64,000 nt of DNA from contig NJBO01000009.1 in assembly GCA_005223075.1 (NCBI GenBank), positions 1 to 64,000 on the forward strand, in the 5' to 3' direction. A program made the position numbers and the translations under genes. Source of the stretch: a candidate division TA06 bacterium B3_TA06. Its GTDB lineage: Bacteria > Hydrothermota > Tepidihabitantia > B3-TA06. This document shows positions 1 through 64,000 of the stretch, piece by piece. Each line of letters starts with the position of its first letter. Within the stretch, counting starts at the first letter, position 1. Under the pieces are notes generated by a model. The model was not told where the DNA came from and did not search any database. It worked only from the letters and a program-made list of their open reading frames with translations.

Positions 1-170
1 TTCTCCTCAGGCGCCTTGTCAATCTCATCAAAAGGCGTAAATTTAGCTCCGCCCGCAAAGCCCAACACCTTGGTTATCGCCGCTGTCAACGTGGTCTTAC
101 CGTGATCCACGTGACCTATAGTTCCTATGTTTATGTGCGGCTTCGATCTATCAAACTTGGCCTTCGCCAT
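1..170 (-). CDS. tuf: Elongation factor Tu, N-terminal part (cut by window edge)
   Basis: EF-Tu is the GTPase that delivers aminoacyl-tRNA to the ribosome. Only the first 56 codons are in the window. They begin [20 protein letters not shown], and the P-loop GHVDHGKT sits at residues 19-26, both typical of the family. The ATG at 170 has a GGAGG at 178-182 on the minus strand, 7 nt upstream, so the start is secure. A consensus promoter lies at 304-331. No tRNA genes are seen next to it, although tuf is often flanked by them in other bacteria. The gene runs off the left edge and its C-terminal domains cannot be checked. Confidence 0.97.
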
Positions 171-303
171 TTGCTTTCCTCCTTCAAAACTACAGAACAA
201 AAAACATCGCGCAGCAAACCCCTCCCCTTTGCTTGCGAACTTTTCTTACCCACGTTGGTCAGGAAATACCGACCACCTTTCCGGCAGAGCGCCAGAATCA
301 AAA

Positions 304-331
304 AGTATAGCGATAAGTCGAGCTTTGTCAA
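304..331 (-). promoter_or_regulatory. Sigma70-type promoter of tuf
   Basis: On the minus strand TTGACA (331-326) and TATACT (309-304) are separated by 16 bp. The expected transcription start is near 297, giving a leader of about 125 nt before tuf. Confidence 0.75.
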
Positions 332-410
332 CCCCTAAGAGTGCGTGCGCCAAGGGATGGTTACCAAAATAGAAGAATAGAGTAGATTTTTGATAAGGCA
401 ATGCGGGCAC

Positions 411-439
411 TTGACAGAGCACACAATTATCAATAGACT
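411..439 (+). promoter_or_regulatory. Promoter with the gene start at the predicted +1 (leaderless)
   Basis: TTGACA (411-416) and TAGACT (434-439) are 17 bp apart. The ATG at 445 lies 5 nt after the -10 box, which is where transcription should begin, and there is no Shine-Dalgarno between them. Confidence 0.7.
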
Positions 440-444
440 GCATC

Positions 445-1230
445 ATGAAACGTGCAACAATACTTCCCCCATTATTATCTCTCTTGATCTTCTCGGCGTG
501 CGGAGACAAGGGCAAGGCAGAGTCCCCGAAGTTTGTCTCCGACGGGGAGATGATAGAGATTCTTACACCTGCGAAGGGTGATACCTTCTCGTGGACTCTG
601 GTAACAGGTAAAGCAAGCCTCGCACAAGGGATGTTCCCCATTGAGCTTCACGGCGAGAATGCAGAAGTGCTCGATAGACGCAGTGTGATCCTTGCGGGCA
701 AGGCGCCGGATACCTTTGAGTTCGCGATGGGCATTCCGGTTAAAGAAGACGCCGCTCCACAGAAGGCACGCATAAGGGCATACTCGCAGGCCGCAGCGCA
801 GGCCGGTTCTCTGGATGCCGCGATTGTCTTCTGCTACATTATTCCAGGTTCAGGTGCGGCCCACGGAACCATCCTGCGCTACTACACCGCCTTGGACACC
901 AACGACTTCAAAGCGGCCTACGACCTTCTGGTAGCCGAAGGCCAGGCTTATCCCAATCTCTACGGCGGCGAAGCTACCTTCTCCCCGCGTCCCAAATTCA
1001 AGACCTTCAAGACCTGGAAGAAGAAAGCAGAGCACCTGCGAGTTCTGAGCCTGCGTCCGGAGACGATGTACGATCTTCCCACCGAGGGACTCTTCTGCTA
1101 CCGCGCAAAGGTCGAACATAAGGTAGGCGAAGAGGTCACTGTCGAGGATACATACGTCTTCCTCAAACGCCAGCCCGACGGCTTCTTCAAGATTTACCGT
1201 CCACGGAAGGACCCGCACAAAGCAGACTAG
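445..1230 (+). CDS. Lipoprotein with Gmad2-like domain
   Basis: This 261-residue protein has a lipoprotein-type signal peptide ending ...LLIFSAC, with Cys19 as the likely lipidated residue, so it is probably anchored in the cell envelope. Residues about 36-135 match the pattern of the Gmad2 immunoglobulin-like domain (a Pro-Ala-Gly opening, a VTGKA strand, and a Phe-rich central strand). The C-terminal half, from about residue 140, begins with a short helix (ILRYYTALDTNDFKAAYDLL) like the opening of NTF2/DUF4878-type folds. No catalytic residues are evident and the role is unknown. The start codon follows a promoter directly, with no ribosome binding site, so the mRNA is probably leaderless. 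It stands alone, 79 bp before a propeller gene on the same strand. Confidence 0.75.
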   Translation: MKRATILPPLLSLLIFSACGDKGKAESPKFVSDGEMIEILTPAKGDTFSWTLVTGKASLAQGMFPIELHGENAEVLDRRSVILAGKAPDTFEFAMGIPVKEDAAPQKARIRAYSQAAAQAGSLDAAIVFCYIIPGSGAAHGTILRYYTALDTNDFKAAYDLLVAEGQAYPNLYGGEATFSPRPKFKTFKTWKKKAEHLRVLSLRPETMYDLPTEGLFCYRAKVEHKVGEEVTVEDTYVFLKRQPDGFFKIYRPRKDPHKAD

Positions 1231-1309
1231 CAAGTCACTCTGCCCGTATTAGGGAATATTTCGTTACTTAGGGGGTAGGAGAGGATATAGAGAGCATAAA
1301 GGAGGCGTA

Positions 1310-2824
1310 ATGACCCGTAACACCCCCCGTAACACCCGTAACACATCACCTGCGTCCCGCGTGATGCGACGTAAGTTCTTGATAGTGCTTCTACCGCTGG
1401 TGCTAATTGCACTCGTGGGTTCTGAGACGGATGATCCCCTGACGCCGGAGTCGGGCGAGATGCAGGTTATTGAACCGGTTCCACAGGTTGCCTCTGGAGC
1501 AGGGGATCTTATCGGCGATGGAATGGAGAGCCTGGAGCGAAATCCCGAACTTGATGTGAAGACGTTTACCGCAAAGGACGGCCGCAAGGGCTGGAAGGTG
1601 AAGCTCGAGCGCTCACTCCCGTTGCCTACCCCGGCTGTGGTTGACGGCAGGGTCTATGTGGGCGGTGGCTTCGGCTCATACGAGTTCTACGCCCTTGATG
1701 CCTCCTCGGGCAAGCCTTTGTGGCTCTTTCACTGCGCAGACGACGGCCCGACCGCCGCGGTGGTCTCAAAGGGATATGTGGCGTTCAATACGGAAAGCTG
1801 CATACTCTACGTTCTCGACGCGAAAACAGGCAAGAAGATATGGGGGCGCTGGCTTGGCGATCCGTTGATGAGCCAGCCAGCGATTGCGGAGGAACGTGTG
1901 GTGATGGCCTATCCTGATCAGCGCGGCGGTCATTCCCTTGCCTGTATGGGACTTCGCGACGGTAGCCAATACTGGACTCAGTCCATCCCCGGCGAGGTGA
2001 TCACGGCCCCGGTCATCGCCGAGGGCAAGGTCTACGCGACCACCCTTGAAGGTTCGGTTCACTGCTTTGATCTTTCCACCGGTAAGAAGATCTTCTCCAA
2101 AGAACATCAGGCCACCTCAGCACCCTGGGTATGGCGCGGCGAGATATACGTGAGCCTTAGGGAGGACTCCGAGCGCGTCGTGGGCGGCGAGAGTAAAACG
2201 GTGCGCACCGAGGGCCAGGGACGTCTGACCAAGGCAGGTCTGCGTGACAACAAGACCCTCTGGGCCAAGCAGGAGGCAGAGTATCTTAACGTTGAGAGCG
2301 GTTCCAGATATGCATCCGAACAGGCAGCACTTGACGCCTCGGTGGGATTTACCTCGGCTCCATCGGCTGCCAAGCTCGCTCAGAGCGAGGCCAACCTGGG
2401 CATCGCCTCAGTGTCAGGTGTGTGGGCCTACCAGGGGTCAAGACCCACGTTAATCCACGGCGTCTCCTATTCCTCGATGGGCGATACCCTGAAGGCGCTT
2501 GAGGCTGAGTCCGGTAAGGTTATCTGGACAAGTTACATCCAGATCAAGGACTCCCCTGGCGGAAGGCCCTTTTCCCCACCTTCCTATGCTGCTGGAAAGC
2601 TCTATATAGGAGCGGTCTCAGGTGAGATCATCTGTCTTGACGCTGAAACCGGCCACGAGCTCTGGCGTTATGCCTGCGGCGAGCCGATACGCTTTCAGCC
2701 TGCGATAGCCGAAGGCAGCATCTACTGGGGAACCGACTATGGCAGTCTCTTCTGTCTAGACGCAAAGGACCGCAATGCTCACGGCTGGCTGATGTGGGGT
2801 GGCAACGCGCAGCATAATTTTTAA
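1310..2824 (+). CDS. PQQ-type beta-propeller protein (BamB-like repeats)
   Basis: The protein has 504 residues and a hydrophobic N-terminal segment at about 20-38 that should act as a signal or anchor. The rest is a series of propeller blades with the PQQ-like signature, a Tyr/Leu-Asp-Ala-x-(S/T)-Gly-Lys turn followed by a tryptophan, seen about six times (for example ALDASSGKPLW, VLDAKTGKKIW and CLDAETGHELW). Such proteins are usually structural or binding modules of the periplasm. The ATG at 1310 has GGAGG at 1301-1305. The first 18 residues are an odd Thr/Arg/Asn-rich run written by a tandem DNA repeat, and the signal peptide proper starts at Met19. The ligand is unknown. Confidence 0.8.
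   Translation: MTRNTPRNTRNTSPASRVMRRKFLIVLLPLVLIALVGSETDDPLTPESGEMQVIEPVPQVASGAGDLIGDGMESLERNPELDVKTFTAKDGRKGWKVKLERSLPLPTPAVVDGRVYVGGGFGSYEFYALDASSGKPLWLFHCADDGPTAAVVSKGYVAFNTESCILYVLDAKTGKKIWGRWLGDPLMSQPAIAEERVVMAYPDQRGGHSLACMGLRDGSQYWTQSIPGEVITAPVIAEGKVYATTLEGSVHCFDLSTGKKIFSKEHQATSAPWVWRGEIYVSLREDSERVVGGESKTVRTEGQGRLTKAGLRDNKTLWAKQEAEYLNVESGSRYASEQAALDASVGFTSAPSAAKLAQSEANLGIASVSGVWAYQGSRPTLIHGVSYSSMGDTLKALEAESGKVIWTSYIQIKDSPGGRPFSPPSYAAGKLYIGAVSGEIICLDAETGHELWRYACGEPIRFQPAIAEGSIYWGTDYGSLFCLDAKDRNAHGWLMWGGNAQHNF
1314..1344 (+). repeat. Three copies of CCCGTAACAC inside the start of a gene
   Basis: CCCGTAACAC occurs at 1314-1323, 1326-1335 and 1335-1344, immediately after the ATG of the propeller gene. 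The same word forms an 11-bp inverted repeat at 54101-54132 downstream of obg, so it appears to be a dispersed genomic motif. Confidence 0.75.
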
Positions 2825-2897
2825 AGTCTCACTCCTCGGGGAAAGGATCAGAGATAGCAATCTGTACGGGCCAGGTTAGACGCCCAGTGGGTATGTT

Positions 2898-3575
2898 TTA
2901 GGCCAACGCAGGAACTGCCTTGGAGCCGCGCAGGAACATGAAAACGCCTGTCTCCTCACAGGTTGCGTTTTCAAAGGGCGATGAAGCAAGTGCTGAGTGG
3001 GCGTAGTCGGTGCTGACAAAGTCAATCCATACGAGTTTACCCATGATCCGAGCCAGCAGTCGGCCCAGAGGGCCGAAGCCCGCCGTGCGGCAGAACTCCT
3101 TCATCTCCTCGTAGTTGAACCCCTGCTTGCCGTCTATGATGAACATCTCTCCACCGGGTTTCAGCACCCGGTAGAGCTCTGCAAACATTCGCTTTGGGTT
3201 ATCCCAGTGATGGAATGTGAATGAGTTGATCACCAGATCGAACGTGCTATCAGCAAAGCTCAGGTTGTATGCATCCTCGCACTGAGCGATAACACGGTCT
3301 GCGAGTTTGTTCCGGCGGATAACCTTGCGATTCATACGTACCATGTCCGGTGCGAGGTCGGTCGAGTATACCTTAAGTTGGGGATACTTCTCGGCGAGTG
3401 CCACACCCAGATAACCGGCTGCGGCTCCGACGTCTAGAACCTTACCCTTGGGATTGCCTACAGGTATCCAGCGAGCGAACTGCTCGTAGATCTTCAGGAA
3501 GAATACCTTAGTGTAGAAGTCGTAGAGCCTGGAATGCGGGAAATTAAAAACAACAGGCTCCATACGTATCACCAT
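2898..3575 (-). CDS. Class I SAM-dependent methyltransferase
   Basis: The 225-residue protein carries the Rossmann methyltransferase motifs: motif I VLDVGAAAGYLG at about 46-57 (SAM binding), an acidic motif II with DLAPDM near 73, and the post-motif DLVINSFTFHHWDNP at about 112-126, typical of the UbiE/Methyltransf_11 group. This fold transfers a methyl group from SAM to a small molecule or lipid; the substrate cannot be told from the sequence. The ATG at 3575 is preceded by AAGGGG. It is a single gene with its own promoter at 3645-3672, and its C-terminal tail is short and uncharged. Confidence 0.85.
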   Translation of the reverse strand: MVIRMEPVVFNFPHSRLYDFYTKVFFLKIYEQFARWIPVGNPKGKVLDVGAAAGYLGVALAEKYPQLKVYSTDLAPDMVRMNRKVIRRNKLADRVIAQCEDAYNLSFADSTFDLVINSFTFHHWDNPKRMFAELYRVLKPGGEMFIIDGKQGFNYEEMKEFCRTAGFGPLGRLLARIMGKLVWIDFVSTDYAHSALASSPFENATCEETGVFMFLRGSKAVPALA

Positions 3576-3958
3576 AAAACCCCTTTCCGAGGAGGGAAAT
3601 CGCCCTCAATTATCTCTCCTCCATGTAATGGATTATTTTTACAAACTATACAGTTTTGAAAGAGTTTGTCAATACATAAAAGACTGTAGCTGAGCATGAA
3701 TTATATCGCTATGGAGGTGTCGTTAGGACGGCATACTCGATCCGCAGCCGCTCAGATCCTTCTTGTATCCTCACGGCCCTACGTTCTCCCCTGCCCACGG
3801 CCCGGCGCAGAGGTTGACGTTGAAGGAACCGGCGCGCTCAGCCCTTGGTTGTTGCGGCGATAGTAGCTTCCATATCACTTATAATTACCTCGGCACCGCC
3901 CGCCACCGGATGGGCGCTGACGCCTCGGCAAGTAGTGTGCCTATGGCTTTTGATTCAA
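3576..3958. other. Intergenic region with a possible gene remnant
   Basis: Apart from the methyltransferase promoter, the only protein-like text is a 39-codon open stretch on the minus strand (3838-3954) ending HPVAGGAEVIISDMEATIAA and a stop a few codons later. It has no start codon and begins just after a stop, directly downstream of the nuclease-like gene. It reads like the C-terminus of a lost gene, which I do not recognise. Confidence 0.3.
3645..3672 (-). promoter_or_regulatory. Sigma70-type promoter of the methyltransferase gene
   Basis: On the minus strand TTGACA (3672-3667) and TATAGT (3650-3645) are separated by 16 bp, about 70 nt before the start codon. Confidence 0.75.
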
Positions 3959-5038
3959 TTACTGCTTATCCTTATAGGAATGCAGCACATCCCTCATCCA
4001 AAGCACGGCTTCCTTGAAGATTCTCAAGGCGGATTCGTCGCGCAAAAGCTCAAACTTGAAAGTGGGGTAATACTCCGAGAAATTCTTTGCTTCGATACTC
4101 ACTCCTGGTATTTCGTTCAACTTATTCCTCAGGATTTCCATGTCATTCTCTTTGGCTACGGGAGATAAATATCCAAAATTGATGTAAAGAAAGCCGTTGG
4201 TAAAAAGGGAAAAGATGGAAGGCGTTCTCGACGCACTTCTAACCTTGAATGTGAATGAACCGTTGACAGCACCTGTTCCCCAAGAAACTATATCGGCTTC
4301 TTTTTTGGAAAACTCATAGAGGTTACGTGCAAGGGGAAAGAGGTTTTCGCCTAGACTCCGCGCTTCCTCAAAGAATGAAGCCTCATCCCACCTTCGCCTT
4401 TTGGCTGTGGGTCGTTGTTTGCCGGTCGCCTCCTTTACTTCCGGCCCTCCATACAGACGCGGCACAAGCAACTCGCGTTTGTCGTCCTTGAAGTACTCTA
4501 ACTCCAGCGCCCCTACCGTGCAGTCGCTGTGTGCGTTGAGGTAGAGGATGATCTCCCGAAGTTCTTCATTGATACTGTCAACCGCCACGATGAGCGTGAA
4601 CTCGCCCCGCTTGAGGTTATCCGCCAAATTCTCCTTGAACATGGACTCCTCAAAATCCTCCAGCTTGCTAGCTATCGTTTCGTAGAGAGGTGCATCGGCC
4701 AGCCTATCAAACGTCTCCACGAACTCATCTGCCGACATCTTGGTAAGGAAAGCGGCATATTCCAGAAGCTGGCCGATGACCATCCGCCTTACCTCGTGGC
4801 TCTTTGCCAGCTTGCACTCGATGATGGTAATTGCCCCATCCTGATTAACTGCAATGATATCGGTTGCACCTGAGCCGGGAAGCCCGAACTCGCTGACGGA
4901 GACGAGAAGAGGTGGTTCCAGAGGTATCAGGCTGATGTCTTTGTTTAGCAATTCCTGAAGGTGGGCTTCGCTGTCATAGTGAGACTCATCCAACGGCTTC
5001 CATCCTTTCTCACCCTTGCTTCGCACCATGATTTTCAT
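3959..5038 (-). CDS. PD-(D/E)XK nuclease-fold protein (DUF91/NucS-like N-domain)
   Basis: The N-terminal domain of this 359-residue protein has the core of a PD-(D/E)XK nuclease: Asp60 in GATDIIAV, then Glu74-Cys-Lys76 in ITIIECKLAKS, then Gln90 and Tyr94 on the following helix. This arrangement is typical of DUF91/NucS-like and restriction-type domains, so DNA cleavage or binding is the likely activity. The C-terminal half (about 215-359, after a basic KRRRW linker) has no motif I recognise. The gene is alone behind a near-perfect promoter and a GAGGAGG ribosome site. It could be a DNA repair or a defence protein; no partner gene is adjacent to decide. Confidence 0.7.
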   Translation of the reverse strand: MKIMVRSKGEKGWKPLDESHYDSEAHLQELLNKDISLIPLEPPLLVSVSEFGLPGSGATDIIAVNQDGAITIIECKLAKSHEVRRMVIGQLLEYAAFLTKMSADEFVETFDRLADAPLYETIASKLEDFEESMFKENLADNLKRGEFTLIVAVDSINEELREIILYLNAHSDCTVGALELEYFKDDKRELLVPRLYGGPEVKEATGKQRPTAKRRRWDEASFFEEARSLGENLFPLARNLYEFSKKEADIVSWGTGAVNGSFTFKVRSASRTPSIFSLFTNGFLYINFGYLSPVAKENDMEILRNKLNEIPGVSIEAKNFSEYYPTFKFELLRDESALRIFKEAVLWMRDVLHSYKDKQ

Positions 5039-5065
5039 AATGTAAACCTCCTCGATTATCCGTGG

Positions 5066-5094
5066 AGTATATAACGGTTACGGATAGCTGTCAA
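5066..5094 (-). promoter_or_regulatory. Strong promoter of the nuclease-fold gene
   Basis: On the minus strand TTGACA (5094-5089) and TATACT (5071-5066) are 17 bp apart, with a short leader containing GAGGAGG before the ATG. Confidence 0.8.
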
Positions 5095-5119
5095 TCGCTC
5101 TATTTCCCCTCCATCCATT

Positions 5120-5905
5120 CTACTCCTTTGCCTTATCTCTTGCCAATCTTTGAAGGCTAACCTCCAGGGTCGTCCAAACCTCGGTATCCAGCCCCCACAG
5201 GGTCTGCTCAAGACAGAGACTCACTGACCAGTCTTGACCGAATCTGTATTGTTTTTCAACCTTAGCTGACCAATCTATACTAGTCCGATCATTAAAGTCG
5301 AAAGGCCCGCTCTTGTCCGGCAGAAACGCCGCAAGTGACGAGGAAAGGAACCATCCTTTCGGCACGAGGTATCCGGCCGCAATGATTGTGCCGTTCCCTA
5401 GGTCGACTCCGTCTGGATTGACCCCTTGCCAGAGCAGGTCAACTTGGAGTGGAAGCCGAGCTCTAAAAAGGTAACCGATTCCTGCCGAAGCCGACCAATG
5501 GCCTTCACCAAGCCGGTCGTAGTAGCTTCCTGCAGGTATCAGGATGTTGAAGTTCAAAGACAGCTTTTTATTGATAAAGGCCTCCAAACCAAAGTCGGCG
5601 TCGCCCAATCCGATCTCCCAATTTGAATATCCAGGGCTTAAAAAGCCGAGAAGCCTTGCCCTGATCCCGCCGTGAGGGTAGAGGGTAAAGTGAGCGACAC
5701 TAATCGGCCAACCGAACTCAAGTTCCAAGTTGTGCTCTAAGTCGTGCAGACAGCCGTTGGCGCGAAGTTCGGGAAGAAGCTGAGTGGTATAGCGGGAACC
5801 GTAGTATCCCGTCCTAAAGGAGAGTTCCAGAGAGTTTAATTCCCACTGGATTGGTTGAACCGGTGCAGGTAGATACATTAAGAGAATTACAGTCAGTACG
5901 CTCAT
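5120..5905 (-). CDS. Predicted outer-membrane beta-barrel protein
   Basis: The 261-residue product has a short hydrophobic N-terminus (MSVLTVILLMYLPAPVQP) and then alternating polar and aromatic strands such as LELSFRTGYYG, WSASAGIGYLF and WSVSLCLEQTL, the pattern of a small outer-membrane barrel. It lacks a C-terminal aromatic residue and ends in a charged tail. The start codon overlaps the stop of the glycosidase gene upstream (5902-5905), and a GGAG lies in the end of that gene, so it is translated as the third gene of the 8033-5120 operon. The substrate, if it is a channel, is unknown. Confidence 0.6.
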   Translation of the reverse strand: MSVLTVILLMYLPAPVQPIQWELNSLELSFRTGYYGSRYTTQLLPELRANGCLHDLEHNLELEFGWPISVAHFTLYPHGGIRARLLGFLSPGYSNWEIGLGDADFGLEAFINKKLSLNFNILIPAGSYYDRLGEGHWSASAGIGYLFRARLPLQVDLLWQGVNPDGVDLGNGTIIAAGYLVPKGWFLSSSLAAFLPDKSGPFDFNDRTSIDWSAKVEKQYRFGQDWSVSLCLEQTLWGLDTEVWTTLEVSLQRLARDKAKE

Positions 5906-6912
5906 CGCCAGAACTCCTTCAGGAGTTCCTGGGCTTCTTTCCCCTGGGGGGAGTAACCGCTAGGAGAGATGTTTTCAGGATCAGAACTCCAAAACCAGAA
6001 GTAGATGCCCGCCAGCCACTGTTTACATGGGAAGGCCTCAAGCACCACCCGGTAGCACTCCGCCTGTTCAGCTTCGCTCATGACTCCTTCGCTTCTCCAG
6101 TCCCACGGTCTTTGCGGGGTATCGCCTATGCTTCTGAAGCCTATCTCCGTAATGATGATCGGGATTCCAACCTTATCGGCAAAACCGTCGAGGCGGTCGA
6201 ACCATTCGCATAGATTTGTTAGATATACTTCAACATCGTCGTTATCCCGGGAAGCAAGTGGTGCGAAGAAATCGATCCCTGCAAAGTCCAGGACATCCCA
6301 GAACTCAACACTATTGATAGCATCCCAATTGGCGGCATAGGTTAGCTCTCCTGGGTAGCGGCTACGTATAGACTCAATTAGTTCTCTCCACTGGGGTTCA
6401 CGAGAAAGGGAGTTAAGCTCAGTACCGACGCAAAGCCTCTCTATGCCGTATTCCTCACAGATATCGGCGTAGTGCAGGATCATCTCGCGATAAGATTCAA
6501 ACCAGGCATCGATGTCAGAGGGCTTGATCTTCCCTCTCCATTCTCCAGTTTCAACGTCAAGGTGGGGCTTAAGCATCAGGTGAAACTCATACCTGCGAGC
6601 TATCTGGATGGCTCGAATAAGACTGGAGTCGGAGACCGTGCGTTGGGTGCGATGGATATCGGTGGAGTTGACGCCCTCCTGATACCACGTTGAAACCAGT
6701 GTAACCCAGTCTCCGCCGCAATCTGCGAGGTCGGCAAGAGATTCATCAAGCTCATCTGCTTCATAGCCATCTATCCGCCAGGATGGCAGGTTCATCCCGT
6801 GTTCGTATGGATGCGGCGAGGTAAACCTGGGGGCTTGATCACAGAAAGATAAGAGGGTTACCCCGAGCACCAAGTAAACGCGAAGGATTAGTTTTATTTC
6901 CCCTCCATCCAT
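5902..6912 (-). CDS. TIM-barrel glycoside hydrolase, GH113-like
   Basis: The 336-residue protein has an exported N-terminus (LVLGVTLLSF) and the strand-end motifs of a clan GH-A hydrolase: CVGTELNS with Glu165 as candidate acid/base, and IIITEIGFRS with Glu256 as candidate nucleophile. The spacing of these motifs and the sequence TEIG resemble GH113 beta-mannanases, but the assignment to a family is by pattern only. The reading frame opens at 6912, inside the last codons of the esterase gene, overlapping it by 19 bp. The true start may lie slightly further in, because a GGAGGGG follows that ATG. It is the middle gene of the operon with the esterase and the barrel protein, suggesting carbohydrate breakdown outside the cytoplasm. 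Confidence 0.65.
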   Translation of the reverse strand: MDGGEIKLILRVYLVLGVTLLSFCDQAPRFTSPHPYEHGMNLPSWRIDGYEADELDESLADLADCGGDWVTLVSTWYQEGVNSTDIHRTQRTVSDSSLIRAIQIARRYEFHLMLKPHLDVETGEWRGKIKPSDIDAWFESYREMILHYADICEEYGIERLCVGTELNSLSREPQWRELIESIRSRYPGELTYAANWDAINSVEFWDVLDFAGIDFFAPLASRDNDDVEVYLTNLCEWFDRLDGFADKVGIPIIITEIGFRSIGDTPQRPWDWRSEGVMSEAEQAECYRVVLEAFPCKQWLAGIYFWFWSSDPENISPSGYSPQGKEAQELLKEFWR

Positions 6913-8033
6913 TCGAGCATGGCAAGGAATTTGTCAGGATGGATGAAGTGACCACCCTCAAACTCCTCCAGAGTAACCTCGTAGCTGTGCTTCTCCAGGC
7001 GTTTGTAGGCGTTCTTGCCCGCCTCGTATGGGACCACCTTGTCCTCGGTTCCGTGAACGATGAGAACCTGCAGGTCTTTGGCCTGCGCAAGCACCTCGTC
7101 GGTCAGCTTATCATCCAGCCAACCGCCGAAGGAAGCGATGCCGGCGAAGCGATCTGGATGCGCAAGCCCCGCCATATACGTCAACCCCGCGCCCTGAGAG
7201 AATCCGAAGAGATAGACCCTGGTTGTATCAATCGGGTACTGAGCGATGAGTTCATCCAGCATATCCATGACGAGGTCTGCCGAGCGCTCAAAAGAAAACT
7301 GTCTCGTTTTGCCGTCGGGTGCCGCCTCAAGCACCCAGCTGTGGCCGATCTCTGCCCCTATATCCAGTGGATAAGGGGCGTCAGGGACGCAGATAAAGTA
7401 TGAAGAGAGCTTTGCTGTGATCTCCTCGCTTTGCTCAAGCTCTTCCACATCGGTAAATAGATGCATGGAGTTTTGAGCCGATCCTCCACGTCCGTGAAGG
7501 AACACAAGAAGGGGAGAAGCTTTGGTGGAGTCGTAATCAGCGGGATAGATAAGGCTTGCAAGCTGGATTGTTTGGGTATGGAATGAGAATGATCCTATGC
7601 CGGCCTCCTCTTCCTCTTTTGTCTCCTCCTCGAATCTTGCCATAAGTTCCTTGAAGGCCTCAGCTTTGCGAACCTTTTTGAAGTCAGGGTCCTTCTTTAT
7701 ATGTTCGAGATCACTGAAGCCTCGCTCCCATGCGGCATTAAGGAATGCGACCGCACGCTTTTCATCACCCACTAATCCGTAGCAGCAGGCCAAGTTGTAG
7801 ATCGCGGTCACGTTATCCGGCTGGTAATGGGCTACCGCGAGGTAGTATCGGGCAGCCTCCAGATAGTTTTCTTTATTGTAAGCCTCACGGGCAAGCATGT
7901 GCAGGCTGTCTGGATTGGCGGTGAAGACCTGTGCAGGTTCTACTGTGCTGGGGTCTATGTGTTGCGGGTTGTTCCAATCCACAGCAAGCAGTGGAAGGGC
8001 TAGAAACAGACAAAGCGTTAGGTTTTTCGCCAT
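6894..8033 (-). CDS. Exported TPR-linked alpha/beta-hydrolase (esterase)
   Basis: After a signal peptide of about 18 residues, residues 42-130 form one or two TPR-like helical repeats (LAREAYNKENYLEAARYYLA). The rest is an alpha/beta-hydrolase of the carboxylesterase type with an oxyanion HGRGG at 180-184, nucleophile Ser279 in GFSQG, Asp331 in GTEDKVV and His362 in GGHF. It should hydrolyse esters in the periplasm or outside the cell. It is the first gene of a three-gene operon (esterase, glycosidase, barrel) with its own promoter at 8055-8083. The combination fits removal of acyl groups from a sugar polymer, but the substrate is an inference. Confidence 0.8.
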   Translation of the reverse strand: MAKNLTLCLFLALPLLAVDWNNPQHIDPSTVEPAQVFTANPDSLHMLAREAYNKENYLEAARYYLAVAHYQPDNVTAIYNLACCYGLVGDEKRAVAFLNAAWERGFSDLEHIKKDPDFKKVRKAEAFKELMARFEEETKEEEEAGIGSFSFHTQTIQLASLIYPADYDSTKASPLLVFLHGRGGSAQNSMHLFTDVEELEQSEEITAKLSSYFICVPDAPYPLDIGAEIGHSWVLEAAPDGKTRQFSFERSADLVMDMLDELIAQYPIDTTRVYLFGFSQGAGLTYMAGLAHPDRFAGIASFGGWLDDKLTDEVLAQAKDLQVLIVHGTEDKVVPYEAGKNAYKRLEKHSYEVTLEEFEGGHFIHPDKFLAMLEWMEGK

Positions 8034-8054
8034 GAATTCTCCTTGGTTTTGACA

Positions 8055-8083
8055 ACTATAAGCTGATTCATTGAGGGTGTCAA
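8055..8083 (-). promoter_or_regulatory. Promoter of the esterase operon
   Basis: On the minus strand TTGACA (8083-8078) and TATAGT (8060-8055) are 17 bp apart. A second TTGACA on the plus strand at 8048-8053 makes an inverted TTGACA...TGTCAA pair around the promoter, which could be chance. Confidence 0.7.
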
Positions 8084-8154
8084 CTTTTTTGTACTGGGGT
8101 CCTTACCCTTAAGTTTCAGGGAGCCTACGTTGTCTTTGGCCCTTTGTGTAAACT

Positions 8155-8189
8155 AAAAAGCGGCGGGTGCCTATGATGCCGCCCGCCGC
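8155..8189 (-). terminator. Rho-independent terminator after the 555-residue barrel gene
   Basis: On the minus strand an 8-bp GC-only stem (GCGGCGGG/CCCGCCGC, arms 8182-8189 and 8160-8167) is followed by TTTTT, 9 nt beyond the stop codon of the gene ending at 8198. Confidence 0.85.
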
Positions 8190-8197
8190 CAAAAGCT

Positions 8198-9865
8198 TTA
8201 GAATTTAAAGATCGCCGAGAGCTTCCAGTTGCCCATGTCGGTTAGGTCGGAAAAGCCCATCAGGTCGATCTGGAGGTTTTTGGTTATCTTGAACCCGATC
8301 CCGAAGTCGTAGGTTACCTTATCCAGCGTCTCTTTCTGTTCGCCCTCGGCGTGCCCAATGTCATAGGGGAGGTAGGTAGTGGAGGCATCGCTGGTGCCGT
8401 CGCCGAACTGGGTGTAGGTCTCTGTATAGATGGCACTTGTTGCCTCAGCCCAGGTGCGGTAGGTGCTCATCTCGTGAACGTAGGTGGCACCCAGACGAAG
8501 CGCCAGCCATTTGAGGGGCGTGAACTCGACCCCGACCGGGAAGTGGAAGGCCATGCTAAAGGCCTCGTTAACCAGATAGTCTGAGTATGTCTTAAGGGTG
8601 GTCGTAGTAACGTCCGTGACCTCTCCCATGCCGTCGCCGTCGTCGAGCGAAGTCAGGGTGGAGTCGGTGTGATCGTTATAGGTGGAGTCTCTTCCTGAAG
8701 AGCCGGCAAAGTGCACCCCGAGTCCGAAGGTGACCATCTCGTTTATAGCAAAGACGCCTTTGACCCCGAGGTTGTAAGCCAGGCCGGAGTATGAGCCTGA
8801 GCCTGCGGCAAGGGTTGAGTTTATGTTGGCCGTGGTCCGGGTGAAGGTATCGGGCGGTTCCTCGTAGTCCTCAAGCAGGGTGTCTATGCTGACGTCCGTG
8901 ATACCTGCACCGTCTTTCCATCTCCAGGTTCGATACTCTACGCCGCCAAAGAACCAGACCTCCTGTCCTTCGTCGATCTCGTAGATGCCCAGAAGCTCCA
9001 CCGGTATCCCCATGCCCGAGTAAGGCCAGGTTCCAAGATTGTTCACCACGGTGTCGGTTCTCGTGTCCAGACCCGGGTAGCTCTCGGCCAGGGAGTAGCG
9101 GTAAAGGGTATCAAGCCCCTTGTTGCCGCTGAAGATATCCGCGCCCAGGTAGCCGGAAAGCTGGAGATAATCGATCTCTGTCCAGGCTCCCAGCTTTATC
9201 CGGTTACTCATCTCGGTGGTGGTGAACTCGTTGAATGAGTAGGCGGTGTCGTAGGTGTCCAGGCCGGTGGTGTACGAATAATTGCTGATGATCTGATTAT
9301 TGTCCGCAGGGAACCAGCTTATCTTGTTGCTGCCATGATAGTATCCAAGTCCCATACTGAACGTCTCGCCGAGCGTGTATCCCAGGCCGAGATAGCCGTC
9401 AAAGTCGTTGCGGGTGTGGTATGCGTCCACGACCTCGGTAGCGATGTCGGTTCCGATAATCGAGCCGTCGTCAGGATCGACCTGATAGTTGGTATCGGCC
9501 TTAGCGCCATGGCCCCAGTACGTGTCGCCGTCGATATCGATTGAGTCGGCGAAGCGCAGCATCCGGGTGTCGAACACCCCGGCTGCACCGAGCGGCGGGC
9601 CCCAGCCTTTGCCTCCGATGAGATAGAAGCCTGGTCCCTGGAATCCGATCGAATCGGACAGGGGATGCTCCTCCGCGGTAACGAAGTTGGCAAGGTTGGT
9701 GTAGAGCTGGTAGCCCTCGATTAAAGGGATGCGTGCGGGATCAGCCAGGAACCAGTCGTAGTCGTCCCACAGTATGCCTGCGGTTGAGGCGTAACGGAAG
9801 GAGTTAGGGGTGTATGCGAGAGCCGCGATCACCACCGCAAGCAACAGTGATGTTGCTTTTTTCAT
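8198..9865 (-). CDS. Large outer-membrane beta-barrel protein
   Basis: The mature start is the ATG at 9865 (MKKATSLLLAVVIAALAYT), which has a GGAGGG site; the open frame extends further upstream but without a ribosome site. The 555-residue product is rich in Gly, Tyr, Trp, Thr and Asp with regular amphipathic strands (LGLGYTLGETFSMGLGYYHG is one pair) and ends in an aromatic Phe after KLSAIFKF, the usual outer-membrane insertion signal. Long acidic loops suggest exposure to calcium or surface polymers. No homologous transporter is recognisable. It lies behind a PEGA gene on the same strand, separated by a hairpin at 9885-9923, so its expression probably depends on read-through or an unseen promoter. 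Confidence 0.75.
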   Translation of the reverse strand: MKKATSLLLAVVIAALAYTPNSFRYASTAGILWDDYDWFLADPARIPLIEGYQLYTNLANFVTAEEHPLSDSIGFQGPGFYLIGGKGWGPPLGAAGVFDTRMLRFADSIDIDGDTYWGHGAKADTNYQVDPDDGSIIGTDIATEVVDAYHTRNDFDGYLGLGYTLGETFSMGLGYYHGSNKISWFPADNNQIISNYSYTTGLDTYDTAYSFNEFTTTEMSNRIKLGAWTEIDYLQLSGYLGADIFSGNKGLDTLYRYSLAESYPGLDTRTDTVVNNLGTWPYSGMGIPVELLGIYEIDEGQEVWFFGGVEYRTWRWKDGAGITDVSIDTLLEDYEEPPDTFTRTTANINSTLAAGSGSYSGLAYNLGVKGVFAINEMVTFGLGVHFAGSSGRDSTYNDHTDSTLTSLDDGDGMGEVTDVTTTTLKTYSDYLVNEAFSMAFHFPVGVEFTPLKWLALRLGATYVHEMSTYRTWAEATSAIYTETYTQFGDGTSDASTTYLPYDIGHAEGEQKETLDKVTYDFGIGFKITKNLQIDLMGFSDLTDMGNWKLSAIFKF

Positions 9866-9884
9866 AAACCCTCCTTTGGGTTTT

Positions 9885-9923
9885 AAAAACCGGACGAGGG
9901 AGGAGATTGATTCCCCTCCCTCG
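9885..9923 (-). terminator. Terminator or attenuator between PEGA gene and barrel gene
   Basis: A perfect 9-bp stem (CGAGGGAGG/CCTCCCTCG at 9915-9923 and 9895-9903) is followed by TCCGG and TTTTT on the minus strand. It stands 12 nt past the PEGA stop and 20 nt before the barrel start codon. Confidence 0.7.
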
Positions 9924-9935
9924 GGATGTTTGATT

Positions 9936-11639
9936 CTAAGAATTGCCACTACCTTGTGTGGGGCGTTCTATAACCGGCAGAAGGTCTTCTCTTACTGGAC
10001 TGGCAGGGGCAGCAGGCTTATTCCATCTCGAATCAAGAATCACCTCCATGCCTGACTGGCTTTGAACCACCGCACGCATGAAGTAGGTCTCATTCCACCT
10101 TTCCCACACATCATCAGGCGGCGGGTAGTAGTCCCATGCCCGGCCGTTGTTTACCGGGTCATAACCATAAGCTGTGGAGTCGCTCGTGGAGAGGTATTCG
10201 ATGCCGACGTAGAAATCCCCGCTGACCATAATGTTGTAGGACTCGAGGTCAACGTCATACCATTCTGTGCTGGGGTTGATGTTGAATCCGGAGATGAGAT
10301 CAGAGCCAGGCGTTCCTCCTGCATCGTCCAGGACGCGAACCTTGACCGGTCCCTTGACCTTTGTGAAGTAGTAGCGGGCGGTTTTGAGCTTCCAGGTGCC
10401 TGCCGGAGGGGTCATCCTGACCGCCGACACGTAGCCGGCTCCGGGCCAGAAATAGCCACCGGTAGGGGTGCCGTCATCGTAAGCCAACTCAACCTCTTCT
10501 ATCACTATCTCTTCAAGGGTGGCGTCGATGGTGGTGGTTTCGCCGGCTGTTACCTCCACCGTATCCACCCAATCCTTGTAGCCTTCTTTCGTAAGCTTCA
10601 CGATATGCGAACCCGGGCTTACGTCTTCGAACAGGTGGTTGGTCAGCTGGTCGGTGTTGGAGCCGTCAAGCCATATCTCGGCGCTCGTGGGCGTGGAGTT
10701 GACCTGGAGATTACCGGTAGCCGATGAAAGATTTGCATCTATGGTTGTTGTCTGGCCGCCCACCACCTCCACCGTATCTACCCAATCGGTGTAGCCCGCC
10801 AATACGAGCCTTACGACGTACGACCCCGGCATCATCCTCTCGAAAAGGTGATCGGTTACCTCGCCAGTGTTTGAACCGTCAAGCCAGATCGCAGCCCCTT
10901 GGGGGGTGGAGTTAACCTGAAGATTGCCCCATTGGATAAGGGTTGCATTGACGGTGGTGGTCTGGCCTGCCACTACCTCTACCGTATCTTCCCAATCGAA
11001 GTAGCCTTCCTTGACGAGCTTCACCCGGTAGGAACCGGTCGCCAGTGGATCGAACAGGTGATCGGTCACCTGGCCGGTGTTTTCACCGTCCAGCCATATC
11101 TGGGCCTCTTCGGGGGTGGAGTTCACCTGCAAGGCTCCGGCCTCGGCGAGGTTCGCTTCGACGATTGTGGTATCCTTAGATTTCACCTCAACCGTCCGCT
11201 CCCAGTCGAAGAAGCCTCCCAGCACGAGTTTCACTTTATGGGAGCCCGGTCTCACGCCAGTAAAAAGATGATTGGTAACCTCACCGGTGTTTTCATCGTC
11301 AAGCCATATTTGGGCACCTGGAGGGGTGGAGTTTACCTGGAGAGCACCGGGGACCACTTGCAACGAGGCGTTTACGGTTACCGTATCTCCGCCTTCGATC
11401 TCCACCGTTTGGGTGTGTTGGATATACCCCTCAAGGGTGATGCTTACGGTGTGAGAACCCACAGCAACGTCCTCGAGCAAGCAGTTGGTCTTCTGACCTG
11501 TAAGGCGACCGTCGAGCAGGACGCTTGCGCCCGCAGGGGTCGAGTTGACGGCGATCCACCCGATATCCAGGGGTTTCTCGCACACCACAAGCCCCACGGT
11601 CAACCCTACTAATAGCCATACTCGGAGTTTTTCCATCAT
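9936..11639 (-). CDS. Surface/periplasmic protein with five PEGA repeats
   Basis: The N-terminus (WLLVGLTVGLVVC) is a signal peptide with a possible but atypical lipid-attached Cys20. Residues about 27-380 are five consecutive PEGA domains of about 70 residues, each beginning (G)xLQVNSTPxxAxIWLDG and ending in a VEVxxGxTTTxxAxL strand. PEGA domains are small beta-sandwiches of envelope proteins, usually binding surface components. The C-terminal 190 residues form a further beta-rich domain (AYDDGTPTGGYFW...) of a kind seen in secreted proteins of uncultured bacteria, without known activity. The repeats are also visible in the DNA between about 10480 and 11570. The ATG at 11639 follows GAGGAG; a promoter lies at 11662-11689. 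Confidence 0.85.
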   Translation of the reverse strand: MMEKLRVWLLVGLTVGLVVCEKPLDIGWIAVNSTPAGASVLLDGRLTGQKTNCLLEDVAVGSHTVSITLEGYIQHTQTVEIEGGDTVTVNASLQVVPGALQVNSTPPGAQIWLDDENTGEVTNHLFTGVRPGSHKVKLVLGGFFDWERTVEVKSKDTTIVEANLAEAGALQVNSTPEEAQIWLDGENTGQVTDHLFDPLATGSYRVKLVKEGYFDWEDTVEVVAGQTTTVNATLIQWGNLQVNSTPQGAAIWLDGSNTGEVTDHLFERMMPGSYVVRLVLAGYTDWVDTVEVVGGQTTTIDANLSSATGNLQVNSTPTSAEIWLDGSNTDQLTNHLFEDVSPGSHIVKLTKEGYKDWVDTVEVTAGETTTIDATLEEIVIEEVELAYDDGTPTGGYFWPGAGYVSAVRMTPPAGTWKLKTARYYFTKVKGPVKVRVLDDAGGTPGSDLISGFNINPSTEWYDVDLESYNIMVSGDFYVGIEYLSTSDSTAYGYDPVNNGRAWDYYPPPDDVWERWNETYFMRAVVQSQSGMEVILDSRWNKPAAPASPVREDLLPVIERPTQGSGNS

Positions 11640-11661
11640 GTCTCCTCTTGTTGACTACTGA

Positions 11662-11689
11662 ATTTTACATAAGTATTGGAAGGAGTCAA
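11662..11689 (-). promoter_or_regulatory. Promoter of the PEGA gene
   Basis: On the minus strand TTGACT (11689-11684) and TAAAAT (11667-11662) are 16 bp apart, about 20 nt before the start codon. Confidence 0.65.
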
Positions 11690-11832
11690 GCTTACCCATG
11701 CACTTGTGAACGTCCTCTTCCTGACCGTACTCTATCCCTTTGGTGCAGGCTCAACCGTGATCTCCCCTCATCTTCTTGATTCCTGGCAGCGCTCATGTCC
11801 TCGATAGTATCGGTTGGTTGGTGCGAGCTGGC

Positions 11833-11860
11833 TTGACAAACCAGCCTGGGGCGTTAAAGT
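11833..11860 (+). promoter_or_regulatory. Promoter of the lipid A operon, leaderless layout
   Basis: TTGACA (11833-11838) and TAAAGT (11855-11860) are 16 bp apart. The ATG at 11868 is 7 nt beyond the -10 box, at the expected transcription start, and no ribosome site fits between. Confidence 0.6.
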
Positions 11861-11867
11861 TCAAGCT

Positions 11868-12839
11868 ATGGGGAATAAAACTTTAGCTATAGCCATCGTG
11901 GTGCTTTCAGCGCTCTGTTGTGTATGGGCGCAGGATAAGATCGCCTTTGTAGATTCAGACAAGATCCTTACCGAGTTTGAGGACGCAAAGATCGCACGCG
12001 CCACCCTGAACCAGTCAGTGCTTCAGTGGACATTCGAACTGGATTCACTTAAGCGGGCTTATCAGACCGCGGAGGATGAGTTCAAGGCACAGCAGCCCAT
12101 GCTTTCTGAAGAGGCGCTGCGCGCCAGGCAACAGGAACTTACAGCCATGCGGCACCAGCTCGAGACGTTTGGGCAGGATATATGGGGCAAGGACGGCAAG
12201 GTAGACCAGAAGCACCGCGAGATTTTTGCCACGGTGATCGACAGGATAAACACGGTGATTGAAGAGATAGCTCAACAGAAGGGGATCTCGATCGTGCTTG
12301 ACGTAGCCACAGGAAGCTTTCTTTACGCCGACGTCTCCCTGGATATCACCCCCGAGGTTATCGAGGAGCTGAACCGGGAATACGCAGCAATCGCCTCAAG
12401 CGCCAAGAAGAAGGTGGTGGTTTTCGGTATCGCCGCCTTGGATGAGAAGAGTCAGTCTGAGGAACTCGGCAAAAGGGTGCGCAGGGTGGTCCTTAAGGTT
12501 GTCTCACAGTTTGAGCAGGAGCTGAGGCTTGAGCTTCTTGCAGATCACGAGGTTGAGCCGATGCTTTTGCAATACGGCGGTTCGTTCGATCGTGAGCTGG
12601 AGGAGGCGACCGCATTGGAGATAGGCCGAAATCTGGATGCGGAGTTCGCCTATATGGGGACGGTCCAGCGGCAGGGTGGTGACATCGTGGTGACCTTAAA
12701 GCTTCTTAAGCCCAAGGAAGATGAGGTCTTCCCACCGGTTACCGATAGGATTTCCGAGAAGGAAGAGGCCCTGTTTGAGCCGAAGGTAAGCGGGCTTGCG
12801 GCCAAGCTTCAGGCCTATCTTATTGCCAGCAAAGAGTGA
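11868..12839 (+). CDS. Skp/OmpH-like periplasmic chaperone fused to a TolB-N/CsgG-like domain
   Basis: The 323-residue product begins with a clear signal peptide (MGNKTLAIAIVVLSALCCVWA). Residues about 22-165 are Skp-like: an opening KIAFVDSDKILTEF strand, a long charged coiled coil (about 45-125), then IAQQKGISIVLDVATGSFLYAD. Skp carries unfolded outer-membrane proteins across the periplasm. The gene stands directly before lpxD, as skp does in many Gram-negative genomes. Unusually a second domain of about 150 residues follows (KKVVVFGIAAL... and LDAEFAYMGTVQRQGGDIVVTL), resembling the alpha/beta fold of TolB-N, FlgO or CsgG proteins. The frame opens at 11814, but Met at 11868 begins the signal peptide and sits at the promoter's predicted +1, so I use it. 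Confidence 0.75.
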   Translation: MGNKTLAIAIVVLSALCCVWAQDKIAFVDSDKILTEFEDAKIARATLNQSVLQWTFELDSLKRAYQTAEDEFKAQQPMLSEEALRARQQELTAMRHQLETFGQDIWGKDGKVDQKHREIFATVIDRINTVIEEIAQQKGISIVLDVATGSFLYADVSLDITPEVIEELNREYAAIASSAKKKVVVFGIAALDEKSQSEELGKRVRRVVLKVVSQFEQELRLELLADHEVEPMLLQYGGSFDRELEEATALEIGRNLDAEFAYMGTVQRQGGDIVVTLKLLKPKEDEVFPPVTDRISEKEEALFEPKVSGLAAKLQAYLIASKE

Positions 12840-12891
12840 TGCAGGGATAGCAAGTCCTGCGGATAGGAGTAACTAAAGCGGAGGGTAAGCT

Positions 12892-13809
12892 GTGACTGCT
12901 GGTGAGTTGGCCAGACTGCTAGGAGGAGAGCTTTTGGGGGATGGGGGGGTAGAACTTGTGCGTCCGGCTGCTTTTGAGGAGGCATCGCCTGATGAGCTTA
13001 CCTTCTACGACGGGGATGATACAGCAGAGCTTTCAGCTTCTCATGCAGGGTGCATCATCACCGGGTTGTATCCTGAGAGGTTTTCAGCGTGCTCCATTAT
13101 TTCCCTCCACGAGGTACGTCAATCCTGGGTTAAAGCCCTGGAAACATTTCCACGGGCTTCAGAGGAACAATCTCCAGACCTCGTTTACGTATCGGATTCT
13201 GCCTTGGTTGATTCCTCCTCTGTGATTCTGCCTTTTACCTATGTTGGACCCGAAGTTCGGATCGGCCCGGATTGCCTCATAGGTCCTAACGCAACCATCC
13301 ATGCACGTTCTAAGATAGGGGCACGCGTGAAGATTGGCGCAGGATCGGTCATCGGCTCACCAGGCTTCGGGTATGTTCAGGATCCCGACGGTAATCACCA
13401 TCACATCCCGCATCTGGGCAGGGTGGTGATCGAGGAAGACGTTGAGATCGCGGCAGGTGTTTGCATCGACCGCGGCACCGTAAGCCAGACAGTTATCGGC
13501 AAGGGAACCAAGATAGACAACCTGGTTCATATCGCGCATAACGTGCGGGTAGGCAAGAATTGTCTCATAACCGGCCAATGCGGTATTGCCGGCTCCTCGG
13601 TCCTGGAGGATAAGGTGGTGCTTGCAGGGCAAGTGGGCGTCAAAGACCACGTCCACATTGGAGAAGGGGCGGTGGTACTTGCTAAGTCAGCAGTGTTTAA
13701 GAACATAGGAGCCGGAGAGGTTGTCTCCGGCATACCTGCCCGCCCTCACCGCCTAACCCTGCGCGCGCAGGCGAGGCTTTTTAGAGATGACCCTTCAAAG
13801 GACAATTAA
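12892..13809 (+). CDS. lpxD: UDP-3-O-acylglucosamine N-acyltransferase
   Basis: LpxD adds the second hydroxyacyl chain, at the 2-amino group, in lipid A synthesis. The 305-residue protein has the N-terminal uridine-binding domain (to about 100) and a left-handed beta-helix of hexapeptide repeats (VGPEVRIGPDCLIGPNA...). The catalytic histidine region LVHIAHNVRVG has His216 at the position of E. coli His239, and the NHHHIPHLG loop is conserved. The start is GTG at 12892 with a GGAGGG site. Family length is about 340 residues, so this is slightly short. The gene is second in the operon and overlaps lpxC by 23 bp. Confidence 0.93.
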   Translation: MTAGELARLLGGELLGDGGVELVRPAAFEEASPDELTFYDGDDTAELSASHAGCIITGLYPERFSACSIISLHEVRQSWVKALETFPRASEEQSPDLVYVSDSALVDSSSVILPFTYVGPEVRIGPDCLIGPNATIHARSKIGARVKIGAGSVIGSPGFGYVQDPDGNHHHIPHLGRVVIEEDVEIAAGVCIDRGTVSQTVIGKGTKIDNLVHIAHNVRVGKNCLITGQCGIAGSSVLEDKVVLAGQVGVKDHVHIGEGAVVLAKSAVFKNIGAGEVVSGIPARPHRLTLRAQARLFRDDPSKDN

Positions 13810-14602
13810 GGCCCCCTTCGAGCTTGGCGGTCCCTGCCTGTGGGGCAGGGGCTCCAGCCGTGTCAGAATCCGACCCGCTGAGCCGGATACAGGGCTTCTT
13901 CTGCGCCGCATTGATAAGAACAGCACCTTCCCGGTTTCTATCCAGAATGCACTGCTTCGTTCTCACAGGGTAGTCCTTAGGAATGGCAAGGATGAGCTTG
14001 CCTTCGTGGAGCATCTCCTGGCCGCCTTGTGGGGGATGGGTATAGACAACGCTTACGTGGACGTTGAAGGGGCGGAGCTGCCCTTCCTCGACGGGAGTGC
14101 GTTGCCTTACGTTCAGGGTATCAAGAAGGTTGGGGTGGTTACCCAAGGGGTCTCTCGACTGCTGCTGGAGGTTTCTGCATCGCTCGTGGTGATTGAAGGC
14201 GCTCGTTTTTTATACGTGTCTCCGGCAGCAGAGCTCAGGTTGAGCTACATCTTTCTTCATCGCGGTTTGAGGATTCGGCGGTTTCAGAATATCGAGGAGG
14301 TCTTTGCCTCCCAGATCGCCCCTGCGCGGAGCTTTGCTACAGGCGATTACCCTTCCTTTCCCTACCCTTTCCTGATACGTCACAGCGGCAACCTGAGCTT
14401 TCCTTATCCACCCAGATTCGCCGATGAGATGCTGCGCCACAAGGTGCTTGATTTGATCGGCGATCTGGCTTTGATTGGAATTCGAGCACCGGTTAAGATC
14501 CGGGCGTTCGGGACCGGTCACCGAGAGACACATAGGGCCATCAAAATTCTTCTCAAGGAGGTTTTAGATGACAGCTTTGGATATAGACGCCATTCGAACT
14601 AA
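13787..14602 (+). CDS. lpxC: UDP-3-O-acyl-N-acetylglucosamine deacetylase
   Basis: LpxC is the zinc deacetylase that commits the cell to lipid A synthesis. The expected residues are present: Glu75-His76 in FVEHLLAALWG, His218 and Asp222 in RHKVLDLIGD, and His245 in GTGH, matching E. coli His79, His238, Asp242 and His265 respectively. The N-terminal LQRTIKAP also fits. At 271 residues it is shorter than the usual 300 or so, mainly in the second domain. It overlaps both neighbours (lpxD by 23 bp, fabZ by 35 bp), implying tight translational coupling. Separate, not fused, lpxC and fabZ is the proteobacterial state rather than the fused Bacteroidota one. Confidence 0.92.
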   Translation: MTLQRTIKAPFELGGPCLWGRGSSRVRIRPAEPDTGLLLRRIDKNSTFPVSIQNALLRSHRVVLRNGKDELAFVEHLLAALWGMGIDNAYVDVEGAELPFLDGSALPYVQGIKKVGVVTQGVSRLLLEVSASLVVIEGARFLYVSPAAELRLSYIFLHRGLRIRRFQNIEEVFASQIAPARSFATGDYPSFPYPFLIRHSGNLSFPYPPRFADEMLRHKVLDLIGDLALIGIRAPVKIRAFGTGHRETHRAIKILLKEVLDDSFGYRRHSN

Positions 14603-15017
14603 GCTGCCTCACCGCTACCCCTTCCTGATGGTTGATCGGATAACCAGGATCGATGAAAAAGAGATCTGGGGTTACAAGAACGTAACACACAACGAACCTT
14701 TTTTTGCGGGACACTTCCCCGGCTTCCCGGTGATGCCGGGTGTTTTGATCATCGAGGCCATGGCCCAGCTTTCGGGGCTCATTATCCTTGCCAAGCGAGA
14801 AAGCGAGGAGCGCAACATGTTATTCATGGGCGTGGACAAGGTTCGCTTCCGCAGGCCTGTAAGACCGGGTGACAGACTGGACATGCACGCTCGTTTGATC
14901 TATCACCGCGATGCTGAGCAGACCGAGCAGGCCAAGATAGAGGCAGAAGCCCATGTAGACGGCGAGCTTGCCGCGTCGGGAACCTTTGTAGTGGGGCTTT
15001 TCCCCAAGGAAGAGTAG
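14568..15017 (+). CDS. fabZ: 3-hydroxyacyl-ACP dehydratase
   Basis: FabZ removes water from 3-hydroxyacyl-ACP in fatty acid elongation and so competes with LpxA and LpxD for the same substrate. The 149-residue hot-dog protein carries the full active-site stretch, with His49 in FFAGHFPGFPVMPG and Glu63 in LIIEAMAQ. PHRYPFLMVDRI at 14-25 is also diagnostic. A strong ribosome site (AAGGAGG, inside the end of lpxC) precedes the ATG. Its place between lpxC and lpxA is the usual arrangement of this gene cluster. Confidence 0.96.
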   Translation: MTALDIDAIRTKLPHRYPFLMVDRITRIDEKEIWGYKNVTHNEPFFAGHFPGFPVMPGVLIIEAMAQLSGLIILAKRESEERNMLFMGVDKVRFRRPVRPGDRLDMHARLIYHRDAEQTEQAKIEAEAHVDGELAASGTFVVGLFPKEE

Positions 15018-15030
15018 CCGCGTCCAAAGG

Positions 15031-15819
15031 ATGAGCAAGATCCATCCCACAGCCGTCCTGTCAGCAGGCGCCCGCTTGCATGAGGGGGTAAGTGTCGGTC
15101 CATACGCGGTGATCGAAGAGGATGTAATAATCGGAGCCGAAACACGCATCCTCTCACATGCTGTCATCAAACCACATGTGCGTATCGGCAAGAACTGTAT
15201 GATAGCAGAGCACGTGGTGTTGGGCGGTCTGCCCCAGGATACCCGATTTGCGGGTGAGCGAAGCTTTCTTGTCCTCGCAGATAACGTCACGATTCGCGAG
15301 TTCGCCACCCTGCACAGGGCCACAGGTGAGGGCGAGGCAACGAAAGTCGGCAAGGGTTCATACATCATGGCCTACGCGCATGTCTCGCATAATTGCAAGT
15401 TAGGAGGGCAGGTGACCCTGGCAAACGGTGTTCAGCTTGCAGGACACGTTGAAGTCGGTGAGCAGGCCTTTCTGGGAGGTTCAAGCGGGGTTCACCAGTT
15501 CGTCCGCATCGGGCGGCTTGCCATGCTTGGCGCACACTCCTACCTGACGCAGGATCTGCCCCCTTTTCTTCTCGGTTCCGGACATCCATTTCACGTCGCC
15601 GGGGTGAATCGTGTGGGACTTGAGCGGGCTGGATTCCCACCCGAGCTCCGCAGGCTCATAGCAAAACTCTGCCGTATGTTCTACCGGGACCCCAGACCGC
15701 GTGATAAGGTGCTGGCTGAGCTTTTACCCAAGGAGCGTTTGATACCTGAAGTGGCGGAGTTCTTGAACTTTATAGACTCTAGCCGGCGTGGGATTCGTCT
15801 TAAGACTCGAGTGCGCTAG
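15031..15819 (+). CDS. lpxA: Acyl-ACP--UDP-N-acetylglucosamine O-acyltransferase
   Basis: LpxA performs the first step of lipid A synthesis, moving a hydroxyacyl chain from ACP to the 3-OH of UDP-GlcNAc. The 262-residue product begins IHPTAVLSAGARLHEG, has hexapeptide repeats to about 190 and a C-terminal helical domain. His120 in YAHVSHNCKLG corresponds to catalytic His125 of E. coli. The ATG is 13 bp after fabZ. Together with lpxD and lpxC it completes the three lipid A acylation/deacetylation steps; lpxB and lpxK are not in the window. Confidence 0.95.
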   Translation: MSKIHPTAVLSAGARLHEGVSVGPYAVIEEDVIIGAETRILSHAVIKPHVRIGKNCMIAEHVVLGGLPQDTRFAGERSFLVLADNVTIREFATLHRATGEGEATKVGKGSYIMAYAHVSHNCKLGGQVTLANGVQLAGHVEVGEQAFLGGSSGVHQFVRIGRLAMLGAHSYLTQDLPPFLLGSGHPFHVAGVNRVGLERAGFPPELRRLIAKLCRMFYRDPRPRDKVLAELLPKERLIPEVAEFLNFIDSSRRGIRLKTRVR

Positions 15820-15821
15820 TT

Positions 15822-16088
15822 ATGCGTTTGATCCAGGTGCGGGTGGTTACCAGAGCCTCAAGACGCCGCGTTGAGGAACTCGGAAGGGATTGCTTTAAGG
15901 TCCGGGTGCATTCTGCTCCCGAGAGGGGACGGGCGAACGCGGAGGTAAAAGAGCTCCTGGCGAGATACTTCGGGATACCGCGCTCAAGTGTTAGTCTTAT
16001 CAAGGGCGAGCGCTCACGCAATAAAACCTTCGCGCTTGACATGTTTCAAGATAGCCGTAAGATTACAGATCACAAGAAGGAGGATTGA
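15822..16088 (+). CDS. DUF167 (YggU/UPF0235) family protein
   Basis: This 88-residue protein has the family's core: a basic VRVVTRASRRRVEEL strand, then FKVRVHSAPERGRANAEVKELLARYFG and a VSLIKGERSRNKTFAL hairpin. The family is conserved and small, with no settled function; in other bacteria it is often near yggT. Its ATG follows the lpxA stop by 2 nt, and its own stop overlaps the next start codon (TGATG). Confidence 0.88.
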   Translation: MRLIQVRVVTRASRRRVEELGRDCFKVRVHSAPERGRANAEVKELLARYFGIPRSSVSLIKGERSRNKTFALDMFQDSRKITDHKKED

Positions 16089-16831
16089 TGGCCAAATACC
16101 TTTTGGCGATGCTTATCGTGGCTGCAGCCGGGGTTGTCCTTCTGGCCCTGGACTGCGACAGGCTTGATGAACCTTTATACGAAACGGAACTCGGTAAGAT
16201 AAGGGTGCAGACAGAAACGGTATACCTTACTGAAGAAGAGGGGCCCTCCTCATACGCCCTGGTTAATTTTTCCTGGCAGGGGCTTTCAGAAGATGATGGT
16301 GAAGGTGTGGTAGTGGAGAGAAAGATCAATGGAGACTTTATTGTGCTAGATACGTTGCGTGATCTTGCAGAAGGGATGGAATTTAGCGACCCTGAAACCC
16401 TGGGCATTGATGAAGCCACCTACCGGTTGCTTTTGCTCAGGCAAGATCGGGCACTTGTGCTTGAGGAGTTCACCTGCACCCCGTTTGCAGGCCTTGTGTT
16501 TCATCTCCCGGACACCGTCTTGGCCGAGGAGGGCAGGGTGGTCTTATCGTGGGATCCCATCGAGGGGATTAGCGAATACGAGGCTCGACTGATGACCCTG
16601 CAGGCGCTTGCTCCGATTCCAAAAGGTGAGACTATTGTAAATGCCACAGTTAAACCGGATGGCAAGACGGTAGTTTGGGAGATAGATGCGGATAAACTGG
16701 ATAAGCCTGCCAACTACATCCTCCAGGTGAAGGCCAGCTTGAAGGATGAAGAACGCTTGCGTAGTATCAGAGGCTCAAAGCTTTTTGTTTTGGGAGGCTC
16801 GGGTGAAGAAGAGGAAGAAAACAACGACTAA
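16088..16831 (+). CDS. Exported protein with fibronectin-III-like domains
   Basis: The 247-residue product starts with a hydrophobic segment (LLAMLIVAAAGVVLLAL) and then about two beta-sandwich segments with the look of FN3 domains (ALVNFSWQGL..., GRVVLSWDPIEGISEYEARL...). The second half repeats the pattern 'value, strand, Trp, Asp-Pro' common in such domains. It ends in an acidic EEEEENND tail. The ATG at 16088 has AAGGAGG 4 nt upstream; a TTG three bases earlier is less likely. It is tucked between DUF167 and the PASTA genes in the operon, and no function is known to me. Confidence 0.6.
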   Translation: MAKYLLAMLIVAAAGVVLLALDCDRLDEPLYETELGKIRVQTETVYLTEEEGPSSYALVNFSWQGLSEDDGEGVVVERKINGDFIVLDTLRDLAEGMEFSDPETLGIDEATYRLLLLRQDRALVLEEFTCTPFAGLVFHLPDTVLAEEGRVVLSWDPIEGISEYEARLMTLQALAPIPKGETIVNATVKPDGKTVVWEIDADKLDKPANYILQVKASLKDEERLRSIRGSKLFVLGGSGEEEEENND

Positions 16832-16849
16832 TGGAGGAGGGATACCATC

Positions 16850-17587
16850 ATGAACGAACAAAAAAGATCAAATAACCGGGCGTTGTGGATCTCGGTGCTT
16901 ATCTGTGCCGGGGTCGCCTTGCTTATTTCTGCTGGGGTTACCTTAGGGTTGCAGATCCCAGGTTTTCTTGCGCGGCGTCCACGCCCAACCCCTGAGATAG
17001 TGGGCCTTAGCGTTGAGGAAGCCGAAGTGGTGGTTGAGCCTTACCGCTTCGTGATTCTTCCGGTAGGAGAGAACCCAAGCGATCTTGAGGAAGGGGTGAT
17101 ACTTTCCCAGGATCCGGAGCCCGCTGAACCTATTTGCCTTGGTGGGATCATCCGTGTCGTTTTGAGCACCGGAAGGCCGATAATAGAGGTGCCCCAGCTT
17201 GCCGGGTTTGAGTTGCTCCATGCAACCGAGTTGTTGCAGGCCGCCGGGCTCTTCGTCTCCGACGTTGTCTCAAAACACGATACATTAGCTGAGGATTTGG
17301 TGATAGGAACCGATCCTGAGGCGGGAACCGCAGTGGAGAAGGGAAGTAAGGTTACGTTGTTCGTGAGCCTTGGTCCCGAGCTTGTTGAGGTTCCTAAGGT
17401 AACAGGCCGCAAACTCTCAACGGCTCGAAAAACGATAGAGGAGCAGGGGTTTGTGGTAGGCGCTATAACCTACAGGGTAACGGGCGAGTACTACCAGGGA
17501 ACCGTGATGAAACAGACGCCCAAGGCGGGCGAGATGGCTCCAAAGGGCTCACAGATAGATCTGGTGGTTGCAGGGGTTCTTCGCTAG
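16850..17587 (+). CDS. Membrane-anchored PASTA-domain protein, no kinase
   Basis: A short charged N-terminus and one transmembrane segment (about 12-35) are followed by three PASTA domains (about 48-107, 110-174 and 176-243), each with the signature VPxLxGxxxxxAxxxLxxxGL and a closing QxPxAGxxVxKGSxVxLxVS strand. PASTA domains bind muropeptides or beta-lactams and usually hang from a Ser/Thr kinase or PBP. Here there is no catalytic domain, so it is a bare sensor or scaffold in the periplasm. The ATG has a GGAGGAGGG site. A second PASTA protein follows directly. Confidence 0.85.
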   Translation: MNEQKRSNNRALWISVLICAGVALLISAGVTLGLQIPGFLARRPRPTPEIVGLSVEEAEVVVEPYRFVILPVGENPSDLEEGVILSQDPEPAEPICLGGIIRVVLSTGRPIIEVPQLAGFELLHATELLQAAGLFVSDVVSKHDTLAEDLVIGTDPEAGTAVEKGSKVTLFVSLGPELVEVPKVTGRKLSTARKTIEEQGFVVGAITYRVTGEYYQGTVMKQTPKAGEMAPKGSQIDLVVAGVLR

Positions 17588-17588
17588 A

Positions 17589-18347
17589 ATGGCAGAGAGA
17601 TCCGCCCCTAGCATTGTTCTGAAGGTCGCTGTGGTCGTAGGGATTGTTATCGGTGGGTTTTTTGCACTTGGCATTCTGGGATTTCTTGTAGGGAATTACA
17701 TAGTGGTGCCTTTGATAGTAGGCAAAGGCGACGAGGTCGAGGTTCCTGAGGTGGTAGGTCTGCCTCTGGAGGAGGCGATTGTTCTCCTCGAAGAACAGGG
17801 CTTCGAGTCTGTGGCTGATGAGAAGCGGCCTGATACACTCTATGTGGAAGGAACAGTCTTAGAGCAGAGGCCTGGGGCCGGGAGCAAGGTCAAGAAGGGC
17901 AGGTTGGTGCAGCTTACCGTATCCTCGGGAGAGGAGTCGGTTCGCGTTCCCTACCTCTTGGGTCTTACCCTGGAGCAGGCCACGGCTATAGCCCAGCGCC
18001 GCAACTTTGAGATCGAGCAGGTGGATACCGTGCAGAGCGATACCGTTCCCCTAGGAAGAATCGTAGCCATGAAGCCTGACCCGGAGATTCGTGTTGCGAA
18101 AGGAACCAAGCTTCGTCTCTACATCTCCGCCGGTCCAATTGGCAAGACGATCCCCATGCCCAACCTTATAGATATGCCCCTTGAGAAGGCCCGAGCGCTG
18201 CTCGATGCCGATTCGCTTATCCTGGGAGAGATTCGCAAGCACCCCATCGCAGGCAAGGGCGGGATTGTGTTGCTTCAGTCTCCTGAGCCCGGGGTATTTG
18301 TTGGGAAAGGGGACACGATAAGGGTTACCGTGGGCCAGGAGCCTTGA
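17589..18347 (+). CDS. Second membrane-anchored PASTA-domain protein, no kinase
   Basis: This 252-residue protein repeats the design of its neighbour: a transmembrane segment (about 13-40) then three PASTA domains (VEVPEVVGLPLEEAIVLLEE, VRVPYLLGLTLEQATAIAQR and a third at about 182-250). The frame opens at a TTG at 17568, inside the upstream gene, but the ATG at 17589, one base past the upstream stop, is the natural coupled start. In Firmicutes the PASTA kinase gene prkC is followed by rsgA and rpe; here PASTA genes are followed by rpe without kinase or rsgA. Confidence 0.83.
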   Translation: MAERSAPSIVLKVAVVVGIVIGGFFALGILGFLVGNYIVVPLIVGKGDEVEVPEVVGLPLEEAIVLLEEQGFESVADEKRPDTLYVEGTVLEQRPGAGSKVKKGRLVQLTVSSGEESVRVPYLLGLTLEQATAIAQRRNFEIEQVDTVQSDTVPLGRIVAMKPDPEIRVAKGTKLRLYISAGPIGKTIPMPNLIDMPLEKARALLDADSLILGEIRKHPIAGKGGIVLLQSPEPGVFVGKGDTIRVTVGQEP

Positions 18348-18413
18348 TCCTGGCTTGCCAGCGTGTTAATGGGCGATGATTGTCTTGAGTTGTTAGATTG
18401 ATGAAAGTACGTG

Positions 18414-19055
18414 ATGGTTGAGTTTTCCGCTTCAATACTTAACTGTGATTTTACCCGCCTTGGCGAAGAGATACGTACCGCGGAGGCAGCAGGGGTGGAC
18501 GCGTTCCATCTCGACGTCATGGACGGGCATTTCGTCCCCAACATAAGCTTTGGTCCGCCGGTGACCAAACATATCAGGAATCTCACCGAACTCCCGCTTC
18601 GCGCTCATCTGATGATTGCCGACCCCGTAAAGTACGCACCTAAGTTCATTGAGACGGGCGCTGATGAGGTGCTCTACCACATCGAGGTCGCGCGTGAGGA
18701 CACCCTGCCCAAGCTGCTTGAACACGGTAAACCGATAGGCGTTACCCTGAATCCGGACACCGCACTTGAAAGCGTCTATCCAATCCTGCCAAAACTCTCG
18801 CAGGTGCTTTTAATGAGCGTTTTCCCCGGTTTCGGCGGCCAGAGTTTTATCCCCGAGACGCTCCAAAGGATCACTGCTCTCAAGTGCGAGATCGAGCGCC
18901 AGGGACTTTCTGTGCACATTGCTGTTGACGGCGGGATCAATCCCCAGACCGCGCCGGCGATTCGCGAGGCCGGGGCTGACATACTGGTGGTTGGCTCGGC
19001 GCTTTTCCGATCAAAAGACTACGCCGCGGTCGTGCGGGCGGTCAAGGGCGGGTGA
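18414..19055 (+). CDS. rpe: Ribulose-phosphate 3-epimerase
   Basis: Rpe interconverts ribulose-5-phosphate and xylulose-5-phosphate in the pentose phosphate pathway. The TIM-barrel signature is complete: FSASILNCDFTRLGEEI at the N-terminus, the metal and catalytic segment FHLDVMDGHFVPNISFGP, the MSVFPGFGGQSFIP loop and the phosphate-binding VDGGINPQTAPAIREAGADILVVGSALF (split here: DGGIN, then VVGSALF). Length, 213 residues, is normal. The ATG at 18414 is preceded by an in-frame GTG and no Shine-Dalgarno. It is the last gene of the 11.8-19.1 kb operon. Confidence 0.95.
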   Translation: MVEFSASILNCDFTRLGEEIRTAEAAGVDAFHLDVMDGHFVPNISFGPPVTKHIRNLTELPLRAHLMIADPVKYAPKFIETGADEVLYHIEVAREDTLPKLLEHGKPIGVTLNPDTALESVYPILPKLSQVLLMSVFPGFGGQSFIPETLQRITALKCEIERQGLSVHIAVDGGINPQTAPAIREAGADILVVGSALFRSKDYAAVVRAVKGG

Positions 19056-19119
19056 AGTCAAATTTAAAAGTGCAAAATGCACCCAACCGGGGCACTAACG
19101 CAAAGCACAAATTACGGCA

Positions 19120-19170
19120 GTCATTGCGAGGAGTGACGACCGAAGGGAGGCGGGACGCGGCAATCTCAGT
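19120..19170 (+). repeat. Dispersed repeat, TCATTGCGAGGAG family
   Basis: The element opens with TCATTGCGAGGAG and closes with GGCAATCTCA about 35 bases later. The same frame recurs near 45912, 51206 (inverted), 63015, 63185 and 63485. It is likely a non-coding intergenic repeat of the kind common in uncultured bacteria. Confidence 0.7.
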
Positions 19171-19220
19171 ACCAGAAAGTCAAAAACCGGGGCACGAACC
19201 CTATCATAATACAGCGGCGC

Positions 19221-19331
19221 TATGAGATTGCTTCCCTTCCCCGTCTCCTGTGGAGACGGACTACGGTCGCAACGACGGTTTGGAGTGCAACAAGCGTCTT
19301 GTTGCATCCTGGAATTCATCGCAACGACAGG
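19221..19331 (-). repeat. Inverted, expanded copy of the TCATTGCGAGGAG family
   Basis: On the plus strand it begins TATGAGATTGCTTC and ends CATCGCAACGACAGG, which is the family read backwards, with additional internal hairpin sequence in the middle. Confidence 0.5.
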
Positions 19332-19336
19332 GGGGT

Positions 19337-19367
19337 CCCCAAGCGATTGCGAAGCAATCGCTTGGGG
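19337..19367. repeat. 14-bp perfect hairpin
   Basis: CCCCAAGCGATTGC and its exact complement flank a GAA loop. A related but imperfect hairpin of similar size, also with a GAA loop and CCCC/GGGG ends, is at 52901-52931. Confidence 0.7.
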
Positions 19368-19486
19368 TAAGAGCGACACGGTCGTTGCACTCTAAAATAT
19401 AAAGGGGTTGCCCTTGGACACCCCCACCCTACCCTCCGCCAGACTGTGGTACTTCGCCCCATCAAGAGGGAGGCGATAAAAATTAT

Positions 19487-19650
19487 CCCCCTCCCCGGTG
19501 GAGGGATAACCCAAAGGCTTTGCAGCTACAATTTCCCCCTCCCTGGTGGAGGGGGACGGCACGCAGTGCCGGGGGAGGGGATTCAGAAAGGCTCCTCCTC
19601 CAGCCGCTCCTCCGGAGCGGCCACCTCCCCCACAAAGGGGGGAGGAATTG
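19487..19650. repeat. Cluster of CCCCTCC...GGAGGGG palindromic repeats
   Basis: At least three copies of a C-rich arm, a GGTGGAGGG core and a G-rich arm lie in tandem or inverted order here (about 19487, 19541 and 19625). Further clusters are at 63061-63180 and 63747-63835. Confidence 0.65.
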
Positions 19651-19696
19651 GATGGGGCGATTCACAAATCGGCCCTTACATATCTTCCGAGGCAGG

Positions 19697-19725
19697 TTGC
19701 ATCTTTAAGGAGAAGTAAGTAGAAT
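19697..19725 (+). promoter_or_regulatory. Promoter of ffh
   Basis: TTGCAT (19697-19702) and TAGAAT (19720-19725) are 17 bp apart. The -10 box ends 6 nt before the ATG of a 15-codon ORF at 19732, and ffh itself starts 40 nt further on. Confidence 0.5.
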
Positions 19726-19731
19726 ACCCCA

Positions 19732-19779
19732 ATGACTTTAAATAAAAAAGGCCAACAAGGTAATATCACAGATGTTTGA
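19732..19779 (+). CDS. Possible leaderless 15-residue leader peptide overlapping ffh
   Basis: The ORF reads MTLNKKGQQGNITDV and stops at TGA 19777-19779, so its last codons overlap the ffh start codon (19772) in another frame. Its ATG is 6 nt beyond the predicted -10 box, the same spacing as in other leaderless genes of this window. ffh has no Shine-Dalgarno, so ribosomes ending here could restart on ffh. This is inference from layout alone; the peptide has no known relative. Confidence 0.35.
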   Translation: MTLNKKGQQGNITDV

Positions 19780-21133
19780 CCTTCTGAAAGACGCGTTCAC
19801 CAAGCTCAAGCGGGAGCTGCTGGGCAGGGGCAGCCTTTCCGAGCGGGAGATCAAGGAGTTCCTGCGCACGCTTCGCGTGACGCTCCTTGAGGCGGACGTG
19901 AACTATAAGGCGACCAAGGCGTTTATTTCCCTGCTTGAAGAGAAACTTAACACAACCGAGATATACAGCTCGCTTCAGCCAGGCAAGCAGGCGCTGCGGG
20001 TTATCTACGAGGAGCTGACCACGTTCCTTGGGGGAAAGGCCGAGAAGCTTGAGTTCGCAAAGCCGCCAACCGTCATTCTGCTTTTAGGGCTTCAGGGTGT
20101 GGGCAAGACCACCGTGGCCGCAAAGCTTGCCAGGATGTATGCTGGTAAGCACCCACTTTTGGTCGCTGCGGACATCAAACGACCGGCTGCGGTCGAGCAA
20201 CTTGAGTCCCTGGCATCAAAAGCCAAGGTAGATTTTTTGGGGCCTCCAAAACCTACCTCCCGCGATATAGAGACCTGCACCGCGGCACTCAAACACGCGA
20301 AGAAATCAAATAACCAACTGGTCATAATAGACTCTGCCGGACGTCTTCACATCGACAAGGAGATGGTCGCCGAACTTGCCCAGATAAAGGAAAAACTCGA
20401 ACCCGATTACTCCTTACTTGTCCTCGACGGTCTGGTCGGGCAGGATGCGCTTCGCCAGACCCAGGAGTTCCACGCCCAGCTCGGGGTTTCGGGTGCTATC
20501 CTTACGAAACTGGACGGCGATGCTCGTGGGGGCGCGGCGCTCAGCTTCCGTCACGTTACCGGTTTGCCCATATATTTCATCGGAATCGGTGAGCAACTCG
20601 GGGATTTTGAGATCTTCCATCCTGAGCGAATAGCCGGCCGTATCCTCGGTGAGGGTGATGTGGCAAGCGTTGCCGAGCAGGTGCGTCAGGTGGTTGACGA
20701 ACGTCAGAGTGCCGAGCTTGCCGAAAAGCTCATCGGGGGACGTCTTAACTTCGAGGATTTACTGACTCAGATGAAGCAGATTTCAAAGATGGGAGATCTC
20801 TCAAAGCTTATGGACAAGCTGCCTGCAGATATGGTGGGAGGAATGAGTCCTGAAGATTTCGATCCTGCCGAGATCAAACGCACCGAGGCCATCATCCTAT
20901 CCATGACACCTGCGGAGCGGCGCAACCCTGATATCCTCTCGGGAAGCCGCAAGCTGAGGATAGCCCGCGGGTCTGGCACCACCCCTGCCGATGTCAATCA
21001 GCTCATAAAGCAGCTTTCCGAGATGCAGCGCATGGTCAAGGGGGCAGGGGTTGATCCACGCCTTGCAGGAGCAGGGAAGGTGAGGGTGCGACCCAAGAGC
21101 AAGAAGCGGAAGAAGAAAAGGAAGCGGCGGTAA
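19772..21133 (+). CDS. ffh: Signal recognition particle protein Ffh
   Basis: Ffh binds signal sequences of nascent membrane proteins and docks with FtsY. The 453-residue protein has the N domain (1-95), the G domain with GLQGVGKTT at 106-114, ADIKRPAA, DSAGR and TKLDGDARGG, and a C-terminal M domain with GDLSKLMDKLP and the RNA-binding AIILSMTPAERRNPDILSGS segment (quoted in part). The tail is very basic (KSKKRKKKRKRR). No ribosome site precedes the ATG; see the leader ORF at 19732. Its receptor ftsY is 12 kb away on the other strand. No SRP RNA gene was recognised. Confidence 0.96.
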   Translation: MFDLLKDAFTKLKRELLGRGSLSEREIKEFLRTLRVTLLEADVNYKATKAFISLLEEKLNTTEIYSSLQPGKQALRVIYEELTTFLGGKAEKLEFAKPPTVILLLGLQGVGKTTVAAKLARMYAGKHPLLVAADIKRPAAVEQLESLASKAKVDFLGPPKPTSRDIETCTAALKHAKKSNNQLVIIDSAGRLHIDKEMVAELAQIKEKLEPDYSLLVLDGLVGQDALRQTQEFHAQLGVSGAILTKLDGDARGGAALSFRHVTGLPIYFIGIGEQLGDFEIFHPERIAGRILGEGDVASVAEQVRQVVDERQSAELAEKLIGGRLNFEDLLTQMKQISKMGDLSKLMDKLPADMVGGMSPEDFDPAEIKRTEAIILSMTPAERRNPDILSGSRKLRIARGSGTTPADVNQLIKQLSEMQRMVKGAGVDPRLAGAGKVRVRPKSKKRKKKRKRR

Positions 21134-21158
21134 TCTTCGTAATGGTATAATAGAAAAG

Positions 21159-21512
21159 TTAAATAAGAGGAAGGCCTTTGGGAGTAGTCAAATCTGCGAT
21201 TAGATGGCTAACATAGCCGGCGCAGAAGGCTTTGATTAAAGAATTTCTAATGGTTAAAGTTCCCGTTCCACTTGTTAACAAGAGCAAGATACTGTGGAAG
21301 AACTTTCGGTGATTTGGATTAGTGGCGGGTTCGAGTATATCTGGAAGACGTGCCGATAGAAAGCCTACTAACCCACAACTAACCACCCACAAGATCAATG
21401 CAAGAAAATCGAGTTCTTTGTCGTTTTGATTATCAAGTTTTGTCAGATAATCAATAAAACCAACTGATGCTCCTACTATCGCTCCGATATACATGTGAGT
21501 TCTTCGTTTCAT
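21159..21512 (-). CDS. Small YdjM/DUF457-like membrane protein
   Basis: The 117-residue product has three or four hydrophobic segments and the motif set of YdjM-type membrane-bound metal hydrolase-like proteins: an early His (RRTHMYIGAIVGA), HRKFFHSILLL, and GYVSHLIADLTTPKGLPLI at the end. Members are thought to be inner-membrane hydrolases, but activity is poorly known. The frame opens at 21566, yet the Met at 21512 is the homologous start and lies exactly 6 nt after a near-perfect -10 box. It has no Shine-Dalgarno and is one of the clearest leaderless cases here. It converges on ffh. Confidence 0.7.
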   Translation of the reverse strand: MKRRTHMYIGAIVGASVGFIDYLTKLDNQNDKELDFLALILWVVSCGLVGFLSARLPDILEPATNPNHRKFFHSILLLLTSGTGTLTIRNSLIKAFCAGYVSHLIADLTTPKGLPLI

Positions 21513-21518
21513 AAGACA

Positions 21519-21547
21519 ATAATACTTCGGGAAACATTGGTTGTCAA
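21519..21547 (-). promoter_or_regulatory. Leaderless promoter of the YdjM-like gene
   Basis: On the minus strand TTGACA (21547-21542) and TATTAT (21524-21519) are 17 bp apart, and the ATG at 21512 follows 6 nt later. Confidence 0.75.
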
Positions 21548-21561
21548 GGTGTGTAGGCATT

Positions 21562-21594
21562 TTCAAGAATAAGGCCAGCCGAAAGGCTGGCCTC
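21562..21594 (-). terminator. Terminator of the glycine-rich barrel gene
   Basis: An 8-bp stem (GGCCAGCC/GGCTGGCC) with a 4-base loop is followed on the minus strand by TTATTCTT. It is about 20 nt past the stop codon of the gene ending at 21615, and it overlaps nothing else. Confidence 0.75.
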
Positions 21595-21614
21595 TTGATC
21601 TTTTCTTAGGGTGT

Positions 21615-22265
21615 TTATTTACCGCCGCCGAACAGAAGCCCAGCCTGGGCGTAAATACCTGAAGGATTGATCTCAGGAGCTTTGCGTAGATCGGCGCCGT
21701 CTTCCAGTTCCCAACCACCAAGGAAAGGACTCCACATGTAGCCGCCCTTTATCTGGATGGCGATGAACTCGATAGGAATAAGTATAGTGAGACTGGGAGC
21801 TAGGGTGAAAGTCCCGAAGGAAACCTCAGAGGTGCGTCCGGGATTATCCAGAAGATCACCGAAGTCTATATCTCCCAGTCTGGGACGGAGTTTCAGGGTC
21901 ACAGCGGTGCCGCCGATGCCTACCATGGGCATGATGCCGAAGCCTTTCCAGATGTTGATGAAGTAACCGGGCTCGAAGAATCCGCCGCCATAGGTCATTT
22001 TTATTGAGACGGTGTCTCCATCTAACCTTCGTCCGCCGCCGAAGCCCCAGCCGCCGAACATCAGATGATCGCCGCCGCCCCAGCCGCCGCCACCGTAGGT
22101 GATTATGTAATCATCTTCTATCCTGGCCATACCCTGGACATCGCTAAGCTCTTCGTTCAAAGCGTCAAAATCGGGCATCATGTAAGAGACTACGAATCCG
22201 CCGTAGCCTTTTGCACCAAGGGCAGCCACGGCAAGGATAAGGACTAAAAAGATCGCTTTCTTCAT
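21615..22265 (-). CDS. Glycine-rich predicted outer-membrane protein
   Basis: The 216-residue protein has a signal peptide (MKKAIFLVLILAVAALGAKG), an N-terminal region, and an unusual Gly/Trp-rich loop (YGGGGWGGGDHLMFGGWGFG) at about 58-77. The remaining sequence alternates hydrophobic and polar residues (FGIMPMVGIGGTAVTLKLR) in the manner of a small barrel or a beta-sandwich. Similar Gly-rich short envelope proteins occur in several uncultured phyla without function. The start has an AGGAGGAG site. It carries its own terminator and runs divergently from the first C25 peptidase gene. Confidence 0.55.
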   Translation of the reverse strand: MKKAIFLVLILAVAALGAKGYGGFVVSYMMPDFDALNEELSDVQGMARIEDDYIITYGGGGWGGGDHLMFGGWGFGGGRRLDGDTVSIKMTYGGGFFEPGYFINIWKGFGIMPMVGIGGTAVTLKLRPRLGDIDFGDLLDNPGRTSEVSFGTFTLAPSLTILIPIEFIAIQIKGGYMWSPFLGGWELEDGADLRKAPEINPSGIYAQAGLLFGGGK

Positions 22266-22427
22266 TTAACTCCTCCTAATTAGTGATTGCCGTTCTCCTC
22301 ATTTAAACATCCTCTACATCTAGGTAGACGACAGGGAGGAAGAAATGTTGCACCCTTTAGTTGATACCCTTGCCATCCTCTCCCCTCCCTGGTAACTACC
22401 CCTTGCCGCACAGGCTGGTGTGTTTTC

Positions 22428-22455
22428 TTGACATACCTTTCTTTCCGATTAGTCT
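22428..22455 (+). promoter_or_regulatory. Upstream promoter candidate of the first C25 gene
   Basis: TTGACA (22428-22433) and TAGTCT (22450-22455) are 16 bp apart, 190 nt before the start codon. Confidence 0.45.
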
Positions 22456-22526
22456 TATGTCAGGTAGATCGATTGTGAAAAATGGAGCATGAGATCGTCC
22501 AACATGCGGACACCCCAGGCAAGGGG

Positions 22527-22554
22527 TTGTCAAAGGGCCGAGAAGCGTTATAAT
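22527..22554 (+). promoter_or_regulatory. Main promoter of the first C25 gene
   Basis: TTGTCA (22527-22532) and a perfect TATAAT (22549-22554) are 16 bp apart, about 90 nt before the start codon. Confidence 0.75.
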
Positions 22555-22645
22555 AGTCTACAGGTAAAGTCTCAAGGTGCGAGAACAAGAAAAGGTGTTG
22601 GGTTGAGGCAGGGTGATTGAAACTAGAACTCTAAGGAGGAAATAG

Positions 22646-24889
22646 ATGAAAAGATCCCTCGTAGTGGGCGTGATGGTGCTTGCGGGGATTGCCCTTTTTG
22701 CCGGTGAGACCTCCGGTCCGGCAGGCCGGATTCCACTGTGCAGAACTGAAGGTTCTTGCGTGTTCCATCTAACTATGCCCGAGTTTGAGATTATCCCGTT
22801 GGATAACGACGAGGTTCGGATAGGAATGCCAGGGGTAGGTTATCGGCAGTATCCAGGTCACCCTCGTCTGCCTATGCCTACATATACCTTTGCGCTTCCC
22901 CCTGGAAGTGAGGTTGTAAGCGTGGATGTTTCCGGGAACCGCTGCGAGTTGCCCGGGACCTATCTCGTGGAGGCTTCACTTCCGGCGCTACCGCTTGGAG
23001 CCACGAACACCACGCTAAACAACCTTCACATGCTTTACAAAGAGACACGCGCCCGCGTCTACTCTGGGGAAGAGAAGTTATCGGATCACCTGGGCGAAAT
23101 TCATGCTACAGGGGAGCGCCGCGAGTACTCGTTGGTCACCGTGGCAGTTTATCCATTCGCCTATGATCCGGTCTCTGGCAGCCTCTCCTTCGCCCGCGAC
23201 GTGACGGTCAGCATCCGCTACGCCCCGGTCTCTGAGGAGCACTCCGAGTTCATTGCCCGTTTCATCCGCAAGGGAACCCTTTATCCCGACGTGCCTCAAC
23301 ACATCTACAACAAGGACGAGGCTCGTGAGTGGTACCGTCCCTCGGAGCGCGTGCTTGCAAACCCGCGGATGCTTATCCTGACTACCGCCGCGCTCAAAGA
23401 TTCTACCAGCCTGTACCGCCAGTGGCGCAGGCACACCGGCTTCGAGGTCAGTGTGGCGACCGTGGAGGATATAGCGGGTTCTACCTCAGGGGTGGACTTG
23501 CCGCAAAAGATTCGCAACTGGCTGCGCGGGCACGCCGCCGACTACGACTACCTCCTCATCATAGGCCACCATGCGAATATCCCCATGCGGGTACTTGCCC
23601 CATTCAACAACGGCAACGCCGGCTGGTGGCCTGATTTAGCAGATATCCCCTCAGACATCTACTACGGTGATCTGTCCAAGCCTGATGAGGAGTCCTGGGA
23701 CCTTGACAACGATACCCTCTACTATGGAGAGGCCCTCTCCGCCGGTGGTTTTGAGGACCCTCAGGACGCCCCGGACCTCGAGATGGAACTTCATGTCGGT
23801 CGCATTAACTCCTCCCTTGCGACAACCGTCCCAGAGATCTTGGAACAGACCTGGCTATTCGAGTACGATAAAAACACAACCTATAAAGAGACCTCTGTCC
23901 TTGCCGGCGGTATCCTGTGGTATCCAAACCAGAACGGAAACGGCTTGGCAGGTTACGACGGCGCCCACTACATGGAATTTATCATGAACAACGGGATCAT
24001 CAAAGAATCGCCGGCCACCACCCTCTACGAGAAGGAAGGCAACGGGCCATCAATCTATAGCTGCGATATCAACTTCACCCAGAGCAATCTGAAGAACACC
24101 CTAGCCAACACCGACGCCGGTATATTCGTCGAAAACAACCATGGCTTCAAAAACGCCTTCTATCGCACCGTATGGGCCAGGGATGACGGCGATGGCATCC
24201 CCGAAGATGCCGAACTAGATGCGCCGGTCGGCCTTGCGAACACGGACGCCTTCCTTCTTAACACCGAAAAACCAAACGTGGCGTTCCTCCTCTCCTGCCT
24301 TAACGGATACCCTGAGGATGCAAACTCCCTGGCGCAAGCCCTGCTGAACTACTCAAGCGTCGCTGTAGTTGCCCATACGCGCTCCGCCCTGGGCAGATAT
24401 GGCTGGAGTGGCCCGGGCGACGGCGGCCAAAACGGTCTCTACTACTACGTGCTGAACAACTACCTTAAGAAAACCACCTACGATCACGTCCTGGGCGATG
24501 CCGTTGATGCCGGCAGGCTCCAATACTATAACGCAGAGTCCCGCGTAAGCAAGTACGTGAACTCTTACGGTCACACCCTTTACGGTGATCCTTCCCTGCG
24601 CCACTTTGGCCGAACAGGTATAGCTGAAACCCCGCCCGTGGTGTCCCTGACAGGCCTCGATGTAGACCTTGAGAATCAAATACACTTCAGCCTGGCTGCC
24701 GCAAGCAAGGTTTGCCTTGAGGTTTGGGACGTTGCCGGACGCAAGGTGCAGACACTATTCGAAGGCCACTCATCCGCTGGAACCCACACCATCAACTGGG
24801 ACGTCAGTGGACTCCCATCCGGCGCCTACTTCATCACCCTGAGAACCAAAGCGATCACCCGGACCGCCAAGGCTGTGGTTATTCAGTAG
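22646..24889 (+). CDS. Gingipain-like C25 cysteine peptidase with type IX-like sorting domain
   Basis: The 747-residue protein has a signal peptide (to about 19), a propeptide-like region to about 240, then the C25 peptidase core: LLIIGHH at 303-309, His499 in FVENNHG and Cys551 in VAFLLSCLNG, placed like the gingipain dyad. C25 enzymes are secreted endopeptidases. The last 80 residues are a beta-sandwich with EVWDVAGRKVQTL and SGLPSGAYFITLRT, the pattern of type IX secretion/FlgD-like sorting domains, so export to the surface is likely. A GGAGG site precedes the ATG. A paralogue follows after a terminator; the final 27 codons are identical in DNA to that copy. Confidence 0.85.
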   Translation: MKRSLVVGVMVLAGIALFAGETSGPAGRIPLCRTEGSCVFHLTMPEFEIIPLDNDEVRIGMPGVGYRQYPGHPRLPMPTYTFALPPGSEVVSVDVSGNRCELPGTYLVEASLPALPLGATNTTLNNLHMLYKETRARVYSGEEKLSDHLGEIHATGERREYSLVTVAVYPFAYDPVSGSLSFARDVTVSIRYAPVSEEHSEFIARFIRKGTLYPDVPQHIYNKDEAREWYRPSERVLANPRMLILTTAALKDSTSLYRQWRRHTGFEVSVATVEDIAGSTSGVDLPQKIRNWLRGHAADYDYLLIIGHHANIPMRVLAPFNNGNAGWWPDLADIPSDIYYGDLSKPDEESWDLDNDTLYYGEALSAGGFEDPQDAPDLEMELHVGRINSSLATTVPEILEQTWLFEYDKNTTYKETSVLAGGILWYPNQNGNGLAGYDGAHYMEFIMNNGIIKESPATTLYEKEGNGPSIYSCDINFTQSNLKNTLANTDAGIFVENNHGFKNAFYRTVWARDDGDGIPEDAELDAPVGLANTDAFLLNTEKPNVAFLLSCLNGYPEDANSLAQALLNYSSVAVVAHTRSALGRYGWSGPGDGGQNGLYYYVLNNYLKKTTYDHVLGDAVDAGRLQYYNAESRVSKYVNSYGHTLYGDPSLRHFGRTGIAETPPVVSLTGLDVDLENQIHFSLAAASKVCLEVWDVAGRKVQTLFEGHSSAGTHTINWDVSGLPSGAYFITLRTKAITRTAKAVVIQ

Positions 24890-24910
24890 AATCAAGAGAA
24901 CTGAATCTAA

Positions 24911-24941
24911 AGGCCGGGGGTTGACCTCGGCCTATTTTTTG
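24911..24941 (+). terminator. Terminator of the first C25 gene, overlapping the next promoter
   Basis: An 8-bp stem with one G-T pair (GGCCGGGG/CCTCGGCC, 24912-24919 and 24925-24932) is followed by TATTTTTT. The loop and 3' arm contain the TTGACC -35 box of the next gene. Confidence 0.85.
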
Positions 24942-24949
24942 TTTATAGT
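24921..24949 (+). promoter_or_regulatory. Promoter of the second C25 gene, inside the terminator
   Basis: TTGACC (24921-24926) and TATAGT (24944-24949) are 17 bp apart. The ATG at 24981 has a GGAGG site. Confidence 0.65.
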
Positions 24950-24980
24950 TAAGGTATAGAAACTAAACTGGGAGGTTCGA

Positions 24981-27227
24981 ATGTACATGATTAAAATCCT
25001 TATCTTCTTCGGCCTGTTGGTTCCACTCACATTACCACCCTCGGTCGTTGCGGCTGAAGAGATTCCTCTGTGTAGTCAGGAAGGAAGCATGGTCTTTGCT
25101 CTAGACATGCCCTCGTTTGAGTTTGTCACCCTTGAAAACGGCGAAACCCGCATCATAATGGAAGGAGCCAGCTATAGACAGGTGCCTGGCTATCCAAGAC
25201 TGCCCAAACTCACCTACACCTTCGCCCTTCCGCCTGCCGGCGAGGTGGTAGAAGTCGAAGTGAGAGGCGCCCGCTTTCCCCTGGAAGGAACCTATCTCAT
25301 AGAGGCCAGCCCTCCCCGGCTCCCCCGTTCAGCTTCAGTGGATGTGACAGAAAAACTCTATTCAATTTACGAGGAGAATCGTGTCCGCGTCTACTCCGGC
25401 GAGGAGAAGCTCTCAGAGGAGCTTGGCAAGATAAATGCAAAGGCTGAGCGACGGGAATACTCGCTGGTGACTGTAACTTTGTGTCCCTTCTTTTATGATC
25501 CTGTAAGCGGTGCACTTTCGGCGGCTTCCGACGTCACAGTGAGGATTGACTACGCGCCGGTATCTGAAGAACATGTCCAGTTCATCGAGTCATTTATGGA
25601 GAAGGGGACACTCTATGAAGACGTGCCGGAGTGTATCTACAATAAGGAGCAGGCGCGCGAGTGGTATCGCCCCTCCGAGCGCCTGCTTGCAAGTCCCCGG
25701 ATGATCATTCTCACAACAGATGATCTTAAGCCCCATGTAAATCGCTACGTCTCATGGCGTGAAAGCACCGGTTTCGATGTAAGGGTGGTAACCCTGGAGG
25801 AGATAACCGAATCCACCGAGGGTGTAGATACACAGCAGAAGATCCGCAACTGGCTGCGCGAGCACGCGGCGGACTACCACTACCTTTTGATCATCGGCCA
25901 TCATTGGGATATCCCGATGCGAACACTCACCCTGTTCAACAACAACGATGATCCGTTTAATAATCCCGATATTGCTCCTCATCCCTCCGATATCTACTAT
26001 GGTGACCTGTCGAAACCGGATTTCGAATCCTGGGACATAGACGGAGACGGTTACTACGGTGAGATAGAAGACTGGGAGGGAACAGGGGATGTGATGGACG
26101 AACCCGATCTCGAGATGGAACTCCACATGGGTCGCATCAATACCTTGTTAGCACAGAAGATTTCTAATACCTTGGAAAGGACCTGGCTTTTCGAGGACAG
26201 CAAGGATCTGACCTATAAGAAGAGATCGGTGCTTGCCGCAGGCATCCTTTTCTACTTCTCGTTGGAGGATAAGGATGATGGTGGGGCTTGGTTCATGGAA
26301 TACCTTATGGATTCACGTGTCTTAACACCTTCGCTGGCCACCACCCTTTACGAGAAAGAAGGAGATAACCCTTCTGACTATGACTGCGACCTCCCCCTAA
26401 CTCAAGATAATCTAGTAGCGACCTTGGCCAATGCCGACGTCGGGATCTTCGTCGAGAATAACCACGGGGTGTCGGATCGATTTGTCCGCTGTGTTTGGTA
26501 CGACGACAACGAAGACGGCGAAGCGCAGGATTCGGAGTTGGATTGGCCCCCTGGATTAACGTCAGGCGACGCCCCCAACCTCAACCACACCAATCCTAAC
26601 GTCGCTTTTCTGATGTCATGCCTGAACGGAAAGCCGGAGACCGGTACTTGTCTGGCCCAAGCCCTTTTGAACGAGGGGAGTGTGGGGGTGGTCGCGCATA
26701 CTCGTGCAGCCTGGGGCTCTTTCTGGGAAGAGCCGGGCGACGAGGGCGACTACGATCTCTTCTACTACCAGTTAAAGGCGTATCTTGCGGAGAACAACAC
26801 CTACGATTACGTTATAGGCGATGCAGTCAGCGCGGGTCGTGCTCAATACTGGAACCAGGTGAACTGGTTTGGGGATTACTATAATGCCTACGGGCAAGTG
26901 CTTTACGGTGATCCGGCCCTGCGCCACATGGGAAGAGAAGGCACCATACCCACCGCGGTAGCGGAAACCATAGCTGAGAAGACGCCAACAGCCCTGAACG
27001 TGAACGCAGATCATGTGGTAAGATTCAGCCTGCCTGAACCTACCGACGTGCGCATCGAGGTGTGGGACGCTGCGGGCCGAAAGGTGCAGACACTACTCGA
27101 AGACCACTCATCCGCTGGAACCCACACTCTTTCTTGGGATAGTAGTGGACTCCCATCCGGCGCCTACTTCATCACCCTGAGAACCAAAGCGATCACCCGG
27201 ACCGCCAAGGCTGTGGTTATTCAGTAA
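24981..27227 (+). CDS. Second gingipain-like C25 cysteine peptidase (tandem paralogue)
   Basis: This 748-residue paralogue of the preceding protein shares the whole layout: signal peptide (to about 25), propeptide, LLIIGHH at 302-308, His495 in FVENNHG, Cys547 in VAFLMSCLNG, and the C-terminal sorting domain. The two enzymes differ clearly in the loops around 310-370 and 425-470, so substrate preference probably differs. In contrast the end of the sorting domain is identical at nucleotide level (27145-27226 against 24807-24888). It has its own promoter and terminator, so the pair can be expressed independently. It was probably produced by tandem duplication. Confidence 0.85.
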   Translation: MYMIKILIFFGLLVPLTLPPSVVAAEEIPLCSQEGSMVFALDMPSFEFVTLENGETRIIMEGASYRQVPGYPRLPKLTYTFALPPAGEVVEVEVRGARFPLEGTYLIEASPPRLPRSASVDVTEKLYSIYEENRVRVYSGEEKLSEELGKINAKAERREYSLVTVTLCPFFYDPVSGALSAASDVTVRIDYAPVSEEHVQFIESFMEKGTLYEDVPECIYNKEQAREWYRPSERLLASPRMIILTTDDLKPHVNRYVSWRESTGFDVRVVTLEEITESTEGVDTQQKIRNWLREHAADYHYLLIIGHHWDIPMRTLTLFNNNDDPFNNPDIAPHPSDIYYGDLSKPDFESWDIDGDGYYGEIEDWEGTGDVMDEPDLEMELHMGRINTLLAQKISNTLERTWLFEDSKDLTYKKRSVLAAGILFYFSLEDKDDGGAWFMEYLMDSRVLTPSLATTLYEKEGDNPSDYDCDLPLTQDNLVATLANADVGIFVENNHGVSDRFVRCVWYDDNEDGEAQDSELDWPPGLTSGDAPNLNHTNPNVAFLMSCLNGKPETGTCLAQALLNEGSVGVVAHTRAAWGSFWEEPGDEGDYDLFYYQLKAYLAENNTYDYVIGDAVSAGRAQYWNQVNWFGDYYNAYGQVLYGDPALRHMGREGTIPTAVAETIAEKTPTALNVNADHVVRFSLPEPTDVRIEVWDAAGRKVQTLLEDHSSAGTHTLSWDSSGLPSGAYFITLRTKAITRTAKAVVIQ

Positions 27228-27248
27228 TAGTTTAAGGAGACAAATCAA

Positions 27249-27280
27249 AGGGCCGGGCTACCCCCGGCCCTTTCTTTCTA
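27249..27280 (+). terminator. Terminator of the second C25 gene
   Basis: GGGCCGGG and CCCGGCCC form a perfect 8-bp stem with a short loop, followed by TTTCTTTCT. Confidence 0.9.
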
Positions 27281-27306
27281 GGGAGATCATACGGATTTAA
27301 CAAGCG

Positions 27307-27334
27307 TTGACAAGCTCATCTCGGCGCTTAATCT
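27307..27334 (+). promoter_or_regulatory. Leaderless promoter of the receptor-like barrel gene
   Basis: TTGACA (27307-27312) and TAATCT (27329-27334) are 16 bp apart; the ATG at 27340 follows 5 nt later with no ribosome site. Confidence 0.65.
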
Positions 27335-27339
27335 AATCT

Positions 27340-29574
27340 ATGTTGTTGAGTTTAATCTTTCTAGGCTTTGTGACCTCCTCCACGCCAAACGACTCCTTAC
27401 CTGAGGTTAAGGCTTTAGATCACTGCCTCAAGCGATTAACTCATCTTACCTTGCTTGATCCCCAAACAAGGCTGCGCGCGGCGTGGTTTATACCGGAGTT
27501 CTCTGTTAAAAGAGAGAGTCTGGCAGTGGCCGGTAGCAGGCCGGGCGAGGTGCGCTTTCTGCTCGACGGCGTTCCCCTATGGGACCCGCAGACCGGTGAG
27601 AACACCGTCTGGCTTCCCAAGAGTCTTCCTGAAGAAGCCAGCTTGAGGAACGAGAAGGCAAGCCTTGCACCAGTTGTAGCCCTTGCCTCGAGAAAGATCC
27701 TGGAGGGCTGGCACGCACAACTGGAATCCACTAGCCCCTTCTTTCTTTCCCAAGAGCAACCCGAAGGTCATGCTGAGGTCTTTCTGAACGTCCCTGTGGG
27801 AAGCAAGCTGAGCCTTTCGTTTGACGGCGCCGCCGTGGTGTGGAACGAGCGTCCTGAAGCTAACCTTGAGTTGCCACATCGCGGCATCGCCGCCTACACC
27901 GGTGTTGCCTCGGCAACCCTTGTCCCATCCGAGGGTATGCTGGCTCGCGCGCGAGTGATTCGTTGTCAAACCCAACGTGACCGTTTCTCAAGCGAATGGG
28001 CGTTCAACCCCGCCTCAGCACCCTCGAGCTTCGCCAGAGTCAATCTGGTTATCTTAAACTACCTGTATCGCACCGAGATACTTGATCTGGAGATGGCACT
28101 TTCAGGATACAACAGCTTCCTCGCAGAGGGCGGCCGTAAAGAGGGCAACCTGTCGCTCTTTCGCCCGTTCGATGAACAGGATTCGGTAGAATCAGGGGCA
28201 GCACTGGACATCCGCAACCCGTTCGGGGTCAAGGGGATTTTTTTTTCACAAGGTTTCTACCCCGGGCTTATCGCGAGGAACTCAACGGCGAATCGCGCCC
28301 GGGCGGCAGTCGGAATATTCGCGGGAGAGATGAACGAAATCCGTGCCCGCTTCAGCTACACCAGCTTCAACCTGATTTCGGATATCACTAAATGGGACGG
28401 CGCCGAGGAACGCACCGCAAACTTCCAGAAGACGCCTCGTCTGGCAGGGCTGTACCTCGGTGACCGCATCCACCTGGATCGCTTCTGGATAGAGCCGGGG
28501 CTGGGGTTTGCATATCTGGGGATAGAGAACCCGGATACCAGCCAGGGAGGGGTTGAGATCCCCGAATATACAATCTCCCTTGCCCCGCGGATCGAAGCTC
28601 GCGCTTACCTGGGGGGAGTTCAGATACGAGCGGGTACGGACATGCCTGCCGCAATCCCTCCGTTTGCTGTCTTCTTCGACACAAAGGACGAGGCCCCCAT
28701 TGTTGATTCCCTCATCTTGATCCCCAAAATAGATCCAACACCAGAACGCGCGTGGCGAGCATGGTTCGAGGTGCAGAAAGGATGGGGGAAGAGCTGGACT
28801 ACCGGCATCTCGTTTTACTCAAGCCTGGGCTACAAGCTTCTTGCCGGAGGCCTGAATCCTACGGAGGAGCTTGGTGGGACCATCCAGACGGCAGGGGTTT
28901 TTTTAGATGGCAGGGCCTTAAGCCTCGGGGTGATGCCTTGGTTTGAATACAGCTCAGAGTGGTTGGCAATACGTGCCGTCTACCGTTTCGCGTCAGCTAA
29001 ATCAACAACCTCAGGGCCTATCAGGGACTACGAGCGTCTTCTGGCCGGGGATTCTCTCACGACCCGGATGCAGAGGATGCCTCTTGACTCGCGCCACAAG
29101 TTTACGCTTGAGGCCAACTTATCGACACCCGAAGAGATGCACTTTCTCTTAAGAGACTGGTTTCTTGAGCCTGGCTTAGCTTTAGCCTCTGGCTTCCCTG
29201 GTGAGGAGGGTGAGGAGGGAGAGGATGGAGAAATTCCCTGGTGGGCATGGTGCGAGGTCGCTGCGGGCAGGGTGATCTCTATTGGCGCCTTCAAAGCGGA
29301 GATCGGGGTCGAGCTTTTGAACCCATTTAACTGGAAAGACCCGGTGTTCGGTGAGTTACCAGCCCCTGTTCTTCCCACCGAAGAGGAGTTCCCGGATCGA
29401 GTTGTGCTGGGCGATGAGGATTATCATCCTTCACGCGATGCTAACCACGACGGGGTCGTAACCGCAACCGAGGAGGTAGCCGCATACCAACGGGCCAGGG
29501 CGTTCTACGACGCATACACCCCAAGCCCTCTGTCTGCCCGCAGCCTGGAGTTTAAAATCTCTGTAAGATTTTAA
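27340..29574 (+). CDS. TonB-receptor-like outer-membrane barrel
   Basis: The 744-residue protein has a short signal peptide (MLLSLIFLGFVTSSTP) and a plug-like segment, GEVRFLLDGVPLWDP at about 69-83, similar to the DGVP turn of TonB-dependent receptor plugs. The remainder consists of long amphipathic strands and the last residues (LEFKISVRF) end in Phe, the barrel insertion signal. An EF-hand-like loop DANHDGVVTATE lies near 709-720. A classical TonB box is not obvious. The ligand is unknown; its position among secreted peptidases suggests a role in uptake or export of their products or of the proteins themselves, but that is a guess. Confidence 0.65.
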   Translation: MLLSLIFLGFVTSSTPNDSLPEVKALDHCLKRLTHLTLLDPQTRLRAAWFIPEFSVKRESLAVAGSRPGEVRFLLDGVPLWDPQTGENTVWLPKSLPEEASLRNEKASLAPVVALASRKILEGWHAQLESTSPFFLSQEQPEGHAEVFLNVPVGSKLSLSFDGAAVVWNERPEANLELPHRGIAAYTGVASATLVPSEGMLARARVIRCQTQRDRFSSEWAFNPASAPSSFARVNLVILNYLYRTEILDLEMALSGYNSFLAEGGRKEGNLSLFRPFDEQDSVESGAALDIRNPFGVKGIFFSQGFYPGLIARNSTANRARAAVGIFAGEMNEIRARFSYTSFNLISDITKWDGAEERTANFQKTPRLAGLYLGDRIHLDRFWIEPGLGFAYLGIENPDTSQGGVEIPEYTISLAPRIEARAYLGGVQIRAGTDMPAAIPPFAVFFDTKDEAPIVDSLILIPKIDPTPERAWRAWFEVQKGWGKSWTTGISFYSSLGYKLLAGGLNPTEELGGTIQTAGVFLDGRALSLGVMPWFEYSSEWLAIRAVYRFASAKSTTSGPIRDYERLLAGDSLTTRMQRMPLDSRHKFTLEANLSTPEEMHFLLRDWFLEPGLALASGFPGEEGEEGEDGEIPWWAWCEVAAGRVISIGAFKAEIGVELLNPFNWKDPVFGELPAPVLPTEEEFPDRVVLGDEDYHPSRDANHDGVVTATEEVAAYQRARAFYDAYTPSPLSARSLEFKISVRF

Positions 29575-29585
29575 CTTAACGTCTC

Positions 29586-31691
29586 TTAGCGAACCAAAAC
29601 GAATCTCTCTGAAACAAAGCTGTCTTTAGCAGACACCGTGATCCAGTAAATACCTCGCGGTAAATCCGAGACCTCAAGGGGTATACGGACAGCTTCTGTA
29701 GAGGCCGGTACACTCGCAAGCGTCTTGACTTTACGCCCCACCGCGTCGTAAATTTGCGGAGTTACTGGATAGGGCGAGGATATCTCCACCCATCCCTGCG
29801 AACGCATGATAGCAGAAGAAAGACGCAAGGTTACCATCTCCTTCAGAGTAACAACTTCTTCGCGCACTTGCCCGAGCGAGTCCATGTTAGCCATCGTAGC
29901 CATCCACCCCACGCACGCCTTTGTGACCTCAGTTAGGTAAGGCGTGTTGAGCTTGTCCAGCGTCTCCTCGGTAGTGTGATAGAACGGATTAAAGTCATTC
30001 CCATCTTCTACAAGAGAGATCCCCGGAATTCCCACCCACCACAGGCACATGCCGTCACCGGGTTGCCATTCATTATCCACCACCGGATCGATATTCAGAT
30101 TGTAGACATCAACTATCTCATTGAAGATGGATCCGGTTTCTTCTGATAATGGATTCCACTCCGTGTAACCGTGCACCTCAAGCAGCCGGTCGCCGTTGCC
30201 GTCGTAGGCAATCATGTCCGCGTTAAGAAAACCAAGGACGTCCTTGTGATGATTCTGGGAAGCGTAATCGAAAGCGCCCCACAAGCCTACTTCTTCCCCG
30301 GAAAAGAGCACGAACTTCAAGGCGTGCTGCCAGTCGTTTTCAGAAAGCAATCTTGCAGACTCCAACACTGCCGATACTCCAGAAGCGTTGTCGTCAGCGC
30401 CCGGAGTGTAGATGTACTGGGTGTCCTCGTTCCATACGAAGGCGTCGTAATGGGCTGTAATAATAACCTCAGTTGCGTCGGCACCTTCAAGGGTGCCGAC
30501 CACGTTCCACATCCAATCGAGATTTATGGTATCGGGCAGGGACCATGTTTCCCCATCAGTTGTGTGAAGTATCTCTGTCCAGCCACCCAGAACGCCTCTG
30601 CCGTCTGCAATGACATCGATCGCCTGTAAATTGCTTTTGTTTTCCGCGTCCCTTCGCGAGAAGGTGATGCCTGCATCGTCGGAAAAAAGGACCATTCCGC
30701 CAGAACCTACAACCCACAAGCTGCCGGACCCTTGTACGCAGATATCGTAAGGAAAAGAAGAAAGGGTGTCGAGCAAAACGTCCCAGGTATTGCCACCATC
30801 TGGCGTCTTACATATGCAGCCGAGGTGATCTTCTGAAAACCCTGCGAGATAGCCCAAGAGTGTATCAAGAAACTCCATTTCGGTTATACAATAGAGGGGT
30901 TGATCCTGGGAAGACCAGGTTTCTCCGCCATCGGTTGTAACCCAGAGACTTTCCTCAGAGGCAATCCAGCCATTGTTTGCCGAGATGAAATCCACCTGGG
31001 AAAGGTCCTGAGCGAAGGGGTATGACTTCTCCCAGTTCACCCATGCGTCGGTGGTGGAAACGAGAGTTCCCAGATCACCAACCGCCCAGCCGTGGGTTGA
31101 ACCTACAGCACAGATATCGTTCAATACAGTTTCTGTTCCAAGCTCAAGCATAAGCTGCCAAGTTTCTCCTTCAACGGTGCGCATTAATTTCGTGCCAGCA
31201 GCCGCCCATGCCGAGTCTTCGGATAGGGACACAATCTCCCCCCATGCTATGCTGGGATCATCTTTTACTACAACCTGCCAGGACGCACCTGCATCGTCGG
31301 TACGGTAAAGGCTACTTTTGATCGGTTGGATATAAATCGAAGGAAACATATTAAAGCTGGCCCAGCCTTTGCCTGAAGGCAGAAGATCCACATCGATCAT
31401 ATCCATTGGGACGAAGGGTTGCATTTCAACCGACACACCAGTGGCCGCCATCTGCTCTGCCAGCCACAGCGCCGAACGATAACATCCCGGTGAGTAGACG
31501 TAGCGACAGGGAAGGGAATCCGGTTCGCCTGCGATAATTACCGGTACCTCACCGCTGAGTCTTGAGATGGTTGTAATAAGGGAATCCTCTGAGACCGACT
31601 GGATGATCTCTGCTACTGCAGGATCGTACTCCACGACCGGTATGTTGGCCGTAAAAAGCATTGTGGCTAATCCGAGCACTGTTAAGACCAC
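29586..31691 (-). CDS. M28 peptidase with inserted beta-propeller and sorting domain
   Basis: This is a 701-residue secreted metallopeptidase. After a signal peptide and a pro-region (to about 100), residues about 105-390 are Ycf48/BNR-like propeller repeats (for example SLWVTTDGGETWS, CKTPDGGNTWD and LHTTDGETWS). The M28 zinc-peptidase core follows: AHYDA (His414, Asp416), GADDNASG (Asp433/434), FSGEEVGLWG and NADMIAYD, so an aminopeptidase-type activity is likely. A type IX-like domain (DLPRGIYWITV...ERFVLVR) ends it. The GTG start at 31691 has GAGGAGG. The neighbour ending at 31776 is the same protein without the propeller. Confidence 0.85.
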   Translation of the reverse strand: MVLTVLGLATMLFTANIPVVEYDPAVAEIIQSVSEDSLITTISRLSGEVPVIIAGEPDSLPCRYVYSPGCYRSALWLAEQMAATGVSVEMQPFVPMDMIDVDLLPSGKGWASFNMFPSIYIQPIKSSLYRTDDAGASWQVVVKDDPSIAWGEIVSLSEDSAWAAAGTKLMRTVEGETWQLMLELGTETVLNDICAVGSTHGWAVGDLGTLVSTTDAWVNWEKSYPFAQDLSQVDFISANNGWIASEESLWVTTDGGETWSSQDQPLYCITEMEFLDTLLGYLAGFSEDHLGCICKTPDGGNTWDVLLDTLSSFPYDICVQGSGSLWVVGSGGMVLFSDDAGITFSRRDAENKSNLQAIDVIADGRGVLGGWTEILHTTDGETWSLPDTINLDWMWNVVGTLEGADATEVIITAHYDAFVWNEDTQYIYTPGADDNASGVSAVLESARLLSENDWQHALKFVLFSGEEVGLWGAFDYASQNHHKDVLGFLNADMIAYDGNGDRLLEVHGYTEWNPLSEETGSIFNEIVDVYNLNIDPVVDNEWQPGDGMCLWWVGIPGISLVEDGNDFNPFYHTTEETLDKLNTPYLTEVTKACVGWMATMANMDSLGQVREEVVTLKEMVTLRLSSAIMRSQGWVEISSPYPVTPQIYDAVGRKVKTLASVPASTEAVRIPLEVSDLPRGIYWITVSAKDSFVSERFVLVR

Positions 31692-31715
31692 GATTCCTCC
31701 TCTTTAGATTTCTTA

Positions 31716-31744
31716 AATCTATGCCTCTTTTGGGCATTTGTCAA
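31716..31744 (-). promoter_or_regulatory. Promoter of the propeller-M28 gene
   Basis: On the minus strand TTGACA (31744-31739) and TAGATT (31721-31716) are 17 bp apart. Confidence 0.65.
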
Positions 31745-31775
31745 CAGTGTCTTGTGAAGAAGAAGTGGAAAGGCT

Positions 31776-33089
31776 TCAGCGTACCACTACGAACCTTTCA
31801 GAAATCATACCTCCCCTGGTTCCGCTCACCGTGACCCAGTAAACACCTCGCGGTAAATCCGAAACCTCAATGGGTATGCGGACAGACCCAGAAGATCCCT
31901 GGATAGTTTCAAGGGTCTTAACCCTTTGGCCCGATGCATCGTAGATAACGGGCGTTAGGGAGTGAGGGGAGGAGATCTCGAGCCAAAGGTGATTGTGAAC
32001 CACCGCTGAAGAAAGACGAAGCGAAACAAGCTCCGGCTGCTCGAGGGCATGATCTCGAATACCGGGCTCCTCCAACAACCCGGCCTCACTAGCAGCCCAG
32101 CCCAGCGCAAGACGCACCGCCTCTCTCATATAAGCGCTGTCCAATCTCCCCAGTCGATCGTTGGTAGTGTGAAAGAAGGGGTTAAAGTCGTCAAAATCCT
32201 CGATAAGTAACGCCGCCGGGATGTTATACTGCCAGAACCAGTAGTGGTCGCTTGTGCCTTCACCATCGCCGAGGAGGATGTCCGGGGTGATGTTGAGGTC
32301 GTAGACGTCTATGAGGTCAACGAGCATCTGTCCCATATCCTGCGAAGCCTGATCATAAGGGTTGCAGTGGATGTCCATGTCAGATAGCGCGTCACTGTTG
32401 TATGCTATCATATCCATGTTGAGGGCGGCAATCATGCTGTCTCCCGCTTCCACTGCATCCTTCACGTAGACCTCTGAACCCCAAAGCCCCAACTCCTCGC
32501 CGGAGAAGAGCACGAATCGAAGCGTGTGCTGCCAGTCGTGTGTTCCCATTATCCTTGCCGCCTCAAGCACCCCCATCACCCCTGAAGCGTTGTCGTCGGC
32601 ACCCGGGGTGTAGGTCCACATGGTACTGGTGATAGCGTCGTAGTGGGCGCATAAAATCACCTGTAGGGAGTCTTTACCCGCCAGGGTGGCGACCACGTTG
32701 TACATGGTAAAAGGCTCAGGACCGCTCAGTAGTCCCACTTCAGACCAAATCCTCTTCATCTCCTCTTCAGTACGACCCAGAGGTAGGGGGCGATCCTCGT
32801 ATGAGGCCACGGGCTCAAAGGGTTCCAGCTCGACCTCAAAGCCTCTGGCCTGGAACTGCTCGGCGAGCCACCGCGCCGCCTTGTGGGCACCTTCACTGTA
32901 GGCAAAGCGGCAAGGGATGGAGTCCGGCTCCCCTTCGATGGTCACCGCTACCTCTCCGCTCAGGCCTGCTATAACTGCGGTGATGGAGTCCGTGCTGACG
33001 GAATCAACCAACTCGGCAACCCGAGGGTCATACTCCACAACAGAAAACCCCGCGAGCATCATCATTCCTGTTAGCATCGATAGGATCAC
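31776..33089 (-). CDS. Secreted M28 zinc peptidase with sorting domain
   Basis: The 437-residue protein has a signal peptide, a pro-region containing GEPDSIPCRFAYSEGAHKAA, and the M28 catalytic domain: His149 and Asp151 in CAHYDA, Asp165 in GADDNASG, Glu198/199 in FSGEELGLWG, Asp226 in NMDMIAY, and a late His in FFHTTNDRL. These bind two zinc ions in the family's aminopeptidases. The C-terminal 85 residues form a type IX-like sorting domain ending in ERFVVVR. The start is GTG at 33089 with GGAGG. It is the compact paralogue of the neighbouring propeller-containing gene and has its own promoter. Confidence 0.87.
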   Translation of the reverse strand: MILSMLTGMMMLAGFSVVEYDPRVAELVDSVSTDSITAVIAGLSGEVAVTIEGEPDSIPCRFAYSEGAHKAARWLAEQFQARGFEVELEPFEPVASYEDRPLPLGRTEEEMKRIWSEVGLLSGPEPFTMYNVVATLAGKDSLQVILCAHYDAITSTMWTYTPGADDNASGVMGVLEAARIMGTHDWQHTLRFVLFSGEELGLWGSEVYVKDAVEAGDSMIAALNMDMIAYNSDALSDMDIHCNPYDQASQDMGQMLVDLIDVYDLNITPDILLGDGEGTSDHYWFWQYNIPAALLIEDFDDFNPFFHTTNDRLGRLDSAYMREAVRLALGWAASEAGLLEEPGIRDHALEQPELVSLRLSSAVVHNHLWLEISSPHSLTPVIYDASGQRVKTLETIQGSSGSVRIPIEVSDLPRGVYWVTVSGTRGGMISERFVVVR

Positions 33090-33106
33090 AATATCCTCCT
33101 TGCTTT

Positions 33107-33134
33107 AATATACCTTCAGGAATCCGGATGTCAA
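33107..33134 (-). promoter_or_regulatory. Promoter of the compact M28 gene
   Basis: On the minus strand TTGACA (33134-33129) and TATATT (33112-33107) are 16 bp apart. Confidence 0.7.
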
Positions 33135-33176
33135 TAGGGAATTTACCCTGCATGCAAGATAGAGACGGTATTTGAA

Positions 33177-34013
33177 TTATCCCAGAAGGGCTCGGGTGAA
33201 CTCAGCGGCACAGAAGGGCACTATGTCCTCGGGTTGCTCGCCCATCCCTATGAAGTAGATGGGAAGCGAGAGGCGTTCGACTATTGGGATCACCACCCCG
33301 GCCTTACAGGTGCCGTCAAGTTTGGCGATCACAAGACCTGTAACACCCAAGGCATCGTAGAAGCCCTCTGCCTGCCTGAGACCGTTCTGGCCGGTGGAGG
33401 CATCCATTACAAGAAGAACCTCATGAGGGGCTTCGGGTATCACCTTAGCAGCCACCCTTCTGATTTTCTCCGCCTCGGCCATCAGGTCGCGCCGGGTGTG
33501 AAGACGCCCTGCGGTGTCCACAAGGACAACGCCGTAGCCCTTGGAGAGGGCCTTCTTTAGAGCGTCGTAGACCACGGCTGCGGAGTCCTGACCCTGCACC
33601 GAGGAGACAAGATCGGTAGCGGTGCGGGCGGCCCAGCGCTCAAGCTGGAGCCCTGCCGCGTCGCGGTAGGTGTCTGCCGCGGCTATTAGAACTTTGTGAG
33701 GTCTCCACAAGGTGGCCAACTTGGCAACGGTAGTGGTCTTCCCACTCCCGTTGGTGCCTACCACCATTACAACCGTTGGATGAGCACCGAACTCGAACGG
33801 CTTCTGGGCTTTCTCTAATATTCCCTGGATGAGTCCAGCCAATCTTTCCTTCTCCCCCTTTGATTCGGAAAGAAGGGATTCGACGCGTTCGACCCCGATG
33901 TCGGCCTCTACGAGTAGCTCCTCAAGCTCATCGCGGTCACCGCTGCTGAACGCCCGCGTGAACCGGCGGCGCAGGCTTAAGAAGCCTTCCCTAAGCTTCT
34001 TCCACTGCAACAT
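33177..34013 (-). CDS. ftsY: Signal recognition particle receptor FtsY
   Basis: FtsY is the SRP receptor GTPase that brings ribosomes to the membrane translocase. The 278-residue protein contains the NG domain only: a short helical N domain (to about 75), GTNGSGKTT at 86-94, AADTYRDAA, VDTAGRLHT, MDASTGQNG and AKLDGTCKAG. The acidic A domain found in E. coli is absent, as in many other bacteria. The gene overlaps the end of smc by 23 bp, an smc-ftsY order found widely in bacteria. It pairs with ffh at 19772. Confidence 0.95.
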   Translation of the reverse strand: MLQWKKLREGFLSLRRRFTRAFSSGDRDELEELLVEADIGVERVESLLSESKGEKERLAGLIQGILEKAQKPFEFGAHPTVVMVVGTNGSGKTTTVAKLATLWRPHKVLIAAADTYRDAAGLQLERWAARTATDLVSSVQGQDSAAVVYDALKKALSKGYGVVLVDTAGRLHTRRDLMAEAEKIRRVAAKVIPEAPHEVLLVMDASTGQNGLRQAEGFYDALGVTGLVIAKLDGTCKAGVVIPIVERLSLPIYFIGMGEQPEDIVPFCAAEFTRALLG

Positions 34014-37000
34014 GGTGGCGCTTTACGTCCTTTAAGCGCACCGAGATGATCTTGGACACACCCGGCTCCTCCATCGTTATCCCGTAGATTGTGTCCGCCT
34101 TCTCCATGGTGCGCTTGTTGTGGGTGATAATGAAGACCTGGATGTGCTCCTTGATGTGCGAGAGGTAGGATGCAAACTTGAGTACGTTAGCGTCGTCAAG
34201 TGGCGCGTCAAGCTCGTCGATAAAAATGAAGGGTGCGGGACGCACTCCGTAGAAGGCAAAGAGCAGCGCGATGCCCAACAGGGCACGCTCGCCGTCTGAG
34301 AGCTGGGAGAGGCGCTTGAGCTGTTTACCCTCTGGACGAGCGGTTATTTGGATAGGCGAGTTGAAGGGCTCGTCCGGATTCTCTAATCGCAGATCCGCCT
34401 CGCCGCCAGGGAAAAAGAAGTTGAATGTCCGACGGAACTCCTCCCGCAACGCCCTGAAGGTGGTCTCGAAACGGCTCCGGGCCTCCTCGTCTATCTCGCG
34501 GATGATAGTGGTCAGGCTTTCCGCGGCCTGGCTGATGTCGGTATGCTGTGCCTTTAAGCGATCCAGTTCTGCCTTTTCTTCTTCGTATTGGATCGCGGCA
34601 TACTCGTTGACCGGCCCCAAATCCTCAATGCGACGTTTGATCTCGGCAAGCTCAGCATCCACCTCCTCAGGCGTCATCGCTTGCGCGTCCGCGTCTTGAT
34701 CCGCAGGTAGAGGCGTTGAAACCAGAGGTCCCAGCTCCTGCCTTTCCCGCTTCAAGAGAAGCAGCTCGGTGCGAAGCTGAATAAGGTCCTCCCTCAAGCT
34801 TTCAAGCCCGGCCTCACGTTCGGTAAGTTCTTCCTCCTTCTCTCGTTTGGCCTGGATAACCTTTGATGTGTCAATCTTTGCCAGACGCTCGGCTTGCCGC
34901 TCGCGGCGTTCGTTAAGGCTGGCATGTTCTTTTTGAAGCTCCTCGACAGCCTCACCAAGGTCTGATGTTTCCTGTCGGGTGCTTTCCGCATCCTTCTGCC
35001 GGGAGGCAAGAAGTTGATCCAGACGGCCTTTCTCAGCCTCCAGACGCTCGTTGCGCTCACGAGCCAGATGCTCTGCTTCCTCCTCCTTTCCCAAGGTAAG
35101 AAGCTGATCGTTAAGCCCTGCCAGTTTGTCACGCAGGGCTTCCTCTTCTTCGCTGAGAGTCTTCTCAAGCTCACTCAGCGCCTCTTCTTTCTCGGAGCGC
35201 TGCGACTCCAGCATGCTTATCTTTTCTTCAAGCTCCGCGAGCGTTCCTCGAGCACCTTCGGCTTCTTGTTCACATTTGTGTGCTTGGGCTCGCAAGCGGT
35301 CGCGTTCTCGTTCGAGCTCGGCGACCTGTTCATTTATGCGAGCAACCTCTGTCTCCAACGCCTGCTTGCGGCTTCGTTCCTCAAGGTATGAACTTCTCGC
35401 TTCATCGAGCTTGGTGGCAAGGTCATCGCGTTCTTTGCGTGATCGGTCCAGATTTTCTTCCAGGGAAGCAATCGAGGTCTTCTCCTGCTTTTCCTGACCT
35501 TCCAACTCCTTGAGCCTGCGCCGATCGGCAAGCACCCCGCGAGGTCTACCCAGAAGGACAACCCCGTCCGAACGAAGCGCTGTCCCGTCCGGGCTAACGA
35601 AAGAAAGCTGGGGATATTGTCCGGCAAGAGAATCGAGATCGGCAAGATCGGCAAGCACCCAACTCTCAAGGCGCGCGGCAAGCAACCGAGGTGCACCTTT
35701 CTTGAGAGATACCTTATCAGCAATCCAGAGTTTGAAGCGCGCATCAGATGGGCGCTGGGGGGATGAGAAGGTGGGCCTGCGGTCAAGCACCAGCCCGGCC
35801 TGACCTTCGAGGGAAAGATCTTCAAGATCAGGCATGCCGGTTGCCGCAGCGAATCCAAGCACATCGTAAAGCACCGCCTCAAGGGCCGCCTCAAGTTCCG
35901 CTGGATAGCTCAGGAACCCCTCCATCAACCCGCGGAATCGAGGACCCAACTGCTTACGCAAAGCACGCCGCGGCTGATTCTCAACCCTTTCTCGGAGCGA
36001 CGCTGCCTGCCCGGCTAGCTTGGATTGGTGCTCTATCTGCTCCTGGCGTTTGCGTTCGGACGCTTGAATCTCCTCGTTCAGTCGAGCAAGGCGGTTCTCG
36101 ACCTGGGGGATCCCTTCTTCCTGTTCGGTTAGTGCGGATGCCGCCTTCTCGAGATTCCCCTTGATCTTTGTAAGTTCGCTGCGGAAAGAGCTGGCTCGTT
36201 CGGAGAGCCTGGAAAGCTCACCCCGGGCGACGGAGGCCAGAGATGCGGCGTTTTCTCCGCGGGAATACTCACGGGTTCGTTCCTCTATATGCCGAGCAAG
36301 CTCGGCTGAGAGTTCCTTAAGCTCTCCGCGTGTCTTGCGCACCTTGGAACGGTAAGCTGCCAGACGTTCTTCGTCGGCGTGCAACTTACCTCTTGCCTCC
36401 TGTAGGGCTCTGTCTGCCTCCTGTCTGCGTTCTGCCGCCTCCTCCTGGGCGCGTTTGGTCTGCTCGGCCTCTGAAGCGATCTCTTCGATGCGACGCTCGG
36501 CTTCTAGCTTTTCCTCCTCGATTCGCGCAATGCTCTCCCCAAGTGCCTGGCTGCGTGTACGTGAGGAAGAAAGTTTTGCGGCTATCTCAGAGAGCTTCTT
36601 ATTCACCTCATCAAGTGCTCTCCTGGCCTCTCGTTCGGCTGCCATGAGCCGCATGAGTTCAGAGTCCTTCTCCTTAAGCCCCCTGCGAATCCCCTCCATC
36701 GAGAGCAGTAGCTTGCGTTCTTCCTCCTCCAGTGCAGAGATGGTTTTATCCTTTTTCTCCATCTCCTGCAGAACTGCCTCGAGACGGGCGTGTATCTTAC
36801 GAGCCTCCAGGGTTACAAGTTTCTCCCGCAGTTCCTTGTAAAGCTGTGCACGCCTGCGCTGACGGGCCAGGGCTCGAACGATACGCTTGCGTTCGCCTAT
36901 AATATCTTCCAACCGAACCAGATCACGACGGACCAGGTCGAGCTTGCGCTCGGATTCCTTGCGTTTCTCGCGGAATCCCAGCACCCCGGCCGCGGACTCC

Positions 37001-37470
37001 AAAAGGTTATGCAGGTCGCCGCCCACGATGGCGGTAAGTTTGGTAGCGTCAAATACCGAGTAGAGACGGCCTCCGGCAGCCCCGCCGCGAAGGATCGCCT
37101 CGATATCCTTCAGGCGGCACTCCTCGCGGTTGATCTCAAAGCTCGACTCGCCGGTTCGGTAGTAGCGCCTGCGTAACTCCACCTCGGCCGGAAGATCAGG
37201 GAACTCGCCTTCGTTTTCAACAACCAGACTGACATCGGCATACCCCAACTCGGACAACCGGCCGCTTCCGGCAAAGATAAGATCCTCGCTCTTGACGCAG
37301 CGAAGGCGAGATAACGCCTGCTCACCCAAGACCCATCGGATACCATCGAGAACGTTTGATTTACCGCAACCGTTTGGACCAACAAGTGAGGTCATGCCTG
37401 GCGAGAGTTCCAGAACCGTCTTGTACGGAAAGGATTTGAACCCGTAGAGCCTGAGTTCCTTAAGCCGCAT
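33991..37470 (-). CDS. smc: Chromosome segregation protein SMC
   Basis: SMC folds and segregates chromosomes as a ring with ScpA and ScpB. The 1159-residue protein has Walker A GPNGCGKSN at 31-39, long coiled coils at about 165-490 and 650-1000 rich in Glu, Arg and Leu, a hinge at about 500-645, and the C-terminal head with the signature LSDGERALLG and Walker B FIFIDELDAPLDD. The signature usually reads LSGGE, so Asp replaces the second glycine. The ATG at 37470 has a GGGAGTTAGG site. scpA and scpB are not in the window. Confidence 0.96.
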   Translation of the reverse strand: MRLKELRLYGFKSFPYKTVLELSPGMTSLVGPNGCGKSNVLDGIRWVLGEQALSRLRCVKSEDLIFAGSGRLSELGYADVSLVVENEGEFPDLPAEVELRRRYYRTGESSFEINREECRLKDIEAILRGGAAGGRLYSVFDATKLTAIVGGDLHNLLESAAGVLGFREKRKESERKLDLVRRDLVRLEDIIGERKRIVRALARQRRRAQLYKELREKLVTLEARKIHARLEAVLQEMEKKDKTISALEEEERKLLLSMEGIRRGLKEKDSELMRLMAAEREARRALDEVNKKLSEIAAKLSSSRTRSQALGESIARIEEEKLEAERRIEEIASEAEQTKRAQEEAAERRQEADRALQEARGKLHADEERLAAYRSKVRKTRGELKELSAELARHIEERTREYSRGENAASLASVARGELSRLSERASSFRSELTKIKGNLEKAASALTEQEEGIPQVENRLARLNEEIQASERKRQEQIEHQSKLAGQAASLRERVENQPRRALRKQLGPRFRGLMEGFLSYPAELEAALEAVLYDVLGFAAATGMPDLEDLSLEGQAGLVLDRRPTFSSPQRPSDARFKLWIADKVSLKKGAPRLLAARLESWVLADLADLDSLAGQYPQLSFVSPDGTALRSDGVVLLGRPRGVLADRRRLKELEGQEKQEKTSIASLEENLDRSRKERDDLATKLDEARSSYLEERSRKQALETEVARINEQVAELERERDRLRAQAHKCEQEAEGARGTLAELEEKISMLESQRSEKEEALSELEKTLSEEEEALRDKLAGLNDQLLTLGKEEEAEHLARERNERLEAEKGRLDQLLASRQKDAESTRQETSDLGEAVEELQKEHASLNERRERQAERLAKIDTSKVIQAKREKEEELTEREAGLESLREDLIQLRTELLLLKRERQELGPLVSTPLPADQDADAQAMTPEEVDAELAEIKRRIEDLGPVNEYAAIQYEEEKAELDRLKAQHTDISQAAESLTTIIREIDEEARSRFETTFRALREEFRRTFNFFFPGGEADLRLENPDEPFNSPIQITARPEGKQLKRLSQLSDGERALLGIALLFAFYGVRPAPFIFIDELDAPLDDANVLKFASYLSHIKEHIQVFIITHNKRTMEKADTIYGITMEEPGVSKIISVRLKDVKRHHVAVEEA

Positions 37471-37544
37471 GATTGAATCCTAACTCCCTCTCAAGGCCCT
37501 GAATAGTTGCCCAGACTCACTAAAGACACAGTAAGGGAAGGTGC

Positions 37545-38675
37545 TCAGCGCCTGCGTCTACCAAAGGTCTTCTTTGCCTCGCTGCGCAGGCGGGACATCT
37601 TCTCGTGTGCCTGGGGGTGGGCGAGAACATGTTCCCAGTAAACCATAATCATAGAGTAGGCGACGATAAGCACCAGACCCACAAGAAGCACTGCCAGCAC
37701 CATGAGTTTCTTAGGCGGGAAGTAGGGAACCTCGGGAGGCTCGACCCACTCAAGCACGGAGATAAGGGGGGTGTCCTTGGCTTCCATAAGCTTGGCTTGC
37801 TCGTATTGCTGGATCAGCAACATGTATATCTCCTGCTGCACCACGAAGTCCCGGTAGAGCTCTAAGTAACGTGATACAACCGGAGGCAGCGATGCAAGCT
37901 TTGCCTGGATAACCGCAAGTTCCCGACGTGCCGGCTCATACTGCGGGTTGTCGGTGGTTGAGAAGGAGCGCATGTATTCGAGCTCCAACTCCTTCTGCAT
38001 CGCCTGTGCCTTGAGCTCGGCGAAGGCCTGTATCTGCCCACCCATCTCAGGGTTCACCATTGGCAGCTTATGCTTGCGCTGGAATTCGGTGAGGGAGTCC
38101 TGGGCTGTCTTCATATCCTCCTCAACCTGTGCGAGTCGCCCTTCGATGAACTCCCGCATATGACGACCCCTTGTGTTGCTCGAATGTGTGAGATAGTAAT
38201 CCAAAGCCTTTGCATAGGTGTTGACGATGTCTGCCACAAGCACATTGTCCGGACCTACCACCTCGATTACAAAAACCTGTTCCGGTGTCGTAAGCTTATA
38301 TGCGGTCATCCCTGCAAGTTCTTCGCGCGCTTCGGCCCGATCGGTCACATCAAGCCTTTCTAAAAGCACGCAGGAATCTATCACACGATCGGTAACGGTC
38401 TGGGAACGCAATATCTCCCCGTAGAAGAGCATCTCACTCGCTTCGACCCCGGGGATACTCAAACCCGTGATCCCCAACTGCGACTGCAGACCCGAAAGCA
38501 CGCCCATAACGCCGCTTTCCTGTGTGACGGGAAGAAGCTTAACCTCCGCTCTATACCTCTTTGGTAGAAGAAAGGCAAGTGCAATACCCAATCCGCCGAA
38601 GCAAGCGATAGCAATAAGCATCTTCCACCAGCGGCGAACGATGAAAATAAAAAGGTCAACAACACTGAAAGTCAT
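37545..38675 (-). CDS. Wzz/GNVR-type polysaccharide chain-length protein
   Basis: The 376-residue protein has two transmembrane segments (about 15-40 and 325-350) around a periplasmic coiled coil (about 165-290), with the Wzz-typical N-terminal segment DLFIFIVRRWWKML and a Pro-rich stretch (PPEVPYFPPKKL) before the second membrane segment. Such proteins set chain length or form the inner-membrane part of a capsule/exopolysaccharide exporter. There is no tyrosine kinase domain. The Met at 38675 is one base beyond the upstream stop and is the most natural start; TTG and GTG codons lie a little upstream. It forms an operon with the SLBB gene. No glycosyltransferases are nearby. Confidence 0.87.
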   Translation of the reverse strand: MTFSVVDLFIFIVRRWWKMLIAIACFGGLGIALAFLLPKRYRAEVKLLPVTQESGVMGVLSGLQSQLGITGLSIPGVEASEMLFYGEILRSQTVTDRVIDSCVLLERLDVTDRAEAREELAGMTAYKLTTPEQVFVIEVVGPDNVLVADIVNTYAKALDYYLTHSSNTRGRHMREFIEGRLAQVEEDMKTAQDSLTEFQRKHKLPMVNPEMGGQIQAFAELKAQAMQKELELEYMRSFSTTDNPQYEPARRELAVIQAKLASLPPVVSRYLELYRDFVVQQEIYMLLIQQYEQAKLMEAKDTPLISVLEWVEPPEVPYFPPKKLMVLAVLLVGLVLIVAYSMIMVYWEHVLAHPQAHEKMSRLRSEAKKTFGRRRR

Positions 38676-38676
38676 C

Positions 38677-39951
38677 TCACTCACCAAAGGTTAAGATAAC
38701 GGCCACCAACCCCAAAGCAGATGCGGCTAGCCCAACCCAGTCTCGCACCTCATAAAGTGGCTTTCGGGGGACAAAGATCATCGCCCCTGGTTCAAGCTGC
38801 ATATCAGGATGCGCACGTCGGGTGCGTCCGTCCGGATATATAACACGGATTGCCCCTAGATTGGCTGACGAAGAGAAGCCGCCTGCATGCCCCAGGTACT
38901 GATTTAGGGTCAGGGCCTCGTTGTAGATGACCGGTCCGGGCTTGCGTAACTCGCCGGTCACATATACAAATTGTTCTGAGCGAGGCACGGTTACAATATC
39001 TCCATGCTCAAGCTGAGTGTTCTCTCCTTGCCCGGTGGCGAGGTATTCCTGCATATCAAAGAATATCCGCTCGTCTCCCCGCTGTATATAGCAGTGAGCC
39101 AGATCGCTTTGTGGAATAAGAACTGCACGACTTTCAAGGAAATCACACACCCCCTCGCCGGGCTCGAACTCCAGCCAGTGTTCGGCGTTGAACTGGCGAC
39201 GCAGTGTATCGGTAAGGAAAACCAGCTGGATGCCGGGCTCATCAACGGCCTCTTTGGCAAACACCGCACCCCGCAGGAGAACGAAGAGCTCCATCTTAGG
39301 GACATAGATGATATCTCCGTCTGAAAGAGGGGGATTGGCGTCCAACTCACCATCCTCACGATAACGACGAAGATTGACCCTTAAGGTGTCACCGGAGCGC
39401 CTGACCAGTGAGATGTTTGAGACCGATCCCATGGAGGTGATGCCTCCAGCCAGATCAATACCGTCCTCTACCCGCATAAAGGGGGTAACAAGATAACTAC
39501 CTGGCCACTGGACATCGCCAAGGACGTTTATCTTGCAAAGCCTTGCTCCAATCAGGACAAAGTCTATCTCGACAGGCCTGATGAAATCACGAAAGGCCTC
39601 AGCCACCTGCTTGCGAGCCTTCTTGACAGCAACGTCCACGACCTCCATATAACCCACGGCCTCAAGGTTAACAAGACTCACCTCTCCAAAGGTCTGTCCG
39701 AAGGTTGTCATCCGGCGGCTTGAAGGCAGCATAATTACAAGCTGCCCGGTAGGGGTAATCCGGGTAGGATAGCTGTAGGAAAAACTGCCCTTTACAATAA
39801 TCAGCAGACTGTCGCCGGCGTTAAGCACATAGTCATCTATGGAAACTGGCTGTTCAGGAACCCTCCCAAGCTCAACAGGTATCTGGCGGCCAAAGGACTC
39901 GCCGGAGACCTGACCAACCCCTGCAAGAAACCAAAACAATATCCCCATCAT
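38677..39951 (-). CDS. Polysaccharide export protein with SLBB domains (Wza-like)
   Basis: The 424-residue product starts with a signal-like segment, then a Poly_export domain (YVLNAGDSLLIIVKG at about 41-55), and about three SLBB-type segments (KINVLGDVQWPGSYLVTP, VYVTGELRKPGPVIYNEA and one between). SLBB proteins form the periplasmic and outer-membrane channel for polysaccharides. The C-terminus holds a hydrophobic helix. The ATG follows a perfect TATAAT by 5 nt, so the mRNA appears leaderless; a second ATG is 3 nt inside. It is the first gene of the Wzz/SLBB pair. Confidence 0.87.
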   Translation of the reverse strand: MMGILFWFLAGVGQVSGESFGRQIPVELGRVPEQPVSIDDYVLNAGDSLLIIVKGSFSYSYPTRITPTGQLVIMLPSSRRMTTFGQTFGEVSLVNLEAVGYMEVVDVAVKKARKQVAEAFRDFIRPVEIDFVLIGARLCKINVLGDVQWPGSYLVTPFMRVEDGIDLAGGITSMGSVSNISLVRRSGDTLRVNLRRYREDGELDANPPLSDGDIIYVPKMELFVLLRGAVFAKEAVDEPGIQLVFLTDTLRRQFNAEHWLEFEPGEGVCDFLESRAVLIPQSDLAHCYIQRGDERIFFDMQEYLATGQGENTQLEHGDIVTVPRSEQFVYVTGELRKPGPVIYNEALTLNQYLGHAGGFSSSANLGAIRVIYPDGRTRRAHPDMQLEPGAMIFVPRKPLYEVRDWVGLAASALGLVAVILTFGE

Positions 39952-39956
39952 GAGAG

Positions 39957-39984
39957 ATTATACCTAAATCCGAGCCTTGGTCAA
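39957..39984 (-). promoter_or_regulatory. Leaderless promoter of the polysaccharide export pair
   Basis: On the minus strand TTGACC (39984-39979) and TATAAT (39962-39957) are 16 bp apart; ATG codons follow 5 and 8 nt later. Confidence 0.75.
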
Positions 39985-40141
39985 TGGTGCGATCTTCCTC
40001 AAAGATAATCTGCCTGAGTTGTTTCTGTTTACTCAGGGTGCCTGAAGAGCGCGACTTCTTCGGACTCCTAAAGTCTATGGCAGATCATAGAAAGAAACTT
40101 AACCTCGCCTATAACAACAGATATCATCTCAAGGAGGCAGT

Positions 40142-40234
40142 ATGAGATCCACCCTCCTCCTTTCGGGAAGATTTATTTCTGAGGAAAGACGCTGTATTGA
40201 CAAACCGCTGGTTTCGCCTACACTATGTTCTTAA
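40142..40234 (+). CDS. Possible 30-residue ORF upstream of the kinase
   Basis: The ORF begins MRSTLLLSGRFISEER and ends in a TAA at 40232. An AAGGAGG lies 4 nt before the ATG, better than most ribosome sites here. The promoter of the kinase overlaps its second half. It could be a leader peptide, or a chance ORF; I cannot decide. Confidence 0.25.
   Translation: MRSTLLLSGRFISEERRCIDKPLVSPTLCS
40197..40224 (+). promoter_or_regulatory. Promoter of the histidine kinase cluster
   Basis: TTGACA (40197-40202) and TACACT (40219-40224) are 16 bp apart, giving a leader of about 40 nt that includes AAGGAGG. Confidence 0.7.
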
Positions 40235-40268
40235 TTATCTTAAAGATGCAGCAAAGTAAGGAGGTTTG

Positions 40269-41822
40269 GTGGACGCGGAAGAAGACAGGCGAACGAAGCA
40301 ACTTTTGGAAGCCGCCAGGCTTAAGACGCAGTTTCTGGCCAACATGAGCCACGAGCTACGTACGCCCTTGAACTCGATAATCGGCTTTGGCGAGCTTTTG
40401 ATGGACGGGCTGGTGGGGCAACTAAACGAGAAACAGACCCACTATATAAAGATCATCCACTCCTCCGGCGTACATCTTTTGCGGCTGATCAACGACATCC
40501 TTGACTTCTCCAAGCTTGAGGCGGGTATGCTTGAGGTTTTCAACGAACCTACCGACCTGCGCGAGGTGGTTGAAGACGTTCTGCGTGTATACAGCGTGAT
40601 CGCCGAACGCAAGGAGATTGAGATTCACGTAGATATACCTCCACAGATGCCTCTTCTGCTCACCGACAGGCGCAAACTCACTCAGATAATCGACAACCTA
40701 CTCTCCAACGCCGTGAAGTTCACCGACCAGGGGTGTGTGGAGGTGGTGGTAACCAGGCGCAAAGATGATATGCTTGAGGTGACGGTAACCGACACCGGGA
40801 TAGGGATGGAGCTACAAGAGCTTGCGCACATCTTCGATCCATTCCGTCAGTTGGATGCCTCCACCACCCGGCGCTATCAGGGAACAGGACTTGGGTTGAC
40901 ATTGGTAAAGAAACTTCTTGAGATTCAGAATGGTACAATAGAGGTTCAAAGCTCTCCTTCTAAGGGTTCGAGGTTCACCTTCCGGCTGCCCTTTGTGGAG
41001 TTCAAACCCGAGAAGCCTCGCAAGGCAGCTAAACGAGAGGAGTTGGTTCACAGGCTTCCTGCGGCTGGCGAGCGTCCCATCCTGGTGGTTGAGGATAACC
41101 CGCTGGCGGCGAACCTCATGTCGGTGTGGCTTTCTGAGGCCGGCTACAAGGTCGAGGTGGCCTCCACCGGTGAGGAAGCCCTGCAGAAGGCGGTAACCCT
41201 GCGCCCAGCTGTGATTACCCTGGACATCCTACTCCCTCAGATGGACGGCTGGCGTGTGCTGCATCGTCTCAAGGAGATGCCAGAGATCAAGGATACACCA
41301 ATCATAGTGATCTCGATCGTGGAGGACAAAAGTTTCGGCCTCTCGCTTGGCGCGGTAGACTACATGGTCAAGCCGGTCTCGCGTAGCAATCTTATCTCGA
41401 AGATCGAGCGCCTCACCAAGAGCGTCCCAAGGCCCGGTCGCCTCCTCGTGATAGAAGACAACCCAGCGGACATCAGTCTGATAGAGGAGATACTTCGGCT
41501 GGACGGCTACGAGGTGCTCAAAGCCACCTCTGGAGTGGATGGTCTCAAGGCCGCGCGCAGCGAGAAGCCGGATCTCGTGATTCTGGATTTGATGATGCCT
41601 GACCTGGACGGCTTCGACGTTATGAGGCTTTTGGAGTCCGATGAAGCCACCCGCAGGTTGCCGATTATCATCCTTACCGCCAAGGACCTTACCCAGATCG
41701 ATCGAGCCAATCTGGGTGCCAACATCCGCGATATCTTCGGCAAGGCACAGCTTAACCGCGACTCACTTCGACAAAAGATCGCCCAGCTTCTATCTCACCC
41801 AAAAGGAGGTAGGGGGGAATGA
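40269..41822 (+). CDS. Soluble hybrid histidine kinase with two receiver domains
   Basis: The 517-residue protein begins almost directly with the HisKA domain (His28 in NMSHELRTPLNS), followed by HATPase_c (N box DNLLSNAVKFT, G1 DTGIGM, G2 GTGLGLTL) to about 240. Two receiver domains follow (about 270-385 with Asp in TLDILLPQMDGW, and 394-510 with Asp in LDLMMPDLDGF). There is no transmembrane or obvious sensory domain, so its input must come from a partner. The start is GTG at 40269, with AAGGAGG 4 nt upstream. It overlaps the next gene by 4 bp and leads a three-gene signalling operon. Confidence 0.9.
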   Translation: MDAEEDRRTKQLLEAARLKTQFLANMSHELRTPLNSIIGFGELLMDGLVGQLNEKQTHYIKIIHSSGVHLLRLINDILDFSKLEAGMLEVFNEPTDLREVVEDVLRVYSVIAERKEIEIHVDIPPQMPLLLTDRRKLTQIIDNLLSNAVKFTDQGCVEVVVTRRKDDMLEVTVTDTGIGMELQELAHIFDPFRQLDASTTRRYQGTGLGLTLVKKLLEIQNGTIEVQSSPSKGSRFTFRLPFVEFKPEKPRKAAKREELVHRLPAAGERPILVVEDNPLAANLMSVWLSEAGYKVEVASTGEEALQKAVTLRPAVITLDILLPQMDGWRVLHRLKEMPEIKDTPIIVISIVEDKSFGLSLGAVDYMVKPVSRSNLISKIERLTKSVPRPGRLLVIEDNPADISLIEEILRLDGYEVLKATSGVDGLKAARSEKPDLVILDLMMPDLDGFDVMRLLESDEATRRLPIIILTAKDLTQIDRANLGANIRDIFGKAQLNRDSLRQKIAQLLSHPKGGRGE

Positions 41823-42202
41823 GTCGCATCCTCGTGGTGGAAGATAATGAGGGGAATCTGGAGCTTATACGGGTAGTCCTGGAGATGGCAGGGTATGAGG
41901 TGATAGGTGCATCGAGTGCCGACGTGGGGCTGCTGGCGGCCAGAAAAGCTCACCCCGATCTTATACTTATGGACATGCACCTGCCGGGTATGGATGGATA
42001 CGAAGCGACGCGGATCATAAAGGGCGATAAGGAGTTGAAGCACATCCCGGTCATCGCGGTCACCGCTGTCACCGACCGCACCGATGAGGAACGTGTTCGT
42101 GCCTGCGGCTGCGAGGGATTCATCGCCAAGCCGGTGGATACCCGCAGTCTGGCCGCCCAGATTGCCGAGTTCCTGAAACTAGGGGGCGTGGAGCCCTCAT
42201 GA
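41819..42202 (+). CDS. Single-domain response regulator (DivK/CheY-like)
   Basis: The 127-residue protein is a stand-alone receiver: acidic pocket Glu8-Asp9, phosphoacceptor Asp52 in LILMDMHLPGMDGYEA, Thr in VTAVT and Lys in FIAKPVDTR. It resembles DivK-type relays. A GGAGG site precedes the ATG, and the gene overlaps both neighbours by 4 bp. It probably receives phosphate from the hybrid kinase upstream. Confidence 0.9.
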   Translation: MSRILVVEDNEGNLELIRVVLEMAGYEVIGASSADVGLLAARKAHPDLILMDMHLPGMDGYEATRIIKGDKELKHIPVIAVTAVTDRTDEERVRACGCEGFIAKPVDTRSLAAQIAEFLKLGGVEPS

Positions 42203-43800
42203 ATCAAGAAAAATCCACCCGTCGGGTGCTGGTGGTAGATGACGACCCATATCTTTTGAATCTTCTTGACCTGCGCCTGGCAGAGCAGGGGTTTGATGTT
42301 ATGCTGGCTTCATCCGCCCATGAAGCGCTCACAAAGGTGGAAGACAAGAAGCCTGACATCGTTATCGCGGACATCATGATGCCCGGCATGGACGGATATG
42401 AGCTCTGCGCGTGCGTCCGCGCAAACGAAAAGCTGAAAAATATCCCGTTTATCTTCCTCTCCGCACTTGCCGACACCCAGGACAAGGTGAAGGGTCTGCG
42501 GTTGGGTGCAGACGACTACCTTACCAAGCCGTTCGAGTTCCATGAGCTTTTGGCAAGGATAGAGATACTTTTGGATAGATACTCCCGCTACCAGGAGACC
42601 TTCGAACAAGCCACAGAGATCGCTACCACAGGGAACATCGAGGATCTGGGGGTAATTGACCTCTTGCAGATGCTTTCTTTCGGCCAGAAGACAGGCCAGG
42701 TGCATCTTGAGTCGGGTGAAGAGGAGGGGTTTCTTTATCTGAGGTCGGGCAAGCTCATAGCCGCAACCTACCGCAGCAAGCAGGGGCGTGCCGCACTACC
42801 CACCCTGCTTTCCTGGTCGCAGGGCAGATTCAGAGTCAAGCTCACGGATAGCCTCTCTCTCACCCCTACGATCGAAAGTCAGACCGACGAGGCGATCTTT
42901 GCGGCGTTGCGTGAGCTGGACGAAACCGAACGCATAAAACAGGAGCTTGACGCAAGGTCTATCCCGGTGTTTTCGGCAAAGCCCAAGCCCGAAGCGGAGG
43001 TGCAGGAAGTTCTACTCCAGCTGGTAGACGGCAGCCACAGTATCAAGGAGGTGCTTGCAGCGAGTCCTCTCTCGAACCTTAAGACCATCGAGGAGATAAA
43101 AAAGATGGTAGAAAAGGGGCAGATCGAGCTGCGACCTGGGGAAAAGGCAGCTCCGAAGGGGATGGCTCCTCCAGAACCCGAGGCTAAGGAACCCCCTGGC
43201 GAGGAAGCCTGGGAGCCTAAGTTACCCATCGAAGTGGAGGGAGCGGAAGCAACCAGAGAGACAGTACCTTTGGAAAAGGCAAAACCTCCGAAGGAGGAGG
43301 CTGCCCCTGCCGGACCCCAGGTTGAGGTTAAAGAAAAACTCCCACCGCAGGAGTTCAACCTTATAGTGATTGGCACGGACAGGGATTCCCGCAACACCTT
43401 TATCCATGCGCTCTCCGGCGAGGAAGAAACAGAGGGCAAAGGAGAGACGGTTCTGAACTTCGGAAGGGTAATGATGGGTCCTCACCAACTCAACCTTTAT
43501 GGGCTACCCGGGGCAAAGCGATTCGCCCCACTTTGGCAAACCTTCATTCAAAGGGTTCACGGGATGATACTTCTTGCGAACGCCAGCATCGAGGAGGAGG
43601 TAGACAACCTGCGGTTTGCGCTTTTGCTTCTGGGTCCACGCATACAGGGTCCGAAGATCGTCATAAACACCGATCCAACCCATCCTGAGATCGAGCTTGG
43701 TCCCGAGACATATGGTGCTAATACCATTGCCTGCCTGTCCTCTGACCGCATCAAGGCCGCATGGATCGTCTCAGAGCTCATCGCAGAACTCGTCCGTTAA
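42199..43800 (+). CDS. Response regulator fused to PATAN (DUF4388) and a degenerate GTPase domain
   Basis: The 533-residue protein has a receiver domain (about 8-130, Asp in VIADIMMPGMDGYE), a PATAN/DUF4388 domain (about 138-245, TGNIEDLGVIDLLQML and GFLYLRSGKLIAATY), a small winged-helix-like segment, a Pro/Glu-rich linker (about 315-384), and a C-terminal domain of about 150 residues. The last resembles COG2229 GTPases (VLNFGRV, LYGLPGAKRF), but its P-loop reads GTDRDSRNT at 392-400, lacking the usual GKT. It may bind no nucleotide or bind it unusually. It ends the operon 6 bp before an EF-G2-type gene. Output is unknown. Confidence 0.75.
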   Translation: MNQEKSTRRVLVVDDDPYLLNLLDLRLAEQGFDVMLASSAHEALTKVEDKKPDIVIADIMMPGMDGYELCACVRANEKLKNIPFIFLSALADTQDKVKGLRLGADDYLTKPFEFHELLARIEILLDRYSRYQETFEQATEIATTGNIEDLGVIDLLQMLSFGQKTGQVHLESGEEEGFLYLRSGKLIAATYRSKQGRAALPTLLSWSQGRFRVKLTDSLSLTPTIESQTDEAIFAALRELDETERIKQELDARSIPVFSAKPKPEAEVQEVLLQLVDGSHSIKEVLAASPLSNLKTIEEIKKMVEKGQIELRPGEKAAPKGMAPPEPEAKEPPGEEAWEPKLPIEVEGAEATRETVPLEKAKPPKEEAAPAGPQVEVKEKLPPQEFNLIVIGTDRDSRNTFIHALSGEEETEGKGETVLNFGRVMMGPHQLNLYGLPGAKRFAPLWQTFIQRVHGMILLANASIEEEVDNLRFALLLLGPRIQGPKIVINTDPTHPEIELGPETYGANTIACLSSDRIKAAWIVSELIAELVR

Positions 43801-43806
43801 TCCACA

Positions 43807-45873
43807 ATGGATCTTGCTAAGCTTCGCAACATAGGGATAGCCGCACACATAGACGCAGGTAAAACCACCACCACCGAGCGGGTGTTATACTACGCCAAGA
43901 AGATACATCGAATGGGCGAGGTGGACTCAGGCTCGGCAACCATGGACTGGATGCTGCAGGAGCGCGAGAGGGGGATAACCATAACCTCGGCGGCCACCAC
44001 CGTCGGCTGGAAGGATTGCCGAATCAACATAATCGATACCCCTGGTCATGTGGACTTCACCATCGAGGTGGAGCGTGCCTTAAAGGTTTTGGACGGTGCG
44101 GTGGTCATATTCTGCGCGGTTGGTGGGGTCCAGCCGCAGTCGGAGACGGTATGGCACCAGGCGGATAGATACCACATTCCCAGAATCGCGTTCATAAACA
44201 AGATGGATAGGGTGGGTGCGGACTTCGAGCGGGTGATAGATATGATGTCCTCCCGCCTCCCTCAGTTCCCTGTGCCTGTGCAGATTCCCTGGGGTGCTGA
44301 GCAGGGGTTCGTGGGCGTGATAGATCTAGTGGGGTGGCGTGCCATCCGGTGGAAGGACGAGACCCTGGGGGCGGAGTACGTGATAGAGGATATTCCAGTG
44401 GAACTTATCCCACAAGCCAAGCGCTGGCGCCAGCATCTTGTGGATAAGGCAAGCGAAGCGGAGGATACCATCATCGAAGACTACATGGCTGGCCAGAAGA
44501 GCGAAAGCGCGACCCTGCGGAGGGCGTTACGCAAGCTTACCCTGGAGAACAAGATAGTGCCCGTATTGTGCGGCTCCGCTCTAAAGAATAAGGGTGTGCA
44601 GCCTCTTCTTGATGCGGTGCTCGAGTATCTGCCGTCACCACTTGAGGTACCGTCGGTTAAAGGTCATGATCCGGAAGATGAAGAAAAAATAGTTGTCCGG
44701 GAACCCTCACCTGATGTCCCCTTCTCGGCCCTGGTCTTCAAGCTAACCTACTCCCAGCACATGGGGCCTTTGGCGTTCACAAGGGTTTACTCGGGCAAGC
44801 TCGAGCGTGGTCAAACAATCAGAGGATTCCCGGGCGGTAAGCGTTCACGCGCCACTAAGCTCCTGCTGGTACACTCAAACCACTTCGAGGAGGTCCCCAA
44901 ACTCGAGGCGGGAGAAATTGGACTGATTGCAGGATTGCGCCACGTGACCACCGGTTCCACCCTGGCCGATCAGAAGCACCCCATCGTCTATGAGCTGATG
45001 CGTTTCCCTGAGCCGGTTATCCACCAGTCGATCGAGCCGCATACCCAGGCGGACGAGGCCAAACTGGGCAAGAGTCTTGCGATCCTTGAGCTTGAGGATC
45101 CAACCTTCAAGGTGCGCAGTGATCCGGAGACCGGACAGCTTCTTGTGAGCGGGATGGGCGAGCTGCACCTGGAGATACTGGTTGATCGGCTCCAGCGTGA
45201 GTTCCGGGTACCGGTGCGGACTGGCAAGCCACAGGTCTCTTACAGGGAAACTGTAACCCAGAAGGTGGAACACTCTTCCACGTTCTCTCGTTTGATCGGA
45301 CAGAAGACCCACTACGCCGGGGTCACGTTAAGACTCGAACCTTACAATAAGGGTAAGGATATAAAGATACACCTGCCACAAGAGCTGCCGCGCGAGTTCC
45401 TGGATGCGATCCGGCAGAGCCTTAATGACTCGTTCAGTGCGGGTTCCATGCTTGGCTACCCTATAACCAACGTTCGAGTGACGGTTACCGGCGTGGACTA
45501 CCGTGAAGACGAGGCCTCGGACATCGCGTTCAAGGCCGCGGCCGCCCAGGCGTTCACCGAGGCTTACCAGAAGGCCTCACCCGCCCTGCTTGAGCCTATA
45601 ATGGATGTGGAGGTAATCACGCCTGAGGAGTATATGGGCGACGTGCTTGCTGACATCAGCACACGGCGAGGGAAGATAGAGGAGGTGGAAAGCATCAAGG
45701 AGCATAAGCTCATCAATGGCTTCGTGCCACTTGCCGCGAGCTTCGGCTACGCGACGGCGCTGAGATCCTTGACCCAAGGGAGGGCCAGCTTCGCAATGCA
45801 CTTCTCACACTACGAGCTCCTGCCCGAATCCGAGCGCCGAAAGCTCTTCGACTACCTAACTTTTACCCCATAA
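43807..45873 (+). CDS. Elongation factor G paralogue (EF-G2 type)
   Basis: The 688-residue GTPase has the EF-G layout: [24 protein letters not shown] and NKMDR in the G domain, domain II, and domains III-V ending [13 protein letters not shown]. It should act in translocation or ribosome recycling. Domain IV is unusual: the segment normally like GGRGQYGHV reads [13 protein letters not shown], and the gene lies away from the rpsG/tuf cluster, so I take it for a second EF-G (EF-G2) rather than the main one. No Shine-Dalgarno precedes the ATG, which follows the previous stop by 6 bp; translation is probably coupled. Confidence 0.85.
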
Positions 45874-45911
45874 AAACACTTCGCGATTTTACGGGGACCC
45901 CGTCTTCTCCT

Positions 45912-45963
45912 GTCATTGCGAGGAGTACGACCCTAAGGGTCGTTATGACGAAGCAATCTCATG
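45912..45963 (+). repeat. Dispersed repeat, TCATTGCGAGGAG family
   Basis: It starts TCATTGCGAGGAGTACGAC, contains a small internal palindrome (GACCCTAAGGGTC) and ends GAAGCAATCTCATGG, between two convergent genes. Confidence 0.7.
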
Positions 45964-45984
45964 GCTCTTACTGCCTTGACCTCC

Positions 45985-47244
45985 CTAGTTTTTCTGCAAG
46001 GGTTGCAGGTACTCCATAAATCCATCCAGGCTGAGTTGCGGTTCTCTGCCCTCAAGAAGGGATGCGGGAACGATGCAGATCCTGTCTGCATGACTATCCT
46101 GGGATATTCTTGCCAGCTCAACCACTTTGCCCCAAGGCACAGAGTCTTCACATGCGATAAGTACCTCCCTTTCCCTAATAGAAGGCCCAAAATCGACCAG
46201 CTTCTCTATCCATCGTCCGAGTTCATCCTGCGATAACACCGGCTCGGAGTCAAGAAAGATTGTTCCCTGGTTATCTATCTTTACGTAAGCCGCGAGGCTG
46301 GGATAGTTAGGATCAAACAAATCCAGAAGCCTCTCATACCTTATTGAGTCTTCCGCGGTAGGGAAGTGCCGCTTCGTCGACACCTTAGGTGGAAGGGATT
46401 CCTCGTATTCCACGATCTCTAAAAGATCATCTTCAGAAAAGGAGATTGAGGAATCTTGGATGGTGTCTGATGCATGTGGAGGCTCCACCGACTCTTCCTT
46501 TGGCGGCTGTGGTGGAGGGGGTGGATTGAGCTTCTCCAGACACTTTACTGACCACATGTTAGGCCAGATCCTCACATAAATGGAGGGATGAAGGTGAGGG
46601 TCGGCGATATTCATGCGGCGTATGTAAGGGGCATCTTTGATGAAGGCGAACACCTCTCCTGCCTTCACCTCAGGGTCCACGATTAAACGAACCGCTTCCC
46701 AAGGGTCTTCATTCATCAGCTCTTCAAGCTCGGCAAGTACTCGTTCACGTGGCATGGGGAAATCCTCCACCCTCATCCTGCCCTCCGCGTCCCACTCCAC
46801 CAGAAGCCCTTCAAGGAACCCCAGATCGATGAGTAGATCAATCCACTCGTCCCAATCCTCTATAAACCACCACAGACCCTTGCCCTCTAAGATACACCTC
46901 CTGTCATAGTGACCGATGGTGTCGGCGTAGAACCTTAGTGCCTGGGTGTAAGTAAGCCCAAGCCTGCTGTATTGCTGATGGGCGTGGTTGAAATCACGGA
47001 ATCGGACCCCCTCCTCCTTGCACACCAACTTGACTCTGGTAAGCGCCTCCTTCTGATAGGTGCGTGACCAGCCCGGTTGGCATCTCTTCCCGCCAGCATA
47101 AATCCACGCCATGTGCATAACTTCCTTCTTCGCGATCGCGCGGCGTAGGCGGTAGTGCTGCTCATGGGTAACCGCCTCCTGTGCGAACCCCGCAAGCGAA
47201 AGAAGCGCCAGGGCTGCGATACTGAACAATCTGTTCGTCTTCAT
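45985..47244 (-). CDS. Exported protein with a C-terminal ExbD/TolR-like domain
   Basis: The 419-residue product has a signal peptide (MKTNRLFSIAALALLSLAGFAQ), an N-terminal alpha-rich domain of unknown type (about 25-225, many Trp and Arg), a Pro-rich linker (NPPPPPQPPKEES), and from about 310 a segment AYVKIDNQGTIFLDSEPVLS... with VLIACEDSVPWGKVVELA and the closing strand ICIV. This matches the periplasmic domain of ExbD/TolR, the proteins that transmit proton-motive energy, but no transmembrane anchor other than the signal peptide is present. Divergent from nothing; it is alone behind a good promoter and next to a BtuB-like receptor gene. Confidence 0.6.
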   Translation of the reverse strand: MKTNRLFSIAALALLSLAGFAQEAVTHEQHYRLRRAIAKKEVMHMAWIYAGGKRCQPGWSRTYQKEALTRVKLVCKEEGVRFRDFNHAHQQYSRLGLTYTQALRFYADTIGHYDRRCILEGKGLWWFIEDWDEWIDLLIDLGFLEGLLVEWDAEGRMRVEDFPMPRERVLAELEELMNEDPWEAVRLIVDPEVKAGEVFAFIKDAPYIRRMNIADPHLHPSIYVRIWPNMWSVKCLEKLNPPPPPQPPKEESVEPPHASDTIQDSSISFSEDDLLEIVEYEESLPPKVSTKRHFPTAEDSIRYERLLDLFDPNYPSLAAYVKIDNQGTIFLDSEPVLSQDELGRWIEKLVDFGPSIREREVLIACEDSVPWGKVVELARISQDSHADRICIVPASLLEGREPQLSLDGFMEYLQPLQKN

Positions 47245-47272
47245 TTCATCTCCTCTAGGCAGTGCTCACCCC

Positions 47273-47300
47273 AGTGTAAACATCAAACTACATTTGTCAA
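47273..47300 (-). promoter_or_regulatory. Promoter of the ExbD-domain gene
   Basis: On the minus strand TTGACA (47300-47295) and TACACT (47278-47273) are 16 bp apart; an AGAGGAG site follows near the ATG. Confidence 0.65.
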
Positions 47301-47395
47301 GTATGCATGCTCCTTTTGTCCCAAAGCATGTAGCGCGAACCTCCACGTGCCCTTTGGGTATCAGGTTCGCCCGGTCTGGCCTATATCTGAAGAGT

Positions 47396-47423
47396 GTTGA
47401 ACGGCCTATTTAGGCCGTTCAAC
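47396..47423. terminator. 11-bp perfect hairpin after the receptor gene
   Basis: GTTGAACGGCC and GGCCGTTCAAC flank a 6-base loop, 12 nt past the stop codon of the receptor gene. There is no T-run on either side, so it may act as a processing or stabilising hairpin rather than an intrinsic terminator. Confidence 0.5.
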
Positions 47424-47434
47424 TATCCTCTCCC

Positions 47435-49432
47435 TCAGTAGTTAATGCTCAACCCGGCGTAGAACCTTCTGGGAGCAGTTGGATAGTCGAGGTCGTTCAG
47501 CCCGCCGAAGTGTGCGGCGGTCTGATCGTTGGTAAGATTCTTCACACCGATCTTGACAGTAAGGAGATTAAACAGCTTCTGGGAGACGGTGGCATCGAGT
47601 TTCAGGGAAGGCCTTATGATCTTTTCGATCACCCCGATCTCAGGATAGGTCGAGTAGTCCGGGTAGTAGTTGATGCGCTCACCGGTCCATGCGACAGCGG
47701 TTTCGATCTTACCCCCCTGCCAGGCGTGGATTGCAACGTCTCCTTTCAGGATAAGCGGCGGGATGAACGCGGCCTGACGCTCGACCGTGTCCACCTCGGT
47801 CTCTGTGCCGCTGGAGTAGGTAAGGATAGTACGTGTTTCTGTGGCATGGTTGTAGGCAAGACCCAGGGAACCGGAGAAAAGACCTTCTGCCACTTGCCAG
47901 GATGAAGACAGCTCTCCGCCCCAGATCGTCACCCGATCCAGGTTCTCAGGCCGCCAGATACCACCCTCGAAAGGCAGCCAGGAGATCATATCCGTTATAT
48001 CCTTCCACGAGCCCGCAGCGCTTAACTTAAGGAACCGGAACGGCCTGGCATCAGCTGAGAGCACAAAACTCTGAGAGCGCTCAGGCACCAGATCGGGATT
48101 GCCTTGCGAGTACTCGTCTGCAGGCCAGAACAGGTCGTTCAGGGTGGGGGCACGGAACGATCGCCCGTAAGCCGCGGCTATCTTGAGCTTTTCCGGGATG
48201 GGAACCACGCTCAACCCCAACTCGGGTGAGAAGAAGCTCTCGTTACGGTCTGAAAGATCCAGTCGTGCCGCGGCGCTGGGGGTAAAGACACCCAGTTCGG
48301 CCAGTAGCTCGGTCCAGATGCCGAGGTGGGAATCGTCGGCGTCCCAGGAATAATCCCAGATGACGGTATCGGCTGCAGAGTCGGTATAGATACCTCTGAC
48401 CTGTAGCATCTCCTTCTCAATCGAGAGTCCGCCGGCAAGCCTGAACCGCCGGGCAAGCTGTGCCGAAAGCTGCAGATCACCGCCTAGCCGAAGGTCGTCG
48501 TATTGGTTGTTTACAAGTTCGGTATACGAACCTTCCCCCCACCGCCCTTGACGCGGCCAATCGTAGATAAAATCCTGGTTCACCGCGTATAGGTTCAGGT
48601 AGCCGGAGAAGGCTTGCTTTCCGAACGAGGTTTTCAGATTCCCGCGCATGAGCTTGTCGGCCTGGCGGTCGTAAAGGGAGTAAACCAGGGAATCGCCGAA
48701 GATCGGCGGCACGAAGGCGGTATCTGATGTGTCAGGTGCAGGTCCTGGCACACCCATCTGGCGCCAGGTATAGGCGGTGTTGAGTTCGATGTTGAATGCA
48801 TCGGTGGGAGCGATCCAGAATCCTACCCCCCCACTATACCGCATTACATCGTCGTTGTGCCGGAATCCAGGATTGGTAAGGTAGGAACCGGTAACACGTG
48901 CTCCCAGTATTCCCCAATTGATTGCTCCTCGTGCACTGGTGTTCATGCCCCACTGATCGGTGGCTGTAAAACGCGCAGCAAGCCCATCCTTCTTCGATGG
49001 AATAACGTTTACCACGCCTCCGATGGCTGCAGACCCGTAAAGCGCGGATAGGGGACCCTTAACGATCTCCACCCGGTCGCCAGGTGCCATAGGAATAAGG
49101 GAGAGATCTATCACCCCGTCGCGCCGGGAGTTCATGTGTACGCCGTTGTAAAGCACCAGTACTCTGGATGCCAGGATTCCACCCAGGATTGGAAAGGCGG
49201 AGTGTCCCTCATAACCGTATGATCGCACGTCTGCAGATACGCTTTGTGCAAGAACATCGGTGAGGTCGGTGACCTCGTCTTCTTCTACTACTAAGACCTC
49301 CACCGGCCATGGTGAGAGTTCGGCAGGAAGTGAGAGCCTGGTTGCGGTGACGATAACCTCGGGCATCTCGTAGACCGGCAGCTCGTCGGGCTGGGCAAAA
49401 AGCGCCAGACTGATAGCAAGGGCCTTGACCAT
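47435..49432 (-). CDS. btuB: TonB-dependent outer-membrane receptor, cobalamin type
   Basis: The 665-residue protein has a short signal peptide (MVKALAISLALFA), a TonB-box-like VIVTATR at 27-33, a plug domain (about 35-160 with VEIVKGPLSALYGSAAIGGVVNVI, quoted here in part) and a long barrel ending SINY. TonB receptors import metal-chelates and vitamins across the outer membrane using energy from TonB-ExbB-ExbD. The leader carries a cobalamin riboswitch, so vitamin B12 or a corrinoid is the likely cargo. The frame opens at 49534, inside the riboswitch, but the ATG at 49432 has a GGAGG site and begins the signal peptide, and I use it. Confidence 0.8.
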   Translation of the reverse strand: MVKALAISLALFAQPDELPVYEMPEVIVTATRLSLPAELSPWPVEVLVVEEDEVTDLTDVLAQSVSADVRSYGYEGHSAFPILGGILASRVLVLYNGVHMNSRRDGVIDLSLIPMAPGDRVEIVKGPLSALYGSAAIGGVVNVIPSKKDGLAARFTATDQWGMNTSARGAINWGILGARVTGSYLTNPGFRHNDDVMRYSGGVGFWIAPTDAFNIELNTAYTWRQMGVPGPAPDTSDTAFVPPIFGDSLVYSLYDRQADKLMRGNLKTSFGKQAFSGYLNLYAVNQDFIYDWPRQGRWGEGSYTELVNNQYDDLRLGGDLQLSAQLARRFRLAGGLSIEKEMLQVRGIYTDSAADTVIWDYSWDADDSHLGIWTELLAELGVFTPSAAARLDLSDRNESFFSPELGLSVVPIPEKLKIAAAYGRSFRAPTLNDLFWPADEYSQGNPDLVPERSQSFVLSADARPFRFLKLSAAGSWKDITDMISWLPFEGGIWRPENLDRVTIWGGELSSSWQVAEGLFSGSLGLAYNHATETRTILTYSSGTETEVDTVERQAAFIPPLILKGDVAIHAWQGGKIETAVAWTGERINYYPDYSTYPEIGVIEKIIRPSLKLDATVSQKLFNLLTVKIGVKNLTNDQTAAHFGGLNDLDYPTAPRRFYAGLSINY

Positions 49433-49499
49433 ATAAGCCTCCAAGTTGTGACCGTTAGGAAAACCACACGCCCATCCTGGCCCGGGATGCTCGTGCGGG

Positions 49500-49692
49500 G
49501 TCTTGGCGGATAGGTCTCCTGGCTTACGGATCATTCTTCGCCTCCAGCCTTCCCATCCTCAAGGCTTAAACCTCGATTTTAGGACAGTGGCTACGACTGT
49601 TGAAGTCGTTTCGGAGGCTCAGTCCCCGATCACAGTGGCGGCACCGCGGCCGATTCTCACGGCCTTCCCTGACTTCCGCCGTCTAGTCCAAA
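49500..49692 (-). promoter_or_regulatory. Cobalamin riboswitch
   Basis: Read on the minus strand, the leader has the conserved parts of the B12 riboswitch in order: GGGAAGGCCGTGAGAATCGG, the GCCGCCACTGTGA core, a GTAGCCACTG segment, GGATGGGAAGGCTGG, and the B12 box AAGCCAGGAGACC at 49513-49525. Flanking GGCGG/CCGCC can close the basal stem. B12 binding should switch off expression of the receptor gene downstream. The likely expression platform is the stretch between 49440 and 49500, which also includes the ribosome site. Confidence 0.9.
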
Positions 49693-49702
49693 TTGTTATG
49701 AA

Positions 49703-49731
49703 ATAATAAGAGATTTGAGGGCGTTTGTCAA
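49703..49731 (-). promoter_or_regulatory. Promoter of the riboswitch-receptor transcript
   Basis: On the minus strand TTGACA (49731-49726) and TATTAT (49708-49703) are 17 bp apart, with the riboswitch starting a few nucleotides after the predicted +1. Confidence 0.8.
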
Positions 49732-49752
49732 GTAAAATGGCCCGAAAAACCT

Positions 49753-49780
49753 GCGGGCCGACCTAAAGGTCGGCCCCTAC
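49753..49780. repeat. GTAGGGGCCGACC palindromic repeat
   Basis: An inverted repeat GGGCCGACCT/AGGTCGGCCC with flanking GCG and CTAC. Related copies are at 51415-51442, 63323-63356, 63599-63632 and 63639-63690. Confidence 0.7.
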
Positions 49781-49803
49781 GGAGTTAGTCAAGATTATGC
49801 ACC

Positions 49804-49831
49804 TTGACATCTTTCATTCTTTGACTATACT
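49804..49831 (+). promoter_or_regulatory. Promoter of the Fic gene
   Basis: TTGACA (49804-49809) and TATACT (49826-49831) are 16 bp apart, about 110 nt upstream of the gene; the untranslated leader is filled with the GGACAT iterons. Confidence 0.8.
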
Positions 49832-49965
49832 TTGGACATGGGTGTGGACACAAATCTAGACATTTTTAACAAAAATTGCTCATTAAGTCAAGTAAATAGG
49901 TGATTTCTTTGTGACATATCGTTGGACATCTTAGGAGACATTTATGAGGACATACGAGAGGACAC
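49822..49965 (+). promoter_or_regulatory. Two arrays of 12-bp GGACAT iterons at the Fic promoter and start
   Basis: Units of 12 bp that begin with a version of GGACAT stand at 49834, 49846 and 49858 (with a weak unit at 49822), and again at 49912, 49924, 49936, 49948 and 49960. Spacing is exactly 12 in both arrays. The first array begins at the -10 box and the second covers the ribosome site and start codon. This layout is what an autoregulatory operator would look like; the binder could be the winged-helix end of the Fic protein. Confidence 0.6.
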
Positions 49966-51119
49966 ATCCCTGGATAAAATTCAGCCTGGATTTGCATCAG
50001 GCTGATCATAAGCTTTGGCTGGCACTTGGTGAGGTACAAGCCAAATGTGAGTATCTGGCCGGTTTGCCTTTGCAGCCAGCAACAGCTGGTAGACTTCACA
50101 AGATTTATTTAGCTAAGGGGGCATTGGCTACCACAGCTATTGAGGGTAATACCCTATCTGAAGAAGAGGCTTTGAAACTGGTTGATGGAGAGTTGACGCT
50201 TCCACCTTCCAAGAAGTATCTCGCTCAAGAAGTAAAGAACATTATCCAAGCTTGCAATTTGCTCTCTGAGGAGTTGTTGGTCGGAAAGGATACTGACGAC
50301 CTTTGTATTGATAAAATCAAAGGGTATAACCGACTTGTTCTTAAAGACCTTGAGCTGGCAGAGGAAGTCATACCTGGAGAAATACGAGACTACCCAGTGG
50401 TGGTCGCTCGGTATCAAGGAGCACCTCTCGGAGATTGCGAATATCTTTTAAAACGTCTGTGCGATTTTCTTAACGAGGAAAGATTTCGTGCTCCCAAAGG
50501 CGACGAAATAGTCTTTGGATTAATCAGGGCGGTACTTGCTCATCTGTATTTGGCTTGGATCCATCCTTTCGGTGACGGCAATGGACGAACAGCCAGACTG
50601 ATGGAGTTTCAGATTCTACTTGCCGCTGGAGCGCCAACATTGGCGGTTCACTTATTGAGTAATCACTATAATCTCACCCGCAATGAGTATTACAGGCAAT
50701 TGGATCAAGCTTCTCAATCAGGTGGTGAAGTCTTTCCGTTCATTAAATATGCAGTCCGCGGGTTCTTAGATGGTTTAAACGAACAGATGCAGGTTATTCA
50801 GATACAGGTCTTGGACGTATCCTGGAGAGACTACATCCATGGAGCATTCAAAGACAAGCCTGGTGATGTGGCGAGGCGACGTCGTCATCTGGCGCTGGAC
50901 CTCTCTTACAAGGAAGAACCTGTGCCTGTGTCAGAGATTCGACATATCAGTCCCCGCTTAGCCGAAGCTTATGCGGGAAAGACTGCCAAGACAATCACAA
51001 GAGACGTAAACGCACTTGTTGAAATGGATCTTGTAGAGCCAACCCCAAAGGGTATACGAGCGAAGCGTGAGAAGATGCTGGCGTTCCTCCCTAAGCGAAG
51101 GACTGACTCCGTTGAATAA
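49944..51119 (+). CDS. Fic-domain AMP-transferase with helix-turn-helix C-terminus
   Basis: The 391-residue protein has an N-terminal helical region with the inhibitory motif TTAIEGN (Glu67), the Fic core with HPFGDGNGRTAR at 207-218 (catalytic His207), and a C-terminal winged-helix-like end (KTITRDVNALVEMDLVEPT). Such class II Fic proteins transfer AMP to a target and are kept inactive by their own inhibitory helix; the HTH end suggests DNA binding and self-control. The ATG has a GGAG site. Codon use and lower GC than flanking genes suggest an accessory gene. The target is unknown. Confidence 0.88.
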   Translation: MRTYERTHPWIKFSLDLHQADHKLWLALGEVQAKCEYLAGLPLQPATAGRLHKIYLAKGALATTAIEGNTLSEEEALKLVDGELTLPPSKKYLAQEVKNIIQACNLLSEELLVGKDTDDLCIDKIKGYNRLVLKDLELAEEVIPGEIRDYPVVVARYQGAPLGDCEYLLKRLCDFLNEERFRAPKGDEIVFGLIRAVLAHLYLAWIHPFGDGNGRTARLMEFQILLAAGAPTLAVHLLSNHYNLTRNEYYRQLDQASQSGGEVFPFIKYAVRGFLDGLNEQMQVIQIQVLDVSWRDYIHGAFKDKPGDVARRRRHLALDLSYKEEPVPVSEIRHISPRLAEAYAGKTAKTITRDVNALVEMDLVEPTPKGIRAKREKMLAFLPKRRTDSVE

Positions 51120-51205
51120 AGTGCATCATATCCAAACGGGCAAGAGTGTTCGTTCTACATCTCCCTGAACAATCAGATTAACTAAGGCGCATTCCCTTCG
51201 GGAAT

Positions 51206-51239
51206 AGATCGCCGCGTCGCTGTGCTCCTCGCGATGACG
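51206..51239 (-). repeat. Partial dispersed repeat, TCATTGCGAGGAG family
   Basis: Read backwards it begins CGTCATCGCGAGGAG and ends GGCGATCT, a shortened copy of the element at 63185. Confidence 0.55.
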
Positions 51240-51414
51240 TTAACTATGGGCATGTAGCACAGGCTCAGCGTGCCCCGGTCGGGTACATCTGCGGAAAGAA
51301 TTTAAATGAGGCAACCGATACCTGTTTACTCCGTCACCGTCGTCCTTCGGTCAAGTGAATTCTTATATGAGGCAACAGGGCCCTCCGCACTTGATGGGGA
51401 GGTGGGGGGTAATC

Positions 51415-51442
51415 GTAGGGGCCGACCTTCAGGTCGGCCCGC
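51415..51442. repeat. GTAGGGGCCGACC palindromic repeat
   Basis: GTAGGGGCCGACCT is followed after two bases by AGGTCGGCCCGC, the same inverted repeat as at 49753 in the opposite orientation. Confidence 0.7.
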
Positions 51443-51472
51443 AACCCTTGACACCACCGTTGAATGGTTGTC

Positions 51473-51500
51473 TTGACATACTCACCACCGAAGATAGAAT
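51473..51500 (+). promoter_or_regulatory. Promoter of the DUF3800 gene, near-leaderless
   Basis: TTGACA (51473-51478) and TAGAAT (51495-51500) are 16 bp apart; the ATG at 51509 is 8 nt past the -10 box, leaving a leader of at most a nucleotide or two. Confidence 0.7.
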
Positions 51501-51508
51501 AACAAACA

Positions 51509-52213
51509 ATGCCACATAGATTTACTTTTGAAGTCTATTGCGACGAAAGCCGTCAGGACCTTCTCAGCTCCCAGTCTCCTGGTCCCTATAGATATACATT
51601 AATTGGAGGCGTATGGCTACCCGCCCAAATGCGGCAAGAGATCAAGGAAAAGATATTAGCAATTAAAAGGGATTTCCGATTCAACCGAGAGATTAAATGG
51701 AAGGATGTAGCCCCGTCGAGTTTGCCTTTCTTCGAGGACCTTATCGATCTTTTCTTCGCCAAGGGGGAAGAATTTGGCTTCAGGTGTATAGTTGTTGACA
51801 GCACCAAATTCGACTTAAAAAGATTCCATGAAGAGGATGCCGAGCTTGGTTTTTATAAGCTCTACTACCAATTGCTCAAAAACGGATTCCATCCTGGATT
51901 TGCCTACAGGGTTTTTTTAGATTACAAGATTAACAGGCTTCCCAGCAGGGTTAAAGTCTTGGAGAAAGTTCTAAAGAACGCATGTCCTGAGGTTGAATCC
52001 ATTGAGCTTCAGGCCCTTCCTTCGGCAGAGGTCGTATTGATTCAACTGGCCGATGTTCTTCTGGGAGCTACCGGATACAAGCTGCACCTTCTCAAAACGA
52101 GCAGAGCAAAGTTAGCTATCGTTGAACGAATAGAGCGCCATCTGGGGCGTGAGATAAAACCTACGAGCCGAGAAGAAAAGAAGTTCAACGTCTTCAAAAT
52201 CCGGTTACGGTGA
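51509..52213 (+). CDS. DUF3800 family protein
   Basis: The 234-residue protein begins FEVYCDESRQ, the acidic opening (Asp12, Glu13, Ser14) of DUF3800, an RNase H-like fold, followed by YTLIGGVWLP, a KWKDV segment, a conserved VFLDYK strand and VLIQLADVLLGATGYKL near the C-terminus. DUF3800 proteins are common in mobile and defence-associated neighbourhoods and are thought to be nucleases, but no reaction is established. It has its own promoter and is followed 6 bp later by a second small gene. Confidence 0.72.
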   Translation: MPHRFTFEVYCDESRQDLLSSQSPGPYRYTLIGGVWLPAQMRQEIKEKILAIKRDFRFNREIKWKDVAPSSLPFFEDLIDLFFAKGEEFGFRCIVVDSTKFDLKRFHEEDAELGFYKLYYQLLKNGFHPGFAYRVFLDYKINRLPSRVKVLEKVLKNACPEVESIELQALPSAEVVLIQLADVLLGATGYKLHLLKTSRAKLAIVERIERHLGREIKPTSREEKKFNVFKIRLR

Positions 52214-52219
52214 TCTCCG

Positions 52220-52672
52220 TTGAAGGAATACCCTCCACTTGTATATTACAGAGGGATAGACGAGTACCGGAACCATTACATCCACAAGTACTGTAACAGG
52301 AAAATCTACACCTTCTTCGGTATGAGGGTATTTTTCCCTCGAGGCAGTTTCGAACATCTATTCTATGAAAGTAGCAAGAAACTTCCTGATCATAAAGATA
52401 CTTTCGCCAGGGATAGAGCGGAAAGGATTGATTGGATTGCCGCCGCGCTACAAGACAGAGACGCAGAAATCTTTCAAGGTTGGGATAGAGTCAAGAAACG
52501 AATAGATCCAACCAGGCTTGTTTTCGTGGTACAATCCAACTATATTGTTGTAGTGAAAAAGGAGGATTGGGATACGGGTGTAATAAGAACGGCTTTTCTT
52601 GCAAAGCCGTGGCCTTTGCAAATGATAAAGTCTAAACCGCGGGTACAGATTCCAAAGAAAAAAGACCGCTGA
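52220..52672 (+). CDS. Small protein, possible PBECR-type nuclease/toxin
   Basis: The 150-residue basic protein starts at a TTG 6 bp after the DUF3800 stop, with no good ribosome site, so its translation is probably coupled. The central stretch FARDRAERIDWIAAALQD and the later paired strands (RLVFVVQSNYIVVVKKED, RTAFLAKPWP) resemble the PBECR (Barnase-EndoU-ColicinE5/D-RelE-like) nuclease families found in phages and polymorphic toxins. I am not certain of this. Its last residues, PKKKDR, are written by the terminator of the small RNA on the opposite strand. Confidence 0.5.
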   Translation: MKEYPPLVYYRGIDEYRNHYIHKYCNRKIYTFFGMRVFFPRGSFEHLFYESSKKLPDHKDTFARDRAERIDWIAAALQDRDAEIFQGWDRVKKRIDPTRLVFVVQSNYIVVVKKEDWDTGVIRTAFLAKPWPLQMIKSKPRVQIPKKKDR

Positions 52673-52692
52673 TTACTATTGGTTCAGCGGCC
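52654..52692 (-). terminator. Intrinsic terminator of the small RNA
   Basis: A 7-bp perfect stem extended by G-U and G-C pairs, an 11-base loop and a run of six T then CTTT on the minus strand. Confidence 0.8.
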
Positions 52693-52733
52693 GAAACCTC
52701 TATGGGTTCCCTACAAAGGTAGAGAACTATCGT
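52654..52733 (-). ncRNA. Predicted small structured RNA antisense to the end of the PBECR-like gene
   Basis: A strong promoter at 52740-52767 predicts a start near 52733. The transcript of about 80 nt would fold into a 5' hairpin (GUUCUCUAC/GUAGGGAAC with a 4-base loop) and end in a 7-bp GC-rich stem (CCGCUGA/UCAGCGG) followed by UCUUUUUUCUUU, an intrinsic terminator. The first hairpin contains a G-U pair on this strand but an A-C mismatch on the other, which favours a minus-strand RNA. No open frame of note is inside. It overlaps the last 19 bases of the upstream gene in antisense, and could regulate it. Confidence 0.6.
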
Positions 52734-52739
52734 ACTATT

Positions 52740-52767
52740 AGTATAGTCAAATATCCCAATGTGTCAA
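52740..52767 (-). promoter_or_regulatory. Promoter of the small RNA
   Basis: On the minus strand TTGACA (52767-52762) and TATACT (52745-52740) are 16 bp apart. No gene on that strand begins within the next 80 nt, so it points to a non-coding transcript. Confidence 0.75.
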
Positions 52768-52900
52768 GCCTTCAGTTGAACTCTTAAGCTCTCCCAGATG
52801 AAAACATTATTCCTTGAGATTGACAATGGATGTCCACTATTTGGGTAGCTTTTGGATAGTTTTTGGGGGGTATTTGTCCACCTTCTAAAGCTTTTGTGGT

Positions 52901-52931
52901 CCCCGCGAAGCTGCGAAGCAGATTCGTGGGG
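52901..52931. terminator. Hairpin just after dprA
   Basis: CCCCGCGAA and TTCGTGGGG (one wobble) with an inner CTGC-GAA-GCAG stem lie 3 nt past the dprA stop. There is no T-run. It resembles the 14-bp hairpin at 19337-19367. Confidence 0.5.
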
Positions 52932-52934
52932 TGA

Positions 52935-54026
52935 TTACAAAACCCGCACGAACCGCATCCCGGGCAGCTGCTTTATCACGCCCTTAAGTTCCATGTTTAA
53001 GAGGGTTGGGAGCAGCTGCGCCGAAGGAATCCCCAACCTATCCACAAGGTTATCCACATGAATCGGTTCAGGACCAAGTAATCGGTAGATGCGCTTCTCT
53101 TCGTCAGAAAGCGCGGAGTCGTCCGGCATATCCTGCGTACCTTCAACGCTTACAGGTTGATACACCGCGGCGTACTCCTCAAGGATGTCCTCGACCCTTG
53201 AGACCAGTTTTGCACCGTCGCGCAGCAGCCTGTTCGTGCCCGCGGACTGCTCGCTGAAGATGCCTCCGGGAATCGCGAACACGTCTCGCCCTGCGTCTGC
53301 GGCCCAGCGCGCGGTGATTAAAGCGCCTGATCTTGGCCCTGCCTCAACCGCCACCACCCCGTGCGAGAGCCAGGCGATTATCCGGTTGCGGCGCGGGAAA
53401 AGTCCAGGTGCAGGGATGACGCCAGGCAAGAACTCGGTTATAACCGCACCCTGCGCCGCGATACGGTCGAAAAGTTCGGCGTTCTCCGGCGGGTAGGATA
53501 TGTCTATCCCGCAGCCCAGGACCGCGATGGTGCGCCCGCCCGCAGAAAGACACCCCTTGTGCGCCAGGCTGTCTATCCCGCGCGCCGCGCCTGAAACGAT
53601 CACCACCCCTCGTGCACCAAGCTCGCGCGCAAGTCGCTCGGCCGCGGCCCGGCCGTAACCGGTAGGCGTGCGGGTACCCACCATCGCCACAACAAGCTTC
53701 TCTTCAGCTCTTAACTCTCCCCGCACGAAAAGCACCGCCGGAGGCTGGGGCGAGGACTTGAGAAGCAGAGGATAGTCGTCATCGAGGATGGTGATGATCT
53801 TCGCTCCACGGCGCTCCAGGCACTTCAAGTCATCTGCTGCCTCTTTTGAACGCGAATAGGAAGCTATCCTTGCGGCGATCTTTTGTGGAACACCCGCCTG
53901 CGTCAGCTCAGCCTTTGAACGCGCGAGTATCTCCTCTGCCGAACCTAAGATCTCCATGAGCCGGGCAATACGCGTCTGTCCCAAACCCTCGACCGAAAGG
54001 AGATCAACGTATGCCTCGTTCTTCAC
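52935..54026 (-). CDS. dprA: DNA processing protein DprA
   Basis: DprA loads RecA on single-stranded DNA taken up during natural transformation. The 363-residue protein has the N-terminal SAM/HhH-like region (VEGLGQTRIARLMEILG), the Rossmann DprA core with VGTRTPTGYGRAAAERLA, SGAARGIDSLAHKG, FPRRNRIIAWLS and GALITARWAADAGRDVFAIPG (quoted in parts), and a C-terminal winged helix (about 300-363). The start is GTG at 54026 with GGAGG. It suggests the organism can take up DNA, although other competence genes are not in the window. Confidence 0.95.
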   Translation of the reverse strand: MKNEAYVDLLSVEGLGQTRIARLMEILGSAEEILARSKAELTQAGVPQKIAARIASYSRSKEAADDLKCLERRGAKIITILDDDYPLLLKSSPQPPAVLFVRGELRAEEKLVVAMVGTRTPTGYGRAAAERLARELGARGVVIVSGAARGIDSLAHKGCLSAGGRTIAVLGCGIDISYPPENAELFDRIAAQGAVITEFLPGVIPAPGLFPRRNRIIAWLSHGVVAVEAGPRSGALITARWAADAGRDVFAIPGGIFSEQSAGTNRLLRDGAKLVSRVEDILEEYAAVYQPVSVEGTQDMPDDSALSDEEKRIYRLLGPEPIHVDNLVDRLGIPSAQLLPTLLNMELKGVIKQLPGMRFVRVL

Positions 54027-54100
54027 CCGTACCCCTCCGGGGCATCCTCATTAATTATTGGAAAGAACGCGCTATCGGCAACGAAATAACACACCTTTCT

Positions 54101-54132
54101 CCCGTAACACAACTTACTTGGTGTGTTACGGG
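54101..54132. repeat. 11-bp inverted repeat between obg and dprA
   Basis: CCCGTAACACA and TGTGTTACGGG flank a 10-base loop. The arm is the same CCCGTAACAC word that is tandemly repeated at 1314-1344. It could be a hairpin at the end of the obg transcript, 47 nt past the stop. Confidence 0.7.
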
Positions 54133-54178
54133 TAAATAAAGGCAGGGTTTCAGATAGACTTAATGGCCCCATAGCTCC

Positions 54179-55138
54179 TCACTTGTTGATAGTTTCGGTT
54201 AAGCGTTTGCGAACCTCGGCCAACCCCTGCTTCTTTAGGGCCGAGATATACGACACACCCTTCTCGTCGGGGATAGAAGGTTTCTCTTTAACCAGATCCA
54301 TCTTATTAACCACGATCAGCCGCGGGCGCTCGGCAAGCTCCGGGTTGTAGGCTGCAAGTTCTGCAAGAAGCGTCTGATAGGCCACTGCCGGATTCTCGTC
54401 TGCGGCAAGGACAAACACCAAAAGCCTCGTGCGCTCGATGTGACGCAGGAAGCGCAGGCCCAGCCCCTTGCCCTGGGCCGCACCCTCGATTATCCCTGGG
54501 ATATCGGAGATGGTAGCCGAGAGCCATTCGTCACGCAGCACGCCCAGATTGGGTGAAAGGGTGGTGAAGGGGTAGGATGCGATTTTGGGTTCGGCATGGG
54601 TGAGTGCTTTAAGGAGTGTGGATTTGCCAGCGTTGGGCAGACCGATAATCCCAACGTCTGCAAGGAGGCGAAGAACGAGCTTGAGTTTGCGCCTCTCGCC
54701 CGGTTTTCCTTCCTCATGCTCGCGCGGGGCCTGGTGGGTAGGTGTTGCGAAACGCGCGTTGCCTCGACCGCCTCGTCCGCCGCGAGCCACAAGAAGACGC
54801 TGGCTATCTTCCAGGACCGAGCCCAGGAGTTCACCCGAGTCTTCATCGTAGGCGTCGGTACCCAGGGGAACTTTGATCTCGGCATCCTTACCCTTGGCGC
54901 CGTGCATGTTCTTGCCCTTACCGTTGCCGCCCTTGCCAGCGCGGTAGGAGACGTGGTAGGCAAGATCGGCAAGCGTGGCCAGATGCAGGTTCCCAACGAG
55001 ATAGATAGATCCACCGTCGCCTCCGTCCCCGCCGTCAGGCCCGCCTTTGGGAACAAACTTCTCGCGGCGAAAGCTCACGCAGCCTCGCCCGCCTGAACCT
55101 GCAGCCACCCGGATCGTTACCTCGTCTACAAAACGCAC
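54179..55138 (-). CDS. obg: Obg/CgtA GTPase
   Basis: Obg is an essential GTPase of ribosome maturation and stress response. The 319-residue protein has the glycine-rich Obg fold (VAAGSGGRGCVSFRREKFVP and GGDGGDGG near 40) followed by the G domain with GLPNAGKSTLL, the DIPGIIEGA switch and NKMD. It ends at TETINK shortly after the G domain, without the C-terminal OCT domain. The frame opens at 55171, but Obg proteins begin near FVDEVTIRV, so I use the GTG at 55138. A TATAAA at 55146-55151 stands 7 nt upstream of it, so this start may also be leaderless. Confidence 0.92.
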   Translation of the reverse strand: MRFVDEVTIRVAAGSGGRGCVSFRREKFVPKGGPDGGDGGDGGSIYLVGNLHLATLADLAYHVSYRAGKGGNGKGKNMHGAKGKDAEIKVPLGTDAYDEDSGELLGSVLEDSQRLLVARGGRGGRGNARFATPTHQAPREHEEGKPGERRKLKLVLRLLADVGIIGLPNAGKSTLLKALTHAEPKIASYPFTTLSPNLGVLRDEWLSATISDIPGIIEGAAQGKGLGLRFLRHIERTRLLVFVLAADENPAVAYQTLLAELAAYNPELAERPRLIVVNKMDLVKEKPSIPDEKGVSYISALKKQGLAEVRKRLTETINK

Positions 55139-55599
55139 ATCATACTTTATACATTGTGCGGGAAAAATCAAGACCTCAACCTACCGTCCCAAAAGAGGAC
55201 GAAATGTCCATTGTCAAGACATCATTGTAGATAGTCCAATACATCGTTACCAGGTAGCAAGAGGTTGAGAACTGCCACGCTTGAGCTTGTCTGTTCAAAC
55301 CCGAAAAAGAGACAGAGTGTCTGCGCTACATTGTAGGCTAGATAGTGTTCAATGATCAAAAGCCTTGCTTCGAGGGCATTCATGACGTATGATCTCTTGT
55401 AGTTAATCTGCATAGACGGTGGATCTGTTTGGTTAATTCCTTTTTTGTAAGTCTAAAGGAGCTCTCCGCTTTTCCTAATAACACCCTTGCTCGCATACCC
55501 CAACCCGGGCAACTATCTACCCGCGCACGAACTCGCTTGCCTTGACAAGAGCCAGACCCATCCTATAATTCTCTACTAATCAGCCGTTTAGGAGGATCG
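55139..55599. other. Divergent gap upstream of obg
   Basis: It holds the obg start region and the promoter at 55542-55569. A 53-residue minus-strand ORF (55222-55380, beginning MNALEARLLIIEHYLA) looks fairly protein-like but has no recognisable relative and no firm ribosome site; I do not call it a gene. Confidence 0.4.
55542..55569 (+). promoter_or_regulatory. Promoter of the LolA-like gene
   Basis: TTGACA (55542-55547) and TATAAT (55564-55569) are 16 bp apart, both perfect boxes, about 30 nt before an AGGAGG site and the ATG. Confidence 0.85.
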
Positions 55600-56358
55600 A
55601 TGAAAAGAAGTATCAATAGAAGGTCGTGGTTTGTGGGATTATTTTTTGCCCTGGCTCTGCCCGCAATGGCTATAGGGGCAAGCGAGTACCCTGAGGAACT
55701 GGGGTTCCTGGCCGAAATCACCACCCCCGATTATCTGGCTGCGGGCGGAATCATAGCGCTACTCGACAGCACTGAGAAAGTGGTGCTTGAGGCCCCGGTT
55801 CGATTCTATTGGGAAGCGGAAGAAGAGAAGTTCGCCCTGGATATCCGGCTACCTGGTGGAGCACCCGCTATCTATATGCTGGGGATAGCCGATACGGTCT
55901 GGATATATGACTTTGCTCGCCGCGTAAAGCTCACCGCCTTCCGCGATCAAAGCTTTCCCTCCTTGAGCAACGTGCCTTTCTCGGCTGAGAACCTTCTAGG
56001 CATCTTCGGCATCTTCCCCAAGGGTTTTACCGAGACCGACACCTTCTACCGCGAAGGTTCGCTCCTTGCAGTCGAGCAGGACCGGGTTATTTTTTCCTTC
56101 GATTCGGAGAGCAAACAGCTGCTGAATATGACGAGAGGAGAAAGCACGATCACCTTCCACGACTTTTCTGTAGACAAGAAGTGGATGTGGCCTGCAAGGA
56201 TAGAGATGAACGCGTCTCTCTTTTTCCCGTTCCAGGATGCGGCATCGACCCGGGTCAATATCAGGACGGTAAGCCTCAAGCGTCAGCGCAAGGATAATCT
56301 ATTTGACGTGGATCCGCCGCCTAACATGGAGCGTGCATTTGACATGCGCGGTCTATAG
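55600..56358 (+). CDS. Periplasmic LolA/LolB-like protein
   Basis: The 252-residue product has a signal peptide (to about Ala27, WFVGLFFALALPAMAIGA) and a series of beta strands arranged like the half-barrel of LolA/LolB or DUF4292 proteins: VVLEAPVRFYWEAEEEKFAL, AIYMLGIADTVWIYDF, ENLLGIFGIFP, and a C-terminal strand pair. Such proteins carry lipoproteins or lipids across the periplasm. The match is by shape and not by a decisive motif. It starts an apparent cluster with the two large propeller proteins that follow. Confidence 0.5.
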   Translation: MKRSINRRSWFVGLFFALALPAMAIGASEYPEELGFLAEITTPDYLAAGGIIALLDSTEKVVLEAPVRFYWEAEEEKFALDIRLPGGAPAIYMLGIADTVWIYDFARRVKLTAFRDQSFPSLSNVPFSAENLLGIFGIFPKGFTETDTFYREGSLLAVEQDRVIFSFDSESKQLLNMTRGESTITFHDFSVDKKWMWPARIEMNASLFFPFQDAASTRVNIRTVSLKRQRKDNLFDVDPPPNMERAFDMRGL

Positions 56359-56394
56359 ACCGGCTCTAACTGGTCTTTTGGGGAACACTCCGAA

Positions 56395-58152
56395 ATGATT
56401 CTTACATTAATCCTTTTCCTGCAGGTGGGATTTGAACATACCTCCTCGCTGCTCCTTGGGGGTCACTTCCAGGCAGGCGTGGCGGACGAGGACCTTCTTT
56501 ACGTAGCCGACGGCAGAGGCGTAAGCATATTCGACCGAAGGACCCTCAAGCGCCACGCCGAGCTCATGCTTTCTGGTAGAACTAACCTGATCGTGCGCCA
56601 TGAGTCTAGCATCTTTGTAGGGGGAAGCAGAGGCCTCGCGGTAATAGACACAGCTGGCTTTTCCCAAGCAGAACCGCAGGTAGAATGGCTGCATACCGAG
56701 CCGATAACGGCGTTGGAACTCTTTGGGCGCAAGCTCTGGTTCGCGGATGCCAACGGACAACTTTATGGTATGGATATTGGAGGAGGCGAAAGCTCCCCTT
56801 CTACTCCGATCCATCTACCCATGCCCCCTGTAAGGATTGTTGGCAATGGAGCAAGGCTCTATCTGGCGGCAGACACAGGTGGGCTTTTTGTGCTGGATCT
56901 TGAGGCAAAGGCCTTACAGGCAAAGAAAGTAGCGATCGAGGGTGACCCAGCGGTTATGGATATCTTGATTGCAGACCAGACGGTCTACCTTGCGTGTGCC
57001 GAGCAGGGGCTTTGGGTGACCCAGCCCAGGCGCAACTCACTCAAGGTCGTTACGCGTATTGAGGCTACTGGTGAGGTAATGAGCCTGGAGCTATTCGATG
57101 AGAGGATTGCAGCCGCCTGCGGAACCGGCGATTTTCTTCTCTTCTCAATTGAGGCACCCCGGGAACCTCGGGAGATTCAAAGGGAACCCTTGCCTGGGAT
57201 AGGGCTTGATCTTGTTAAAGCAGACGAGGACTGCTTTGTACTCACAGGTGTAGGCATAGGGCATATGTATCTCTCAACCAAACCCCTGGCAGGGCATGGA
57301 CTGTTCTACAGGGGTGCCGGTTCCGGTTACGACATCCTGACCCGGGGCGGGGTGGCGGTCCTTGCATCAGGCGAGGCCGGGATAAGGACCGTCGGGCTTG
57401 GAGACACCCTGACCTTCCTTGGCGAGAACTCAAAGATGTCCGACTGCCGAAGGGCATATCTCTTTGGCTCGCAGGTCTACGCGCTGACCACCGCTAACAT
57501 AATGCAGGTGGTAGAGATAAAGAACCCGATGCGCCTGGAGAAACGCACCTTCCTGCAGTTTGAGTCGGTGACATCGGGGGTGGACTCGGAGGGCGAGATG
57601 CTCCTTGCGGCAGAACATGAGCGGGGCGTGGGGATCTGGTGGCGCTGTCCGTGCGGGCCGTTCAAGGAGCAGGGACGTTACAGCTTCGGCGGTCAGGCGC
57701 TGGATGTGAAGATCAGAGATAAGCTTGCCTTCGTCTCCGCCAATCCGCCTGCCATGTACGTAATCGAGTGGTCAGACAGCACCAACCCGGAGGAGGTGGC
57801 AAGCCTCGCGCTTGAACGTGACTACGAAAGGTTGTATGCGGACAAAGACCTCCTTTTTGGCCTTGATTCCTCAGGGGCGCTCGCTGTTATCAACGTTGCA
57901 CGTCCCACACGGCCGAAGAAACTCGCTGTGCTTGAACTGGAGGGTGCCCCCATAGCCTTGGCGCGCTACCAGGATCATCTTTTGATAGCGGCACAGGACG
58001 CAGGGGTGCACGTGGTGGATATATCCAAACCTCAATCGCCTGAACTCGTCACCACGCTGGACGTGGGACCGGCGATGGGGGTGGCTGTATCTGAAAATAG
58101 GTTTCTCGTCTCGACCCTCTATTCTATAGAGGCCTATAAGATTCAACCTTAA
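56395..58152 (+). CDS. Large exported beta-propeller protein (LVIVD-like repeats)
   Basis: The 585-residue product has a short signal peptide and then about ten blades with repeated hydrophobic Leu-Tyr-Val-Ala-Asp strands (LLYVADGRGVSIFDR, RLYLAADTGGLFVLD, LAFVSANPPAMYVIE). They resemble LVIVD-type propellers, predicted to be surface or periplasmic. A CPCGP motif with two cysteines lies near residue 420. It is followed directly by a paralogue, and the two were most likely produced by duplication. Ligand and role are unknown. Confidence 0.65.
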   Translation: MILTLILFLQVGFEHTSSLLLGGHFQAGVADEDLLYVADGRGVSIFDRRTLKRHAELMLSGRTNLIVRHESSIFVGGSRGLAVIDTAGFSQAEPQVEWLHTEPITALELFGRKLWFADANGQLYGMDIGGGESSPSTPIHLPMPPVRIVGNGARLYLAADTGGLFVLDLEAKALQAKKVAIEGDPAVMDILIADQTVYLACAEQGLWVTQPRRNSLKVVTRIEATGEVMSLELFDERIAAACGTGDFLLFSIEAPREPREIQREPLPGIGLDLVKADEDCFVLTGVGIGHMYLSTKPLAGHGLFYRGAGSGYDILTRGGVAVLASGEAGIRTVGLGDTLTFLGENSKMSDCRRAYLFGSQVYALTTANIMQVVEIKNPMRLEKRTFLQFESVTSGVDSEGEMLLAAEHERGVGIWWRCPCGPFKEQGRYSFGGQALDVKIRDKLAFVSANPPAMYVIEWSDSTNPEEVASLALERDYERLYADKDLLFGLDSSGALAVINVARPTRPKKLAVLELEGAPIALARYQDHLLIAAQDAGVHVVDISKPQSPELVTTLDVGPAMGVAVSENRFLVSTLYSIEAYKIQP

Positions 58153-58165
58153 AGGAGAGCAAAAG

Positions 58166-59935
58166 GTGTTCGCAGCATTACTTTTAACGTTGATGACCGC
58201 ATCGTCTGAGGTGGAGGTCTTATTCGAGCAGGGGCGTAACTACTTCATATCAGGGGATTTTTCGGATCTGGTTGATGTTGGGGGAACGCTTTACGCCGCA
58301 AGTGGTTTCGGGCTTACGATAGTTCCTGCAGATCTCAGTGCTCAGGAGCATATCCCCACACCACACTACTCAAGAAAGATAGCACTGGCGGGCAAGCAAG
58401 TATATCTTGGTGAAGGCAACCAGATCACCGAGTTCAAGATTTCGACCAAGGGAACCCAGATGTTGACCACCTATCCTGTCCCGGGGAAGGTGACGGCGCT
58501 TGCGGCCCGCAAGGATTTGCTGGTAGCGGGTACGGATTCGGCAAAGATTGTAATCTTCTCGAACCCCTCAAAGCCAAAGGTTATTGCAACGTTTGATGCA
58601 CCGGCCGCGGTGAAAGACCTCTTTATCTACCGTGGGTTCCTCTATGCGGCGTGCGGCAGGGGCGGGGTTGTGATTATTGAGCTTGGAGAGAATCCCTCTA
58701 TTGTGCGGACCATGGATGTTTCCGGTGTCCAGGCACTTACGGTTGCAGATGGCCTTCTCTTCGTTGCAACAACCGCAGCAGATATCCTCGGTTTCTCTCT
58801 TGCCGAGCCTTCCTCTCCCCAGAGAAAAAAGAGCTTCTCAAGCGGTTCGGAGGTGGTCTCGCTTGCCTATTACAACAAGCATCTATATGCCGCCCATGGA
58901 TATGCGGGGTATTCGGTATTCAACCTCCGTGGCGAGCGTTTGGAGATAGCCGAGCCGTTCCGCCAGGGGGACGTTGCGAGCATCCTGGCGACCAAGGAGG
59001 GTGTGTTCCTGGCACTTCGTGAGCGAGGCTTGGTGCGTCTTGAAGGCAAGAGCCCAAAGGAGCTGAAGGTAGCCGCCCGTCTTGAGCAGAACTCCCCCTC
59101 GGTTCATACAGCACAAAGCGGCGCGTTCTGGGCGGTGGCACGGGATCGGAACGGCGCAAGTATCGTGAGACTTTTGGAAGGGGAGGAGTCCGTAGCCTGG
59201 GGTCATGCCGAGCCGGCGCCTAAAAAGGCCGCAGGGGTTCTGCTCTCTGGAACATACCTTTACGTAGCAGACGCAGACCGCGGCGCATCCATATTTAACC
59301 TGAAGACCTTCCCCTTTGCAGAACGCAAGTTCGATCTGCGTCAGCCCGGTACGCCTCAGCGTTTTGCCCTGAGCGAGGATCTGATATTCCTTGCCGCAGG
59401 CGACAGAGGGTTAAGGGTCCTATTGATCTGCCCCTGCGGTCCGCTCCAGCAGAAGGTAGCCTTACAGGGTGTTAAGGCAGTAGACGTGGCGGCAAAGGAT
59501 TCCATCATATACGTGGCCGACCCCGACTCCGGACTGCGGGTGATGGTGGTAAGGAATAAGTATCAGGAAATTCACGAACTTTCTATCTATCCAGGCGTTA
59601 TAAGCCCGCAAGCGCTCTTACGCAGAGACGACGTCCTGTACGTGGCCGACAGCATCGGTGCCATTGTTGCCCTTGATATCTCCGAGGCAAAGAATCCACG
59701 ACAACTCTCCTTCGCCTTCATCGAAACGCAACCCTACGGGATGGCCCTGGAAGGCTCAACCCTGTACGTGGCCTGCGGTGAAGAGGGGGTTCTTCCCATA
59801 GACGTAAGCGATGTCAGAAATCCCGTAATAGGTAAGTTCATCGAAACCCCTGGTCGTGCGCTTTCCGTGGCCGCATCTGATGATTACTTAGGGGTAGCCG
59901 ACTACACCTCCTGGATGCTCATCCCTGTCGATTAG
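58166..59935 (+). CDS. Second large exported beta-propeller protein (paralogue)
   Basis: This 589-residue protein is a paralogue of its neighbour, with a start at GTG 58166 behind an AAGGAG site, a short hydrophobic N-terminus, similar propeller blades (LLVAGTDSAKIVIFSNPSKP, LYAACGRGGVVIIE, IYVADPDSGLRVMV) and the same CPCGP motif near residue 430. The pair probably acts together, for example as a surface complex. Sequence conservation between them is moderate, mostly in the blade framework and the CPCGP segment. Confidence 0.65.
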   Translation: MFAALLLTLMTASSEVEVLFEQGRNYFISGDFSDLVDVGGTLYAASGFGLTIVPADLSAQEHIPTPHYSRKIALAGKQVYLGEGNQITEFKISTKGTQMLTTYPVPGKVTALAARKDLLVAGTDSAKIVIFSNPSKPKVIATFDAPAAVKDLFIYRGFLYAACGRGGVVIIELGENPSIVRTMDVSGVQALTVADGLLFVATTAADILGFSLAEPSSPQRKKSFSSGSEVVSLAYYNKHLYAAHGYAGYSVFNLRGERLEIAEPFRQGDVASILATKEGVFLALRERGLVRLEGKSPKELKVAARLEQNSPSVHTAQSGAFWAVARDRNGASIVRLLEGEESVAWGHAEPAPKKAAGVLLSGTYLYVADADRGASIFNLKTFPFAERKFDLRQPGTPQRFALSEDLIFLAAGDRGLRVLLICPCGPLQQKVALQGVKAVDVAAKDSIIYVADPDSGLRVMVVRNKYQEIHELSIYPGVISPQALLRRDDVLYVADSIGAIVALDISEAKNPRQLSFAFIETQPYGMALEGSTLYVACGEEGVLPIDVSDVRNPVIGKFIETPGRALSVAASDDYLGVADYTSWMLIPVD

Positions 59936-60045
59936 TTTACCCACCCCTCTGTGGATTAGAGGCAAGGCGGAAGTTGGGTTGATAAGCTATCAGTCAAGGG
60001 TTACGAGTCCACCCGCCCCCGGAAGACAAGTCGGTCTGAGGACAC

Positions 60046-60073
60046 TTGACAAGTTAGTGGCAGGCTATATGTT
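60046..60073 (+). promoter_or_regulatory. Promoter of the 60-residue ORF
   Basis: TTGACA (60046-60051) and TATGTT (60068-60073) are 16 bp apart, 20 nt upstream of a GTG start. Confidence 0.5.
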
Positions 60074-60092
60074 TTTTAAGACGTGGGGTTAG

Positions 60093-60275
60093 GTGGAGTC
60101 ATTATCCCAAAAGGCGCTCGCGGTGGTGGATAAGCGGCAGAATGTCGAGGATACCCTTGAGTTCGCCCGCCGCACCGCCGAGAAGCCCGGCATGTACCGG
60201 ATAGCCGCCGCCTTAACCGACGATCGCAAGCAGGTCTTCTTCCCCAGGCTGGGTGAGAAAGAAACCAGAGGATAA
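60093..60275 (+). CDS. Small hypothetical protein of 60 residues
   Basis: The predicted protein (MESLSQKALAVVDKRQNVED... ending LGEKETRG) is charged, contains no membrane segment and has a GTG start with a GGGG site and a promoter in front. It looks like a real small gene in an otherwise empty gap, but I recognise no relative. Confidence 0.45.
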   Translation: MESLSQKALAVVDKRQNVEDTLEFARRTAEKPGMYRIAAALTDDRKQVFFPRLGEKETRG

Positions 60276-60355
60276 ACCTTTAGTCAGAAGAACTCCCGCA
60301 GCCATTCGTGCACGCCTGTGAAAACCCCCAGGTTGATCCCCTCCCAAAGGGAAAG

Positions 60356-61525
60356 CTACTGCGGCTGGCCAGCCTCGGGCACAGCGAGCAGCTGATCAAG
60401 CGTCCTGCGAGCCGGCCCATAGCCCGGATTAACCTCGAGAGCCGCCCTTAGCACAATCACCGCATCAGAAAACCTCCTGTTCTCTATGTAGAGGTGGGCG
60501 AGGTTATCGTAGGAATCCATGAACGCAGAGTCAACACGAATTGCCTGCTTGAAGGCCGGAACCGCCTTCGCAAGCTGTCCCTCTTCGGCATAGACGAACC
60601 CCAGGTTATTCAGAAGCATGGCGTAAATCCTGAAGTTAATGGGAATCCATTCAGATATACGCACCCCCTCAAGCAGCACCTGTTTGGCATCGCTCACGCG
60701 CCCCTCGCGGAAAAGAAGGCTCCCCAGCTTTACATGCACCGCGATGTTCTCAGGATTCTCACGCAGTGCTCTGTGGTAGAATTCCTCCGCACGTGCATAA
60801 TCCCTGCGAGATTCGGCTATCGACCCGAGTATCGACGAACACTGGCTACGGTTGTAAGCCAACCGATGTGCATTGGTCATCATCTCCTCGGCCTTTGTCT
60901 GATTGTTGCTCACTCGATAGTAGACACCCAGCTGATAGTAGCAGTATCCAGGCTGGAGGTTGTAGCTTAACGCTTGCCAGAAAGCCTGCTCACCTTGCTT
61001 ATAGTTGCCGGACTTCATGGCGGAGAGGGCATAGTTCAGGTGGACTACCTCCAAGGGGGCGAGCAGCGTATCCTTCATCAGAAGTGCGAATATCTCGTAG
61101 GCGTTCTGGGAGCGTCCCAGGAAATTGTAGCAGTAGGCGCGTTGAAAGGCAACCCAGGGGTGGCGAAACCCGGCCTTCTCGCTCTCCGTATAGGAAGTCA
61201 GGGCCTGGGAGTAGTCACCTCGGAGGAAGAAGGTTTGCCCCTTAAGGAAGTAGCCGGTCGCTTTAAGCTGGCGCTCTTGCCGGGGTGAAAAACGCACAGG
61301 ATGCCAAAAACCCATAATGCTCACGGCAAGAACTACAAGGATCGTCGCAACCATAAGCAAGGCGTTTTTCCGCAGAAGAATTGCCGCTGCAGCAAACAAA
61401 CCAAGGGGGGGCGTGATGAACCACAAGGTGCCAATCCCCAAAAGCAGAGGCGGGAGAAGGGCAACAGTTGCGGCCGAAAGCACCGCCGCGACTATAAGAC
61501 CCGCGGATATCCGCAAGCCCTTCAT
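60356..61525 (-). CDS. Membrane-anchored TPR protein
   Basis: The 389-residue product starts with three hydrophobic helices (about 5-80) and continues with around eight TPR motifs (for example GYFLKGQTFFLRGDYSQALT, LGSLLFREGRVSDAKQVL, LGFVYAEEGQLAKAVPAFK). TPRs bind partner proteins, so it is probably an assembly or scaffold protein at the membrane. It overlaps its upstream gene by one base (TGATG) and has AAAGGAG just ahead. The partner is most likely the upstream multi-pass membrane protein. Confidence 0.7.
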   Translation of the reverse strand: MKGLRISAGLIVAAVLSAATVALLPPLLLGIGTLWFITPPLGLFAAAAILLRKNALLMVATILVVLAVSIMGFWHPVRFSPRQERQLKATGYFLKGQTFFLRGDYSQALTSYTESEKAGFRHPWVAFQRAYCYNFLGRSQNAYEIFALLMKDTLLAPLEVVHLNYALSAMKSGNYKQGEQAFWQALSYNLQPGYCYYQLGVYYRVSNNQTKAEEMMTNAHRLAYNRSQCSSILGSIAESRRDYARAEEFYHRALRENPENIAVHVKLGSLLFREGRVSDAKQVLLEGVRISEWIPINFRIYAMLLNNLGFVYAEEGQLAKAVPAFKQAIRVDSAFMDSYDNLAHLYIENRRFSDAVIVLRAALEVNPGYGPARRTLDQLLAVPEAGQPQ

Positions 61526-62865
61526 CACTCCTTTGCCTCCTCTTCAGCTTTAAGCCCCGCACGCCGCAGGATGAGCTCTCGTCCTAAAAATACAGCCCAA
61601 AGCGGCAAGAACACAGCCAGTCCTAACTGCCACGGGAAGAGGTTAAAGGTTCGTTCCATGCCGAACAGGGAATACCCGGCCAGCACGAGGAGAAATACAG
61701 CCAATGCGTGGAGGAACGAGGAGGGCACAGTAAAGCGCGACAGACGCAAAGGAGGCGTCTTGAGAACAAAACCGCAGACGAAGAAAGTGATAACTATAAA
61801 AAGTGCCGTATATCCTAGACACCAGGCAAGGAGCATAGAAAGAATAAAAAGCCCCCCGGCCGCCCGACGGAATATTTTCCGCTCGGCTTTCTCGCGGTTA
61901 GGATCGTAGCCATAACCAAGGAAGAGCAATACCCCGGCAGCCAAAACCCCCAGAACCAAAAGCGCAAACAAGGCGATATAATCAAACGGGTTACGGGGCA
62001 CCCCAATAAGCACGTCCCGCAGGTTAAGCCAGCCGAACAGAAACCCAGCCCCTGCGCCAAGTGCAAACACAATAAGCAAGAAAGGCTTCAGCGAGCGAAA
62101 CAAGAAACGAACCTTCTCACGGCTATAGAGCCATAAGCTGAGCGCGAGAAGCGGTATCAATGGCAAAAGCAACACCAACGAGTACTTGCGCGTCGCAGAG
62201 CTAATCAGACCACCGGTGTTGTAGACGTTGGCAGCCGATGCTACCGTGGCAGAACCGCCTCCAAAAAGAGCCCCTACAACCAGTTGGAACCCGCCTGCGG
62301 TAAGCGTAGCCGCAATCAAAATGAGGGGAGCAAGCAGAATTGAGATAACCTTCCGCCACCTCTTTCGAGCGCGAAGGCCGCCGTAGATCGCAACCAGTAT
62401 CATGCCCAGATAACCCTCTATTAACATCCCTGGTGAACCGCCGTAGTACATTTTACCAAGGCCGAAAGTTGCCTTGATGCCCTCCCAGATCATCCGTGGA
62501 TCCCCTGGATATGCAAGATTGTAGCCGCCCGGACGTAACAAGGGGTCAACTAATGGGGCGATGAGGATAATAAACGAATAGACAAAAAGCACGCGGGACA
62601 CCTTGCAGATGTCGTGCCCTGTGATGAGGCGGATTAAGAGGATTGCAACGAGAAACACCATGAAGTAGAACAACGGGAAGTGCATAAGCAGTATCTCGAG
62701 GGTTATGATGGTGGTTGCGGCAAATCCAATCCCGGGCGTCTCCAGCACGCCCTCCAGCATGTTGCGGACGACCATGTAGCCGTAGGCCAGGAGAATAAAG
62801 GTGCCCAGAGGCATCCTGGAGCTCTCGACCGGCTTGATGAAAGTCCTGTCAATCCACTTGAACAT
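61525..62865 (-). CDS. Multi-pass membrane protein of unknown function
   Basis: This 446-residue protein has about ten to twelve hydrophobic segments with short loops and a basic-charged C-terminus. It has no residue pattern I can assign to a transporter or enzyme family. Loop stretches such as GGYNLAYPGDPRM and GGSPGMLIEGYLG lie between membrane helices. It is co-transcribed with the TPR gene that follows, so it is a candidate membrane partner. A strong promoter lies 36 nt ahead. Confidence 0.55.
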   Translation of the reverse strand: MFKWIDRTFIKPVESSRMPLGTFILLAYGYMVVRNMLEGVLETPGIGFAATTIITLEILLMHFPLFYFMVFLVAILLIRLITGHDICKVSRVLFVYSFIILIAPLVDPLLRPGGYNLAYPGDPRMIWEGIKATFGLGKMYYGGSPGMLIEGYLGMILVAIYGGLRARKRWRKVISILLAPLILIAATLTAGGFQLVVGALFGGGSATVASAANVYNTGGLISSATRKYSLVLLLPLIPLLALSLWLYSREKVRFLFRSLKPFLLIVFALGAGAGFLFGWLNLRDVLIGVPRNPFDYIALFALLVLGVLAAGVLLFLGYGYDPNREKAERKIFRRAAGGLFILSMLLAWCLGYTALFIVITFFVCGFVLKTPPLRLSRFTVPSSFLHALAVFLLVLAGYSLFGMERTFNLFPWQLGLAVFLPLWAVFLGRELILRRAGLKAEEEAKE

Positions 62866-62900
62866 ATCTCTCCTTCGTGATTAAGCAGAAATTATGGGGG

Positions 62901-62928
62901 ATTATAAGAGGTGAGTTTAGGATGTCAA
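62901..62928 (-). promoter_or_regulatory. Promoter of the membrane/TPR operon
   Basis: On the minus strand TTGACA (62928-62923) and TATAAT (62906-62901) are 16 bp apart. Confidence 0.85.
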
Positions 62929-63014
62929 GACAGCTGGTGCTCCTTTTCTCCGTGGGAGAAAAGGCCGCAAGGGTCAACGCCGAAATTGTCTTTGCGATCA
63001 TGCTACCCCCGTTC

Positions 63015-63055
63015 GTCATTGCGAGCTAGCCTCCGGAGGCGGCATGGCGACCAGG
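63015..63055 (+). repeat. Dispersed repeat, TCATTGCGAG family
   Basis: GTCATTGCGAG opens and GGCGACCAGG closes this shortened copy, with a GCCTCCGGAGGC palindrome in between. Confidence 0.55.
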
Positions 63056-63060
63056 ATTTT

Positions 63061-63180
63061 TCCCTCCCCACCGGGGGGAGGGATAGGGAGAGGGGGCAAG
63101 ATGAATGCATTCCCCTCCCCCTCGATCCCCCTCCACCGAGGAGGGGGAAGAATGCCCCCCTTTTGAAGGGGGGTAGGGGG
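63061..63180. repeat. Tandem CCCCTCC palindromic repeats
   Basis: Repeated C-rich arms, CCACCGxxGGAGGG cores and G-rich arms continue for about 120 bp. Confidence 0.65.
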
Positions 63181-63184
63181 GATC

Positions 63185-63237
63185 GTCATCGCGAGGAGTG
63201 ACGACCAAAGGGAGGAAGGACGTGGCGATCTCATGGC
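63185..63237 (+). repeat. Dispersed repeat, TCATTGCGAGGAG family
   Basis: GTCATCGCGAGGAGTGACGAC...GTGGCGATCTCATGG, close to the copies at 19120 and 45912. Confidence 0.65.
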
Positions 63238-63322
63238 ACCAACCTTTGACACCGGCCTCTAACCTGAATGCTTTTGGGAAAACCGACGACCGAGGGCGGG
63301 CTTGCGAAACTATCTCATTAAA

Positions 63323-63356
63323 CGTAGGGGCGTACCTTTAGGTGCGCCCGGAAAAC
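63323..63356. repeat. GTAGGGGCGTACC palindromic repeat
   Basis: ACGTAGGGGCGTACCTTTAG then GTGCGCCCGGAAAAC. An almost identical copy is at 63599-63632. Confidence 0.7.
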
Positions 63357-63484
63357 TTGCGGAACCATCTCATAGCACTAACCCAAGACAAAACGCACAC
63401 TTTTAATCCCCCTTTACTTCCCCCTTATTAATGGGGACTGAGGGGGATCGCCCCCACCTAAGCATCTTCGGTGCGCCCACCTCC

Positions 63485-63523
63485 GGTCATTGCGAGGGAG
63501 CCGAAGGCGACCGAAGCAATCAC
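63485..63523 (+). repeat. Dispersed repeat, TCATTGCGAGGGAG family
   Basis: GTCATTGCGAGGGAGCCGAAG then GCGACCGAAGCAATCAC, followed by an ATTAAACGTAG that also occurs at the 63323 copy. Confidence 0.6.
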
Positions 63524-63598
63524 ATTAAACGTAGTGCGAGACTTCAGTTTCGCGGCGAAGCCTATCACCCGAAGGGGGTGCGCTGAAGCCCAAATGAA

Positions 63599-63690
63599 CG
63601 TAGGGGCGTACCTTTAGGTGCGCCCGGAAAACTATTACGCGGGCCGACTTACGCGTAGCGGCGTCTAATCGCCAAAAGTCGGCCCCTACG
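63599..63690. repeat. Two adjacent GTAGGGGC-family repeats, one split by 25 bp
   Basis: The first (63599-63632) equals the copy at 63323. The second (63639-63690) has arms GCGGGCCGACTT and AAGTCGGCCCCTACG, separated by about 25 bp that lie where other copies have only a few bases. Confidence 0.65.
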
Positions 63691-63746
63691 AACTTGATGC
63701 ACTCATAGGGTAGAGGATAAAGGTGGGGGTGGTGATTTGGTTTCAC

Positions 63747-63835
63747 CCTCCCCTTTCTCCCCTCCCATCAAGGGAGGGGAAATGGCTTCCCACTTAATCC
63801 CCCTCCCTGTGTGGAGGGGGTGTAGGGGGAGGGGA
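63747..63835. repeat. CCCCTCC palindromic repeats
   Basis: Two inverted C-rich/G-rich units (CTCCCCTCCCATCAAGGGAG and CCCCCTCCCTGTGTGGAGGG), just upstream of the final promoter. Confidence 0.65.
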
Positions 63836-63842
63836 GAATAAC

Positions 63843-63871
63843 TTGACTTAAACCTTAAGCTCTCATACAAT
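63843..63871 (+). promoter_or_regulatory. Leaderless promoter of the last gene
   Basis: TTGACT (63843-63848) and TACAAT (63866-63871) are 17 bp apart; the ATG at 63877 is 5 nt past the -10 box and there is no ribosome site. Confidence 0.65.
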
Positions 63872-63876
63872 CCCCT

Positions 63877-64000
63877 ATGGCGAAGAGAAAAACCCAACCC
63901 CTGCCCGACCCGAAGGTAGGGAATAAATGTAAGGTAGCAAATTGTAACATCCTACCCCTTTTTAATGAAGATTACTGCGGGATGCATCTCCCTTCCAAAC
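63877..64000 (+). CDS. N-terminal part of a small Cys-rich protein (cut by window edge)
   Basis: The 41 codons in the window read MAKRKTQPLPDPKVGNKCKV and then ANCNILPLFNEDYCGMHLPSK. Cysteines in the order C-x4-C-x10-C-x2-H look like a zinc-binding knuckle. A basic start and the finger suggest a nucleic-acid- or metal-binding protein, but the rest is outside the window. The start codon lies directly downstream of a promoter in the leaderless arrangement. Confidence 0.45.
   Translation, partial: MAKRKTQPLPDPKVGNKCKVANCNILPLFNEDYCGMHLPSK

What the first reader, a model, noticed from the sequence alone, without database searches (positions are those of the whole stretch)
411..63879. Frequent leaderless genes with sigma70-type promoters
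Seen: in at least seven genes (445, 11868, 21512 minus, 27340, 39951 minus, 51509, 63877) a TTGAC(A/C/T) box, a 16-17 bp spacer and a TATAAT-like box end 5-8 nt before the start codon, with no Shine-Dalgarno. Known: transcription starts about 7 nt after the -10 box, so these ATGs would be at or within two bases of the 5' end. Inference: leaderless initiation is normal here, side by side with genes that have GGAGG sites. The genes involved are mostly envelope, chaperone or accessory genes. That is a useful rule for choosing starts in this lineage.
Basis: partly seen in the sequence, partly recalled or inferred. Interest (0 to 1): 0.7.

Follow-up and report, generated by a model that had tools for sequence, protein, structure and literature searches.

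The report
Leaderless genes common in Stahlbacteria lineage
In this uncultured bacterium (a Candidatus Stahlbacteria / WOR-3 relative) roughly one gene in six appears to be read from an mRNA that begins right at the start codon, with no ribosome-binding leader; this known but minority way of starting protein synthesis had not, in the papers I could search, been described for this group.

Summary
Confirmed and largely explained. All seven promoters exist as described. The pattern TTGAC-N17..19-TAnnnT-N5..8-ATG occurs 9 times in the window (8 distinct promoters) against 0.15 expected, and not at all when the ATG is 12-15 nt away. In 864 kb of the same 2.41 Mb genome, in-frame starts peak sharply 5-6 nt (tail to 8) after the -10 box: 78 in-frame against 3 out of frame. 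About 15% of genes (91/616) and a quarter to a third of detected sigma70 promoters are of this type. These starts lack Shine-Dalgarno (SD) sites (1% against 73% for leadered genes), and the same genes have no excess of SD-led starts downstream. E. coli shows no such peak. Orthologues keep the spacing: a polysaccharide-export gene throughout the class down to 31% identity, and GlmS, whose start is fixed by its catalytic Cys, in 19 of 30 class genomes (SD-led in some others). So leaderless initiation is real here by sequence criteria; mRNA 5' ends remain unmeasured. Not supported: that these are mostly envelope/chaperone/accessory genes; they include GlmS, four tRNA synthetases, NadE, RecJ and Obg. 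Known phenomenon, new lineage. Unexpected: another family of the phylum uses a different leaderless promoter, without a -35 box, for about half of its first genes.

The parts
411..1230 (+). Leaderless unit: -35 TTGACA 411-416, 17 nt, -10 TAGACT 434-439, 5 nt, ATG 445; ORF 445-1230 (Gmad2 domain)
11833..12839 (+). Leaderless unit: -35 TTGACA 11833-11838, 16 nt, -10 TAAAGT 11855-11860, 7 nt, ATG 11868; OmpH/Skp-like periplasmic chaperone; same layout in the 7 other genomes of the family
21159..21547 (-). Leaderless unit: -35 TTGACA 21547-21542, 17 nt, -10 TATTAT 21524-21519, 6 nt, ATG 21512; YdjM family, whose Pfam profile aligns from residue 1 of this start
27307..29574 (+). Leaderless unit: -35 TTGACA 27307-27312, 16 nt, -10 TAATCT 27329-27334, 5 nt, ATG 27340; 744-aa protein without Pfam match; spacing kept in two relatives (75% and 60% identity)
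38677..39984 (-). Leaderless unit: -35 TTGACC 39984-39979, 16 nt, -10 TATAAT 39962-39957, 5 nt, ATG 39951; SLBB-domain (polysaccharide-export type) protein; leaderless layout in 33 of 35 homologous loci examined (some genomes are represented twice)
51473..52213 (+). Leaderless unit: -35 TTGACA 51473-51478, 16 nt, -10 TAGAAT 51495-51500, 8 nt, ATG 51509; DUF3800
54179..55171 (-).
63843..64000 (+). Leaderless unit cut by the window end: -35 TTGACT 63843-63848, 17 nt, -10 TACAAT 63866-63871, 5 nt, ATG 63877
49804..49903 (+). Candidate only: TTGACA-16-TATACT-6-ATG opening a 21-codon ORF (49838-49903) upstream of the SD-led Fic-domain gene 49944; leader peptide or chance ATG

Best explanation
In this lineage a large minority of genes (about 15% of all genes in the sample; about 26-31% of detected sigma70 promoters) carry a TTGAC(A)-16/17-TAnnnT promoter placed so that the start codon A/GTG lies 5-8 nt after the -10 box, where RNA polymerase normally begins transcription. 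The mRNA should therefore start at, or within about two bases of, the start codon and be translated by leaderless initiation (5'-terminal AUG/GUG recognition, by analogy with Mycobacterium and Deinococcus). The remaining genes use SD-led initiation with an intact anti-SD. Shown here: promoter layout, genome-wide spacing peak, frame dependence, lack of SD, conservation and orthologue switching. Inferred: the exact mRNA 5' end and the ribosomal mechanism.
For: Spacing: 78 in-frame against 3 out-of-frame starts at 5-8 nt (binomial p about 2e-33). Without a gene model or weight matrix: of 398 TTGAC-N17..19-TAnnnT sites, 104 are followed at 5-8 nt by ATG/GTG opening an ORF of at least 100 codons, against 10 at 12-15 nt. 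Whole genome, ATG at 5-6 nt: 254, against 38 at 12-13 nt and 1 for the reversed pattern. SD of at least 5 nt: 1% at leaderless starts, 73% for leadered genes, 54% for operon-internal genes; starts downstream in the same leaderless genes 11%, internal decoys 9%. Start codons 62 ATG, 15 GTG, 1 TTG, the ATG/GTG rule shown for mycobacterial leaderless mRNAs (PMC4633059). GlmS must begin Met-Cys; it does, with the promoter 5 or 8 nt upstream, and 19 of 30 class genomes (own included) have a promoter 5-8 nt away. The SLBB gene keeps 5-8 nt down to 31% identity. Controls: E. coli 0 in-frame sites at 5-8 nt; D. deserti P1, an accepted leaderless organism, peaks at 6 nt. The 16S anti-SD is intact.
Against: No transcript 5' ends were available. 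Genes were called with a simple codon-usage script, on 36% of the genome. A start 8 nt after the -10 box could leave a leader of 1-2 nt. Some genes (34 of 91) have a same-strand gene upstream and could also be reached by read-through transcription.
Confidence: 0.93

Rival explanations
1. The promoters are real but the true translation starts are SD-led codons further downstream; the ATG next to the -10 is incidental.
For: Gene-finding pipelines often disagree on starts, and some of these ORFs have further in-frame ATGs (e.g. ATGATG at 39951).
Against: The start codon is in frame in 78 of 81 cases; downstream in-frame starts show no SD excess over internal decoys (11% against 9%); GlmS Met-Cys fixes the start; family profiles of SerRS, ProRS, peptide deformylase and Obg align from within a few residues of these starts.
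Confidence: 0.03
2. The transcripts carry very short leaders (1-3 nt) or have variable start sites, so initiation is short-leader rather than strictly leaderless.
For: The gap varies from 5 to 8 nt, while the usual -10 to +1 gap is 6 +/- 1 (established knowledge).
Against: The peak is at 5-6 nt with few at 3-4 or 9, as expected if transcription starts on the A/G of the codon; D. deserti peaks at 6 nt.
Confidence: 0.25
3. Chance: AT-rich promoter-like strings near ATGs.
For: TAnnnT and ATG are common strings.
Against: 0.15 expected against 9 in the window; 254 against 1 for the reversed pattern genome-wide; frame and distance dependence; none in E. coli.
Confidence: 0.005

Closest known systems
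Leaderless genes of Deinococcus-Thermus (D. radiodurans, D. deserti; -10 motif about 6-7 bp before the ORF; PMC12340547)
   Same: TAnnnT abutting the start codon, no SD, side by side with SD-led genes; same spacing peak in D. deserti P1 with my own pipeline
   Different: Here a near-invariant TTGAC -35 with a preferred 16-nt spacer accompanies the -10 box; in the D. deserti sample only 2 of 13 -10 sites had even a loose -35. Fraction about 15% of genes here, about 30% of ORFs or more there.
Leaderless genes of Mycobacterium and other Actinobacteria (PMC4633059, PMC3160421)
   Same: Start codons ATG or GTG and practically no TTG; similar proportion of genes (about 20-25%, PMC9031893)
   Different: Unrelated lineage; strong -35 elements here; mRNA ends and ribosome profiles are measured there, not here
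TA-led genes predicted in 207 of 953 bacterial genomes (Zheng et al. 2011, PMC3160421) and the leaderless genome groups of GeneMarkS-2 (cited in PMC9581028)
   Same: Same kind of sequence evidence: a Pribnow-like signal about 10 bp upstream of starts
   Different: WOR-3/Stahlbacteria is not in the group list given there; no held paper mentions leaderless together with Stahlbacteria or WOR-3

Membership tests
Leaderless genes (bacterial) | -10 box placed about 5-8 nt before the start codon, in excess of chance | tested here: met
Leaderless genes (bacterial) | No SD site at these starts, although SD-led genes exist in the genome | tested here: met
   1% against 73%; anti-SD intact
Leaderless genes (bacterial) | The codon next to the promoter is the true start of the protein | tested here: met
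   frame bias; GlmS Met-Cys in the class; N-terminal profile coverage
Leaderless genes (bacterial) | Start codon ATG or GTG, not TTG | tested here: met
   62/15/1 against 186/23/15 at SD starts; difference alone p = 0.08
Leaderless genes (bacterial) | mRNA 5' end at the start codon | not testable with these tools
   no RNA data
Leaderless genes (bacterial) | Initiation by 70S ribosomes, resistance to kasugamycin | not testable with these tools
   needs in vitro or in vivo translation
SD-led genes (rival filing) | SD 5-10 nt upstream of the start | tested here: not met
   for the 91 leaderless candidates

The most novel reading that the evidence does not exclude
Within one bacterial phylum, leaderless initiation is served by two different promoter architectures: TTGAC-16-TATAAT abutting the start in the window's class, and a -35-less C..CC(G/T)TA(G/A/T)AAT box 6-9 nt before the start in family f23, where it serves about half or more of all first genes, often as back-to-back promoters in intergenic gaps of 44-90 nt. 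Other families of the phylum show little of either. Initiation mode would then have been rewired repeatedly through promoter change, gene by gene (GlmS and OmpH switch between leaderless and SD-led).
Probability: 0.7. Interest if true: 0.6.

Novelty: new member of a known kind. Interest (0 to 1): 0.45.

Why it matters
It adds an uncultured phylum to the short list of bacterial groups with abundant predicted leaderless mRNAs. It gives a concrete rule for choosing gene starts in its genomes (prefer an ATG/GTG 5-8 nt after TTGAC-16/17-TAnnnT, even without SD). It also offers a phylum in which orthologues switch between SD-led and leaderless initiation, so that the evolution of initiation mode can be followed gene by gene.

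Tried and rejected
(1) The idea that families f17-f27 lack leaderless genes, drawn from the TTGAC-dependent counts, was too simple: family f23 has very many, with a promoter that this pattern cannot see; the other families sampled among f17-f27 do show little of either pattern. (2) The claim that leaderless genes are mostly envelope/chaperone/accessory: rejected. (3) SD-led starts downstream: rejected. (6) 20-kb samples of f34, f17, f18, f22 and f26 were too small or too AT-rich to judge alone.

Full report
What the window is. The window is contig 9, bases 1-64000, of a 2.41 Mb, 42-contig genome estimated 95.8% complete. Its SMC-type protein is 96% identical to one of a Candidatus Stahlbacteria genome, and the other close matches are labelled Stahlbacteria or candidate division WOR-3. 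GC is about 53%.

The observation. All seven promoter/start arrangements are present exactly as described. TTGAC-N17..19-TAnnnT-N5..8-ATG occurs 9 times (8 promoters) against 0.15 expected in shuffles and never with the ATG at 12-15 nt. An ATG at 49838, 6 nt after a good promoter, opens only a 21-codon ORF upstream of a Fic gene. The 17 other promoters found in the window lie further upstream of starts, 16 of them with an SD of at least 5 nt.

Genome-wide test. I took 800 kb of further stretches and called genes with a codon-usage script. For promoters with at least 5/6 of TTGACA, a 16-18 nt spacer and at least 4/6 of TATAAT, the distance from the -10 box to start codons has one sharp peak: 29, 31, 9 and 9 in-frame starts at 5, 6, 7 and 8 nt, against 3 out-of-frame starts in all four bins. 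The frame dependence shows that these codons are used for translation. A test without gene calls or weight matrix agrees: of 398 TTGAC/TAnnnT sites, 104 have ATG/GTG opening an ORF of at least 100 codons at 5-8 nt, against 10 at 12-15 nt. In the whole genome the ATG-at-5-6-nt pattern occurs 254 times, the ATG-at-12-13-nt control 38 times, the reversed pattern once. With a weight matrix, 91 of 616 genes are leaderless-type, with 9 and 2 in the two decoy frames.

Features of the class. The -35 box is TTGAC in all 78 training sites, although one mismatch anywhere was allowed; the spacer is 16 in 65 and 17 in 13; starts are 62 ATG, 15 GTG, 1 TTG; the bases between -10 and start show no purine-rich box. 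The 16-nt spacer is a property of the lineage, since leadered promoters prefer it too (138 of 200). SD matches of at least 5 nt occur at 1% of leaderless starts, 73% of leadered genes and 54% of operon-internal genes; further downstream in the leaderless genes the rate is 11%, about equal to internal decoys at 9%. The 16S rRNA keeps its CCTCC anti-SD. Both initiation modes therefore coexist.

Start codons checked independently. GlmS needs a catalytic cysteine directly after the initiator Met (established knowledge of Ntn amidotransferases), so its start is fixed. Here it is ATG-TGC with TTGACA and TATTAT 5 or 8 nt upstream. Among 30 class genomes, 19 show a promoter with its -10 box 5-8 nt before the Met-Cys start; others have no such promoter and some have a clear SD (e.g. 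AGGAGGAGCG-ATG in L229). The SLBB gene at 39951 keeps the layout in 33 of 35 loci down to 31% identity. OmpH keeps it in its family (43-100% identity), while more distant orthologues often show GGAGG. For SerRS, ProRS, peptide deformylase and Obg the family profile begins within a few residues of the leaderless start.

Controls. With the same script E. coli has no in-frame -35/-10 site at 5-8 nt, and D. deserti plasmid P1, an accepted leaderless organism, peaks at 6 nt using the -10 box alone.

Which genes. Leaderless genes include GlmS, NadC, NadE, RecJ, Met-, Pro-, Cys- and Ser-tRNA synthetases, alanine racemase, peptide deformylase, ThyX and Obg. Their proteins have fewer hydrophobic N-termini than SD-led proteins (23% against 42%, p = 0.0009).

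Breadth. In 147 genomes assigned to the same phylum, the 5-6 nt to 12-13 nt ratio is high throughout the window's class (family means 2.5 to 9.3), intermediate in several other families, and near 1 in f17, f20, f22, f23 and f34 (family means for f5 and f10 are over part of their genomes). The low value for f23 is misleading. With the -10 box alone, f23 stretches show a strong in-frame peak at 6-9 nt with a C..CC(G/T)TA.AAT motif and no -35: 40 of 65 first genes against 3 and 4 in decoy frames, no SD at these starts, and 11 divergent leaderless pairs, several with 44-90 nt between starts. Genome-wide, TAGAAT-N6..9-ATG against N14..17 is 219/24 in G040, 227/25 in G043, 206/18 in G041 and 209/17 in G042, and close to 1 in most of the other low families tested.

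Literature. Predicted or mapped leaderless genes are known from Actinobacteria, Deinococcus-Thermus and scattered genomes of other groups (PMC3160421, PMC12340547, PMC4633059, PMC9031893, PMC9581028). No held paper contains 'leaderless' with 'Stahlbacteria' or 'WOR-3'; subscription papers were not searchable, so this is not proof of novelty.

Verdict. Observation confirmed; interpretation supported by independent lines of sequence evidence; transcript ends remain to be measured. A known mechanism in a lineage for which I found no report, with a useful annotation rule and, in passing, a second and more extreme leaderless promoter type in the same phylum.

Noticed in passing
L148-L157 (G040, G043; family f23 of the same phylum): About half or more of first genes start 6-9 nt after a C..CC(G/T)TA(G/A/T)AAT box with no TTGACA -35 and no SD; divergent gene pairs share gaps of 44-90 nt with back-to-back boxes. 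Confirmed by whole-genome pattern counts in seven f23 genomes.
   Followed up: partly
L206-L235 (glmS loci): GlmS, with a start fixed by Met-Cys, switches between leaderless and SD-led within one class. In six loci (L218, L222, L224, L227, L230, L233) it has neither a promoter nor a strong SD but broadly similar CT-rich upstream DNA: a third arrangement, unexplained.
   Followed up: partly
window 49804-49903: Good promoter with an ATG 6 nt downstream opening a 21-codon ORF ahead of the SD-led Fic gene 49944; possible leaderless leader peptide.
   Followed up: no
promoters of SLBB genes, e.g. window 39957-39984 and L116-L137: A GATTT-like string recurs in the spacer just before the -10 box in distant orthologues; possible regulator site.
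   Followed up: no
own genome: The preferred -35/-10 spacer in this lineage is 16 nt rather than the usual 17, for leadered and leaderless promoters alike.
   Followed up: partly
window 49491-49698 (-): Cobalamin riboswitch (Rfam RF00174, 75.8 bits) ahead of the TonB-dependent receptor gene 47435-49534.
   Followed up: no
window 22646-27227: Two adjacent C25 (gingipain-type) peptidase genes, one with a Por secretion C-terminal sorting domain, next to the leaderless gene 27340.
   Followed up: no

Follow-up and report, generated by a model that had tools for sequence, protein, structure and literature searches.

Arrays of 12-bp direct repeats, one spanning the start codon, as the likely operator of a solitary class II Fic gene

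The window, as we call the whole stretch of 64,000 nucleotides that was analysed, carries a gene for a Fic protein of 391 amino acids whose nearest homologs are encoded in candidate division WOR-3 / Stahlbacteria genomes. Two arrays of short direct repeats lie at the start of this gene, which has a divergent TonB-dependent receptor gene on one side and a candidate defence pair on the other. The features of the locus are given here in the coordinates of the window.

47435-49534, minus strand: TonB-dependent receptor gene, divergent from the Fic gene
49491-49698, minus strand: cobalamin riboswitch RF00174 (Rfam, 75.8 bits), on the strand of the divergent gene; the sole Rfam match
49804..49809, plus strand: predicted -35 box TTGACA (sigma-70-like score 14.2), hexamer invariant in the relatives L002-L004
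49822..49827, plus strand: weak unit TGACTA, in 12-bp phase with the upstream array
49826..49831, plus strand: predicted -10 box TATACT, hexamer invariant in L002-L004, overlapped by the weak unit
49834..49863, plus strand: upstream array, units GGACAT (49834), GGACAC (49846) and AGACAT (49858)
49912..49965, plus strand: start-codon array, units TGACAT (49912), GGACAT (49924), AGACAT (49936), GGACAT (49948) and GGACAC (49960)
49944..51119, plus strand: Fic protein gene, 391 aa, presumed array binder (PF02661, 4e-11; PADLOC SoFic, 1e-54; AlphaFold2 model)
50130..50147, plus strand: class II inhibitory helix motif TTAIEG, residues 63-68 (conservation in 22 homologs)
50562..50597, plus strand: Fic catalytic motif HPFGDGNGRTAR, residues 207-218 (conservation in 22 homologs)
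50865..51080, plus strand: predicted C-terminal winged helix, residues 308-379 (secondary structure of the AlphaFold2 model; consensus KTxKTIxRDL)
50985-51023, plus strand: predicted recognition helix, residues 348-360 (AlphaFold2 model)
51509-52672, plus strand: DUF3800 gene and partner, PADLOC candidate defence pair PDC-M04A/B, directly after the Fic gene

The TonB-dependent receptor is probably a btuB-like B12 receptor, since a cobalamin riboswitch precedes its gene. The start of this ORF at 49534 falls inside the riboswitch and is placed too far upstream. A perfect 10-bp inverted repeat (GGGCCGACCT/AGGTCGGCCC) is located at 49755-49776 between the divergent TonB and Fic genes. On the other side, the DUF3800 pair was probably gained or lost recently, because it is missing at the same place in the near relative L003, where the alignment jumps from window position 51227 to 52634.

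The Fic protein matches PF02661 with 44 bits against a cut-off of 24. The inhibitory motif [S/T]xxxE[G/N] is present N-terminal to the Fic core as T63-TAI-E67-G68, and T64, A65, E67 and G68 are invariant in 22 homologs, with T63 and I66 nearly so. The catalytic motif HPFx[D/E]GNGRxxR is likewise there with an intact HPFGDGNGR; H207-R215 and R218 are invariant and T216/A217 at least 90% conserved in the same homologs. Judged from its motifs, the protein is a class II Fic and a predicted AMPylator. It matches the PADLOC SoFic profile over residues 24-378 (E 1.3e-54) and scores 40.7 bits against the 550 bits of the NCBIfam SoFic equivalog cut-off, so we do not class it as SoFic proper. An AlphaFold2 model built from 22 homologs (mean pLDDT 87) has CbFic2, CccR, Dde_2494, FICD and SoFic as fold neighbours and predicts a C-terminal winged helix-turn-helix (wHTH) composed of helices 308-321, 329-334, 337-342 and 348-360 and strands 364-367 and 370-373, with fold matches to 7xux, 8cil and 3eqx.

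The initial annotation had listed eight GGACAT-like words in constant phase within each array, and direct reading of the sequence places all eight there, with a 12-bp step that is exact in both arrays. It had called these iterons exact, which is true of the spacing but not of the words: the unit consensus is (A/G/T)GACA(T/C), and GACA alone is constant across the units of the window. The repetition is far beyond chance: five units follow one another at 12 bp, and 5000 dinucleotide shuffles of this 360-bp region never gave a chain of more than two. Between the arrays the distance is 54 bp, a value not divisible by 12. Homolog comparison supports the weak unit at 49822, also noted earlier, which reads GGACTA in L002, L004 and L097.

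Conserved spacing in related genomes had been proposed as a check on the operator idea, and the outcome is strongly positive. We fetched 80 homologs by protein patterns, without the operator as a query (52-93% identity over the best segment), and counted on 81 upstream regions including that of the window. GGACA words lie 12 bp apart 104 times, 24 bp 37 times and 36 bp 9 times; a distance of 55 bp, the gap between the arrays, occurs 11 times, and no other distance up to 60 bp is seen more than 3 times. Pairs at 12 bp are present in 56 of the 81 regions, against 0.065 in shuffles. The words point one way, with GGACA 262 times on the coding strand and TGTCC 15 times. Arrays are kept in 67 of 81 loci (41 have both, 14 only the start array and 12 only the upstream array), and these 67 homologs span 23 named phyla; many are metagenome bins in which individual phylum labels may err, which hardly affects the breadth. 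The distance from one array to the other varies widely, yet it equals 12n+5 to 12n+7 in 32 of 42 homologs; as these homologs are related to one another, the nominal p-value overstates the regularity.

Arrays are absent in 14 of the 81 loci, and nine of these belong to one clade of Caldilineaceae (Chloroflexota). Neighbouring genes are common to 10 of the 11 members of this clade, and here the gene was probably inherited vertically while the arrays decayed. Several Caldilineaceae loci, among L026, L027, L042, L046, L047, L065 and others, have a different conserved upstream stretch around GAACGCTTTAGAATCTCTTCAG. Beyond the main set, more distant prophage homologs (38-52% identity) have 12-bp GACA pairs (L274, L276, L282, L290, L291 and L292), and the prophage homolog L275 has five units. 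A remote Fic gene, L100 (27% identity), is preceded by four GACA words in a strict 12-bp step, of which the fourth forms the TTGACA of a -35 box (L100 1150-1360; G107:C2 about 97228-97298). As a lead, this suggests that the operator type may reach beyond the Fic subfamily of the window. A search for close relatives of L100 found none, and among the more distant WOR-3 Fic genes an array was seen by eye only in L100. No 12-bp arrays were found upstream of six remote plasmid Fic homologs or in Gordonia phage Kiko.

The predicted promoter of the Fic gene is TTGACA-16-TATACT, with a spacer of 16 bp. Given its position, the weak unit lies over the -10 box and the first strong unit at about +1, while the start-codon array spans the ribosome site, the ATG (49944) and codons 2-7. 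The earlier description of repeats that run from the -10 box to the start codon is thus borne out. Promoters in this work are consensus predictions, and the sigma factors of the hosts may differ from the consensus used. Among 24 homologs with a strong predicted promoter and classifiable placement, the upstream array is downstream of the -10 box in 10 (window included); in six its last unit is the -35 hexamer itself, and in eight it lies entirely upstream of the -35 box. Two homologs with a strong predicted promoter have mixed placement.

What do the arrays do? There is virtually no chance that they are accidental, low-complexity sequence or the spill-over of a coding repeat (RTYERTH), although 12 bp equal four codons and two units fall within codons 2-7. 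This explanation is refuted by shuffle statistics, codon bias and the phylogenetic footprint. The same phase statistics hold in the non-coding part alone (-200..-12), where 12-bp pairs are present in 37 of 81 regions against 0.03 in shuffles. In the overlapping codons the constraint acts on bases and not on residues: choice is forced to ACA, the form of 48 of 51 Thr3 codons and 58 of 72 Thr7 codons compared with 22% ACA in gene bodies, AGG and CGG together make up 54 of 64 Arg2 codons (34% in gene bodies), and third codons for amino acids other than Thr still mostly end in A (TCA, AAA, ATA). In the footprint, which aligns the stretch ahead of the ATG in four close WOR-3 relatives counting the window, 27 of 28 GACA-core columns show no change compared with 43 of 102 other columns (p=6e-8), and a fifth, more distant relative (L097, G061:C37:29906-31063, minus strand) keeps the start array. 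The L097 Fic gene carries one in-frame TGA. We give only a very small chance to the arrays acting in the mRNA, as a protein or RNA site that blocks translation in a CsrA-like manner or through autogenous RNA binding by Fic. The start array does overlie the ribosome site, CsrA sites have a GGA core, and the 10 upstream arrays downstream of the -10 box would be transcribed. However, in 14 of the 24 homologs the upstream array coincides with the -35 box or precedes it and would be absent from the mRNA, no unusual RNA fold (z = -0.04) and no Rfam match were found in the leader of the window, and the 12-bp phasing is strict over coding and non-coding sequence alike. An array outside the transcript has to work as DNA. 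Since so many upstream arrays would be untranscribed and the leader has no special fold, the target is most likely DNA, and the start-codon array would serve as an operator or roadblock rather than as a translational site. The initial annotation had a multimeric regulator on the repeats block both transcription and translation initiation, a proposal that is only half supported; a separate translational block is neither needed nor supported.

The next question is who reads this DNA. A scan of the 2.41-Mb host genome (42 contigs) for three GGACA units in 12-bp steps, allowing one mismatch, hits nothing but the Fic locus. Across the phylum (147 genomes), the Fic loci of G000, G057, G058, G061 and G107 are among the exact fourfold GACA/12-bp matches, and most of the other matches look like minisatellites, simple tandem or coding repeats. 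Viral contigs gave 120+ matches to fourfold GGACA; the 80 loci examined had no Fic gene and were mostly near-identical tandem or coding repeats. No neighbouring ORF family of at least 60 aa is common to array-bearing loci of different lineages: the recurring large families beside the Fic gene are confined to the Caldilineaceae clade, and the upstream TonB gene is common to the WOR-3 relatives by common descent. The reader of the arrays should therefore travel with the Fic gene itself. A separate host regulator is very unlikely. It is true that binding by Fic is a prediction and that direct repeats are bound by other regulators too, but the unit of array and gene is found in 23 phyla with no common neighbour, which makes a host factor of equal specificity in all these lineages implausible, and the host genome has no other array for such a regulator. 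The Fic protein, with its predicted wHTH, would then be the only candidate and the likely binder, as the sole gene that travels with the arrays. The suggestion that its winged helix binds here has become much stronger, and Fic is still the presumed binder. We consider it unlikely that Fic binding to the arrays serves mainly to activate the promoter or to gate the enzyme's own activity, with the DNA as allosteric ligand or parking site. DNA binding through the HTH dimerises and stimulates CbFic2 (PMC10628234), and in some loci the array precedes the -35 box. A start-codon array and arrays over the -10 and -35 boxes suit repression better, however, and CccR represses.

Other candidates were rejected. 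The sole small ORF seen over the upstream array (ATGGGTGTG..., about 21 codons), a possible upstream antitoxin, stops early in L002 as judged by eye. A separate antitoxin gene of the kind found in type II toxin-antitoxin modules is not indicated among neighbouring ORFs of at least 60 aa, none of which recurs in array-bearing loci of different lineages. The array as the end of a mobile cassette or as a recombination site was discarded, as no second copy lies 3' of the gene.

We thus favor autorepression and think it likely that the two arrays together form the Fic operator, that Fic itself is the ligand and that it represses its own gene by head-to-tail binding. One C-terminal winged helix would read each 12-bp unit (core NGACAT, usually GGACAT). 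Because all units point one way, the bound protomers would form a head-to-tail row, presumably cooperatively, over the promoter and the start region. On B-DNA a 12-bp step turns each protomer about 50 degrees from the previous one. In the window this row would cover -10/+1, and in many relatives the -35 box or sequence further upstream, so that RNA polymerase would be excluded or blocked and a potentially toxic AMPylator kept low. Repression is the likeliest effect, as the arrays cover the -35 box, the -10 box, +1 and the start; activation or looping would also suit the eight homologs in which the upstream array precedes the -35 box. We infer all three elements, Fic as the binder, head-to-tail cooperativity and the repressive outcome. 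Besides these eight homologs and the inverted-repeat operator of CccR, two further observations count against autorepression of this kind: the half-step offset between the arrays is not accounted for by a simple filament, and Caldilineaceae orthologs have a similar recognition helix although most of their arrays are lost.

Regulation of fic expression by Fic-HTH fusions was proposed early on (Kinch 2009, PMC2686095), and a Fic/wHTH autorepressor is already known. CccR of Yersinia pseudotuberculosis, a class II Fic, uses its C-terminal HTH to occupy the promoter of its own gene near -35/-10 and so represses that promoter; its operator is one 10-bp inverted repeat (AGATAATCAT) with a 26-bp spacer (PMC9755527). 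The window Fic is likewise a single-protein class II Fic with a C-terminal HTH, and binding to its own promoter is predicted. Unlike CccR, it has 12-bp direct GGACAT repeats, eight in the window, that run over the start codon; an inverted-repeat operator with a 26-bp spacer is not what we see, given direct repeats in one orientation (262:15). CbFic2 of Coxiella burnetii is similar as a Fic protein with a wHTH (8cil is the best fold match) and binds DNA; the assays cited used randomised DNA and no operator is described in the available part of the report (PMC10628234). SoFic (PADLOC PDLC03963; 3eqx) is also a class II Fic-wHTH protein and acts in anti-phage defence (PMC12249575). The E. coli Sofic has a 47-aa antitoxin, AS1, downstream, which we count as a difference from the window Fic. 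For the proposed arrangement on DNA, the wHTH proteins BldC and RdfS are the closest likeness: their protomers bind head to tail and cooperatively, BldC on direct repeats (PMC5859096, PMC11963761). BldC repeats are 9 bp, however, neither protein is a Fic enzyme, and the mechanism proposed here is an analogy. In the literature we found no precedent for direct-repeat binding by a Fic protein, and searches of open-licence papers gave no description of a Fic operator built from GGACA words or 12-bp direct repeats. What is new is the predicted 12-bp direct-repeat operator that is embedded in the start codon and travels with a solitary gene.

A further-reaching version of the autorepression model, which we regard as doubtful, is that a solitary, horizontally moving Fic uses the array as operator and allosteric scaffold at once, with filaments that silence the gene and fix one oligomeric state. 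If so, losing DNA binding, for instance in infection or stress, would derepress the gene and alter AMPylation at once, and the locus would be a one-gene toxin-antitoxin-like circuit with DNA as the antitoxin. For the family, sequence comparison by itself predicts which DNA would be bound by a large Fic-wHTH subfamily in at least 23 phyla, for which our search found no described wHTH ligand. The operator is strict (GGACA every 12 bp, on one strand), enough to find and annotate such genes, and array DNA could be used directly in co-crystals and to find out if AMPylation is controlled by DNA binding. The conserved arrays suggest that the enzyme carries its own off-switch, and the locus illustrates how a potentially toxic gene that travels alone may bring its own brake into a foreign host.
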